Shown here piece by piece: positions 1 to 64,000 of a stretch of DNA of 64,000 bases. Under the pieces are notes generated by a model. The model saw only the letters and a list, made by a program, of their open reading frames with translations, was not told the origin of the DNA and did not search any database. The first letter of the stretch is position 1, and the number at the start of each line of letters is the position of its first letter. Source of the stretch: Ilex aquifolium (lineage: Eukaryota > Streptophyta > Magnoliopsida > Aquifoliales > Aquifoliaceae); NCBI GenBank assembly GCA_951799425.1, contig OX637393.1, positions 26,058,744-26,122,743 of the forward strand. The letters run 5' to 3'. A program made the position numbers and the translations under genes.

Positions 1-2710
1 TTTTTCTCATTCTGGTTATCGTTAATTTGTTACATTTATTGATTCTTATTCTCGTGTTACTCGAGTGTATTTAATTCGAACGAAGAGTGAAGTATTTTCC
101 TACTTTAAAGATTTTAATAAGATGGTGACTAACCAGTTTGATACTACCATTCAAACTCTTACGAGTGATAACGGAACTGAATATATTAATAGCGAATTTC
201 TAGCATACCTTGAATGGCTGGGTATTCTTTATTAGACGAGTTGTATAAGCACTCGTGAACAAAATGAGGTTGATGAGCGCAAAAACCGTCATCTTGTTGA
301 GATTGCCCATGCTCTTATGTTAAATATGAATGTTCTCAACACCTTTTGAGGGGATGTGTTCTTACTGATGCATACCTTATTAATCGCATGCCCTCTAATG
401 TTCTTTAATTTAAGGTTCCACTTGAACTTTTCCCCAAGTCCCTTTCCCCTTCCTCTCGTTGCCTCTCTTCCTTCTTACCAATCTCCGATGAGATAAAGCA
501 AAGTAGGGTTCGGTCTCATGAAATATGACATCCATGCTAATATATTCCATGTAAGGCAGAGGATCATAACATTTGTAATCTTTCTGAGTCGTACACTATC
601 CCACAAAGACGTAACGCACAGCCTTAGGGTCGAGTTTGTCTCGAGAATGAGGCGAGAAATAAACAAAACAAGTACATTTTTTCTCCCTTCGTTAAGAGAG
701 ATTGTTTGTGGTGAGGGAGAGAAAGACAAGTGTACTAGTGTAGGGGAGAAAGACAAGTGTATTGAAGAAGAATATAAAACTGGTGGACGATTGGCTAGAC
801 TTGATCTTCAGACTTAAGCGTCCAAAAGAGCAGACCATCAATATGCCACCAAGTCAATTGGCATCCCTAACTCCAGTTTTAGATTCTCCCACAGAGGCTT
901 CAAAAGATAAGTCTCCATCTCCTATTGTTATAGATGCTAATGATTGTTCTCTTCCTATTGCTCTTAGAAAGGGTGTGACATCTTGCACTCAACATTCCAT
1001 TTCTTACTTTATTTTTTATAACTACTTGTCTTCTTCATATCGCATCTTTGTTTCGTCTTTGCCTTTTGCATCTATTCCACAAGGTTGGAAGAAAGCTCTT
1101 AAAGCTCTAAGCAAGAACGACGCTTGGGAATTAGTTTTTCTTCCACCTAGGAAGAGACCTGCAGGTTGTAAGTGGGTCTTTACTGTTAATCAGAAAGTAG
1201 ATAGAGCACTTGAAAGATACAAAGCAAGGTTGGTTGTCAAAAGTATTACTTAGACTTATGGCCTTGACTATCAGGAGACATTTGTCCTTGTTGCAAAAAT
1301 GAATTTTATTCACACTCTTCTTTCTTGTACCGCTAATCTGGGTTAGTCTTTACAACAACTAAATGTGAAAAATGCATTCCTTCATGACGACTTGGAGGAA
1401 GAGGTTTATATGGATATTCCACAAGGTTTTTCATCTCATTCTACTGTTGGAAAGGTTTGCTGGTTGAAGAAATTATTTTATGGCTTGAAACAGTCTCCCA
1501 GAGTTTGGTTTGAGAGATTTTTCAAACTAATGCTAGGTTTGGATACAAGGAAAGTAATACAGACCAGACCATGTTTATCAAACAATGTTGATAAGATTAC
1601 TGTTCTTATGGTTCATGTGGATGACCGTGGTTACAAGCAATGATATGTAGGAGATGTCTCACCTAAAATTACACCTAGTTTGAGATCAAAGACTTAGGTC
1701 CATTGAAGTACTTCTGAGAGATTGATATCTCAGAGGAAGTACATTCTTCACTTACTTGAGGAGATTGACATGTTGGGATGTAGCCCGGCAAAAACACCAA
1801 TTGAGGCTAATCATAAGCTCCGCAGCGGCGTAGGTGACCATGTAGATAAAGAAAGGTATCAACGACTAGTAGGGAGATTGATATACTTAGCTCAAATTCG
1901 ACCAAATATTGCTTATGCAGTGGGAGTTGTTAGTCAGTTTATGACCCTCATACAGTGCATCTAGATGCTGCTCACAAAATTCTAAGGTACCTTAAGTCCG
2001 CTCTAGGAAGAGGCATGTTTTCTAACCATGATCACTTGAGGTTAGAGGCATTCAGTGATGTTGATTGTGCAGACTCAGTTGATGATAGGAAATCTACCAC
2101 TGGATACTACACTTTTCTAGGAGAAAATCTAGTTACTTGGTGTAGTAAAAAAAAGTATGTGGTGGTCAGGTCTAGTGCTGAAGCAGATTATAGAACTATA
2201 GCTCATGACGTTTGTGAGCTTATGTGGCTTCAAAGTTTGATGCAAGACCTAGGGGATTTCAATTGATAGGCTTTTGGAGTTATATTGTGACAATAAGGCA
2301 GCTAGTAATATTGCTCATAATCCTGTTCAGCGTGACAGACATTTCATCAAAGAGAAACTAAATAAGGGAGTGATTTGTATACCTTTTGTGAAATCAGGAG
2401 ATCAATTGTCAGATGTTTTCACTAAAGAATTTAGTAGCAAGGTTTTTCATCCCATTGTTTTTAAGTTGGATATGAGAGATATCTATATTCAAATTTAAGA
2501 GAGTGTTAGGAGATGCCTTATAGCCATGAGGGGTATTTATGCACTGCGGTCTTATTATTATAAATACATGGGGTTAAGAGAGATAACCCTAATCTGATTA
2601 TTGGGGCTTTCTCTCAATAACCACTACATTCTTTTTTAGGTAAATAACAACCACTACATTCATACAAACTCTTTCTTGCTTTCTACTTCTTCTTTCTCCA
2701 TATCTTAACA
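1..2710 (+). mobile_element. Copia LTR retrotransposon fossil, 3' part (in CAS intron 17)
   Basis: Ty1/Copia order on the plus strand: integrase (from about 60, SDNGTEY-like), reverse transcriptase (about 1080-1720, GLKQSPRVWF), RNase H (about 2030-2440, SSAEAD and LYCDNKAA). A short LTR follows at 2504-2710, opening TGTTAGG and closing CTTAACA. The element runs off the left edge. It is broken in many places and looks old. Confidence 0.85.
2504..2710 (+). repeat. 3' LTR of the Copia fossil
   Basis: Opens TGTTAGG after a purine-rich stretch and closes CTTAACA, a matching inverted end. Its partner LTR is outside the window, so the limits rest on end motifs only. Confidence 0.6.
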
Positions 2711-3200
2711 TATAATAATGAGGCTATTGCTTATATATTATTAACTAAGGAGGACGAAACATTAGGATAGTGCCTATGGTAAAATTGTGTCAGAAAAACA
2801 TGTCAACCCATATGCTGAGGAATACGATATCGGTTTGGGGTTGTAAAGGTCTGAAAGTTACTCGCAATGATGAAGCTCACTATCTTGCAAAATATGTTGT
2901 GTCTTGTTTGGAGTCTTGTTTGTGGAAGGAGGAAGGTCCTATGTTCTTATTATATTCCCTCGAGCTTGATGTATCTAGTTTCGTCGTTTCACAGCAAAAC
3001 AAAAAGTTTTAATCATATATTTAAGTTTTATGTCTTTGTCATAGCACTTTTGCATTTTGCATATATACTAGGTTTGTTTGATTTCCATTTTAAAGAGTTG
3101 GGAATTGTTGCATATATTTTGAGTCCCATATTTTCACGTTGTAGGATCTTGCGATTCTCGATCAGTCGATCCCTATCCTTTAGCCACCACCATTGATGCA
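2711..3200 (+). mobile_element. Possible LINE RNase H remnant
   Basis: 2770-3012 encodes about 80 residues with NDEAHYLAKYVV and a following Trp-Lys-Glu-Glu-Gly-Pro stretch. This resembles the C-terminal RNase H tail of plant L1-type LINEs (N..AH.LAK, then W.EEGP). No poly-A tail or target duplication was found. Low confidence. Confidence 0.35.
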
Positions 3201-3446
3201 AGATAGGATACCTATTTTAAAAACCTTGCTCTAGTTCCTAATAATAATTGTTCAATGCTCAGACAAATGGAAAATGAAAAGAAAATGCTTATTGGAATCT
3301 CATTTTTACTAGCTAAAGCTTACCATCAAATCTTGTTCTTCATTTTACTACCTAAATAAACTAGGCATAAATGCATACATAGGATTAGACGCTCAAAGTC
3401 AAGCTCTTTAATTAAAAGTATAAGGCATTAAGGATCACAGAATTAC

Positions 3447-3530
3447 CTCCTGTGGGAAATCTCCATTTTCCATTTGAGAATTTATCAAAAATTTTGCTGC
3501 ACAGTGCAATGGTGTTGGGTCTCTTTCAGC
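3447..3530 (-). CDS. CAS1: CAS exon 17, residues 693-720 (last exon in window)
   Basis: 84 nt, phase 0. Acceptor TTGCAG, donor GTAATT. Begins [13 protein letters not shown] and ends ENGDFPQE. The terminal exon (family sequence EIMGVFNRNC... to the stop) was sought on the minus strand of 1-3446 and is not there. Confidence 0.95.
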
Positions 3531-6500
3531 CTGCAACACAAGTTTAAATGTAAGTTTTCACAACAATAAATATCCAAACCTTAGGCTATGTTAAATTAGA
3601 TGGAAAGTAGTCGAAAGGAAAAATATCTCGAATTTTTTGGAGTTCGGCTACCAAGAAAGAGAAAGTTTTGCAAAACATCAGTTGCTGTAATTGCCTAATT
3701 TTTCAGCAAGAATCCAATTTTGTATCTTGCCAAAAACACAAGAAAAATATGTTTTTCACAAGAATCTACTTCCTCAGATTTGGATTTCTTGCCTAATATT
3801 AGCTAAGTCTTCGCTTATCAAATTCACCACAAGTCTAATGAAATAAGACTAACCTTTGCCTTTTAGGCGCACTTACAACCAAGGATCAAAATTTCGTTTC
3901 GGTGCATTGTTTCGGTCACATAGGAAATGGAAACGTTTCGACGTGTTTCGGAAACGAGTCGAACCGTTTCGAAAACAGAATGAAAAAAAATAAAAAATTT
4001 AAGAATTATTTTTTCAAAACATTGGTCGAAATATAGCAATATCTTGAAATACCTTGAAACATTCCGAAATAATTGTGCAAATGCATTGAAATATAACAAA
4101 ACATTTCAAAACATTATGGAATATTTCGAAATATTAGAATTTCGATTCCATAACTGATTCGTTTCGGTGTCCTTGGAAACGGAAACGTTTCGGATGTTTC
4201 GACCGTTTCGAAACGATATTTTGATCCTTGCTTACAACATAAAATAGTACCTAGACTAAACCTTTGCAAGTAAATGGTCAATTTAGGTAAAATAAAATAT
4301 TGTCCCTTCTGCTTTCACCCTCTTCACCATCAAAATGTAGATTTATTCTCTCTTATGAAGTTTCCCCTCTAACCAAATAAGTTCAAAAATGTTAATTTAT
4401 TGTATTTTCACTTTCCATCATTGTTTCTCCCTAATCCCACAGAGCCTTAGAGAATTAAACTTTAAGATGTATTATCATAGAAACTTTTCAAAATATCCTA
4501 TTTTTCTAATCAAATAAAATAATTCTATGTATGATTTACATGCTTAATGTCCAAAACGAAAAACATGTAGAATCACAAAATTGTTGCTTCAAGAGTGTCA
4601 TTGTTTAAAAATATTAGCTAGACCATAGTGTTGAGATATATAGTACTTAATGTTACACCTTCTCTAACAATTAATCTTTCACATAAGATGGTAGTCTTAT
4701 ATGGTACCAGAGTTAGTCCATGGACCGCGTCTCCCACCAATTTGGATTTTGTTGTCTGGTGTTTATGTATTTTGTACGAACCCGAGCTGCACGTAAGGGA
4801 ACTGTGTGGATGAAGAATAGGGATATTAATCAAGATGAGGTTGAGTATGCTTAGATCCGACTCGATGGTGACTGCCGAGCTTAGACTCTTGGTCAACCTT
4901 AGCCCAATAGAGCTCACGAGCACAAGCCAAAGCCGAGCTCAAACTTTCAGCAAAAATTGTTCTTTTGGACATAAAGGTCAATCCCAAAATAATCAATTAC
5001 TCAACGAAAATCCCCCAAAATCTAAAATACAGTGTAGGACTATTTGAGGGTACCTAGGGTTATTCAGATACGAGTTGTTTGTTTATCAATTTTTTATTAT
5101 TTGTAGATGCAAACCTATTCGAATCGAGTCTACTCGAGCCAAGCTAAACGTTGTTTCTGTTAGAGTTCTTATTTTGTATATTAGACAAGTTAATTAGTGT
5201 AGGATAATATTGTAATTACTCTAATATTACACTATCATAAATAAGAGTGTACGACAACTTAAACCTACATAAAATAAATTATTCGCTTTCTCTTTTTCTC
5301 CATTCTTCTTTTCTCTTCTCTTCTCCTTTTCTTACTGTTAAAATATAAATACTTAAGTTACACCCTCTCCAACAGCTTAAACTTTTAGAGTAAATGGTTG
5401 TTTATTATACTATCAGAGCAGAAGATCCTATGTTTGAATCTCGCCGCCAACCTAATTATTAAAAAAAATTCATGTGCGAGGTTCCAAATCTAGCCTGCAC
5501 GTGAGGGGATGTTGAAGTATAAATACTTAAATTACACCGTCTCCAACAGCTTAAACTTTTAGAGTAGATGGTTGTTTAACACTTACAAACCTTGAAACCA
5601 TTACTACAATTTTAACTTGGTATCAAGACATTGATTCTAGACCAACGGGCCTTTAGTCTAATAGTACTTCTTGTCTTATGAATGTTTTGCCTTCTTGAGG
5701 TCAAGGGTTAAAGTCTCCCGTCCCCCCTCCCCAAAGAAAAGGGGAAAAAAAATTAAAAAAAAGAGCATTGATTCTAGTTTTTTTTCTTTCTGTTTTTTTT
5801 TCGATGAACAATGTCACGTGAATAGTAATATGTGAACAATAATCTATGCAAAGTGACGCATGAACAGTAATCAATGAACAGTGTCGTGTGAACAGTAACA
5901 CGTGTGATCTTGTTTGGTTGTGCGATTTGTTGTTGTAGATGGTGGATTCTGATTTAATTCTTCATCGGAATTGCAACTAGTAATCTCAGCCATTTATTGC
6001 TTGTTTTGGACGTGATTTTTGTGATTGTTTTTTGGTGTTGGATCCCTGTTCCACTGTGGGGAAGTTTCAATACAAACCAGATAGGTGCGATTAGATTCCA
6101 AGAAGTGAGATTTATAATGCCCATAGGTTTGTTGTTGGTGTCGACGTGATTCTTATGATTTTTTGGCGTTTGACTACTGTTTCGGCCTTAAACAGTGATT
6201 GGGGCTGCTCTAGGTTGCTCCAATGCAGCGTTGTTTTTGCCCAATGTTGGCTTCTAGATATTGGGTTCTTGGTTGTATTTGAGAATCTATGATGGGTTCA
6301 CTTCAACGCACTACTTTATTTAGTCTAGGCTTATTATTTGTTAATATTTGGTTATGGAATGAACTTCTAAAGATTCTGGTTCAAATTTGAATATTCTCCC
6401 TAGTACTTTCTATAGTAGTTTGTGTGGTTGCTGATACTTCGTGGATTAGTGGGTTTTTTGTGGTTTGATTTTTTTGGTTTGACACTGTATAATTACTTGT

Positions 6501-9500
6501 GGCTTTCTTGATGGCGACTTTGAATGGTAGTAATGGTGGTGTTCGTGGTGGCGGTTGTGATCCGCTCTATAATTCTAGATATGGTGGTCTATGCACTGTA
6601 CGTGGTGGAAGTGGTGGTGGTTCTGGTCGTGGTCATCGCTTTGAGTGGAAGTGTATTTATTGTGATGGCACGAGAAATACTGAAAATTGTTTTTGGGCTC
6701 AATATAGGAGACCAATATATGTTAATCAGGCTTCTAATGAAAGCTCAGGTTCTCTAGTACATCAAACTTCTACTAAAGGTCCAGATGCATCTACTAATTC
6801 TCGTGATAATCTTTCTTCTCAGCTTCATCAGTTGATCCAACAGTTATCTTCACTTTCTCCACATTTATCTATTCCTATTACCAATCTTGCTAATGAAGGT
6901 AACTTTGCATGTATGGTTGCTCAACCTTTTTCGTCATCTTGGATCATTTGATTCATGAGCTAGTTATTTGGTAATTTTTGCTTGTTGTCTAATTTTCATT
7001 CGTCTAACTCACGTATTGTATTAGTTGATGGCTCATTTCGACCGGTGCATGGGACTAGCGATCCCTGTCCTACACAATCTATGTCATTAACCTTTGGTCT
7101 ACTTGTTCCTAATTTTCCTTTTAACTTGTTATCTATAAGTCAGCTCACTAAGTTATTACAGTGTTTTGTAACCTTCTCTCCACCCTCTTGTGTTTTTTAC
7201 GACCTTAGGACAAAGAAGATGATTGATTTGGGGCATGAGAAAAATGGCCTTTACTACTTAGATCAGAATGGTTCTATTCCTACCTTGAGTACTACCATGT
7301 CTCCTCTTCAGTGTCACTTCCGACTGGGTCATCCTTCATTACAAAAGTTGTGGCATGTTATTCCTGGTTCGAGTTCTTGTGTGTTAAAATATGAGGCTTG
7401 TCAATTAGGCAAGCATCACTGTAATTCTTTTCCACCTAATTCTTCAAGTCGTCAGTCCAAGTCATTTCATGTTGTTTATACAGACATTTGGAGTCTTGAA
7501 AGAGTCAAAAGTATTTATGAGTTTCAATATTTTGTGATATTGGTTGAAAATTTCTCTCGTATAACTTGATTATTTCTTATGAGAGATCATTCTGAATTAT
7601 TTAAGGCCTTTACCACCTTTTTATAATAAATTCTTGACTCAGTTTGATGTTCGTATTAAAGTTCTTGGGTCTGATAATGCCACCAAGTATGCTTAATTAT
7701 TTATGAAAAGATTTTATGCTGACCATGACATTATCCATCAAAATACCTCCCAATAAAATGACATTGTCAAACGTAAACATCGCCATTTGTTGGATATTAC
7801 CCGCACCCTAATGTTTAACATTCATGTGCCAAAACTATATTGGGTTGATGTTGTTCTTACTTCAATGAATTTTATTAATCGCATGTCTTCCCCCATTTTG
7901 GACAATAAATCTCCTTTCTCATTGCTTGATCCTGATACACAGCTATTTGGTCTCTCCTCATGTCTTTGGTTGTATTGCATTTGTTCATTTTTTTTGGTTT
8001 GGATAGGGATAAACTTTCGCATCACTCATCTAAGTGTGTTTCTTTGGGATATTCTCGTACTCAGAAAGGTAATCGTTACTATGACCCTGTTTCTCGTCGA
8101 TACCTTGTCAGGGTTAATGTTACTTTTTTTGAGTCATCTTCCTTCTTTTTTGTGTCAGGCAATACATAGTATTCCCAGTCAAGGGGAACTCTTGTTGCCT
8201 ATTGGACCAGATTGTGTATCTTTTTTAACCCGAAGTCCTACTCCTCCCTTGCAAGTTTATCATCACTCTAAGGATAAACGGATTGTTCAATATGCTCCCA
8301 CTCCATAGTCATCACCTGATTTTACTGAGGTCATGTCCCCTGAGCTGTCAAGTAGTTCATCATCTTCTATTTTGCCTCTAATATTAAGGAAAGGTACCCG
8401 TAACTGTACAAAGTATCTCATTTCTAATTTTGTTTCTTTGTATCGGCTTTCACCATCTTTTTGTTGTTTTGCATCGACTTTTTCTTCGGTATTTGTTCCT
8501 AATACTTTGAAACAGGCATTGACATCTCCTAATTGGAAATTGGCTATGAATGAGGAAACGAAAGCCTTTCATGAGAATCAAACATGGGACCTTACTACTC
8601 TTTGTTTTGGTAAATAGTCTATTAGTTGTTGTTGGGTCTATACAATGAAGAATCATCTTGATAGTTTAGTTGAGCGTTTGAAGACCCATATGATTGCCAA
8701 AGGTTACACCCAGACATATGGTGGGAGTACTATGAGACTTTCTCTCATGTTGCCTGTCTTAACTCTGTTAGAATTTTTATTTCTATTGCAATAAATTGTG
8801 ATTGACCTTTGTATCAACTAGACATCAAGAATGCCTTTTTTAGATGGAGATCTAATGGAGGAGGTGTGGTACAACTTCCAAGTTATGTTGTATTTGGTAA
8901 GGAACAATTAGTGTCATATGAAGAAAGCATTATATGGCCTGAAACAATTACCAATTGCTTGGTTTGATAAGTTCACTACCGTAGTATTTCAGTTTGGTTT
9001 TCACCGCTCTACCTTAGATCATTTAGTTTGGTTTTCAGCGCTCTAGCTCAAATTATTCAGTTTTCACTCGTCGGTCTTCTGTAGGCATTATTATTATTAT
9101 TATTGTGTATGTCGATGACGAAATCGTCAGTGGGAATGACTCAGATGGTATTGCTTGCTCTAAGGCCAATTTGGAAAGCAGTTTCATACCAAAGATTTAG
9201 TTCTTTTTTCGGTATTTCCTAGGGATTGAGGTTTACCCGATTAAAGGAGGATATCAATTTGTGCCAACGAAAGTATATACTAGAATTATTATTTGAGACA
9301 GGTACTCTTGATGCACGTCCGATTTATACACCTATAGATCCTATAGTTAAGCTAGATTCTATGAGTGGTGAAGTCTTTGATGATATAGGACGATATCGGT
9401 GGTTGGTTGGTAAACTAACTTATCTTACAGTTACATGCCCTGATATTACATATGTCGTTGGTGTGGTTAGTCAGTATATACATGCCCCACGTAAGCCTCA

Positions 9501-12500
9501 TTATGAAGTTGTCTGTCGTATACTTCGATATCTAAAAAAAGTTGTGGGGAAGGGTTTATTATATCGTTAATCATCATCTATAACGGTTATTGGTTTTCTT
9601 GACGTTGATTGGACAGGTAATCATGGTGATAGACGATCTACGTTTAGGAATTGCACATTTGTTGGTGGTAATCTTGTAACATGGCGCAGGAAGAAGTAAA
9701 ATATGGTTGCACATTCTAGTGCAGAGGCCGAATATCGTGCTATAACATATATTGCTTATGAGATGTTATGGGTCCGTTCTTTACTCTGTCATATGAGACT
9801 TGACGTGTCTTCCCCTATGAAGATGCATTGTGACAATCAAGTAACTATTTTCATCGCAAGCACTCAGGTATTTCAAGGGTGTATCAAACACATTGAGGTA
9901 GATTGTCATTTCAGTCGAGATCTCTTGATGCGAAGGAGATCAGCACTCCATATATCAAGTCTGGTGATCAACCGAGTTATATTCTTACTAAGCCATTGGC
10001 TCGGTTTGTCTTTAGTAGTTTATAATCCAAGCTGGGCATTTTCGATTTATATGCTCCAACTTGAGGAGGAATATTAAAGTTCTTATTTTATATGTTAGAC
10101 ATAAGTTAATTAGTGTAGGATAATATTATAATTACTCTAATATTACACAGTTATAAATGAGTGCTGCGCAACCTAAACCTACACACAACAGATTATTCCC
10201 TTTCTCTTTTCTCCATCATTTTCTCTCTTCTTTCTCCTTTTCTCACAACCCCTAATACCGCTTGCACAATTTCAACTGCTTCGATTTCACTTGTTTGCAA
10301 AACGAGCTCATAAATTTGGTCGAATTCGATTCATTTTGCAATTTTACCAAATCTAAACAAGCAAGACTAAATAAGAGCCCAAACCGAGCTCAAATTGATC
10401 AGATCACTTAGCAGCCCATTCAAGAGAGAACTTGTATCCCCACATTGAATGATTAAGGCCACCCAAGCCTAAATATATGATTAAAGAGTTTCTTCACTCA
10501 TAAGCAATTGATTATGAGTTGGACGTCTTTAACACAATGTCAAAGGAAGTGGGAGGTACTACAAGCGAATCTCATTGTCACATTGGTAAAATTATTATAC
10601 TACCACATGCTTGGCCCAAAATATGTATTGCACGTGAGGGAATATGTCGAAAAGCATAAATACTTCCATTAATTACATCATCTCTAACAACTGAACCTTC
10701 AGATAGGTTCTGATCAAAAAAAAAAAAAAAACTTTAGATAGGTTGAGGGTTGGCAAATAGTCGAAAGATTTATATTCGATACAGTGCGAATTCCAACTGG
10801 CTACCAGGATTTAACATGTAGGACCAACAACTAATAAGAACACCAAAATGTAGGAGTTAGTCACTCACACCCACACCCCCTGAGAGTTGTCACAAAATCA
10901 CACGGACACGATCAGACATGGAAAACAGCATCACAGCCTTCTAAGATTTAGTTTGTTGTAATAGATAACCCCTAACATTTGAGTTGATTTCATGGGTAGT
11001 CCAATTTTGATGGCAGAAAAAAAAAATTCAGCACCCAATTCCCAAATTAAAAGCACGGCACCAACAATCACTATTTTGGATGACGAAAGTACCCATAGTT
11101 TTTCATATGGAAGGGTAATTTTATTGCAACAAAACACAATACTTAAAGAATGTTCGATGAAACCACACAAACCCACAATTTCTATTAAAAAGGCTCCCTC
11201 CCTCGTCTCTTTGCACACCCCACCACACGGAAACTTACTGCTCAACCCATCACCTCAAATCCCCAACATAACTACCACCCAGACCCTACTACAAATCTCC
11301 AGCACAACAACCACCCGAGCATCATTGTTTGCACACTGTCAATTTCCATAGCACTGGAACCACCTCTCTTTCTCTCTCGTTCCACATACACTGAAACATA
11401 CTATCAAGATCACAGCACCGATCGTCAGCCCTTACGAGGTAGTGATAAGTTTCACGCAATCTATTTAGTCGCTAGTTTTTGTCCCCTTTCTGACCAGGAA
11501 AGTGAACTTTGCATAAGGCTATCCCAGCTCGAAAGACATTTACATATAAAAATCTAGTTTTTTGTGGTTGAAAAATTAAGGTATTTCATCCTCGGACTAT
11601 TGACTTTATAATTGCACTTACTCACATGTGCACCCACCCACAAAAGTACGATACCACCCAAGGCCCAAACACCAACACCACCACTTGACTACCACTATCA
11701 AACCCAAATGCCACCTAAAGAACCCCAATCAACCAACTAGCAACACACAGAAGCCCCAAATACAAAGAAAAGCAGCTATATGTAGGATAATCTAACAACA
11801 AAGGATCAACGAACACAGTGGGGCTTACAATCATTGTTTGAGGCACAGAGAAGCCAAGATCCTATTCTATTGATAAAGTTTGATATTATATGTGGGCTTC
11901 AAATGAAGAAGAAACAGAGAATTTACACTCAATTCCAGTGGCCAGCCATCGGGATAGTATTGTTATTGAAGCTTAGCCCAATTAAGGGGTGTGAGAGAGA
12001 AAGGGCCTCAGAGCGAGTGTGTGGTGACAGTGCACTCGTGTGATGGTTTCAATGAGGAGAAGAAACAGATCTAGTTTGGGCTAAGGTTTTTGTTTGTTTA
12101 TAACAAATATGTACAGCAAGGGCAAATTGTTTTTCTTACCATTTCCATTAATTTTGCTTCCGCGTCGTTCCTAGCTAGGGATGGTAGCGTTATTTTCCAT
12201 ACCTAAGGGAGCTAGTGTGATTTGGGAGAAAAAAATCACTGTTTTAGGCATAATTAACTCAAAATATGAGGTGCAAACAAAGAGTTACTCTTGGCTGTAG
12301 GAAGAAAAATATTAGGATTTGCAAACAACCCACGTTACTCACCTCTAGAGATTACTAGATAAAACTCTTACCAGATATCATGGTCAATTTTACAACTTTT
12401 TCTAATTTATTTTGAATTAGAACTCTTCCTAGTTCTCACTTTATGACAAACATCGTGTTTACATTTATTCCTTTCATTCTTTAGGCTTCTCCTAGACATG

Positions 12501-15500
12501 ACTAACACTTAGCCGCATACCATGACCAACCCCCGGATGGAACGAAGAAGGTAAAGAACTCATTCAGTCAATGGTTACCATGCAATTCAATCCTGTTCCA
12601 ATTAAGTTGTCAGGGTATGGAATTACTGTCAAATTCTTAATTCAACCACATGTGTTCAATCCCTGGACTATAACTCCTCATGATCAATTAAGACATATAT
12701 GTATCTCATTCTCAACACCCTCATAAACTATCTTCTCAATTTATACTCTATAGACTTTGTCATGTATATTGAAATAGGATAAAGGAGTACCATGATAAAT
12801 AAATTTACCCTTATATTTATTAAATTAAGTAATGAATAATGGTGATGCAACCCCAATCTTATATATGCAATTGATATTATGGCATACTACTAGAAGGGTG
12901 ACTAATCTTGGGATATGAGATATAATCGCGTAGGCCATCTTCACCCATAACTTAAATTTATGCTAAAATACAATAAGTACAAATTTGAGTAAAAGCATGG
13001 TGTTGGAATTGTTAGATTTCCTAACTTATATAAATAGGGGGTAAGGTGTACACACCAAACAAACCAATCTTATCACATTATTCCTCCTTTTCTCTTCTCT
13101 TCTCCTCCTAAACTTTGATTAATTGTTTTTTTAGTTTCAATTCATGATTTGATATAGATTACTCCAATGGACAAACTAAATTTATAATCAAATCTTTTAA
13201 AATTCTAGTATTATCTCAAGAGCTTATTTCTTCAATTTTTTTCCCTTCTTCTCTGTCCTCAACTTCTTTTCCTTAAAAACCTCTTTCCTTCGCAATTTTC
13301 CCTTGTCTCCCAATTTTCATTTCCTTCCATAGAACTAGCTTCTTAAAAAAATAAATCATTCTCATCCCTCTTTCAAGAATATCATAGTAAAATTTGTACT
13401 TCTGTTACTGTATTATTTCAATAACGGGATCCACTTTTCCAAGTGATATTTTTGGTTTTTATACTTAGGAGAAACTAATTCCCATTTTAATAATCCATAT
13501 GAGCAATGACAATGAACTCTAAGAATGCATGTACAAATCGCGTTACTTGAATGGCTTTTCAAAATGCACTACTCACTTCACAAATTGATGGTGCACAAGT
13601 GCAAAAACTAGCGATGGGTACTAGTTTGATGATAGACGTGGTGAAGGGGGAAGCAAAGGAGTGAAGATTAGTAGAGTTTTGTACGTTTCTTCTCACATAA
13701 GCTTTTCTGGACTAGAAATATGACTGTAAGGATTTGGGTAAATAATTTGATACTCCTTTGATTTAGGTTAAGATTTGGCTCTCTCTTAATTTGGTATGAG
13801 TTTGAGTAAACGGCTCAATATTCTTTTTGACCATTTTTACCTCAAATTTAAATATGACTCATGTTTGAATAAGGTGCGGAGGTGTCTTTACAATGTTCAT
13901 CACGCGTGATCCAAACTTGCACATGGACTAACAAATTGAAAGAAACTACCATACAAACAAAGCGAAAAATCCAATACGTCAAAGGTTTGGCCCATTGTCC
14001 ACCTAAGACTCAGCTTTAATACCATGTTAGAACAACCAATTGGCAATAGATGGCATTGGGTGGTCCTAATCTTTCTATGTAGGATGCAAGCTCTCTTCAC
14101 ATTCTCCTTCATACGGGATTCAGACTCCCATGAACCGAACTAAAAAAGAACGATAAACAATTTTTTTTTTTTATTAGGGACTGATAAACAAGCTACAGAA
14201 TTAAAATGGATAAAAAACTTGATCAATTGACCAACCAATGCTCAAATACCATGTTATATAGGCATCCATCCCATAATCAATCGACAATTTGTCAAAAGAC
14301 CACTCAACTCTATAATCCACGTTAGGTGACTTTAATAAGATGTGGCATAAGAGGTCTCTTCACATTGATATCCCTTTTTTTCTGATCTCCCTTCTCATTT
14401 GCCCTTCTGATCTACCAATGTCCACTTCCATATCAATGTGCATCACACTTCTAGATTTCATTATTTCAACATGCTAATGTTGTTCTCAGTTTGTAGTAGT
14501 GAGTATCAAAAAGAAGTTACCTCATATTTTCGAACACTCATCTGATAGATATTATTAAATCAATGTTTACATTTATTGGTCAAACACAAAAATTCAATAC
14601 CTAGTACATAAGAGAGACCAGTGGTTAGAAAACCTTAACCCATTTTGAAGAGGTTGACTCCCATTTATATGCACCCTAGTTAAAACAAAAATCTATGTAT
14701 GCATACTTCCAATAGGCAGCATCACAAAGCAAATGCAAGATGAAGTCATATAATATTATTTATATTTTGGGGGAGAGAGAGAGAGAGATAATACGACTCA
14801 ATAAACATTTGTTCGTACCAAATTATGCGAATATGATAGGACTTCATCGGCCAAATATCAACAACAGATCTCACTAAATTCTCACAAATTGATGGCATAT
14901 TTTCCATAAAGCTACCAGTATCCCATATCGAACAACAGATCCCAACGCAGCAAGCTACCAGTATCCTATGTCAAAAAATGTCATAAGGACCATATTCATT
15001 CCTTATCCCTCCAAACCAAGGATCAAAATTTCGTTTCAGTGCATTATTTCGGCCACCTAGGACACAGAAACGTTTCAAAAACAAAATAGAAACGAATAAA
15101 AAAATTGAGAATTTATTTTCAGAACATTCCGAAACATTGGTCGAAATATATTAGAATATCTTGAAACACCTCGAAACATTCTAAAACAACAGAAAAAACA
15201 TGCCGAAACGCCTTAGAACATTCCAAAGCATCTCGAAACATTGGAACTTCGATTCAATCACTGATTCGTTTCGGTCACCTTAAAAACAAAAACGGAAATG
15301 ATTCGGCCTTTTTAACCATTTCGAAATGAAATTTTGATCCTTGTTACATGCATATTCTACATTATCATTTTACGAAAGACTACCACAATTCCATTTCCCA
15401 ATATCATACATGTAAATCCAAACTAAAATCCAAGTGGTGCTACAAGGTCTTTGCATGACCCAGCCGGCCAGCTCGAAACACATTCGAATTTGTTATGCTA

Positions 15501-16184
15501 AAACTAATTAATAGTAACATCTAGCAGAGAATAAAAGGATAAAGTCCTGTTTTCAAGCAATGACCCGATGACCGATGTAATCAGTTAAAATTTGCAGGAC
15601 AAAAATCAACGGCACCTTCAACCAAATTAATATGAGATGATGACAATTTATGAATTGCAATTACTTCATTTGGGAGTAAAAATAGCTCTGAATAATTAAC
15701 AAGAATTTAATAAGAATAAAGGAAGCAACTCCTAAATTGAGGAATCTACTTATTCACAAATTTAACCAACAATCAAGGAATGTGTGAATCTAGAGAATTT
15801 ATGATGAAGTAGATCTCATGAGAGTAGAAAACCATGCAAGTAGAACTAGAACAAAGGGCACTTTAATTACTGAAAGCTAATTCCCAGCAGCCCTAGCAGT
15901 CACTGAAAATAAATGCAATTGTTCCTTACTTTCTAGCTGGGAAGCACGGATACTCCTTAGGGGGTCGACGTGGCAGTGTCGGACACGTGTTCGACACGGA
16001 TACGCGTGGGACACAGCCGGATACAGGGTGATACGGAGGGATACAGTCACAACCATGAATTTGAAACCAAAAAAAAAAGGGGGGGGGGGGGGGGGGGGGA
16101 AAGAAGACGATGTACCTGATCAGACACAGCCACAACCACAGCCACAGATCTCCTTCTCTTCGAGTAAGTATGTCGTCTTCATCT

Positions 16185-16218
<34 letters not shown>

Positions 16219-19200
16219 CGCCACCTGAGCTCTGCGATTTCGTCTGGCTTAGCCCTAGTTGCTCAAAAACAATAAAGAGCTGCCCTTTTCTTTTTTTTTC
16301 TTTTTTTGCTTGTCTTAATTCACATTTCAGCCCTTATTATTTTCTTTTCTTTTTTTCTTTGCCCTAGTTGCTAAAATAATTTACAAATAACCCTTGGACT
16401 TCTTATATTTTATATTAAATTACAATTATACCTTATTAATTGTCCCCCGCTGCCCAATTTGGTTTAGCCCACTGTCCATAACATATTAGCTCACTAATCA
16501 AATTTAATATTAGCTCATTTGTCCAATTATAAAATATTAATTAATTACTCAATTTTATTATTAATGTTATTACATATATAAAAATATATTATATTATTTT
16601 AATTAGTCATATCCTCGCCGTACCCGTATCCTATATTTTGGAATTTTGTCGTATCCGTATCGTATCGGATACGATAACCGTGTCCGTATCCGTGCTTCCT
16701 AGCTTTCTAGTAGTTAGTAGCCCCCTTTTAAGAAAGTAGAGAAGGATGAAGTTCATTTGTCAACGTGAGCAAAAATCAGAGTTGCATTGAGGAGATGACC
16801 AACAATTTTATCTGAGCTTCGAATACTGATGAAAAAATGGTAAAAGATCAATGTGTACCTGCCCAGCATCAATGAGAGCCAGCATAGCCCATCCAGTATT
16901 TACCACATGAGACCTGTTGCCTTCAAGATTCGAATACACCTATATAACAAAGCATTGATTAAGCTGTTGTACAAGGGATATCATGAAAGAAATATCAAGA
17001 TTGACTCACCAGAGTCGACGCTAAATGAAGGTAAACACACTAGTGTTCATCTTGGATCTTGGTCAGGTTTTTGAGTTAAGTTTTTTAATATTAGGTTCAA
17101 TTATTTACAAACTTTCTTTTCTTTTGTGTATTTAGGAAACAATTTCTTGCCCTCCAATCTGAGTAGTGAGTTCCTGTTCCATGTATGTTGCATTTTTATC
17201 TATTAGAAGGAAAAGGTGTAGGGCTGAGTTCGAATCTAAAGGTAATCATTGTGCAAATGACATCAAATGTTCAGTCTGTACCTAAGCTACCCCTCCCAAA
17301 CTCCACGGGGACCAATTTGGATAATAACCTCGTCGGGAAAGAAGGTAAAAGGAAATAAAAGACACACTAGTCATATGAAATCATACTGGGCAGATCCCAG
17401 AGGACAATAGTATCATTTAACAGCAATAAAGGCTTAAAGTAGATACCACTATGTATGCTACTATTTTCACATATATTCGTAGAGGCTACTAATGTTGAAG
17501 CCATGCATAAAAAACAAAGAAAGGAAAGAATATATGCAAATCTCAATAAACTAAACCTTGTTCTGACATGAAAGATAACTCTCTCCCCAACCACCAGAAG
17601 GAAGCTGTTTGGATAGAAGAAAATCACAAGCCTTACGGATGCTAGAGCAATTATTGAACTTCTTTCCAGCAGCCACTAAACCTTTTACACCAAACCATAG
17701 GCCATAGGTGAAGCAAACTCCCCAAGAACCATACCTAGAAAGAAACTTTCAATAATAAAATAATTTCTAATTGTGAACCCCTGAAATAAGGAAACTTGAT
17801 TATGAATACAAAGTCAGGACTATAAATGCCAATCAATGAAAGCAGAAAATTGATAGGCCACAAAAGTAAGAAAAAACAGGAAACATTACATATACCAATA
17901 TGTCTTCTAAAAACTACGTGGAAGGGGTAAGTTAGACCAAAACTTAAAAACTAACCATGAGCCATCTGCTGCTTGAATCTTTTCAATGAACATGGAAGCT
18001 CTCTCAATACAACAATCTATTTCCTCTCTCCGATGCCCAGGGTATAACTTTCTAAATGCTGTCAAAGCTTGAATAGCAGCTGAGGTACATTCCACATAAC
18101 TATAGAACCATTGCATTTGGTAGTCAATCACATATTTTATAAGTAGTAAAACATAGCAAATAATTGCAATAGATGTTCATATCTTACGGATAGTCGATAA
18201 CAATGTCGCCAAAAGTTTCAGCGGGGTTGACCAACTGAAATTAAGGAAAACCAATACAGAATAAAGAGGCAGGAATATATTATCTTAATCAAATGGAAAA
18301 ATAAAACTTTGGAGTACTTATATATTCCACATTAGCTGCCCGCAAGGGAATCCAATGGACATGCACTAGGACTAAAATTTAAGTTATTACTAATCCTTCG
18401 CGTCTTCAACATTTGTTGGTCCGATCAAGGTTTTTAAAATCGGGACCCTACCTTGGATCGGTGGGGATGACTATTCGATCAGAATCGTAGGATCAGATCG
18501 AGAATCGTAAGATCCTACTCAAGGATCAAAATTTCATTTCGGTGCATTGTTTCAGTCACCTAGAAAATAGAAACGTTACGACATATTTCGAAAACATTTC
18601 GACCTGTTTCGGAAACATAATGAAAAAAATAAATAATTTAAGAATTATTTTTCCAAAACTTTGATCAAAATATATTAAAGTATCTTGAAGTACCTTGAAA
18701 TATTCCAAAATAATTGTGCAAATGCATTAAAACATTACAAAGCACCTCGAAACATTATGAAGCACCTCGAAACATTATGAAGCACCTCGAAACATTATGA
18801 AACACCTCGAAATATTACAATTTCGATTCCATCACTAATTCGCTTGTCTCCTTAGAAACATAAACATTTCGGAAATTTCGACTTGTTTCGAAACGAAATT
18901 TTGATCCTTGATCCTACTTATTAAAGAAAATAATACATTCAATAGGAAAGCTTTCAATCAACCAAACCTTGTCTATGTACTTGATCAAAATTATGATGAT
19001 AAACATATATATAATATGTGTATCTATAAGCAACACTCAAATAAAAATTAAAATTGAGAATGTAGCTCAAAAGGTAGAGCACTCACATCAATATTGAAAC
19101 ATTCAAGTTATAAGAACCTGTGACAATGGTACATGCTTCAAATGATAGAAATAACAAAATGGATTAAAAACAAAGAGGATCCAAATACAGTAGGGCTATA

Positions 19201-22200
19201 TGTAATAGGTAATAGCAAAAAACAGAGTAGGCAAAGCTGATCCCAAGCAGTGGAGTTTCGTAAACCCATACAAGAGGTAAACTGTAAACATTAAGCAGAA
19301 AAAATAGATAAAACACAGAGAGGGCAGAAAGGGCATGAGAAGCAAAGAAAACAGTTTCTGACTCTCTGTTTGTTGACCAAAAACCTGAGTTTCTGACTAT
19401 TTGTTGATCAGCAATAAAAAAAAAAGTGCCTTGTGAAACCAGGAAGAGAAAAAATAGAGGGGGGAAACCATGAAGAAAATAGGGAAGAAAGATGTACCTG
19501 AGAGAGACGAAGAGGAACTACTGGACTGAGCTTTCCATGAGAGAGATGAAGAGAAACAACGCGCCAGCAACTTAGCGACTTATATGTCGTCTACCAAATA
19601 TGGCACCCTAATTATTTTATTCTACCAAACATGGGTTGGCTTTTGTTTAACCCAATAGAAAAATGGAAAAGCCCAAGTCAGCCCACTGTCACAATAGGCC
19701 AAAAACTAGAATCGAATCAATCATTGTTGAATCGGGATCCTACGATACTAAACGATCCGGATCTCGATCCACTTCGATCCTACTGGTTTGTGATTTTTTA
19801 TACGATCCGGATTGATTTGTTAATTTTGGATAGTGGGATCGTACAAGTAGGATCACGATTTTAATAACCTTAGTTCCAACATATTCATACATGACTTTTC
19901 CGCCCTTTTTTGTTATGTTTACCACAGGCAACTCCTAGAATGGTTAAGGGCAACTTCTAGGAATGTGTTTTGAACCACCGAGAGGCCAGCCCAAAAAGTA
20001 ATCAGTACAATGGCAGCAGGATCATGTCACAAATTACCACATTACCGAGAGTTAAAAAGATAAACTTAAGATTAGGGTTTAGAAGAGAGAGAGGAGGAAG
20101 ACAAAAGAGAGATTGAGGGAAACAATCTATATATTTTCAGTGTTGCCCTACACTCTATTATTTATATTGACCCTATCTTGGGTAATTATAATATAACCTA
20201 CATAAATATAAAATATAAAAAATAAGAACTCTAACTTTCTCCCTTAAACTGGAGGCCCAGCTTGAAACAAATCTTATTGAAGGTAGCATATGACAATGGT
20301 TTTGTAAAAATATCACTCAACTGATCACCAGACTTGACATATGGAGTGATAATTTCCTTTTGCATCAGAAGATCCCGCCTAAAATGACAATCCACTTCTA
20401 TGTATTTGGTGCACTCATAAAATAATGGGTTACCGGCTGTTAAGATTGGAAGATTAACATAATATGAGAGACAACATTAAGAGGGAAGACAGAGAGAGGT
20501 TAAAAGTTTAACCTAGTTCTCATACATCACTTGTATTTATAGTTAAACTCACAATAATAATAATTACACATACATCCTCTTACTATAGACAATTTACACA
20601 TACTACCCTAATACTCTTAACACTCCCCCTCAAGCTGGACTATATTTATCATATAATCCAAGCTTGGAACAAATCGCTGTAAGACGTGTACGACTCAATG
20701 CTTTGGTAAACATATCTGCAAGCTGATCTTCAGATTTCACAAATGGAGTTGTAATCTCCCCAGCTACTATCTTGTCCCGAATAAAGTGACAATCAACCTC
20801 AATATGTTTGGTTCTCTCGTGAAACACAGGATTGGCAGCGATATGGATAGCTGCCTGGTTGTCACAGAACAACTGTAAAGGATGTTGAACTGGAAGTCCA
20901 ATTTCTTGGAGGAAGTGTAGTAACCAAGTCAACTCACTCGTCGTATGTGTCATTGCCCTATACTCAGCTTCAGCACTGGATCTCGCTACCACGGATTGTT
21001 TCTTACTTTTCCATGAGACAACGTTACCTCCTAAGAAAGTACAATAACCAGTGGTTGATCTCCGATCAAAAGGAGAGCCAGCCCAATCAGCATCTGAGAA
21101 ACCTTCCACTCTAAGATGTCCATTAGCTCGATATAACAATCCAAGTCCAGGAGCTCGTTTGAGATATCGCAGAATACGAGTAACTGCCTCCCAATGTGGT
21201 ACTCTAGGACACCCCATGAACTGACTTACTATACTGACTGCATAAGAAATATCCGGTCGAGTAATAGTGAGATAATTGAGCTTCCCAACCAATCTGCGAT
21301 ACCGACCCGGATTCTCAAACAGTGCACCATCATCCATCAATAGTTTCTGATTCGGATCCATAGGAACATCAATAGGCCTGCCACCCAGCAAACCTGCTTC
21401 CTCTAGCATGTCAAGCACATATTTCCTCTGGGATAAACAAATACCTTGTTTAGATCGAGCCACTTCAATACCCAAGAAATACCTGAGTTTTCCCAAATCC
21501 TTAGTGTGAAATCGATCCTGCAAGAATACTTTTAACTTGGCAATCCCCTCAGAATCATTCCCAGTAATCACAATATCATCTACATAGACTACCAATAGCA
21601 CATATCCAGCATCTGTCTGTCTATGAAACACAGAATGATCTGTCTGACATCGAAGAAGACCAAACTCTAAAACTGCATCTGAAAACTTACCAAACCATGC
21701 CTTCGGTGACTGCTTCAAACCATACAAAGATTTCTTTAACCGATATACACTCTTACTATACTCCCCCTGAGCAGTAAACCCAGGTGGCTGCTCCATCCGC
21801 TCTGATACCATGTTAAGATTGGAAGATTAACATAATATGAGAGACAACATTAAGAGGGAAGACAGAGAGAGGTTAAAAGCTTAACCTAGTTCTCATACAT
21901 CACTTGTATTTATAGTTAAACTCACAATAATAATAATTACACATACATCCTCTTACTATAGACAATTTACACATACTACCCTAATACTCTTAACACCGGC
22001 AATGAAAATAGTTGTCCACTTATCAAAATGTATCTGCATAGAAAAGGCACACTAATCCCCATATCACTTAATAGAGCATGCACCCACAACATTTCACACA
22101 CCGTGAAAGCCATAGCTCAATATTTTGCCTCTGCACTTGAACGTGTAACTACATTTTGTTTCTTGTTACGCCAAATAACAAGATTACTACCAACAAATGT

Positions 22201-24525
22201 GCAATAACCAGAAGTAGATCGTCTATTAGCACAACTACCTACCAAGACGGCATCAGAAAAGCCAACAATAGTTATACATGGTGAAGACCGATATAATAAT
22301 CCTTTCCGAGGTGTTCCTTTAAGATACCGAATGATGAGACAAGCAGTCTCCCAATGAGGCTTGCGAGTTGCATGCATAAACTGACTAATTACTCCAACTG
22401 CAAATGTAATATCAAGATGCGTAACTGTGAGATAGATCATTTACCAATCAATCTCTTATAGCGCCCTATCTCATAAAAAACTCACTCTCAGAATCTAACT
22501 TGACTGTAGAATCTATAGGGGTATCAATAGGACGAGCACCAATTTCATATAGCAAATCCAATATATACTTACGTTGGTGTAAATTGGTACTTTTTTTTAA
22601 CCAAGCAACCTCAATCCCAAGGAAGTACCGAAGAAGACCCAGATCTCTAGTATGAAACTGCTTCCCCAAATGGAGCTTAAAACTCACAATACCATCAGAC
22701 TCAACACCACTAATGATAATGCCATCAACATATACAATAAGAATAATACTTATCAAACCAAGTACGTAGTGACTATTTAAAAATGTATAGTACTTTCTTC
22801 TAGCGACAAACTAATTGTTCCTTACCAGAAGTAACATAACCTGAAAGTTGAACCATGTATACCTCCTCCAGTAAATCTCCATATAAAACAGCATTCTTTA
22901 TGTCCAACTAGTATAAACGCCAATCACGAGAAGTTACAACCGAAACAAGAACTCTAACAGAGTTAACTTGAGCAATAGGAGAAAATGTCTCACAGTAATC
23001 GATACAATATGTCTAGGTGTATCCTTTGGCAACCAACCGAGTTTTTTAGCACTTGACAGAGTCATCAAAAAGATATTTCACAATGTAGACCCAACGATAA
23101 CTAACAAAAAGGGGCATTAAGAAGGTATTGGGTTAAGTTTGATTAATCATTCACGCATATGTAGCATAACATCATATAATTGTAAATGATATTTACGTGA
23201 TCTGCGGCGATGTATGTTAGGTACGAGAACGACGACGTCCGCGTCGAATTTACCTAAGATTACATAAAAGATTGAGTTCAGATTGAAATATAACCCGAGG
23301 AACGAAGGCGTCGACCCCTACGTCAAGTACGCTTAAAATCTTATTGGGAGATTGGGTTTGTACTATAGCTGGATTTGAGTTGGGTGTATCTTCTATGTGT
23401 ACTTGAGATTAGTATAAACATGCTTTAAATTCTATAGTGTGTGTATTGTTATAAATTGTTGTTTATGGTCGGTACAGTGGTTGAGCTATATCACATTAGT
23501 GCAGATAGCAAGATAACGATTGGATATATTGGTTTATAAGCATGTGAGTAAAGGTGTTGTGAATGTTATACGATTATATCATATAATCATTACTAATTGA
23601 GATATCCTTAAAGGCTAATGTTACTTGTTAATTGGTGACTGTATGAATTATTATTTGATGTTGGCTACATTCAATTATGTACGGTGTTGTGGTTATGATA
23701 AGTGATCTTATTGGCAATTATAGCCTTAGTGACAAATGTATGGCCAGTGTGGCGGACATTGATTAAATGATTAACAGATATCCTGTGTGGCAGATATTGC
23801 CTATGTAACAAATGTAACAAATGAGGCGGTTAAAGCCTGAGTGGCGACAATTGTATATTCCCATTGGAGGCACTGGTGATTGGTGTATTATAAGATGATT
23901 GTTAGAGAATTATGAGAGCTTATATGTATTGGCTTATAAAATTGTTCAGTTGTACTGATAAGATGAATATGGATGTACGTATTACCAAGGATTTAAATCT
24001 CGTGTCGACACGTCCGAAACGTCCGAAACGTTTCGGAATTTCAACACTCCGACACGAAACAGTGGTTGAATCCCTAAATTCCAGTGTTTCTGTCGAAACG
24101 GCACTGTTTCGGACCGTTTCGATCGAAACAGTGAAAAGATTTGTTCACTCCAGGCCAAAAGAAAAAAGAGAGGGGCTCAGAAAAGCAGATTCCACAAGTC
24201 AGAATTCACAGATCCAAGCCAAAAAAAAAAGGAAAAAAACAAACATCTCAGATCACAGGCCACCTCCTTCACTCCAGATTTTAGCATATCCAGGTCTTTC
24301 AAGCAAAAAAAAAAAAAAAACAGAGAGAAGAGGGAGAGAAAGGCACCAGACAGAGAGAAATATAGATAAGAAATTGAAGAAGTTATTGTAACTTACCTCC
24401 TTCACTCCAGATTTGAGGAGATCCAGCCATTATCCAAGCAGATCTATGGCTTAGGAGTTGTCCTGTCTTCATCGCTGCGACCACGAGCTTCCACTGGTCC
24501 ACGGGTATGTTCTTCTCTTCTTCTT

Positions 24526-24563
<38 letters not shown>

Positions 24564-27500
24564 GCATCGCCCAGACGCCTACGCCTCTCGCCTCTCTGTC
24601 TGTCTGTTCATTCGTTGAACTGTGCAGGTTCAATATATATATAATTTTTTTTTGTATAAGTATGAATAATTACATTTAATATCATACTGTAATTATATTT
24701 AATACCCACTATAATTACATTTAATACTCCACTATAATTATATTTAATACCCCAATGCTTGTAGGTCTTCTGTTTTTTTTTTTTTTATAAGTATGAATAA
24801 TTACATTTAATACCCTACTGTAATTATATTTAATACCTTACTATAATTACATTTAATACTCATTGTAATTACATTTAATACCCTCTGTAATTACATTTAA
24901 TATCCCACTAGAATTATATTTAATTCTCCATTGTTGTGCAGGTCTTCTGCCTTTTTTTTTTTTTATAAATATGAATAATTATATTTAATACCCACTGTAA
25001 TTATATTTAATACCCACTGTAATTACATTTAATACCCACTACAATTATATTTAATACCCCATTACAATTATATTTAATACCCACTGTAATTACATTTAAT
25101 TTTTAAATATACATAAGTACCATTAATTTAATTTTATAACCTTCATTATTGAAACTAATTTAAGTGATTTTCGCCTTATGTCAAGCCTTTTTTTCTCTCC
25201 GATTTTAATTTATTCTTGTATAAATGGAGATTAACCCAATAAATATGTTGAATTAATCAATTATTTAGCTTATCTTTATAAATAAATGAATTGTATTTGT
25301 GTTTCCACGTGTTTCCATATTTTTTCTGCGTTTCAATTGCGTTTCCGAAACGTTTCCGTTTTTTTGCTGACCGAAACGGTAATTCAAAACGAAATTTCGA
25401 TCCTTGTGTATTACTTGCTTTTGTCGTTAACCGTATCTTGATTATATACACTAACTGAACGTGTGTGCTCACCCCCTCTTAGTTAAAACGTTCTCTGAGA
25501 GGCTTTCCTTTCTGCTTTACTGTGGTTTATCCATAACCATCAACGGCAAGGGTTATGGAAGAGGCCAAACCAACCCAGGTATATCACAAATAGATAGGGT
25601 TGGAGTAGCAGATCCTATAGAAACAAAGACAAAGCCCGAGGCAAATCCAGACGCTCTCCTAGGCGAGGTAGACAAGGAGGAAGAAATGTTCACTTCTGAG
25701 TTTAGGCGGTATATGAGAAGAAATCGAATTTTCGATGTCTTGTTGTGTCATTTTGTACAACTGTTAAATCTTGTAACGGGGATAATTAAACATTGTAATA
25801 AGTTAAGGTTAAAAGTATTGTTTCATGTACATGATATGTCGAGATATCAAGAGAATAAAGGTTATTTTATCATATCTAGTCAGTTAAAACTACTATTTAA
25901 AAGTAAGTTTATGTACATGGTACGTGTGTGAATCAAGGGGCAGGATCCACTCTACCGGATTTGGATATAATATCTTATCTCCGGGTTGGGGTGTGACATT
26001 TAAAGCTTCCCAAGAGGAAGTGAAGTGAGATCCCAAGTCTGACTCTTATGAAGAGCTTTAATTTCCTCATCCATAACTAGTTTCCATCTAAGAGATGCCA
26101 AAGCCTGTGTCAAAGAACTAGGACAACCACAGACGACAAGGTAGATGCAAAACAATAGAATGATGAGAAAAGTAGATGCAAGAAAACAAAATTAGAAATA
26201 TGATGCCTGGTACAGTTATGAGTATCTTTCCTCAGTGCAATAGACAAATCCAAAGAAAGGGGAGTAGCACAGCCAGTTTGCTCTTGGTATACTGGTAAAC
26301 CTGCGATGGGTGTTTAAGCAAATGAAGAAGAAGGCATACAATAATAGGTACTAATAGCTCCCCCTGGCTAGAAGCAACCAAAGCTGGGAAAGAATTATGT
26401 TATGCAGTAAGTAGGAAAGAAGGAAGACGACTCAAACAAGGTAACATCGGCATTGACATAGTATTGGTGAGAGCTCGGATCATAGTATCAATAACCTTTC
26501 TGAGTGTGAGAATATCCCAAAAAAACACACTTGACCGAGCGGGAAGAAAATTTATCCCCCTATGCGATCCCCAGTGTCATTTTCCCTTTTTATCCTAAGT
26601 CATCAAGAGACCGCTCTAGCGAAGGTTATCAAGTAGATGAACAAACGCAACATCACCAAAAAAACATGAGGAGTTAGACTAAATGGGGGTGTAGTAGGAT
26701 AAAGGAAGGAGAAGGGAGTGTTGTTACCTAAGACAGAGGAAGTCATCTGATTAAAAAGATAAACGAAATTAATAACATTTGCCTAATAGTGCTTAGGAAT
26801 ATGCATATTAAACATTAAAGTACGAGCTACATCCAATATATGACGATGTTTTCGTTCAGCTGGGATGTACGAGGACCAAAAATTTGATGAATGATACCAT
26901 GGTCAGCACAAAAGGAATGCATAAATGATTGAACATACTCAAGAGTATTGTTAGAACGAAATATTTTAATGCATTTATCAAACTGCACCATGATTTCATT
27001 ATATAAGGTGACAAAAACTTTTGGTAATTCAGAACGATCCTTCATAAGAAACAATTAAGTCATGCGAGAGAAATCATCAACAAAGATAACAAAATACTTA
27101 AATCAAGAAATAATATTTGCTCTTGCAAGACCCCAAATGTCTGAATGAACAAGATTAAAAGGACTAAACTCACGACTATTATACTAGAGAAAGAACTATG
27201 GTGATGTCAACTGGCAAACCTCACATTTTGTCATAAAAGACTCAAATTAAGAAAAAGTTGACAAAACTTCTGCAAGGAGGAGTGCCCCAATCAAAAATGC
27301 CACTGGAGTGGAGAAACTGTAGTACTCAAGGCAGGTACTAATTCTCCAGAGTCCAAGTAATAAAGACCATTCTCATGCCTCAAACCAATCACCTTAAAAA
27401 TACAAGAATATGGGAAAAATGTCATGGAATATTGTAAAGTTTTAGTTAACTGACTAACAGATAACAAGTTAAAAGGAAATGAGAACAAATAAACCAGAGA

Positions 27501-30500
27501 TAAGGGCATGGATCTAGTGGGATGGAGATCACGAGTTCTCACCAGGCGAAAGGAACCATCAGCTAGTACAATATAAGTCAGCCGATTGGAAATTAAAAAA
27601 TACCGATAAAATGCCAGACATGTGAGCACTAGCTCTCGAATCAATAATTCAAGAAGGTGAGGCTGATTGAGCTACCACATATGCAAAATTACCTCCATGA
27701 GCCAAACCAGTAACAGAAGCAGATCCCTGGGAAGATAGCAAGGATAACTGTTGGATGAGCTGAGAAGTAAGATGGTTATGAGAATCTAACGTAGAGGTAA
27801 AAGGTGCTACAGTAGATGTCTGAGATACAGGTGGAGCTGAATCATCCAAAGCCTGATTAGCATAGGCTGGTCGCCCATACTTATCCTAGCAATAATCATT
27901 TGTATGTCCAATGGCCCCACAATAAGTACATTTCCACCTTAGAGCAACTGCCGCAACCACCACGTCCTCCACGGTTGGAACCTCTATCACCACGACTACT
28001 ATCCAAAGATGAATGTCAAGTGTCAACCACCAAGACCACTACTAGAGAGTAAAGCAGAGGACTCCTAAGATTGTGAGAGTGTCTCACATGTCAAAGAGAC
28101 TCTCTAAAGACGAGAATAAGCATTGACAGTAGTTGGAAGTTTCTCACTTGCCAAGATCTGATCTTTGAACACACCATATTCATAATTAAGACTGGACAAG
28201 AATAACGCAACTTGGAATTTTTTACGCTACCGTCTCTATACCTCTAGATCCGTACTCAATGGCTGATAAAACAGAAGTTCATCCCACAACTCTTTCAAGG
28301 TGCCATGGTGCTTAGCTATTGCTCTGCTTGGTGCTAAACATACACTCAAATAATTCATAGATCCATGACACATTTTAATCTTGTCAGTACATCTCCGCAA
28401 GAGAGTCTCAAATCTTCTTAGTTGTATCACAAAGTTGAACATTTGAGGCTACACCAAGATCCATACTGTGCCACAACCAGGTCATCACCAAGGAATTCTC
28501 ACTTTACCAGTCTTCTGAATATTTTGAGGTCTCGGAAGGAGGACTTTCAGTCATATACTTGACTTTCCGTTTAACACACAAAGACTTTAATAGCATGGGA
28601 CCAAGAGTAATAGTTGGCTTTATTCAACTTCACAGAAGTAATTTGCCGAATCTGATCATCTATGGAAAAGACCTAGCGAACTTGATCCACCGACGAATAT
28701 TTAACCTCATCCGATGCACCATAATAAGAAAACACAACCACTACACAACAATCCACAACTAGCAATAACTACACACACAAGAATCAAATAAAATAACGAG
28801 CATAGATTAATTGGTTTTTCAAACAGATCTCACAGCCCAAAACAAAACCAGACAAGCATAACACATAAGAATATCACAAGTTTCAACCAGATTTCACTGC
28901 CCAAAAACAGAAACAGGCAAGCAGAACACAAAATAACAACCCAGGCTCCCAACAACAGCTACACGATCCAAAAGAAGAGTCAAAACACACCAAAGGAGAT
29001 CACAATCCACCAAAGACCAGGAGACCAGATTTGTAGCTGAACAATATTCAGCACAAAAAACTGAGTCAGGTAGTGTGTTGCCTACGTTGGAAAGTGTTGA
29101 CGTGACGCCACTTTCTCCAACGAGTGCATAGTAACAGTAGAAGTCTTCTATGATCTGTACCTTGATCTGTTTGTGTAATTAACAACTAATTGCTCTTATT
29201 CCAAGTTAAAAAGATAAACTTAAGATTAGGGTTTAGGGGAGAGAGGAGAAAGACGGAAGAGACATTGAGAGAAATAATGTGTATTTTCAGTGTTGCCCTA
29301 CACTATTATTTATATTGACCTTATCTTGGGTAATTACAATATTACACTACACAAATATAAAACATAAAAAATAAGAACTCTTAACATTGAGAATACTTGT
29401 CAGATAGCTACTTCAAGTTTATGCGCCAGTTTTACAAGGGCAGATTACATCCAAAAAAAGAATTTGAAGGACACTTCAACATCAAAAAACATATCTTATT
29501 GCACATTCCAAACACATTATTTACAGGTCAATTAAGCCTAGAATAAGACTTCCAAGATTCAGACTTTACTTGACAAGAGAAGGAACCTTGAGGAGCCTTT
29601 CGTTCTCAGAATAGGGGAAACTAGGTTATAAAAAACCTGCTGCATGAATCAGTTAACTTTTGAAATGCTACTAATCAGGAGGAAATAGCTTACCTAGACC
29701 AGAAGAACCAATACCTCCATCATCAGGAGAAATAGCTCTGAGAATCAGCCAGAGAAAATGAAGGTGGCTAGCCAGGTTGGAAAAGATTGTTTGGGGGCAA
29801 AAGTAGATAATTACATGGTTAAGGCAGGGGAATAAGAACACAAAGTAGAGGAAACACTATCTAGACGGGAGGTAGAAGGGATTGTCCTCCAAGTAATTTC
29901 ACAGAAAGAGTAATGCAACTTTCAGGAGGGATTTTCAGACTGGAAGCCCCTTCGAATGAGAAAACAAGCTGTTGCACGTCAGTTAAATCATATCTTTACA
30001 ATTTTACAACCCTCTACACATTCTTATGAGTTAATGATACGAGTAACATGTCAAGAGGAATGGCATTAAAGATAGGAGAGTTCTTCTGGCAGCAGTTTTG
30101 GGGTATCCTAAAACCACACAAGATCCAATACAAAGCAGATCGACGAGCAATGATACGAAATGTATATACTTGTGTATATTGCAAGATGTTTCATGGCACT
30201 TACTGCAGTTAAATGACTTTCCATGTCATCTATTGTGTGTACGAAAATGCAGGAGTTATCTATACTTATACATTCTATGATAAGATGGCCTGACCAAATA
30301 GTTGCTCCCAAAATCCGTCGAATTGAATGATTTGTTCATGGCTACATCAAGAATTCGAGAAGATGTATTAGTTTTAAACCAAAAGAGAACTAAACCACAG
30401 GGGCAGTTTAGTTCCTGAACCGTACTCCAGGTAAAAACAAACAAAGAATATCAAATCCGAGCTAATATTTTTCCTTTGACATAACATTAGCAGCAAGACA

Positions 30501-33500
30501 AGCACAAATCTAGATAGTACGAAGCCTAGTTGGTGGCACAATACATAATAATTTATATGCTAGACCAAAGCATCTGAAATACAAATAGATGGTACTTCTA
30601 TTGTTTTTCTTACTGAACCATGAACAGCGTAGATGCAACTAACTGCATGCATATGAGATATTTAAATACAGTCAAACAAAAGTACCTCCAACCAACTATA
30701 GGATCTAGTGAGCTCATATGTTGCAAAGCCACCATCACGATTCTGAAGAAATACAAAGGAAAGGGCTCATCAGAGATTCACAAAATTGGTGTATCCTGTC
30801 ATGATACTTAATAACACATGTACACAAATACTGCTAATCTGAACATGGAGACTTCGATAAGATTTAATAAAGGATCATTGCCCACTAAGGTACACAGTAA
30901 TCGAGGACTATATGCTAAAATTCAATATTTAGGATTAAAACATTTTACTGAATTATGAGTGCAGAAAACTTAATGCAGCTGAGAATATTCAGTGACCGAA
31001 AATTTGAGGAAAAATTTGTTACATAAAGTTAAAAATCTATAATACCTGGCATCTTAAGCATTTAGTGAAAATCTGGTCTCTCCAATTTAAATCTAAGGCA
31101 TTTTTTAAGTTGCTCTTATACGTAAAAAGGTAGCTAGTTTTGCATTATCACAAAAGAGTGGTCCATAAGCTCCCGCCATTGCGAGATCTGAAGAGGGTCA
31201 AATATACACAACTAATTTTGCATTATCAAATGCCTTTAATAGAGGAATCACTTAATCTTTTCAGATTTCAATACTCAACAAGGTTATCAAACATTTCGTT
31301 AGTTATCATCAAAGCCACAGACTTAAGTAGTCAAGTGTAAAGATTATAACCATGTATCAAACATGGTTCAAAGAATCGGTCGAGTCCGATATGACATGTT
31401 TCGTAACCATAATGTTCCACGTTCCATGTAAATTATGAGTCTCACTTAACTTGTTGCATCAGTCGGAGATGCTTAGGGTGACTTATACCAAGGTTACCTG
31501 GATCGCTGGTTGATTTGGTACATGTTACGGACATGGTTCGGGGCACATTAGTTTCTCCGGTGCGCGATCCAATCGGGTAGACTTAGTTGGTACGCAACTT
31601 TAGATCGCAGTTTGTTTTGGATTCTTATCCGAACCATTTCCACTATTAAAATAAATTATATATTGTTACGCATATATACACATAATTAGTTACTATTAAG
31701 TTTATACCAGACAGAGTTTTGAATTAAGGATTAAAATTTTGTTTTGGTGCATTATTTAGGTCACTTAGGAAAATAAAGTGTTACGGAAACATAATGGAAA
31801 CGAATAAAAGGCTTAGGAATTTAATTCCCAAACATTGGTCAAGATATATCGAAACATCTTAAAACACTTCGAAACATTAGTGAAAATATGCTGAAATACC
31901 TCAAAACAATCTGAAACGCCTCAAAAAACCCTGAAGCATTGAAATTTTGATTCCTTTGTTGATTCGTTTTGGTCTCTTTGAAAACGAAAACGAATACGTT
32001 TCGACTGTTTCAAAATAAAATTTTAATCCTTGTTTTGAATATTATTTTAATTATACATGTATAATCAATACTTTAGATCGATGGTAATGATAAATAGGAT
32101 ATAACAGCCGATAAAAGGCTTTAGATCAATACACAGTTTTGAATATATCGGATTGTAATTTCCAAAAAAAATAAAAAAATCTGAAAACGAATGTATAGGG
32201 CTGCGTGTAATACTGTAGGCATGAATAGGGCAGCCCGCTTGTCTACCTAATCAATAAGCCCTACGGGTAGTTTTGACCTTTTTACCCCAAGTATGTTTTC
32301 TTGTCGTATAACACAAGGGGATGTTTTTAACTTTTCATCCAAACAAATACTTTGATAACCGATAGGGCACTTTTCTAGGTCTAGAATCACTAGACAACCC
32401 TTGTAGCCTTTAGGACTAGAATTACGTTGAGTTTTCAAAGAGACAACCTTCTCATAGACAAAAATTGAGACAGACAAACATTTTTTTATGAGCTAACTTC
32501 ACGCTCAATGCAATCGACTCAAAATTGAGAGATGATTGTCAATCGAACCATCGAGAGTGGATGATGTCATATCACTATCTCGATTGATGAAGAGACAATG
32601 GAGAGCATTGTTTGAAGCGTGAATCAAAGGGCAATGTGCGATCCTTCGAGTTAGACTGTGGAGTAATTAGGGTTAAGAAGAGAAAATTAAGAAGAAGAAG
32701 AGAAGGAATTAAGAGAGGAATATGGTGTGTTAGGGTTACACAACTATATATATATATACATATGCATAACCACAAGATTACCAAAATACCCTTAAGCTGA
32801 AAATACATAACATAACATTCCCTCTGAAGTTGGTGTATAGATATCTCTCATACACAACTTGAAAACAATAGGAAGAAAAGACTTGCTATTAAGCCCCTTT
32901 GTGAAAACATCAGCCAACTGATTTCACAAAGTGCATGTAAACTAAACCCTTGCTCAGCTTCCCTTTGATAAAGTGTCGATCAATTTCGACATATTTAGTT
33001 CCATCATGTTGAACTGGATTGTGTGTTAAATTTCTTACTTTGTATTGTTAGTAGTGCAGGGTAATAATATATTAGTCATAACCAAACCAAACCAAACTCA
33101 GTTTTTATACCAATCATTTGGGGTCGGCTATATGATGTAATAATATAATTAGTCATAATATCAGTTTATTGTAAATAAAAGGGTTTAGGGCAACACACCT
33201 ACTGCACAAGGTGTATTCTTCTCCCAACTTTCTTTCCTCTTTTTCTCTTTTTCTTCTTTTTTTCTCCTTCATAAACCCTAATATCAATTTCACTAATTTA
33301 ACTTGATTCCAGAGCAAGAATTTTAGGCAAAAAGGCTCGTAAAAACAGCACAAGAAAAAAAAATAGAAATGCTTTGTTGCTGACATCAGCGCTGGAATAT
33401 TGATGTCATCACTTTCTAGAGATGGCAAACCGTCGACTTGGTGCCCTCGTATTTATGGTGATTTTTGCATATTTCTGTGAAGCCATCTGAATAGACTTTT

Positions 33501-36500
33501 CATATTTTGAATGTTTTTTTTGGAGATTTTGGGTTCAATTTCTTTGGTCTGGTTTTCGGAAGCCTTCTAAAGTTTTTTGTTGCTCGTATCCACATTAGAA
33601 GGGTCCGACTAGGACTGTTGTAGTGCTATGTGGTTGACCTATCTCAGTTTGGCTGAGTTTGTGGTGGTTTTTTTGTGGATCTACAGTTCAGTATTATTAC
33701 CAATACTGGTCTGAGTTGTTTCGTTTGGACCGTGACCTAGGAAGCACGGATACGAACACGGGTGTCGTATCCGATACGATACGGATATGGGGATACGACA
33801 AAATTCCAAAATATAGGACACGGGTACGACAAGGATACGGCTAATTAAAATAATATAATATATTTTTATATACATAATAACATTAATAATAAAATTGAGT
33901 AATTAATTAATATTTTATAATTGGACAAATGAGTTAATATTAAATTTGATTAATGGGCTAATATGTTATGGATAATGGGCTAAACCAAATTGGGTAGTTT
34001 GTGACAACTAATAAGGTATGATTGTAATTTAACATAAAATATAATAAGTTCAAGGGTTATTTGTAAATTATTTTAGCAACTAGGGCAAAGAAAAAAAAAT
34101 AATAGGGCCTGAAATGTAAATTAAGACAAGTAAAAAAAAAGAAAAAGAAGAAGGCAGCCCAGCCCTTTATTGCTTTTCAGCAACTAGGGCTAAGCTAGAT
34201 GAAATCGTAGAGCTCAGGCGGCGGCGTGCGCGAGAGAGAGAGAGGGGGTTGAAGAGAGACCTGAAGATGAAGACGACATACCTACTCAAAGAGGAGGAGA
34301 TCTGTGGATGTGGCTGTCGCTGATCAAGTACATCGTCTTCTTCCCTCTTTTTTTTTTTTTTTCTTCTGGTTTTAAATTCATGGTTGTGGCCGTATCCCTT
34401 CGTATCCAAGCCACATCCGTCTATAGCAAATATTTCTTCACTGTTCAAGACACTTGTGGAAGTATCGGACATGTGTCCGATCGTGTCCCACGCGTATCCG
34501 TGCTTCCTAGGCTGTGACTTGTTTTGCTGCTCTGTGAGGTACGACTAGGGCCTAGCTGAAACTTTATGAGATGCCCACACCTCTTTGGTATAGCTTTTGA
34601 TGTGATTTTGTGCCAATTCTAGGCTTTAGTCACTTTTTCGACACATATACAGTGACCAACAATTGTTCAGGTTTCGACTTAGTCTCTTTTTCGACCATCG
34701 GAGATGTGTTCCAGGCACCTAGGTGTGGATTGTTCTAGTGGGTTGGGACTCCATCGCCCCAGTCTGTCGGGAAGGCTAATTTGAGTTGTGTTATCAACCA
34801 TTTGTTGCTTTTTTAGTGTTTGTCGTTTTTTTTTTTTTGGGCCTTATTTTGGTTTCTGGATTTTGAGTTCTTGGTAGGGGTAAAGGATCTGTGATGGATT
34901 CACTTCAGGGCATTACTTTGCTATGTTTGATCCTACTATCTGTTCACATCTGGTTGTGAATTGCATTTCTGAAATCTAGAGTACAGATTTAGGTATTTGC
35001 TTGGTAATTTCTACATTAGTATATATGATTGCTGACCCTTAGTGGATTGCTTAATCAATTGTGGATTTCTCGATGGCGACTTTGAATGTTAGTAATGGCG
35101 GCGTTCGTCGTGGTGGTCTTGAGCCATCCCATAATATCAGTCGTGGTGGTCCATACACAAGATGCTCTATATATACCTGCTCCTCCAAGTCTCCATGGAA
35201 AAAAACATTCTTCACATCCGATTGCTGCAGGCTCAACAGTAGCTATCGAAGTAAAATAGTAGTATCCGGAGCAGAAAAAGGGCCAATAGTGGCCAAAACT
35301 TTCCGTCAACAAAAAAGAAGGGTCAAAAACCTCACAAAATCCACTTCAGAGTGTAACAAATACCCCCGGGCATCATAGATCGACCCTAGCCAAGCCTCAC
35401 TAAGAATATCTGAACTAGGAAAAAGCCTCAAATCAAGCCAAAAAACAAGATATGAAAGCCCATACTGTAGACGAGGCTCGAAATTGCCCAAAAATCATCT
35501 AGAAACCCATCAAAATTCAACAAAACTGCGGGAATGTTGTAGATCCAACCCATTCGCACCTTACCCAAGCACAAGAAAAAAATTGATGTTGTTCGTTGTT
35601 GATGTCAGCGCTAAAATGCTAATGTCATCATTTTCTGGCGACGAAAAACCTACCCACAGGGTCGACTTGGTGCCCTCATATTTATGATGATTTTTGCAGA
35701 TTTTTTTGAAACCATCTGAATAGACTTTTCATTTTTTTCATTTTTTGATTTTTTTTTTTTTTGGAGATTTTGGGTTCAACCTCAGATGGGTCCGACTAGG
35801 TTTGTCGAAGTGCTCTATGGTTGACCCATCTCAATTTGGTTGAGATTGCAGTGGTTTTTTGGTGGATCTATAGCTCAATACATGGTTCAAAGTATCGATC
35901 AATACCGAGATGAGTTGGTCGAGTCGTATCTGACTCCGTATCTTTCGAGAGATTACTGTTACACGATACGTATAGACCCCGAGTTGTGTAAGTTGTATCT
36001 AAGTCAATCTCGAATCGCCAAATTATCATAACCAAATCGATCAATACGGTTCTGTAACGCCACGATATGACCTAAATCTCTCCGGATACTGCGCCATGAC
36101 TGATGTGTAGCCCTCCGAGTCGATGACCGATACCACGACCTTGAACCTTGGTGCCTCAGTAGTGTTACCGATACAAGTTAAGCAACATTTGAGTTATTTC
36201 CTTTGTGTTGTGACTTGGTTTGCTGCTCAGTGAGGTGCGACTAGGGCCTGCCTGAAGCTTGGTGAGATGCCCACACCTCTATGGTAGTTTTTGCCGTGAT
36301 TTTGTGCCAATTCTGGGCTTGGGTCACTTATCCGACACATGTACAATGATCGGCGATTGTTCAGGTTTCGACTCTGCCTCTTTTTTGACCATATGGGTGT
36401 GGATTGTTTTGGTGGGTTGGGACTCCATCGCCCCAATCTGTTGGGAAGGCTAATTTGAGTTGTATTATCGACCATTTGTTGTGTTTTTTGTGTCTTTGTT

Positions 36501-39500
36501 GTTTGTTTTTTTTTTTTTTTGGGCTTTATTTTGGTTTCTGGATTGTGGGTTCTTAGTTGTGGGTTAGGATTTGTGGTGGGTTCACTTCAGCACACTGCTT
36601 TGCTAAGTTCAATCCTACTATCTGTTTAAATCTGGTTGCGAATTGAATTCTTAAAATCTTTGGTTCAGATTTAAGTATTTTCTTGATAATTTCTACACTA
36701 GTTTATGTGATTGTTGAAGCTTAGTGGATTGCATAATCTATTGTGGATTTCTCGATAGTGACTTTGAATGGTAGTAATGGTAGTGTTCGTCGTGACAGTC
36801 GTGAGTCGTCCTATAATGTCAGTCATGGTAGTCTATACACATGACGCTCCATATATACCTCCTCCTCCAAGTCTCTATGGAGAAAAGAATTCTTCACATC
36901 CAACTGCTGCAAGCTCAACAGTAGCTATCAAAGTAAAATGATGGTGTCCGGCGCAGAAAAAGGGTCAACAGTGGCCAAAACTAACTGTGGCGGAAAGACA
37001 CAAACCAAACCGTGGTCGAAAAACAACAATTACCCAAAATGTGATGGCAGCTTGTTCTTTTGACATGAGGTTTGTATTTGTCATGCCTGGTTGGGAAGGT
37101 AGTGCACATGATTCACGTGTTTTTATGGATGCTATAACAAAAGGTGAAGTCAACTTTCCTATGCCGCCAGAAGGTTGGTGTGTAGATTGATTTAATTCCT
37201 ATAATCAAAGCTATGATGTTAAATATTTAATGTTGACAATGTGTTTTTGGATTAGGGATGTACTACGTGGTAGATGCCGGCTACACAAACATGCCTGGAT
37301 TTCTCTCGCCATATCGTGGCGAGAGATATCACATTCCTGATCGTAGTGGTAACAGACGTGCACCACGTGGACCCAGAGAGCTATTCAACTATCGACATTC
37401 TTCTTTGAGAAATGTTATTGAGAGATGTTTTGGCGTGTTGAAAGCGAGATTTCCTATTTTAAATACAATGCCAAGATACAAACCTGCACGCCAACCAGCC
37501 ATTGTAACAGCATGTTGTGCAGTTCATAATTTTGTTCGTATGCATTCAGCAGGTGACATGTACTTTCAGCGGTTTCTAAATGAAGACGTCCCTTTAGATA
37601 ATGAACAGAGTTCCAACCATCATCGATTGACTGAATTAGACATGTCATCATCACAACTCAATGCTATGTCGCACTTGAGAGATACAATGGCTGCGAGTAT
37701 GTGGGCAACTGTTTCTCGTGGTGGTTGAACTTTTATGTTGTTTAAGTTTTATTACTAGTACACTGTCATTATGTAATATTAAAAATATTAAGTAAGGGTT
37801 GGCTCACTTGTTTATGTTGTGGGTGTAATATCAACAACATAAATGTGGAGCTCTCTCATTGTAATATAATGTGGAGCTTGTATGTACGAACAATGGTCTG
37901 TATTATGTTATAATTTGTAATATAATGTTCTGCCAGTGAAACATTTCAATCCAAACATCATCTCTGTTTTCATTATTTTTTGTCTTACTGTCCAAACATG
38001 TTTTTTGTTTTTTGTTCTGCAAAACAGTTTTTAGAATTATATAACCAAACAAGTTCTGCGAAACAAAAAACACTAAAAACAATTTTCGAAAACTGTCTTC
38101 GAAAACTGTTTTCAAAAACTGTTTTTTGAGACGCAAACCAAACACGCCCTAAATCTTCCGACTGAATTGCAATATTGTTAGGATCTTCATTGTCCAATAA
38201 GATGTTGTGTCTAATAAGATGTTAATTGGTTGAGAAGGAATAAATCCATATTTTCTAGATCAGTGACGTGACATAACACCTTCACCAATCATTTTGCTTC
38301 AAGTAAGCCTTTGAGTTATTGACTCTAATCCATTCTCGTGTTATCATTACACAGGCGATACAACCCTCTGAAGCATTAAAAATCATTCTCTGCTGAACAT
38401 ACGTACAAGCACACATAAAAAGTTAAGGCAAGTATCTAGATTAATGGTTAAAAGTCCTTTTTTAATTGTGCAATAAGTATCTCAAAATTCTAAAGATGGT
38501 CAAACTCCAAGGCACAAAGCAGCACATTATGACTTTACTGGGAAAACAGAAATAATTTGATAAAAAGAAAATGACAGATAGAAATAGATGCAATGCAACA
38601 GCTGGTAAGCTTATATTACTGAGGTTCAAAGGAATAAGCTTACCTGTAGTGAAAGAATAACATTTACGGAATCATACAATTTCTTTGCATCTAGTGGTTC
38701 ACCAACAATTTCTGATGGCAATTTTGCTAGTACAAGAACTGCCTGTTGAAGAAATGAAATATATATTACTCAAGAAATTCCATGAGCAAACCAAACTATT
38801 TCAGGTTTGGCTGATTATTACTTTCAATCCCTCTGCTGTGCAATCAGATATGGGCCATCCATGATCTGCAGTTGAGAAAGGCCAGGCGCCTTTTGAAATG
38901 TGACGATACCAGGAATTAAGATTGCCTGGGCAATCATCTAACACCTTTAAAGCAAAGGAAAGGCAGTTACAGCAAATGGAAGTGTAGGAATAAGTTATCA
39001 AGGTATCAGTAGAAGGGACACGATAAAATAATATCATGAGTTTTACCTGTGAGCTTTTGATGTACATATGTGCTTTACTTAAAGTTGGACCATATTCTTC
39101 ACCAAGGTTCGTGGAAATAATTGCTTGAACAGCAAAAGCAGTGTCCCATAATTGACTGCCATTATAACCCTGTGATAGATTGCTAAGTCTGCCTTAGATT
39201 GTTAAAACCTTTGCAATTGTCATAAAGTTGAAATAAATATGCTCAAACGGGAAAAATAATAATATGGTCCGAACGGGAAATAATTTTCAGAGAACAGCAT
39301 TATCTCTAGACCTGCATTTTCATGCCATCTTCTGCAAGCCACAGATAATCATATATTCTTGGGAGGTGCAACTTGAAAGCCTCTGAGTTTGGATCTTCCA
39401 CCCAACAGCAAAGCATGTTTAACACCTGAATACCAAAGTTAAGCTCTAGAAAAAGATCGGGCGAGGGGGACTGGTTAAAATTAGCAATCTCAATCTCTAA

Positions 39501-42500
39501 TTCCCTATTTTAGAGACATCACCTAGAGAACAAAAAAAACTTGTACTAGTGACAGAAAGCATCTCACCATGAATTCAGCATCTGATGAAAGGGAGTAGCT
39601 ACAATGAAATATGGCAATTCAAATTTTCCCAGTAAAAGTTCTGGAACATAGAACTAAAGAATCTGACAGATTAATATTGAGTACTGTTTTTACATAGTCG
39701 TTAGTTAAGAGGCATCTTCAACTTTACTCTCAGCTTTCCACTGGATAGGCAAAAATTTTCAAGACAACAAAAGCATACCACTAGAAGCTTTTTATGCTTA
39801 CCTTGTTTACAGGGCCAATGCATATATAGCGAGTGTTTTCATCTTCGTAATGTATGTGCTCCATCACTGTTTGAAGAGCCTTCTCCCTCAACTTTTTTCC
39901 AGGCCAACGTATTAGAATAGGTTCCAAGAGCTTGTCAAGAGTTGCCCAGAGTAGGTCCTGTACAAGAGGGTGTGGATAGTACAGGTCTTCCTGCAAAACG
40001 TAATGAATCCACTTGTCTGAGAAGTAGGAACAGATTAAAACCAAAAAGCACGTGCCAAGCAGGAGTATGTCTGTCACTGTTTTATTAAAAACAAAAAACA
40101 TAGACTTGATCAGCATTTGAGGCAACATGCATGAGTAATACTACCAGGCCTGACTGAACATCTCTGGAAATAATACTAATCCAAAATCAAACGAATAACT
40201 TCCAGCAGCTGACCGACAATGTGTGCAGTGAAGTTTGATTTAAGATAAAAGTTTATGCAGTGAGCAAGAAGAATACCCATCAAAAAAATTAAGAAAAAGA
40301 AATAACAAACAATACAGAATCTTGAGCCATAAATCTGCAGCAGACTCCTGGTGTCAACGCCAATCAAAAGAGAAACCTCAGAATACAAGAAAGCATCAAC
40401 TCAGGAAGCGGAAATGATAGAAGTTATAACCTAACAACAGTCAACTTCTAACAAAAATGTGTGATAAGAGTTTGGAACCTAACCGCAGATGCATTTTAGC
40501 TGTTTTAACTGCTTTTAAACACAAATTTCAGCATTAACCTAACTGGCAGGGATTCACTACAGGAAGCAATGAGCATTCCTATTCCAATAAAATTGGACAA
40601 AAGCTTTACAATGATCTGCCATACGCAGCATTCAGCCAGGCTTGTGACTAATGATGCAGAGACTAGCTGAGTTTCTAAATCACTTATATAATTTCCTCCA
40701 AAAATCGAGAAAAGGAAAGCTCCAAATAATTCAAACTCATTTTCACCTTGACATTATCTCGTTTAAAATAAGCATTGAGCATGCAGTTCAGTAGCATACA
40801 TAAGGTTCGTACACATTTCATACAAAACATTGTAGGGGGTAATTACACATGACAGCCTTGTACTTTGATATGGTTAAATATCACACCCCACTCAACTATG
40901 ATTTTTGTGACACTAAATCTCGATCATCTTGCAACTAAAGTTCAAAACTAACACTTTCCGTTAGATCTAACAGCGTATATTACACGAGTCACCAACACTG
41001 TACTTTATTGAAATAAATATTCACAGCCGATTTTTTTGAAGAATCAAAATGACATGTTTACCCTCGTTATGTTTTCTCATTCATTGTCTTGCTGTCCTCT
41101 ATACTGTTGATTGACTGAATCACCACCACTCCACCCACCCACGCCCACCATCACCAGCTTTTCTCCAAATAAAATCCTCACATAAAGCAAATTCACAACC
41201 ACATTATTTTTTTTATAAATCAACAAAACACTTTTCTTTAATAATGCAAAATGATTGCATGAAAGACAAGACTTATTTCAATAAGACTAGCACACAAGTA
41301 AACATAAACATTAAACTACAAACTCCATATCACACACGATTTCCAAACCACCTAATTAAGAACAAAGGAATTGCGGAAACATGAGGGCGCACGGACACCC
41401 AAAACCCAAAAGGAAACCAAGAAGTATATTCTTTCCCAAATGTAATCCACCTCTTCCATTTTGAATTCAAAAATTCTTATATTTCTCTCAAGCCAAATAC
41501 TCCCAAATATAGCCATCGCCACATCGAAAGGGATTTAGCTCTTTAACTCCTTTCAAAATTCCAAAACCCAATTTCAAGCATTTCCTAGTAAGAACTGGTG
41601 CAATCTAACACAACTCCAGTAATCCAAACAATCTACTCCATAGAGCAAAGGCAAAAGGAGAGGGAAGGACGAGATGATCAATCCTCTCCTCCCTCCTTTT
41701 TGCATATACGGCACCATTGTGGAGCAAAGAGAGATTAAGCCTCCTCTTTTGAAGTAAGTCATTGGTATTAATTTTCTTTTGAGCAAAAGTCCAGTAAAAA
41801 ACTTGAACTTTAATGGGCACTTTCACTTTCGAAATCATCTTGTAAGGTTCAAATTATGGTAATGAGAGATCGTCAATTAGGATGTCAAAACAAGATTTGC
41901 AAGATAACTCCATGGATGAAAGAATAGCCCATCCCTCCTATCACAAGTATTTTGTGTAAGCGTAACTCCCTCAAATACAGATAATGAAGAGCAAAGTTCA
42001 ACAATCTTCGTATCATTTGAGGTTTCTAATGAAATTGAAGTTCCAACCGAAGGGAAATGAACAGCAAGAGACTATAGAGACAGTTGAACTACAATGAGAG
42101 TGGCAGAGACAACGCAAGTGAGGAAGTTTGTGGAGTTTTATGGATTTTAAGGGATGGACAATGTGCTTTCCACTCCAATAGGTCGTGTCGGCAATGAGTT
42201 TTGCTTATTTCTATGATTTTCAGGCTTGATTAGATGCTTTTTAAGATAGTAGTTGTGTTTCTTGTTGCTTCTTTGGTCTATTGATCCATTCGGCATCCAT
42301 CTGGGATAGACACAATCTATCATAAACAATCAAAAGCTGTTGCAAGACAGATTGGAGTTGGAATTTCAAAATGAAAATCCTACCCTATAGATTACAACAG
42401 TAAAGTTAGATGTCCAAAATTTACTTGTCTAGTCACAATCATCTATTTTATTTGTTAGGAGGAAGAAAAAGATAGGTTACTTGACTGTTAAAATTAAAGC

Positions 42501-45500
42501 ACCAAAAGTTGATGATTTATTGAATGATAAGTGGGGAGCTTGAGAATCCATTGGATTATATGTTTTGGCTACTACACTCTAAGCAACTAGAGATTAGCAG
42601 TAACTATTTTATTAGGAGGCAATATCACAAACCTACTTGACGATGGGGAACATGGTACAAGTTTATGGATAGAAATGTCGAATGCGCAAGACTAAGTAGA
42701 AGGATTCCCTTTGGTGACCTATAATCATATCCTGGATGGAGTTATGATAAGAATTAGATCACTATCAAATACTTGACATGTAGTGTGCAACAGATGCATC
42801 AAAACTACAGAAGTTAATTGAACATGAAATGATTATCGAGTTCTTATTGTCTTAAATCCAAAGTTTGATGGAATCAGAATTCAAATCCTAGGGAATCAGC
42901 ATCTTCCTTCTCTATGGGAAGTATATCTTGATATTTAGTCAAAGGAGACTAGTCAAGGAATTATGATTCATTTACGCCTTAGGAGTATTCAGCCCTAACC
43001 ACTGCTGCTCCTCAAGATAGGTGGATGGGGAATAAGGAACTTTGACAAAGGACGTGCAAATGATGCTACATTTGATGACAAAGATTGTATTGTAATAATT
43101 CTAGTAAGACAAGACATAATCAAGAGACTTTCCGAAGAATATGTTAGGAAATTGATTGTAATTAGCAAATTTTGTGAGGTCACTTCTACTTGGATCTCAA
43201 CTAAATCAATTGACATGATGCTTATGAAGATTGAAGACCAAAGCAAAACGTGATAAATAAGCCCAAGCTATAATGCTAAATGTGAAGATTTCTTGGAATC
43301 CGTCAAACTTAGGTGCCATAAGAGAGCTAGATATCTAGTTGTCATAATTTGGTTTAACTTAGATGTTAAAAATGGATTTAAATGTTTTAGAATTGAATCT
43401 ATAGCATGACTCTTGTATTATTATCAAATAAAGTTTTTGAAACTTAAAATGCTGGTTTTGAAACATTATTAGAAATAAATGTCCTGGTATGAGAACCAGT
43501 GCTAGTCACTAACCGCTCAGGTGGTCCATGGTCATGGTTGGAAAAAATTTAAGCGGTTTTTCACGAAAAACTCGATTACTTGCTCCTCAATTACTCTATT
43601 TACCACCTTAACTATGGGATGGTTTTGCTTGACCAAAGAGGGTCTCAAGGGTTTTAAGAGAGCTAGAAAAAAATGCCACAGAGAAGAACCCTTATATCCT
43701 CTCAAAACAAATCCTCAATCTATACTTAATTCAATCTAGAGCTATTTCACGAATCAATTTAGAACGTGAGAGATATCTTGTAGAATGCTCAGAACCTTCA
43801 GAGTTAAAGGTCTTAGGAGGATTCCAACAAAGAGGAGAGAAGAATTCCAAAAGCAGATCGTGGACTTCGATTCGTGGGCTAGAAGCTAGTGTTCAATAGC
43901 TCGCGGCAAACTTTGAAGTGAAGATTCAAGTTGATAAAGTATCTAACTATAGTATTGATTGAGGTATAAGACTTAATCCTTATAATCTTAGTTTGAAAAT
44001 TGTGGATTAGTCTAGGTAGACTGCGGTCCCATGATTTTTCCCGGATGAGTTTCCATGTAAAATTGCTTGTTCTATGTTGTGATTGTTCCTTGCATTCTCT
44101 TAACATACTTGCAATTTTACACTCATGTCTTTGACATAATGCTTGAATGAGAATCTTACAGTGGATGTTGATTGCAAATTGGGGATTTAGTTTTAATTCT
44201 TCAATTAATAGGGTGTTTGAGTTAGTCTAAGGGTTTACACATTAATTGATATGCCATTGGTAATCAAAGTGAAATTGGGTTTTAATTGGACAAATAAATT
44301 CCACGTTGAGTGCTAAGGCCTATTCAACCCCCTCGAGGTCAAGATTCAGGAACATCTGAGTTCAACGTTTCGAGGTACGAACCATTTGCACTCAATTGGT
44401 ATCGGAGCTCGGGTAACCTCAAGGGTTTTATATGTGTTTTGACCTAGCTGTGTGAGATCTATCAAAACCCTAAGTTTTTGTGATGGATATTCAAAGAGAA
44501 GGCAGCTCGATTTTGAGACTGACCTAGTTCGATGACATGTATTATGCATAAAAGCACAAATGAAGGTCTTTCTAAAGTCTATAGATGAACGATGAACATG
44601 CGCAAGCCACCATATAAGTACGTTTGGACTCCACCTACCCAGTCCAAGACCAAGGGAGCCAATACCATCACCAAGCCAAAACTCCAATGCTTGGGGACTA
44701 AGGACGATTATGAGTCCATTGGTTGGAACTCAAAGGGATCCAATGATATTCAGTGTTGCAAGTGCTAATGAGTTCTACAGTATCTCCACATGTGAGACTT
44801 CTAAGCAAAGCCTAAGACATTCTTGAGGTTTCCTATGAGGGAACAATTGCAACGAAGAAGTTCAAACTTCAATTGTTGATGTCTCAATTTGAGGCCTTTA
44901 GGATGGAGGATAGCAAGACATTGACCGAGTTCTCCATCCGCTTTAGTAACATAGAAAAATCATCTTTTGCCTTGGGAAAGAAATATGAGAATGCGACCTT
45001 GATTTGGAAGATTTTGAGATCTCTACCGATGAGATTCCAAGCTAAGGTCACCGCATTAAGACAAATCAAGGTGTTTAGGGTTTGAGAATAAAGACCTAAT
45101 TGAGTCTCTATTGACTTTTGAGATGAAACTTCATCAACCCAAAATGTGCAAGGGTATTGCATCTTTTGCCCTTGTTTGAGGAAGTTTAGTAAACACTTCA
45201 AGACTAGGAATGGTGCCCCATCCAGGTCTTAAATCAAGAGATCCAAGACCCCTAAGGTGAGCAAAGGTGGGAAGAAATTTAAGCAATCGGTAGAGAAAAA
45301 TGGTCAAGTGCTACAATGATATCAGTGTCTAGGTTTAGACCCACATCCGAGTGCCCGAACAAGAAGAAGGAACATGTGACTTGTGAAAAGGGAAAGGCTA
45401 TAAAAGCTAAATCGAGTGACAGGGAGTCCGAGTCGAGAGTTTGGATGATGAGACCTACTTACATGAGGAATCTGAAAATTTCACAGCTTTCACGACTTCC

Positions 45501-48500
45501 CTCCCTTCTCGAGCTCCCAATGATGAAAATTTGATTGGCCCAAGTCCTACCCCGATTGTAGAAAACTCAAAGGGAGACGAATCATCAAGTGAGAATGAAG
45601 CAAAAAGTGTGCAACACATCCAAGAAACTTACGAAGAGCTTGCAGAATGACTTAACAAAATAAACTTGTACTTAGGTTGCGTTTGGTAACCGTAAGTTTC
45701 TGTTTTTTTTTTTGTTTTTTTTTTTCAATTTTTGGGACAAATGAAAATAAAAATATGTTTAGTAAATGTTTTTGGTTTTTTTTTGTTGATCTGTTTTGAA
45801 AACATCCAAAAAAACAACAGGCAGAAGATAGGGTCTCATTTAATGAGATCTCGACTTCGAACCTCATTAACAACAAAAAATCTTTTTTTTCCCTCACCAT
45901 ATAAAAAGCAAAAATAAAGGAAGCTCTCCTCCATCTTTTCTCTTCTTTGCAAATTCCAACTGAAGGCTCAGCCTCTTCATCAAAGAACTCCGACAGGCTA
46001 TCTAACTTCGGGGGTGGGGGATGGTGGGTTTCACGGTGGGTTTTTTTTTTTTTTTTTTTGGGGGGGGGGTGGTTAGTGTGAGCTCCAAACTCAAAGTGAG
46101 TGCAAAAAAGAAAGAAGTACGTTTAGATGAGTTAGTGAAGACTAAAGCTCTTGTGAGTGAGCTTAGTCAAGTGAAATTGTCTCTCTTGGAAAAAAGTGAG
46201 TTTTCTTGAAAGCGAGTTCCACCGGATGGTATAGTCAAAGAAAGTCCTAAAGGATAAGTTTGATCAAACGAGGAAAAGACCTTCAAGGGGTGAAGGAACT
46301 TTCCAAGAGACTCTCCCTCAGATCCGAAAAATTAGATGAAATGTTGTCTATAGGAAATGGTGTAGGAGATTAGCCAGGTTTGAGCTACACAGATGATGAC
46401 ACCACCTCTACACCTTTCAAGATCGTGTTTGTGAAGCCCAATGCGACACCACAATCCCCGTAATTGAACCAAAGTGCACCTAAAGGCAAAAGTCGATAAG
46501 CGTAAAAATAGAAAGAATATCACACATGAACCCATTGCTCGAAAATCATTGATTTGTTTTACTTGTGGAGAACACTGGTCACCAGATCACACATGGCATG
46601 CATACTATGTAACGCCTTGGTTTCCCAAACACTTAAATTGATAGCTCTGATATTAAACTATCACACCCCCAACCCCAACCCTCACCTAGATCAAAGATGT
46701 GTGAATAGTGTAATACGATTAATCAAAAGATATGATATGCATTTATAATGTCAATTTCAAAATACAACTTCAAAGTTCCAACTAAGTTTTCATAATGAAA
46801 ATATGTTCTATTCACTCTCCGAACAATGAAATTACATCCAACTAGTAACACGTCCCCCAAAATATGCTTTCTCTTGTTAGCTCGAAACTCTAAAAAAAGA
46901 GACAAATAGAGTGAGCGTCAACCACCTCCATAAGTTAACTAGTTTTGTGACAAACTAGGTTTGAAAATAGTTAGTTTGCAGTGATTGGGACATAAAACAA
47001 ATTTACACATACTTGCAATAAGTTGAAAAAATCAGGTATAAGTAAACAAGTTCAAGCAATTGAATTATTTCAAAATTAGATAAATCCAATCTTTAACCAA
47101 ACCAAATATCATAGTATGCCACACCAGAAAGCAAATAACCATCCTAAAGGTCACATTATCAAAATTATCAAATAAAACTTTTAGAAGACTTCTACCCCAA
47201 GGTATATACCCTCCCTCTAGTCCACTGGTACCCAAGCCCGAAAGTCATTGGGCCACCAGAACCGATGAACTCACTGAAACCTTCTACAATTTCAATCTGG
47301 AACATAGGCCCTCTGCTGTCAATGTGCACATATTTGTCATAAAATGGATACAAGAAGTCATCTTTCACAAAATAGATCAAAATCCCATGGTTTAAACAGC
47401 TTTAGAAAACACAATTGGATCCGAATTTACCAATTACTATGAACAACACAAGTTCCTCTCATAACCAGAATAACCTACAACAGATCCGACTTTAAGTCCC
47501 GAACAGCTGTCAAAAATTCAACAGATAAATTTCGAGTGGAAACTCAAACACAAGTACTTGAGAACTATTTAAACTCAAAAATAATTTTAGTTTGGCCAAA
47601 AAGTGAATATGTGAGTGAATTTGATCGAAAAGAGGGTAAACGATCATAATGAGCTGAAAAAATCAAAACTAGCAACCAGCACTCACTGATCACTCTAGTT
47701 GTCCTTGGTCATGACTTGGACAAGCTTTCCAATAGCCACCACTCTCTAAGGGCTCGAGCTATCTTTATGGAAAAACTAGGTTACTTGATCCCCAATTAAT
47801 CTCTATTTTCCCACATATAAATATTGGACGGTTTTTTTTGACCAATCAGGGTCTCAAGGGTTTTAATAAAGCTAGAAAAAGAGAGAAAAGGCCATAGAGA
47901 AGAACTCTAAACTCCCATAACAAAAGCCTAATCTTTACTTGATCAATCTAGGGTTATTTCATGAATCAATCTAGAACTTGAGAAAGATCTTGTAGAATAC
48001 TCAAAACATTAAGAGGTGAAGATCTCAAGAGGATTCCAAGGATCAAAGGGGGATTGCAGCAAGGAGAAGAGAAGGATTCCAAAAGTAGATCGTGGAGTTT
48101 GAAGTAAAGATTTAAGTTGTGAAAACATCTAACCATAGTATTAGTTGAGGTATAATACTTCAATCTTTGTAATCTTGCTTTGAAACTAGTGGATTAGGTC
48201 AGGTGAAATATGGTACGGTGGTTTTTTCCGAATGGGTTTCCACATGAAATTGTTTCTTGCATTCTCTTTACATACTTTCAATTTTACACTCATGCGTCTG
48301 ATATAATGCTTGAATCAGAATCTCCTTGTGAGTTTTGGTTTAAAATTGGGAATCTAGTTTGAATTCTTCAATAGATTGGGGGAAAGAGTTACTTTGGGGG
48401 TTTGCACGTTAATTGAAAATATCAATTCGTAATTGAAGTGAATTAATTTTTAATTGGCTAAGTAATTTCGCGTTGTGTGTTAAGACCTATTCACCCTCCT

Positions 48501-51500
48501 AGATCAAGAACGTCTGAGTTCAGTGTTTCTAGGTACAATCCATTCACACTCTCAAATTGAATAGTCATCCTCAATTTGGGGGTAGTAAGGGATGCTTAGG
48601 AGGATTTCGAGCCCGCCTTACTGCTATAGTGGAGAATTCTCCACCTAATACTACTTTATCATCTACAGTGGAGATAGTGACCCTTACAAATCAGGAAGTG
48701 TAGGATATACATAGGCTTATGTCAAAACTGCAGAAACCTACCACTAAATCCACTTCTTTTGCCCATCCAGGTAATGCATCTACAACATTGAGTGCATCTT
48801 GCAATATTTCCTCTTCCTCTTAGATAATTGATTCAAAGGCCTCCCGCTCACATGACTGGATTATCCACTTTGTTTTCATTTTTTCACTCTTTGTTGAAGA
48901 AAACAAAGGGTTAAAATAGCTTATGGTTCCCTTATGCATCTTGTGTAGGTTTTATTCTAGTTACTTTTTCTCTACCTCTCTTCTCCGCTTTACCTATTCC
49001 TGAGCTGCCAAAAATCTTCTTCCTGTGAGTAGTTTTACAAAGAGATTAAATGGTAGTGTAAGTTTCTATCCTTCACATTATCACGAGGAAGACAAATGGA
49101 AGTGGTGAAGAGAGCGATGCCTTTACTTTCCAAATTCTCGAGCGTACATTGATGCTAGCATCAAGGATCGAAATTTTGTTTTGAAGTACCGTTTCGGTCA
49201 GCTGAAAAACGGAAACGTTTCGGAAACGCAATTGAAACGCAAAAAAAATATGGAAACACGTGGAAACACAAATACAATTCATTTATTTATAAAGATAAGC
49301 TAAATAATTGATTAATTCAACATATTTATTGGGTTAATCTCCATTTATACAAGAATAAATTTAAATTGGAGAGAAAAAAAGGCTTGACATAAGGCGAAAA
49401 TCACTTAAATTAGTTTCAATAATGAAGGTTATCAAATTAAATTAATGGTACTTATGTATATTTAAAAATTAAATGTAATTACAGTGGGTATTAAATATAA
49501 TTATTCATATTTATAAAAAAAAAAAAAAGCCAGAAGACCTACACAACAATGGAGAATTAAATATAATTCTAGTGGGGTATTAAATGTAATTACAGAGGAT
49601 ATTAAATGTAATTACAATGGGTATTAAATGTAATTATAGTAAGGTATTAAATATAATTACAGTAGGGTATTAATTATTCATACTTATAAAAAAAAAAAAA
49701 AACAGAAGACCTACAAGCATTGGGGTATTAAATATAATTACAGTGGAGTATTAAATGTAATTATAGTGGGTATTAAATATAATTACAGTATGGTATTAAA
49801 TGTAATTATTCATACTTATACAAAAAAAAATTATATATATATATATTGAACCTGCACAGTTCAACGAATGAACAGACAGACAGAGAGGCGAGAGGCGTAG
49901 GCGATCTGGGCGATGCCGGAGAGAGAGAGAGAGAAAAGAAGAAGAAGAGAAGAACATACCCGTGGACCAGTGGAAGCTCGTGGTCGCAGCGATGAAGACA
50001 GGACAACTCCTAAGCCATAGATCTGCTTGGATAATGGCTGGATCTCCTCAAATCTGGAGTGAAGGAGGTAAGTTACAATAACTTCTTCAATTTCTTCTCT
50101 ATATTTCTCTCTGTCTGGTGCCTTTCTCTCCCTCTTCTCTCTGTTTTTTTTTTTTTTGCTTGAAAGACCTGGATATGCTAAAATCTGGAGTGAAGGAGGT
50201 GGCATGTGATCTGAGATGTCTGTTTTTTTCCTTTTTTTTTTGGCTTGGATCTGTGAATTCTGACTTGTGGAATCTGCTTTTCTGAGCCCCTCTCTTTTTT
50301 CTTTTGGCCTGGAGTGAGCGAATCTTTTCACTGTTTCGATCGAAACGGTCCGAAACAATGTCGTTTCGACCGAAACACTGGAATTTAGGGATTCAACCAC
50401 TGTTTCGTGTCGGAGTGTTGAAATTCCGAAACGTTTCGGACGTGTCGACACGAGATTTAAATCCTTGGCTAGCATTAAACAAGCTCATAATTACAAAGAC
50501 GTGATACTTCTGAGATGCAGATTTTACTGCCACATCACATATAAGAACATCTTTTTTTATTGCAAAACTATTTCCTTCCTTGCTCTAGGCTGAATGTCTT
50601 TAAATTATATTGTGAAGTATTTAAACTTGTAGAACACTATTATGTGTCATTTCCAATTAGTTCTAATAAAAGTTCATCACCTTTCGTCACTTTTCACACG
50701 GATGTTTGTTTGGTTTTAGAAGAATTGTGACATCTATCGGTAACTTTCTCACACCACTTAGGTTTAGTTACTAAGAGAAAAAACAGACATGTTTTCTTGT
50801 TTCCAGACATTTCATGAGATGGTACTTAATTTAGGACTCAAGTACATATTATTCCTTCTGAAAATGGGAGTGGGCATGTTTATACAGATATTTTTCCTAT
50901 TTTGCTGAGCATGGTATTGTTCACCAAACAACTTATAGCAATAGACCTTACCCAAAATGGGGTTGCTAAGAAGAAAAATCGTCATCTATAAGAAATTGCT
51001 GGGGCCTGATGTTCCATATGAATATTTCAAAGTTATATTGGGGAGATATTATAATTTTCTACACATATCTAATCAATAGAATGCCTTCTCGAGTTCTAAA
51101 CTTCCGGCCATCCGTTAAGGTACAATCATCTTTTTCTTCTTGTTCTCCTTCATGTCCTTGCTCATCTCCGAAGCAAGTTGAATCTTAATGCAATGAAATG
51201 AATCTTTCTTGGTTATTCACCCAAACAAAAGGGTTACAAATGTTTCCATATTCTTTGTTTAAAAAATTCGCTTCTATGGATGCTACCTTCTTTAAATAAT
51301 AGCAATTTTGCCTCTGACACTTCTCTTCGGGGGGAGATTCTTAGTGAAGACAAGTTTGGGTTTGTTCTACCATCAGTCTCATCTGTGCCTTTCTTTCAAT
51401 TGGAACAACAGCAGGAAAGTGATGAGGAACAGCAGCAAGAACAAAAAGGAATTAATGATCTATTCAAAAAAACAGAAAAGACATGACTTTCCCTATTCCA

Positions 51501-54500
51501 CTGTCTACTCCAATGGTTTTCCTCGGGTATAGGTAATCCCCTGTCAAATATTCTTGATTCTTTTAGTAGCATCAGTCAATACCACCAGATCGAGAAGAAT
51601 TTCTCATTCGCAGCCACAGTCCCAACTGGTTGGTGGACTCTGGCAAAAGTGTTCGAGCTTGCACTCAACATCCCACGTTGTATCTTTGCATCACCCCTCA
51701 ATGTCTTATCGGGATTTTTCAGGCCAGTTGTCTTCTTTGCTTGTTCCTAATAATTTACAGGATGATGGACTAATGATCCCAAATGGAAGGAAACGACGTT
51801 TGTTTGTTTGTTCCTAATAACTTACAGGACGGGCTTCTGATCCGAAATGGAAGAAAACGATGTTTGAAGAGATTAATGCACTTCAAAAGAATAATACTTG
51901 GGAATTCTTTGAGCTGCCTTGGGAAAAAAATGAGGTGGACGTAAATTCATGTTTTACTTTACATAGACTTGAGAGATTGACCAACATGAAACATTTGAAC
52001 TAGTGGTAAAGATGATTTCTATTCGTGTCTTACTTTACTCGGCTACAAATAAGGCTGGCCTCTTCAACAATTTGATGTGAACAATGCATTTTTATGTGGA
52101 CACCTAAAGGAGGAAGTATACATGGGTGTAGCACCCGATTTTGAACTTACCTTTGATAATAGCAAGATATATAGACTGACATTGAAGCAGTATCCAAAAC
52201 CATGGTTTGAGAGACTCATCCAAATCCATATTGATGTATTGTTATCATCAGAGTCATGTTGATCATAATTTATTTGTCAAGCATCCTCCTTGCAGAAATA
52301 TGACTACACTAATTGTGATTGGTCATTATTTTGAACTCACTGGTGATGAGGAAGAGATGATAAAATTAAAGACATATTTGGCCTAAGAATTTGACATAAA
52401 GGATTTGGAAAGTTTTAAGTATTTCTTGGCCATTGAGGTTGTGAGATCTAGATGGGGCATCTTTATTTCACAACAGATGTATTTGCTTGATCTACTTAAG
52501 CAGACAGACATGTTAGAATGTAAATCTGCTTTACACACCAATTAGAGCAAAAGTACATGTTAGGAGAAAATGTTGATGATCTTCCTATTCCATAAACTAG
52601 TTCCCGTCCAGATATAACTATGTAGTCAGTATGGTTAGTCAGTTTATACAGCCAGCTCGTGAGCCTCATATGAAAGCGCTTTATAGAACCCTGAAGTATT
52701 TAAAGTAGCTCCTAGTAAAGGGTTCTTTTTTCTCTAGATATGATAATCTTCAAGTGAAACTTATTCAGATGTAGACTGGGCTGGATTAGAACCAAACAGA
52801 AAATTGATTTTTGGGTATTGTCCCTTTGTAAGAGGAAATTTGGCAGCATGGCACCACATGAAATGCCATTTGTGGCCAGATGTAGTCAGAGGCAGAACTT
52901 AAAGCTATGAGTGATGGTATTTGTGAATTGTGATTGGAATCGACATTGAAGGCGCTTGGTTTTAGTTCGGAGGAGCCTACAAAGTTGTACTGTGATAGAA
53001 TTTAGAGCTGACTCATGGTATCTGTAAATTATGACTGGAATTCATATTGTAGGATGGATTTCAAGAGCTTGGTTTTAGTTCGAGGAGTCTATGAATTTGT
53101 ACTGTGATAATAAGACAGCAATTAAAATTGCTCACAACACGGTTCAGCATGACAAAACCAAGTATGTTGAGGTTAACATGCACTTGATCAAGGAAAAATT
53201 AAATACTCGTTTGATTTGCACTCCATTTGTAAAGAGGGAGGGGAGGATCAACTTGCAGGTATCTTGACAAAAGGAGTATGTAGTATAGTGTTTCATTCAA
53301 TTATCTAGGGGTTTGTTAGAAGTGTACTAGTCTTTTATCTCTATTACAGTTACGAGCTTTAGCTGTTACGTATAACATTTTACCTATAAATACAAGCTAC
53401 AGATACAGAGAACCCTAAGTTTCTCTTCTTTCTTTCAGAAACCTCACTTTTTTTTTCTCTCTCTCTTTCTCTTTGCAATAGGAAACACTAATTCAACTGG
53501 TTCAATATCACCAATCATAATGGAGTGAGATGATGTGTAATTACCTCCAAGTACAAGGGCATCTTGTGTAATTGCCTCAAATATTTAACTTGCCCAACCC
53601 AATACGAAGGACTATCAACAACTATGAAGCACGAGCACTGTCAAGAAGGTGACGGATCTGTGTCGGACACTGACACTCCTTTGACACTCTCGGACACTTA
53701 TCCTATGCTCTTTTATCCATGTCCATAATTAAATGATAAAATCCTAATTTCGGACCACGTCCAACACTTCTTTTGTGACGTGTCTAACATTTCTTTAGGT
53801 CATGTCTACTATTAAATAATAAACATGTGTTGACATGTGACTAATAAAACTTAAATAAGTATTTTATACTATGAGAGAATATATAATTAGCAAGACTAGA
53901 AATATTAAAGTTGTCCTCAAAATATAATAAATAAAAATAAAAGATGCATAAAATTTTTAAACAAGAGGAATTGAGAAAATGAGAACAATCATTTAACCTA
54001 TATATGTTAGGTACACGTTGTCTACAAAAACATTTATGACTATTTGACTATTATGATGTTTTATTCTAGAAATTCACACTAGATAACTAGACATAACATT
54101 TAGTTATCATAAAGTACAAATTTTTTTTATAAATAGTATATAATTAGCCCTATAACACATCTATCTTTAGCATGTCCCCACCTTGTATGTGTCCTACATT
54201 TTTTAAACATGTCGTGTCTGCGTATCTGTGTCATGTCATGTCCGTCTCTGTCTCTGTGTCCGTGTCCGTGTCCGTGTCCGTGTCCGTGTCCGTGTCCGTG
54301 TCCGTGCTTCTTAGTCGACCAATAAGCAAGAATCTCCAATGCAGATAAGGGCAAAAGGTGAAAGCAGTGCCACTAACTAAATTTAATAAGTAGACTACTA
54401 TTCAGAATTTTTAGAACTTTGAATAGTCCCCTTACGAAAAACAACTGAATCAGAAGTTGCATTAATTTTTCCAAAATTTAGGTGTTCCTCAAAAGTATCA

Positions 54501-57500
54501 GTAAAAGTGTGGTCACTCATGCCCACAAATCATATCTGATCAAGTTTTCTTTAGATCAACTTTCCATAAACAAGTAATGAGAACGAAAATAGCTGTCACA
54601 AACCATTGCATTCCTAAAACCTACATACAAAATTGTCAAGGATGTAGAGAGCTGGTAATAAAATCTCAGCTTTTTAGGATGACTGTACTACAATTACTTA
54701 CCTTTGCGCACTCGCTGCGCGCTTTATTCCAATCTATTTCATGATAAGGGGCAGTATACAGTTCCTTTCTCAAAGACAGAACTGTTGGTGTGATTGGACC
54801 TACAAACCTCTTCCCATATAAGTATGACATTGGAAGATAAACCATCCGACAGTGACACCACATCCTTCCTGCAATATAGGGAATAAGAGGTAACTTATCT
54901 TAGAAGAGTCAAAAAAAAATTTGAAACACAGAAAAATGTTGTGTACAAATCAACATCAACCAAGAATTTTGCATCAACCAAATCATCAAAGCACAATAAA
55001 AATATGTACCGCCATAACATCTGTTGAGGAAATGGAATTAAAATGATCTATTAAAGATAACTTGTGCCTCCTTTTCAACAAAATGGTAACAAGGGCAGCT
55101 AACTGAGCACATCATTGCCAGAAAAAACTCTGCCTTGTAAAATAATGATGATAAAAGAACAAGGGACAGAGGACCCAGACTTATTAACAACAGAACAAGA
55201 TTTTCACACGAACTGACGTATGCCACCCTTATCAGCCCACTCATCAATTCTGTTGTTCTATCAGAAAACAAGTACAAGTTCTCCATGCAACACCGATGGG
55301 GATAACTCTAATGGCAAAACACTTTGTAATCAATTTGACCTTTTTCATATTATGAAACATTACTGCATCCAACCTCATGAACTTTATTTCTGAACCTCAA
55401 TCTATCTAATGCTATAGCATTCAACCCAAAACCAATGAGTAGAGACTCCTCAATCGATAAACCAATCTTGGTGACTGAAATCTTTGATGTGGAATTTAAA
55501 CTCTCTTTGCGCTCTCCCTCACATGGGACCTGGAAGGCAGGCTGGACTCGCATGTTAGCTAATAAACAGACAAACAAATATGCATAACGAAAAACTTTTT
55601 AACAACCATTCAACGCGACCCAGCTCTAAAATCAATTTTTCTTTTTTTTAAATTCATTCACCACCAATTGGAAATAAATGCAGAGATCTCTCAACCATAA
55701 AAATCAACCTTGGTTGGACCAAATCTTTCGATGTAGGATAGAAGCTCTCTTCACACTCTCATTCACACGGGATCCGTACTTGCACGTGGCGTAACAAACA
55801 AAAAACATGTATAATAGAAAAGTCAAGCGGATGAGAGACTTGGTGCACATACCATCCAAGGACCAGCTGGATACCCAGTTAAACACATCCATCTCAAAAC
55901 TAATTGGAAATAGGTAAAGAGGCCCCTCAAACATATGAAGCAATCTTAGATGACCATATTTTTCAATAAGGGATACAAGCTACCTTCCCATAGGATGACA
56001 AATTAGCGTGATTGGCAAACTTAACATCACCATTAAGATCATTAAATTGTCAAGAATGTAGCTTTGTTCAATTGGAAGCATTAGATTTCAGAAGTGTCAG
56101 AGGACCCAATCATTCTTTTCGATCGTACAGAAAATGACCTCCTTTAATCACACAAGGAAAAGAAAAAACATACACCAAGAAGCATGAGTGGGAAGTTACC
56201 TGGATGGACTGGAAGCATATAAGGACAAAGCCATATCTCAGGAGGCAGGGGATTATTTCCACACCATTCAAATGCTCCAAGCACCTGATAACATCAAGAA
56301 TGCAACAAGAATCAACAAATGCCAGTATATACAACCAACAGTTGAAGTAACAAGTAAAATCAACAAAATAAAAGGTGAAGACTGAACTGAAAGCCACATT
56401 TTTCCCCATGACGTGATTGCTGTGGCACTACCATGGTCCAGAATCCATTTACGCCCTTTCTCCATTGCCCCTTGTCCATCATTAGCTCCCTCGCCAAGCA
56501 ACCTCAATGTAACATAGCTCAGAACAGTACCAAACATGGTGCTTGGGCCCTCAATGTGCAAACCCCACCCACCATCTCTGTTCTGCAATTACAGGGTGTT
56601 CTATGTAAAAATTTCACTCATCAAAGGTGTATGTATATACATTAAAAAAGAGGAATAACAGGTATGTTTACTAAAGTTGAAATTAGAAGTATCCTTGCCT
56701 GATGATTGTAAAGATAACGGCAGATCTCACGCTTATGTTCTTTCGACAATATTGCATTCAGTGCTCCGGTAATGGAGAGAGTAATGACCTGATAAATTAA
56801 ATGAAGAATAAAAATCAAAACTCATATGATTATGTCTTTCCTTAGAAAAATCAGATACAATTATCTGAAGCTCCTTGCTTCCAAGGTGACAATCACCGCA
56901 TAATTCAAAAAGAAAATTGCAACAAAACTTCTGCAAACTCCACTTCCTGTACATTGCAAGAATGGGAACATCCTTTTTTTTTTTTTACCTTAGGATGCAC
57001 CACTAGCAACATCAGCACTTACCAAGCCAGGCATTAGAAACATAGGACCTCCGTAATCTCCTGGCCAGTGTCCATCATGCGCCTGGAGAGTTGAATGAAA
57101 ACCAATTGCCCTTCTTAGCGTGTTTGTCACTTTATCCTCTGTGATATCATCTATATCTTTTACTTTGACTTGGGGCAAGACTATACTGACAGGATTCTCT
57201 TTTGCAAACTACAGTTGGAAACAGAATGACGGTCTAAGTCAAAGAATAGGATTCAGCTGACACTAATTAAAAAATATCATTTTTATTGGATTACATAATA
57301 TATTCTCAATCACCATTCTTAGCTCCCAGCAAAAAAAAAAATCACCATTCTTAGCTGAGTGAAGATGTTGCAAAACCGTATCTCACTACCTTAATACAAG
57401 CAAAAATTCTATTAAAGATGCCTCATATAAAAATTGTTTGACAATGTCCATATGCAACGAAGACAACACTAATCTACTAAAATCCACATGTCGATTGCAC

Positions 57501-58676
57501 ATATTCCTCAACCTCAATTTGTCAGTTTTTTTTAAAAAAGAACAAAGATAAATCATGACCAATTGTTTTCTGTTAAGGAATAAATTAGCTTTGATTGCAA
57601 AAAGATCATGTTTTGAATTCCAACTCTCTTATGACAGGAAGAAAAGCTTGCAAACAAGTGACATTTTTCGAAATAATCCTGAACAAAGGATCTTCAGCCA
57701 TGCGTCGTCCCACCCAGCCATGGTAAGAATCTGTTCAAAAAAGGTCCCTGCAGAGTCCCGTCCTATCACCCCGTCAAATTACTCCACAACTTAGTATGGC
57801 GGTGAGATAGATGTCTCACCGCCATACTAAGAACTGCTTTCTAACAATTGAAAACATGCCTTGAATCTACGAGTTTTTGTGAACTGCTGAAAAAGTCCCT
57901 ATTACAGGTGCTGTATCAATCTGATGTTGTTTTTCCTCATTGTTGACATATCCACCTAAATTAGTGAAGCCAATGTTCACAACACTAAGAACTAATGACT
58001 CGCCAAATTTCAAGTATCAAAATTTCTTATCACATCTGTTTAGCATAAGAAAACAATTGACTGCCCCAGAAATCACAAGCTTGAGAGCTCAATAGATCGC
58101 CAGAAGCTCTTTCTATACAAGTAAAATGTCCACTACTTACCAGAAAAAGTACTAAAAATAACATCAGTATACAATATACATAAAGCTACGCAAATTTTCT
58201 ATTCCCATTTCCCCAAACCACCAAATTTTGCAATCTTAAAACCCCACAAATTGCAAACAATTCACCAAAATAGCATCAATGTACAGTCCAATAGACATAC
58301 ATAGAGCAGCATACAAGATTGCAGAGATCTGTAATTTAAAACTTAAAGAAGATACCGTATAATATTATCATTTTGCCAATCGAAAAACTGATTTAATCAA
58401 TTAATTAGACTTCAGAGCTCATATAACACACATATATGTATATATGTGGAAAACTGTATTTGTATGTGTTTTGGGTACCTGAATACGCATGGGAAGATCT
58501 GAGCTGTGCTTTTTCTCGAACCGATGAATGCGAAAGTTTTCACGCGATTTCTCGATCTCGGCTAGCTCTTCGGGGGATCCGAGTCCCTGGTCAAACTCCC
58601 AGAACTGCCTGCCGATGTGGCTATTGGTAGTTCGTAGCCAAGGACTCCCTCCCTCTGCGATCTTCAGCTTCCACAT
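3447..58676 (-). CDS. CAS1: Cycloartenol synthase gene (17 of about 18 coding exons; 3' end outside window)
   Basis: Encodes an oxidosqualene cyclase that folds 2,3-oxidosqualene into cycloartenol, the first cyclic precursor of plant sterols; the family is monotopic in the ER membrane. Seventeen exons join in frame to 720 codons with no stop (family about 757-759). Visible: N-terminus [16 protein letters not shown] (254-258 region, His257); Tyr410; DCTAE at 483-487 with catalytic Asp483; His477 and Ile481, the pair that marks cycloartenol rather than lanosterol synthase; repeated QW motifs at 108-114, 158-164, 523-529, 600-606 and 649-655. Beta-amyrin-type cyclases usually have MWCYCR, so they fit less well. 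Start chosen at [10 protein letters not shown]; an in-frame ATG lies nine codons upstream but probably within a 5' UTR intron. Introns 5, 6, 11, 12, 16 and 17 carry mobile elements. The span is over 55 kb, of which 2,160 nt is coding. Identity certain; exclusive product is inferred from residues. Confidence 0.97.
3880..4230 (+). mobile_element. hAT MITE family A, copy 1 (351 bp)
   Basis: Ends are inverted repeats CAAGGATCAAAAT and ATTTTGATCCTTG. An exact 8-bp target duplication CTTACAAC lies at 3872-3879 and 4231-4238. The body is dense in GAAACATT and TTTCGAAAC motifs and has no coding capacity. Eight-base duplication and CAAGG ends point to hAT. Confidence 0.88.
4629..4803 (+). mobile_element. 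TRIM family 1, partial copy
   Basis: LTR-like stretch TGTTGAGATATATAGTACTT at 4629-4701, primer-binding-like TGGTACCAGAG at 4701-4711, a short non-coding middle, and a polypurine-like GCACGTAAGGGA near 4790. Matches the fuller copy at 5336-5581. No second LTR recognised. Confidence 0.55.
5336..5581 (+). mobile_element. TRIM family 1, whole-looking copy inside a Copia LTR
   Basis: A 246-bp element with two 72-bp LTRs (5336-5407, 5510-5581), a primer site like TATCAGAGCAGAAG right after the first and a purine tract GTGAGGGGA before the second. It is flanked by a 5-bp duplication CTTAC (5331-5335, 5582-5586). No coding capacity, as TRIMs are. Confidence 0.82.
5641..5765 (+). mobile_element. SINE (tRNA-like) inserted beside a Copia primer site
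   Basis: A 125-bp insert with box A-like TTTAGTCTAATAGTACTT and box B-like GGTTAAAGTCTCCC, an A-rich tail, and a perfect 12-bp duplication CATTGATTCTAG at 5629-5640 and 5766-5777. Confidence 0.72.
10560..10715 (+). mobile_element. TRIM family 1, 3' end copy
   Basis: Purine tract GCACGTGAGGGAA (10630-10642) is followed by an LTR-like stretch from 10645 (TGTCGAAAAGCATAAATAC) that matches the LTR at 5510-5581, then an A-rich run at 10718. The left part is too diverged to bound. Confidence 0.5.
10720..12975. other. Intron 16 stretch, no supported feature
   Basis: AT-rich, with short A runs and C/A-rich pieces near 10860 and 11640. ORFs here are short and without family signatures. No host exon was found. 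Confidence 0.6.
12990..13300 (+). repeat. Possible solo LTR remnant
   Basis: TGTTGGAATTGTTAGATTTCC is followed by a TATA-like TATATAAATAGGGGG and a CT-rich leader, a layout like a short plant LTR promoter. No coding part or partner LTR seen. Confidence 0.3.
13301..13875. other. Intron 16 stretch, no supported feature
   Basis: AT-rich sequence without recognised coding or terminal-repeat structure. Confidence 0.55.
13880..14125 (-). mobile_element. TRIM family 2, partial copy (minus)
   Basis: Read on the minus strand: LTR-like TGTGAAGAGAGCTTGCATCC ending GTTCTAACA (about 14030-14100), then primer-like TGGTATTAAAGC (about 14015-14026), then a non-coding middle ending GCAAGTTTGGATCACG. The same order occurs at 55648-56000. 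Confidence 0.5.
14130..15008. other. Intron 16 stretch, simple repeat only
   Basis: No gene or bounded element. A short (GA)n run lies at about 14773-14789 and a T run at 14160-14172. Confidence 0.55.
15017..15343 (+). mobile_element. hAT MITE family A, copy 2 (327 bp)
   Basis: CAAGGATCAAAATTTCG at the left and ATTTTGATCCTTG at the right, with the family's GAAACATT-rich body. Flanking octamers (CTCCAAAC, TTACATGC) do not match, so an old or rearranged copy. Confidence 0.78.
15344..15928. other. Intron 16 stretch, no supported feature
   Basis: No ORF, terminal repeat or exon recognised. Confidence 0.55.
15937..16702 (+). mobile_element. hAT-type non-autonomous element family B, copy 1 (766 bp)
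   Basis: Ends CTGGGAAGCACGGATAC and GTATCCGTGCTTCCTAG are inverted repeats; an exact 8-bp duplication CTTTCTAG lies at 15929-15936 and 16703-16710. Inside are a run of about 20 G (16080-16099) and a (CT)n run (16189-16214). No transposase frame. A second copy is at 33737-34510. Confidence 0.85.
16859..16939 (-). CDS. CAS1: CAS exon 16, residues 666-692
   Basis: 81 nt, phase 0. Acceptor TATATAG, donor GTACAC. Begins [13 protein letters not shown] and ends ALIDAGQ. Followed by the 13.3-kb intron 16 (3531-16858). Confidence 0.95.
17557..17734 (-). CDS. CAS1: CAS exon 15, residues 606-665
   Basis: 178 nt. Acceptor TTCTAG, donor GTTTAG (weak). Completes Trp606, then [28 protein letters not shown] and the QW motif QLPSGGWG (649-656); ends YLSCQNK. 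Confidence 0.95.
17956..18099 (-). CDS. CAS1: CAS exon 14, residues 558-606 (part)
   Basis: 144 nt, phase 2 at both ends. Acceptor CTATAG, donor GTTAGT. Begins [12 protein letters not shown], contains [11 protein letters not shown] and ends QAADGS plus two bases of Trp606. Confidence 0.95.
18188..18234 (-). CDS. CAS1: CAS exon 13, residues 543-558 (part)
   Basis: 47 nt, phase 0 in and phase 2 out; the smallest exon. Acceptor TTTCAG, donor GTAAGA. Encodes [15 protein letters not shown] plus two bases of Pro558. Confidence 0.95.
18426..19872 (+). mobile_element. hAT-like element family D holding a family A MITE
   Basis: Left end CAAGGTTTTTAAAATCGGGA and right end (inverted) CTAAGGTTATTAAAATCGTG match, followed by shared GGATCCTAC-like subterminal motifs. 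Flanking octamers GGTCCGAT and GTTCCAAC agree at 5 of 8. It encloses the family A copy at 18520-18910. The middle (18919-19700) is unrecognised and may be another insert. Confidence 0.5.
18520..18910 (+). mobile_element. hAT MITE family A, copy 3 (391 bp)
   Basis: CAAGGATCAAAAT to ATTTTGATCCTTG with an exact 8-bp duplication ATCCTACT at 18512-18519 and 18911-18918. Contains a local tandem repeat of AAGCACCTCGAAACATTATG (about 18743-18800). Sits inside element D. Confidence 0.88.
20438..21995 (-). mobile_element. Young short Copia element nested in Copia fossil 3
   Basis: Two 185-bp LTRs (20438-20622, 21811-21995) differ at one base by my reading, and a perfect 5-bp duplication CCGGC (20433-20437, 21996-22000) flanks them. 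Parts: LTR, Met-tRNA primer site TGGTATCAGAGC, one long reverse transcriptase/RNase H frame with [14 protein letters not shown] and FCDNQAA signatures, purine tract, LTR. Gag, protease and integrase were not seen, so it is not whole. With usual plant substitution rates an age of a few hundred thousand years is a rough inference. Confidence 0.92.
23986..25406 (+). mobile_element. hAT family A, long copy (1.42 kb)
   Basis: Ends CAAGGATTTAAATCTCG and CGAAATTTCGATCCTTG; flanking octamers CGTATTAC and TGTATTAC match at 7 of 8. Inside are a (CT)n run (24529-24561) and a tandem array of about 22-bp units at about 24660-25100. Closely matches 49162-50467 in the opposite orientation. ORFs are low-complexity; no transposase. 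Confidence 0.85.
24660..25100 (+). repeat. Tandem array of ATTACATTTAATACCCACTGTA-like units
   Basis: About 22-bp units alternate TTTAATACC/TTTAATACTCC with TGTAATTA or TATAATTA, broken by two T runs. Units abut without spacers. The same array occurs inverted at 49470-49805. Confidence 0.75.
29387..30685. other. Intron 12 stretch, no supported feature
   Basis: Intron sequence between Copia fossil 3 and exon 12. No ORF with a known family, no bounded repeat. Confidence 0.55.
30686..30742 (-). CDS. CAS1: CAS exon 12, isolated 57-nt exon, residues 524-542
   Basis: 57 nt, phase 0 on both sides. Acceptor CTTCAG, donor GTACTT. Encodes [19 protein letters not shown], most of a QW motif. It stands alone between introns of 7.9 and 12.5 kb. 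Skipping it would keep the frame and drop 19 residues. Confidence 0.95.
31362..31660 (+). mobile_element. hAT-like family C fragment
   Basis: Starts CATGGTTCAAAGAATCGG, like the element at 35881. The right end was not found. Confidence 0.3.
31725..32032 (+). mobile_element. hAT MITE family A, copy 4 (308 bp)
   Basis: TAAGGATTAAAATTTTG to AAAATTTTAATCCTTG with an exact 8-bp duplication TTTTGAAT at 31717-31724 and 32033-32040. Many C-to-T type changes against the other copies suggest an older copy. Confidence 0.82.
32520..33023 (-). mobile_element. Copia fossil, 3' end only (minus)
   Basis: 32820-33020 encodes on the minus strand an RNase H tail (HNPVQ, GKLSKGL, HFVKS) leading to a purine tract and an LTR that starts at about 32817 (TGTTATGTTATG) and runs to about 32520. 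Broken; only the end is recognised. The Copia at 33024 appears to have inserted here. Confidence 0.6.
33081..33137. mobile_element. Short SINE-like insert in a Copia LTR
   Basis: A 57-bp insert containing ATTTGGGGTCGGCTATATGA, a motif I recall from Au-type plant SINEs, flanked by TAATAATATATTAGTCATA (33062-33080) and a near-identical copy at 33138-33157. The long duplication indicates retroposition; family is tentative. Confidence 0.5.
33737..34510 (+). mobile_element. hAT-type family B, copy 2 (774 bp)
   Basis: CTAGGAAGCACGGATACG to CGTATCCGTGCTTCCTAG, a perfect 18-bp inverted pair. Flanks ACCGTGAC and GCTGTGAC match at 6 of 8. Inverted relative to copy 1 (long T/poly-A and GA/CT tracts in reversed order). 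No transposase. Confidence 0.85.
35400..36984 (+). repeat. Second copy of a Copia leader/gag segment
   Basis: 35620-36980 repeats the order of 33400-35290: the ATCATTTTCTGGCGAC area, TCCGACTAGG, TGGTGGATCTA, CACACCTCT, then the gag start near 36755 and the opposite-strand piece near 36850-36960. Each copy holds a different hAT insert. A Copia-derived, broken, old tandem duplication. Confidence 0.6.
35881..36153 (+). mobile_element. hAT-like MITE family C (273 bp)
   Basis: Starts CATGGTTCAAAG and ends TTGAACCTTGGTG. Comparison with the uninterrupted copy near 33690 shows the insertion point; flanks GCTCAATA and CCTCAGTA match at 6 of 8. Confidence 0.5.
36985..38149 (+). mobile_element. PIF/Harbinger DNA transposon, 5'-truncated, with transposase C-terminal half
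   Basis: Encodes part of a HARBI1-like DDE nuclease. Exon a (36987-37173) has [16 protein letters not shown] and [12 protein letters not shown] with the second Asp; an 82-bp intron (37174-37255, GT-AG) joins in frame to exon b (37256-37728) with [25 protein letters not shown] and ACCAVHNF. The right end AAACCAAACACGCCC, then TAA, fits a PIF terminal repeat and 3-bp target. The N-terminal half and left end are missing; 36985 abuts Copia-derived sequence. Both retained exons lack internal stops, so the copy is not very old. Confidence 0.82.
37256..37728 (+). pseudogene. PIF/Harbinger transposase, 3' exon
   Basis: Last part of the DDE_4 (HARBI1-like) domain: [33 protein letters not shown], then a family-typical tail. 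Open to a TGA at 37726-37728. Part of a truncated gene, so not expected to make active transposase. Confidence 0.82.
38150..38643. other. Intron 11 stretch, no supported feature
   Basis: AT-rich intron between the Harbinger end and exon 11. Confidence 0.55.
38644..38742 (-). CDS. CAS1: CAS exon 11, residues 491-523
   Basis: 99 nt, phase 0. Acceptor CAACAG, donor GTAAGC. Begins [14 protein letters not shown] and ends VNVILSLQ. Followed by the 7.9-kb intron 11 (30743-38643). Confidence 0.95.
38822..38944 (-). CDS. CAS1: CAS exon 10 with the catalytic DCTAE motif, residues 450-490
   Basis: 123 nt, phase 0. Acceptor TTAAAG, donor GTAATA. Holds [15 protein letters not shown]: His477, Ile481 and Asp483 fall at the Arabidopsis CAS1 numbers. 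Asp483 protonates the epoxide in this family; His477 with Ile481 are the residues linked to cycloartenol outcome. Confidence 0.97.
39047..39169 (-). CDS. CAS1: CAS exon 9, residues 409-449
   Basis: 123 nt, phase 0. Acceptor TCACAG, donor GTAAAA. Begins [12 protein letters not shown], so the Tyr is residue 410, the active-site position named in Arabidopsis CAS1. Ends YIKSSQ. Confidence 0.96.
39312..39425 (-). CDS. CAS1: CAS exon 8, residues 371-408
   Basis: 114 nt, phase 0. Acceptor ATTCAG, donor GTCTAG, an unusual +3 C that still leaves CAG|GT. Begins [12 protein letters not shown] and ends AEDGMKMQ. Confidence 0.95.
39802..39990 (-). CDS. CAS1: CAS exon 7, residues 308-370
   Basis: 189 nt, phase 0. 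Acceptor TTGCAG, donor GTAAGC. Begins [11 protein letters not shown], contains [12 protein letters not shown] and [14 protein letters not shown], ends VNK. First exon of a compact five-exon block. Confidence 0.96.
39991..41204. other. Intron 6 stretch, unresolved repeat only
   Basis: No host exon. From about 40836 a segment opening GTAGGGGGTAATTACACATG looks like a dispersed plant repeat, but its ends are not defined. Confidence 0.45.
41205..41850 (-). mobile_element. L1-type LINE 3' end (zf-RVT domain)
   Basis: On the minus strand, 41570-41845 encodes [20 protein letters not shown], an [20 protein letters not shown] stretch (degraded zinc-binding reverse transcriptase tail), then about 41355-41530 encodes [15 protein letters not shown] and a stop near 41354. 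An A-rich tail follows near 41205-41215. Only the last part of ORF2 is present, with in-frame damage near 41570-41600. Confidence 0.72.
45670..46080. repeat. Insert interrupting SIRE gag, possibly Tourist-like
   Basis: TTAGGTTGCGTTTGGTAACC at 45674 has the look of a TTA target and PIF/Tourist end; gag-like reading resumes near 46100. Right end not resolved. Has long T and G runs at 46040-46070. Confidence 0.35.
46608..47673 (-). repeat. Gypsy-like LTR piece with primer site (minus)
   Basis: The minus strand reads GGGGTGTGATA, then TTTAATATCAGAGCT, which looks like an LTR end plus primer site. The extent to 47673 is inferred from where the SIRE LTR resumes. No coding part. Confidence 0.35.
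49162..50467 (-). mobile_element. hAT family A, second long copy (1.31 kb)
   Basis: Inverted match of 23986-25406. Ends CAAGGATCGAAATTTTG and CGAGATTTAAATCCTTG, with an exact 8-bp duplication GCTAGCAT at 49154-49161 and 50468-50475. Carries the inverted 22-bp array (49470-49805) and GA/CT tracts. The longest frame (49861-50475, minus) reads through low-complexity sequence and lacks hAT signatures. Confidence 0.88.
49470..49805 (-). repeat. Tandem array of about 22-bp TTTAATACC/TGTAATTA units
   Basis: Same unit as in the copy at 24660-25100, in opposite orientation and with fewer units. Abutting units, no spacers. Confidence 0.72.
53314..53487 (+). repeat. 3' LTR of Copia fossil 4
   Basis: TGTTAGAAGTGTACTAG start, TATAAATACAAG promoter-like motif, CT-rich tail, end near GGAAACA. 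No partner LTR to confirm. Confidence 0.45.
53622..54314 (+). mobile_element. hAT-like family B, diverged copy with hexamer array
   Basis: Ends CTATGAAGCACGAGC and GTGTCCGTGCTTCTTAG resemble family B. No convincing target duplication. Near the right end, 54256-54303 holds about eight GTGTCC units in a row. Confidence 0.5.
54256..54304 (+). repeat. (GTGTCC)n hexamer array
   Basis: About eight perfect hexamers. They grow out of the element's own terminal GTATCC/GTGTCC motif. Confidence 0.85.
54702..54868 (-). CDS. CAS1: CAS exon 6, residues 252-307
   Basis: 167 nt, entering at the second base of Gly252. Acceptor TTGCAG, donor GTAAGT. Contains [18 protein letters not shown] with His257, then [15 protein letters not shown] and ends ARSECAK. 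The next intron (39991-54701) is the largest in the gene at 14.7 kb. Confidence 0.96.
55648..56000 (-). mobile_element. TRIM family 2 copy in CAS intron 5 (minus)
   Basis: Minus strand: LTR-like TGTCATCCTATGGGAAGGTA to GATGGATGTGTTTAAC (about 55880-56000), primer-like TGGGTATCCAGC, a middle of about 100 bp ending GCAAGTACGGATCCCG, then a second LTR-like stretch TGTGAATGAGAGTG to about 55648. The LTRs share AGCTT.TATCC and TTTCCAATT. No coding capacity. Confidence 0.55.
56200..56284 (-). CDS. CAS1: CAS exon 5, residues 224-252 (first base)
   Basis: 85 nt, ending in phase 1 (first G of Gly252). Acceptor ATCAG, donor GTAACT. Encodes [14 protein letters not shown] and ends LPVHP. Two Cys (in EWC and LCP) stand where relatives I recall have Ser and Leu. 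Confidence 0.94.
56388..56582 (-). CDS. CAS1: CAS exon 4, residues 159-223
   Basis: 195 nt, phase 0. Acceptor TTGCAG, donor GTTCAG (weak but in frame). Begins [12 protein letters not shown] and ends KMWLS; completes the QW motif at 158-164. The next intron is only 103 bp. Confidence 0.95.
56699..56788 (-). CDS. CAS1: CAS exon 3, residues 129-158, followed by a GC donor
   Basis: 90 nt, phase 0. Begins [10 protein letters not shown] and ends YLYNHQ. The exon ends CAG and the intron opens GCAAGG, not GT. No GT in the right frame fits, and the next exon resumes exactly at NRDGGWG, so this is a GC-AG intron of 116 bp (56583-56698). Confidence 0.94.
57023..57208 (-). CDS. CAS1: CAS exon 2, residues 67-128
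   Basis: 186 nt, phase 0 at both ends. Acceptor CTGTAG, donor GTAAGT. Begins FAKENP and ends MFLMPGL; includes the first QW motif QAHDGHWPG (108-116). Confidence 0.95.
57209..58478 (-). other. CAS intron 1 (1,270 bp)
   Basis: No insertion recognised. A short near-palindrome GGCGGTGAGATAGATG / CATCTATCTCACCGCC occurs at about 57797-57826 (TATGGCGGTGAGATAG with its inverse). Otherwise ordinary AT-rich intron. Confidence 0.6.
57794..57832. repeat. Perfect hairpin in CAS intron 1
   Basis: AGTATGGCGGTGAGATAG, then ATGT, then CTCACCGCCATACTAAG form an inverted repeat with arms of about 16-17 bp and a loop of a few bases. Could be a MITE relic or a cruciform; no function shown. Confidence 0.7.
58479..58676 (-). 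CDS. CAS1: CAS exon 1 (first coding exon), residues 1-66
   Basis: 198 nt, 66 codons, from [10 protein letters not shown] to LPMRIQ, ending CAG with donor GTACCC. The upstream sequence TTTCTGTGAAATGCAG just before GGTGAAATG looks like an acceptor, so the transcribed exon probably starts at 58682 and a 5' UTR intron precedes it. Contains the GRQFWEFD and EELAEIEK family signatures. Confidence 0.95.
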
Positions 58677-59004
58677 TTCACCCTGCATTTCACAGAAATC
58701 CAATCAACACTCAAATGTCATTATATTGCACAATACGTAAGTGTCTGTAGACAGCCATTCCTATCTTCACATATATAAACCCACAAAGAAACACATGCAT
58801 GTGTACAATTGAGCCAAATCGCCAAGAAAAAGTGAAAAATTGGAACAAAAAGAGAAAATCACGCATGAAGTAATCATTCAAATGATAAATACTCTCAATG
58901 CATCCATTTACATATCACAAATGATACAATTTAGGCTACAAATCGAGAAAACTAGGAAATAAATCGAACATTCTACGATCAAATGAGTTGAGGTAGAATG
59001 ATAC

Positions 59005-59130
59005 CGATTTGTGAAGTGAAGGAAAGGGTGAGAGAGAGAATTGAAGGTGAATGAATGCACGGGTGGAGACTGGTAGAGATCAAAGATTCAGAGGGTGTCA
59101 GTGCATGTGAAGAGGGAAAATGAAAGTATA
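59005..59130 (-). promoter_or_regulatory. CAS1: Candidate CAS 5' UTR exon and transcription start region
   Basis: The minus strand reads a CT-rich leader (CTCTCTCTCACCC, then CTTCACTTCACAAATCG) followed by GTATCA at 59004, a good donor that pairs with the acceptor at 58683. This predicts a 5' UTR intron of about 320 bp. The outer edge is a guess; no clear TATA box fixes the start. Confidence 0.5.
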
Positions 59131-59423
59131 GACCATAGAGGGGTGTTGGTGTTGATGCTGATGCTGATGCTGTGCTGTGCTGTACTCATTTGTATCTATG
59201 TGACATTCTAGAAGGCAAAAAAACCATGGAGTCGGCCAGCAGTTGTGGAAGCACATCCCGTTAATATATTTTTTCTTGGATAAATGTAACCGTAATGGTA
59301 TTTGAACCTAAAAGTCTGATTTAATTTGTTGACAACTTGGTGTCATCAGAATCATTAAATTAATCTCATTTAATAATTAATCTTAACAAAATTTATCTCA
59401 TAATTTACATGATATTTATAAAA
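59131..59423 (-). promoter_or_regulatory. CAS proximal promoter with a GATGCT/GTGCT short-repeat tract
   Basis: Upstream of the likely start, 59149-59185 holds a tract of TGATGC and GTGCTG units. About 59139-59250 is similar to about 62380-62470 further upstream; the tract is expanded in the near copy. No reliable cis-motif is claimed. Confidence 0.4.
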
Positions 59424-59593
59424 AAGAAATGTTATATAACCCAAATTTGTAATTCGAATTTGCATTCCAAATGAAGGGGACCATTGGATGAGTGGATTCT
59501 ATCAACTTTTTTAAATAGGACCTACTGATCCAATAATCTTTTTCATTTGAGATGCAAATTTGGGTTACAGATTTGGGTTACATAGCATTGCTC
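59424..59593 (+). mobile_element. Mutator-type MITE upstream of CAS (170 bp)
   Basis: Inverted ends AAGAAATGTTATATAACCC and (inverted) GAGCAATGCTATGTAACCC; exact 9-bp duplication TTTATAAAA at 59415-59423 and 59594-59602. Nine bases fit Mutator-like elements. Lies about 420 bp beyond the predicted 5' UTR exon. Confidence 0.75.
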
Positions 59594-59602
59594 TTTATAA
59601 AA

Positions 59603-61315
59603 TTTACAAGATATTTATAAAATTTACCATTTTTCCTTTATTTACTTTGTTGGTTATCTACCAAAAATTAAATGGGTATATAGATGAGTATTTGTTAAAT
59701 AAATAAACCGACAATATATATCTATTTCTGTTTGTGATATGAGAGAGAAGGGTCTAGTATCTTTATTTTCTTTCTACTTTAACCACTCATAACTCCTTAA
59801 AATTATTAATAACTAACTCCCCGGTGATCGAATTGTGCTCTATGACTTCTTTCAAGTAAACCCTTACGTTTTTTTTTTCGTAAAGTTGTTGGGTAACTTT
59901 TTGAAATTAAACTACAATAGTTGGGTTATTTGGTGAAATTGAGAATAAATTGAGGTATAATAATTAGGTCATTTGATTAATTTTTTGTTTAATATATTGA
60001 CGGCACAATGGAATTGATTTTTTAAATCTATACTACTTATAAATGCCAACATATGTGAAAAACTTTTGACTTCTTATTTTATCTCTATTTAATAATGTTA
60101 AGTCAATTATACCTACATATCCTTATTAATGTCATCATTTTTCCTTCTATATTATATCAAAACTCTTCTTATCATATAAGTTTCTAGTCATTCGCTCTAC
60201 TTACTCTTACTTTAGATCTTTAATTACAATAGTAACTCTAATAACTCAAATTACTATATAATACATGTATATATTAATTGTCATGAGAAAGCAAATTCTG
60301 ATAAGTACTATATAACTAACGTTATCCTCTGCTTTGACTCAAATTTAAGTTAATATGTACTTAAAAAGCATGATTTAATACAAAACACTTTTTAGAAAAA
60401 AATTTAAAAATTACAAAAATGACAAACTCAAATTTGAAAGAGGGTAAAATATGATCATTGAATTTTTAAAAAAGAATAAACTCTAACCATTAAAGATTTG
60501 AGTCTCCTTTAATTTAAGTAGACATTTGAATCTCCTTTCGTTTGATATAAGTTTAAACAAATGACTGGAGATTATTTTTAGTCTATTTTTATTCGAATTT
60601 AAATTTAACTAAGGATTTGGATAAGAATTAGAGATGCTCTAAAAATTTAAAATTAGTAAAAACATAAATGGCTTGACTTAATAAAATTCTTGACTATACT
60701 ATTAGTCGGCTCCCTTACATAAAATTTTAATGTTGTATTTACCGTCAGTTACAGTTGTCGTGTTACTACTTACAAAGGCATCTTAGGCGGCCGCTTAGGT
60801 GCCTGGAGGGGTTATATTATTTTAATGATTAATTATAAATATTGGAGTATTTCTTTGTTTTATTATACTTCTCCTTTTATTTACCCACATAATAGAAATT
60901 CTTCTCCTTTTTAGGAGATGCAAGATGAATATTAGTTCAAAACTATTTTGTATCTTTTTTATGTCAAACTCTTAAATAATCAGTAATATTGTTAGTATTT
61001 ACTTTGATGACCTAATGATACATCAAGTTGTAGAATCTCTCGATGAGGTAGTTCAATGGTTGTAATTGGAATAATATTATTAGGTCACATCAGTTGTCGT
61101 GTTACTAAGTCAAAAAAATTAGATCAAATTTTTATATTCCCACACATTTCTCTTAAATATTTTCTCTCATTTTTATATGTTAACTCACCATTACAAACAA
61201 ATCAAGACTTACCATTAACAATTACTCCACATCTGTCAAGTACATTACAACCCATAATTTATTTATTAGTCTTTTCTCTAATAGTCTTTTCAGATCTATG
61301 TATTTAAAAGATATT
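59603..61315. other. Upstream intergenic stretch, no supported feature
   Basis: Very AT-rich. No gene, tRNA or bounded element recognised. A GC-rich island GGCGGCCGCTTAGGTGCCTG occurs near 60788. Confidence 0.55.
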
Positions 61316-61328
61316 CAAAGGACAGAGA

Positions 61329-61660
61329 CTGTAATCAGAATTTTCCAATGTTACCATTATAAATGATTGTTTTAGTATTATTAAGCTTAGCTCTACCGAA
61401 GACGCTACCCCATGGGAGATTAGTGCTATTTTGGAGGACATTAGATTTTATGCTAGGTTACATAACCTCAGTTTTTTACACAAGCATCGGTCCTGTAATA
61501 GGGCCGCTCATTGGGTGGCAGTCTCTCATCTAACCAGATCCCTTCCTTTGGACTGGTTAGGCTCCCCCCCTCCCGAGCTTAAGGCTTCCCTTCTTTCTGA
61601 TTGTAATCAGAATTTTCCTACTTAATATAATCTCTATTCTATTGTCTTGATAAAAAAAAA
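61329..61660 (+). mobile_element. 5'-truncated L1-type LINE with poly-A and target duplication
   Basis: 61431-61625 encodes EDIRFYARLHNL, NRAAHWVAVSHL and LPLDWLGSPPPEL, the C-terminal RNase H tail typical of plant L1 ORF2, ending in TAA at 61623-61625. A short 3' UTR and a run of A (61652-61663) follow. AAAGGACAGAGAC (61316-61328) and AAAGGATAGAGAC (61661-61673) are the flanking duplication, one mismatch. Only the last 330 bp is present. Confidence 0.82.
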
Positions 61661-61673
61661 AAAGGATAGAGAC

Positions 61674-63364
61674 ACGTGGCAGATAAAAAGTAGTGGGCCT
61701 ATCACATGAAGTGGCATGCGGATAAGCTTGAAAAGCTGGTAAATGTCATCTTTGTTTGTGGGGCTTGGTAATGGACCTCTATATACTAGTAATTGTCCAA
61801 GATGGTTTAATTTTTTTTTTTTTTTTGAGAATAAAAAGATGGTTTAAATTCAAATATAGGATAGTTAATAAAAATAGTGAGCGTGGTTACATGAGTCACA
61901 TGAAAGAGTTTAATTGAAACTCATATATGTATGATTTGTCTTTTAATTACAAAAAATCCTATCCGCAAAAGTTACTATTTACATGTAGTATCACTAATAT
62001 TTCAACGCAATAAATGTATTTTGCAAAAAAAAAAAAAACTAGTCTTTTCATATAATTCAATACCTCAATTGAATTTTTTTTTTTTTCGTTTGTTAAAAAA
62101 CACTTTTAATTTTGCACGTTGAGTCCCTCCCACGTGACAAAAAGCTATGTTTTCACCAAAAATAAGTAATCCCTCGTTTCTAGGGATCAAAATGTGACTG
62201 TTAATCAACTTTGTGTGACTAATGAGTGAAAAGTGGAATAACAAGCAAAGTGCAATTCGGTAATAACCTCTTTAGTCCATGCTTACAATTTTTTTATGGG
62301 GCGTAGAGTTTTATGGGACTTACTTTTGATTTGGATTGTATTATAAATGCATATAAAACCAATATATTTGTATGCATTGGTGTTGTGCTGTACTAAATTG
62401 TATGTATGTTTATGGTAGAAGGCAAAACATACATGGAGTTAACCAACAATGGCTTTTGTCGGGGGTGAAAAAAACAGAAGAAAAAAAAAAAAGCCAACAG
62501 TAGGCGTGAGATTCGAGACACGGTTTTGTGAACCCCGAACCCCACGATTTTCAATGGCAAATGAAAGAAAAGAACCGATTAGAGTTGATAAATAAATTTA
62601 TAATACGAATTCAAATAAATACGATGTTAACTTATTAAATATGATTTATATATGACACCAATTTGATACGACACTATCTTGATTATACATAGTTATAACT
62701 TAGGTTAGGAATAAGTTGAATAAATTTTAATACAATACGAGTTAGACACGAATTTGATACCACTTAAACATGAATTTGACATAACATAACTCATTGGAAT
62801 CAGTAAAATCAATGAATTTGGGTTTAAATGAATAGATTTAGTAAATTCATTACATAAATAGTTAGTACAAACTCAAACTTAATTAAATATGTTGTATATA
62901 CGATTTAAATTCAAGAATAAATGATTATCAATTAATTGTTAATAATTTTTCCTTAACAGAATTGTTAATAAATTAAATAAATTTTAATATAATAAAATTT
63001 ATACTATTTAAAAGTACGGCACGAACCAATATGCTCCTTCGACAGAATTATATGTATAGACAAAGACAGACATGGATGGATAATAAAGGAATGGGCTTGG
63101 CCTGAATTAGAAATTATAATTTGACAAATCACATGCTGCGGCATGCTAAGATAAAGACATATGGTTCCAGTGGATAGAGTCTAGACTATATTAAGAAGAT
63201 ATCAAAATCACCATTGGATATTGATGTTTCAAAAATCCATTCACAAACATTAAAGAAAAAAACACATGTTGAGACAAACACATGAACAAATCTATACATA
63301 CTATTTTATTATAACAGTCAAATTTTATGGAAGAGTGTTTTTGACGTCTACTCTCCTAAAACAC
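61674..63364. other. Upstream intergenic stretch with the second promoter-like segment
   Basis: About 62380-62470 resembles the CAS promoter-proximal segment at 59139-59250. The rest is AT-rich with T and A runs (61809-61825, 62025-62038, 62071-62086); no ORF of note. Confidence 0.5.
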
Positions 63365-63367
63365 TAA

Positions 63368-63901
63368 TGCTCCGTTTGGTACAAATGAGGGAAACTATGA
63401 AGGATAAAAAGTAGGAGGAATACACTTTCTATCATTCAAGGAAGGAAAGTAGGAATAATACACTTTCCTTCCTTTGTGTTTGATTGGATGGATGAAAAAT
63501 ACAAATGACTAATTTTTTTTTTTTTTTTTGCTGGCTAAGATTAGTCAAACATAACTCAACTCATTTAACTAATTGTGTCGTGTCGAGTTGCGAGTTGACC
63601 TATTTTTTATTTATTTATTTATTTATTTTTTATTTTTAAATTTATTTTTAAAAATCATATATATATTAAAAGATATATAGACAAATAAGATACATCTCAA
63701 CACAAATAATTAATTTTCCATCCACTTTCCTTACGATTTTGGAGGGATTGATTTTAGTGAGTTAGAAGGAAACTTAATCCATCCACTTTTTCATCCTTCC
63801 TACTTTCCTTCCTTATCAAACATGATATTTTATTTATCTCTCCCACTTTCCATCCTTCCAACTTTCCATCCTTCCATTTTTCCATCGTACCAAACGGAAC
63901 A
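63368..63901 (+). mobile_element. Tourist-type MITE with internal insert
   Basis: Inverted ends TGCTCCGTTTGGTAC and GTACCAAACGGAACA, and a TAA duplication at 63365-63367 and 63902-63904, fit a PIF/Harbinger Tourist element. Subterminal CTTTCCTTCC/GGAAGG motifs repeat on both arms. Non-coding; the T run and ATTT-rich core (63510-63720) look like a later insert. Confidence 0.7.
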
Positions 63902-64000
63902 TAATTGATTTATTTAAATGGTCTCTTCGGATTAAATTCTTCAGTGTGAAAAATGTAACCACTTTCTATCTTTGTTAACTACTCATATTTGAATCTTTCA

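Follow-up and report, generated by a model that had tools for sequence, protein, structure and literature searches.

A plant CAS gene very probably stretched past 55 kb by repeated insertions into its introns

Structure of the gene

We analysed a stretch of 64,000 nucleotides from Ilex aquifolium (the window) and found in it what is very probably a plant cycloartenol synthase (CAS) gene that has kept the usual exon plan while repeated and independent transposon insertions into its introns stretched it past 55 kb. The original prediction of a sterol gene stretched by transposons was right: the insertions lie in four giant introns and the reading frame is intact.

The gene was located by tblastn with Arabidopsis CAS1 and the exon boundaries were then read from the junctions. 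The reference sequence used had 759 residues. The search returned collinear minus-strand matches running from 58676 to about 3440, and besides this series there were a few weak chance matches in the window. The gene has 17 exons on the minus strand (58676..3447) with 2,160 coding bases. After splicing they give 720 codons without a stop and the frame is preserved at all 16 junctions, which agrees with the predicted 17 exons and 720 open codons. The coding share had been put at about 4 percent and we measured a fraction of 0.0391 (3.9% of 55,230 bases).

All exons are given here in the order of transcription. Exon 1 (58479..58676, 198 nt) carries the ATG start (MWKLK) and is followed by exon 2 (57023..57208, 186 nt), exon 3 (56699..56788, 90 nt, with a GC donor after it), exon 4 (56388..56582, 195 nt) and exon 5 (56200..56284, 85 nt). 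The MWCHCR motif lies in exon 6 (54702..54868, 167 nt). Beyond the first giant intron we find exon 7 (39802..39990, 189 nt), exon 8 (39312..39425, 114 nt), exon 9 with Tyr410 (39047..39169, 123 nt), exon 10 with His477, Ile481 and DCTAE (38822..38944, 123 nt) and exon 11 (38644..38742, 99 nt). Exon 12 (30686..30742, 57 nt) stands between two further giant introns. The remaining exons are exon 13 (18188..18234, 47 nt), exon 14 (17956..18099, 144 nt), exon 15 (17557..17734, 178 nt), exon 16 (16859..16939, 81 nt) and exon 17 (3447..3530, 84 nt), the final exon detected in the window. An acceptor-like CAG stands directly before the ATG (58677-58690) and suggests that the 5' leader of the gene holds an intron.

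The 16 complete introns measure, in order, 1270, 234, 116, 103, 1331, 14711, 376, 142, 102, 79, 7901, 12451, 88, 221, 617 and 13328 bases, a total of 53,070 bases. Four of them (introns 6, 11, 12 and 16; 7,901 to 14,711 bases) account for 48,391 of the 55,230 bases of the locus (87.6%). The predicted introns of 7.9-14.7 kb thus describe these four only, whereas the other 12 range from 79 to 1,331 bases. Phase 0 was found for 13 of the 16 introns, with all four giants among them. The splice sites had been called sound throughout. This holds for the GT-AG signals of 15 introns, but intron 3 (56698-56583) is GC-AG, which had been missed. Judged by eye, the donors of introns 4, 8 and 15 are weak in appearance, and together with the GC-AG intron they leave room for altered splicing.

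Identity of the encoded enzyme

The spliced protein is identical to the Arabidopsis CAS1 reference sequence at 571 of 720 residues (79%) without a gap, and a gap-free match of this length and identity is no chance event. The catalytic residues had been predicted to be sound and we found Y118, H257, Y410, H477, I481, D483 and Y532 all at their Arabidopsis positions. The residues that mark membership in CAS (Tyr410, His477, Ile481 and DCTAE, Arabidopsis numbering) are all present, and both CAS signature motifs, KMQGYNGSQ (406-414) and the motif at 474-484, are exact. According to an excerpt of PMC7060231 the activity of CAS1 strictly depends on KMQGYNGSQ (406-414) and the 474-484 domain, with Tyr410, His477 and Ile481 as key residues within these domains.

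Profile and structure databases point to the same family. For the TIGR01787 profile, which has a cut-off of 322.7 bits, the score was 728 bits. A sequence search of the PDB returned eight distinct sequences with oxidosqualene cyclases as the best matches. The top match was the terpene cyclase/mutase chain 8j5z with 959 bits, followed at some distance by the lanosterol synthase sequences 1w6j and 1w6k with about 608 bits each, and the weaker matches were mostly squalene-hopene cyclases. The comparison with full-length plant cyclases covered CAS1 and the PDB chain 8j5z.

As the signature residues and both CAS1 motifs are present, CAS is the best name for the gene and the protein is predicted to produce cycloartenol. 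The gene might instead encode a different oxidosqualene cyclase, a lanosterol or a pentacyclic triterpene synthase, and plants do carry several genes of the family, ten on average as stated in an excerpt of PMC6017009. However, the excerpted text of PMC4208727 reports that His477 and I481 are strictly needed by all CAS1 enzymes, whereas lanosterol synthases (LAS1) need V481, and the protein described here has H477 and I481. With both CAS motifs exact and 79% identity to CAS1, we consider a different cyclase very improbable.

The likeness to Arabidopsis CAS1 thus lies in the gap-free alignment over 720 residues and in the two motifs; what sets the locus apart from it and from other plant cyclase genes is the presence of four giant introns and the absence of the final exon from the window. 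PMC6017009 reports a structure of 18 exons both in an oat beta-amyrin synthase and in 10 full-length genes for rice cyclases. Our 17 exons and the expected last one fit this number. It is not universal: in the same paper the lupeol synthases of Arabidopsis have 17 exons, friedelin synthase has 15 and one rice gene has 10.

The 3' end of the gene

The last base of exon 17 is 3447; a donor site is found there, at residue 720, and about 39 residues of CAS1 remain beyond this point. The 720 residues matched positions 1-590 of the 622 positions of TIGR01787, and the C-terminal exon lies outside them. We searched 1..3446 on both strands for exon 18 with a 33-residue C-terminal peptide and did not find it. 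The best score was 4 compared to a self-score of 183, and the background reached a higher best score, 19, at other minus-strand positions in the window. The search was an ungapped scan with no positive control, in which the whole-window scan served as background only. Exon 18 must therefore lie beyond the window or have been lost. Any intron 17 would have to be longer than 3,446 bases. We infer that exon 18 is present beyond the window. The stretch 1..3446 would then be the start of intron 17 (minus strand), open at the window edge. It contains Copia RT pieces on the plus strand, one at 1347-1640 (Copia-type RVT_2) above the Pfam cut-off and one at 744-1250 below it.

The absence of exon 18 from the window would also be compatible with a recent pseudogene or a silenced duplicate, whose exons are still intact although productive transcription has ceased and a different CAS copy has taken over its role. 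We consider this unlikely. None of the 17 exons contains a stop or a frameshift, all 16 introns have GT-AG or GC-AG signals, and the frame is intact although the old LTR-like ends in the introns differ by about 15%. Furthermore, a missing exon 18 is what we would expect if intron 17 is also long. The bearing of published expression data on this alternative is discussed below.

Transposon content of the introns

Transposon-derived protein pieces were identified as follows: from 248 stop-to-stop ORFs of at least 60 aa we picked 30 pieces by eye and scanned them against Pfam at E 0.01 (two sets) and E 0.1 (one set), applying the curated cut-offs. Nine pieces were above the cut-off, four gave matches below it only and 17 gave none, and as a count over eye-picked pieces this is not a figure for intron coverage. 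Seven of the nine lie in the giant introns and one in the presumed intron 17. The last, an RNase H-like RVT_3 piece just above the cut-off (61335-61622), is situated upstream of the gene. A tRNA scan and an Rfam scan (gathering threshold) of the window gave no match in either case.

Identified transposons are present in all four giant introns. The original prediction had named Copia, hAT, TRIM, LINE and Harbinger sequence. Copia, Harbinger and LINE were recovered in the Pfam scans and hAT by its terminal repeats and 8-base duplications, whereas no TRIM was confirmed and the LINE part comes down to a single intronic piece.

Intron 6 (39991..54701, minus strand, 14,711 nt) contains a Copia gag piece (44816-45082) above the cut-off, a Copia RT piece just below it and the LINE piece, zf-RVT (41608-41853, minus strand), which is above the cut-off and which we take to be of the LINE type. 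It also holds a hAT-like element (49162..50467). Two further repeats of this stretch are 72% alike (43565-44393 and 47770-48551), and the hexanucleotide TGTCCG is repeated 11.3 times at 54239-54306, likewise in intron 6. For intron 11 (30743..38643, minus strand, 7,901 nt) we detected transposase pieces on the plus strand (DDE_Tnp_4 and Plant_tran, 36942..37725), with DDE_Tnp_4 above the cut-off at 36942-37187 and 37237-37725. We assume that DDE_Tnp_4 stands for the Harbinger type. A hAT-like element is found here as well, and direct repeats that are 82% alike were seen at 34513-35300 and 36209-36982.

In intron 12 (18235..30685, minus strand, 12,451 nt) the insertions are nested. An old Copia on the minus strand spans 20050..29381 with LTR-like ends (20050-20232 and 29204-29381) that are about 89% alike. 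It is interrupted by two later insertions, a hAT-like copy (23986-25406) and a second LTR element (20438..21995, minus strand), and one more hAT-like element lies in the same intron. A Copia-type RVT_2 piece at 22469-22810 is above the cut-off. The second LTR element is 1,558 nt long, its 185-nt LTRs are identical at 184 of 185 positions and it is flanked by a CCGGC duplication. Between the LTRs there is an open Copia RT frame of 393 aa, in which RVT_2 was found above the cut-off (20633-21826), and the start of this frame overlaps what we presume to be a methionine-tRNA-like primer site. The Copia parts that precede the RT are seemingly missing. We considered this element as a TRIM. A TRIM is a short LTR element with no coding capacity, and the assignment was rejected on the 393-aa ORF with RVT_2. 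The element looks like a young deletion derivative and not like a classical TRIM.

Intron 16 (3531..16858, minus strand, 13,328 nt) contains a degenerate Copia with LTR-like ends about 85% alike, a GAG-pre-integrase piece (6964-7566) above the cut-off and a hAT-like element. The homology between this Copia and the one in intron 12 breaks at 20424/21999, which is consistent with the nested insertion. For the end pairs of the two old Copia elements in introns 12 and 16 no target duplications were evident.

The hAT-like elements were recognised by their ends. The end motif CAAGGAT was selected after a first hAT-like pair had been seen. The window contains 25 terminal-repeat pairs with this motif; the 8-base flanks match in five of them (four perfect, one with a mismatch) and matching flanks are absent from the other 20. 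As a control we displaced the flanks, and 28 of 19,600 comparisons matched with at most one mismatch. Target duplications of 8 bases are typical of hAT elements. Five elements thus have the terminal inverted repeats and 8-base duplications of non-autonomous hAT elements, and no hAT transposase was found among the 30 ORF pieces in the Pfam scans. The element in intron 6 (49162..50467) is 1,306 nt long, has CAAGGAT ends and carries the target duplication GCTAGCAT on both sides. The copy within the old Copia of intron 12 (23986..25406) is 1,421 nt long and has 8-base flanks with one mismatch. The three others are short: 3880..4230 in intron 16 (target duplication CTTACAAC), 18520..18910 in intron 12 (ATCCTACT) and 31725..32032 in intron 11 (TTTTGAAT). 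From these five positions it follows that every giant intron has at least one. A further family member at 15017-15343 shows hAT-like ends, and its 8-base flanks do not match.

The likeness between repeat pairs ranges from about 85% and 89% for the LTR-like ends to 1,270 of 1,300 columns for a pair of hAT-like copies and 184 of 185 for the nested LTR element. This range, together with the nesting, indicates insertions of different ages within the introns of a gene with an intact frame. Assemblies presumably tend to fail in large repeat-rich stretches, and one could suspect that transposon-rich contigs were misjoined between the exons of a shorter gene. However, exon order, orientation and frame are all consistent, the target duplications match, the nesting is coherent and the window contains no N, so that an artefact of this kind appears very improbable.

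For the stretched CAS gene we propose the following course. The insertions would have fallen in a few introns, namely 6, 11, 12 and 16 and probably 17. They would be tolerated there because splicing removes them, which would leave the enzyme sequence unaffected.

Transcription through the long introns

Plant genes lengthened by transposons and one factor involved in their transcription are already in print, and the CAS locus adds one example. An excerpt of PMC8626473 counts 876 of 2,184 selected orthologues above 20 kb in Chloranthus spicatus, compared to two in rice and none in Arabidopsis, and names LTR elements as the apparent major contributor to the long Chloranthus introns. For grape, the excerpted part of PMC3058033 gives 2,697 introns in the range 3-100 kb, distributed over 2,563 genes, with about 80% of the expanded intron space made up of transposons. 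As far as these excerpts go, Chloranthus and the magnoliids (PMC8626473) and grapevine (PMC3058033) resemble our case in having introns lengthened by LTR elements at similar coding lengths, whereas hAT-like and Harbinger-type pieces contribute too at the CAS locus.

It had been asked how such a gene keeps up steady transcription and silences its introns without silencing itself. The question is real, as the mechanism underlying transcription through heterochromatic introns is still unclear (PMC7145194), but it was not first raised by this locus. A published rice factor for such transcription is OsIBM2 (PMC7145194). The rice genes with heterochromatic introns, some of them regulated by OsIBM2, share with our gene the intronic transposons and an apparently intact gene (PMC7145194). 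According to PMC10241880, both polymerase elongation and poly(A) signal usage in Arabidopsis are influenced by the epigenetic state of transposons within genes. Expression and chromatin state of the CAS locus are what we infer from such published cases: should the insertions be heterochromatic, transcription over the full length would most likely use the general plant machinery for such introns, of the IBM2 kind.

The same literature bears on the alternative of a silenced copy. Expression in Chloranthus falls once the intron length exceeds 40 kb (PMC8626473), and in grape EST singletons make up 46.0% of the large-intron genes compared to 32.8% of all genes (PMC3058033). With 53,070 intron bases, strong expression of the CAS gene is therefore less assured. 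Below 40 kb, on the other hand, the long-intron genes of Chloranthus are expressed more, again according to the excerpt of PMC8626473. Essential genes that absorb many kb of transposons and keep their frame serve as natural tests of how repetitive introns are transcribed and spliced, and the stretched CAS gene is one clear example with layered insertions.

Inverted repeats across introns

The two long hAT-like copies (23986-25406 and 49162-50467) lie in opposite orientation and are near-identical, with 1,270 of 1,300 ungapped columns in agreement. Both carry internal minisatellite repeats of 22-23 bases that differ in copy number. Between them, in introns 6 and 12, the pair encloses exons 7-12 (705 bases, 235 codons). 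It is conceivable, though improbable, that the two copies pair in the precursor RNA and tune the output of an essential enzyme; we gave this a low probability because chance alone puts one in two such pairs in opposite orientation. Such pairing would form a stem of about 1.3 kb with arms about 24 kb apart and would bring the ends of exons 7-12 together. These exons could then come out as a 705-nt circular RNA, or they could be skipped in a transcript that stays in frame and lacks 235 codons, those for Tyr410, His477 and DCTAE among them. A third possible outcome is double-stranded RNA that feeds the silencing of the hAT-like family. The pair thus provides one specific prediction that is open to ordinary RNA data. 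Intron pairing has been described as one way in which exons become circular, and in maize LINE1-like pairs are associated with circular RNAs (17.3%). In the excerpt of PMC11276256 from which these statements are taken, maize is the exception and complementary flanking introns are few among the circular RNAs of the other plants listed.

A second and weaker inverted pair (84% alike) is formed by 16030-16702 in intron 16 and 33737-34406 in intron 11, and it encloses exons 12-16.
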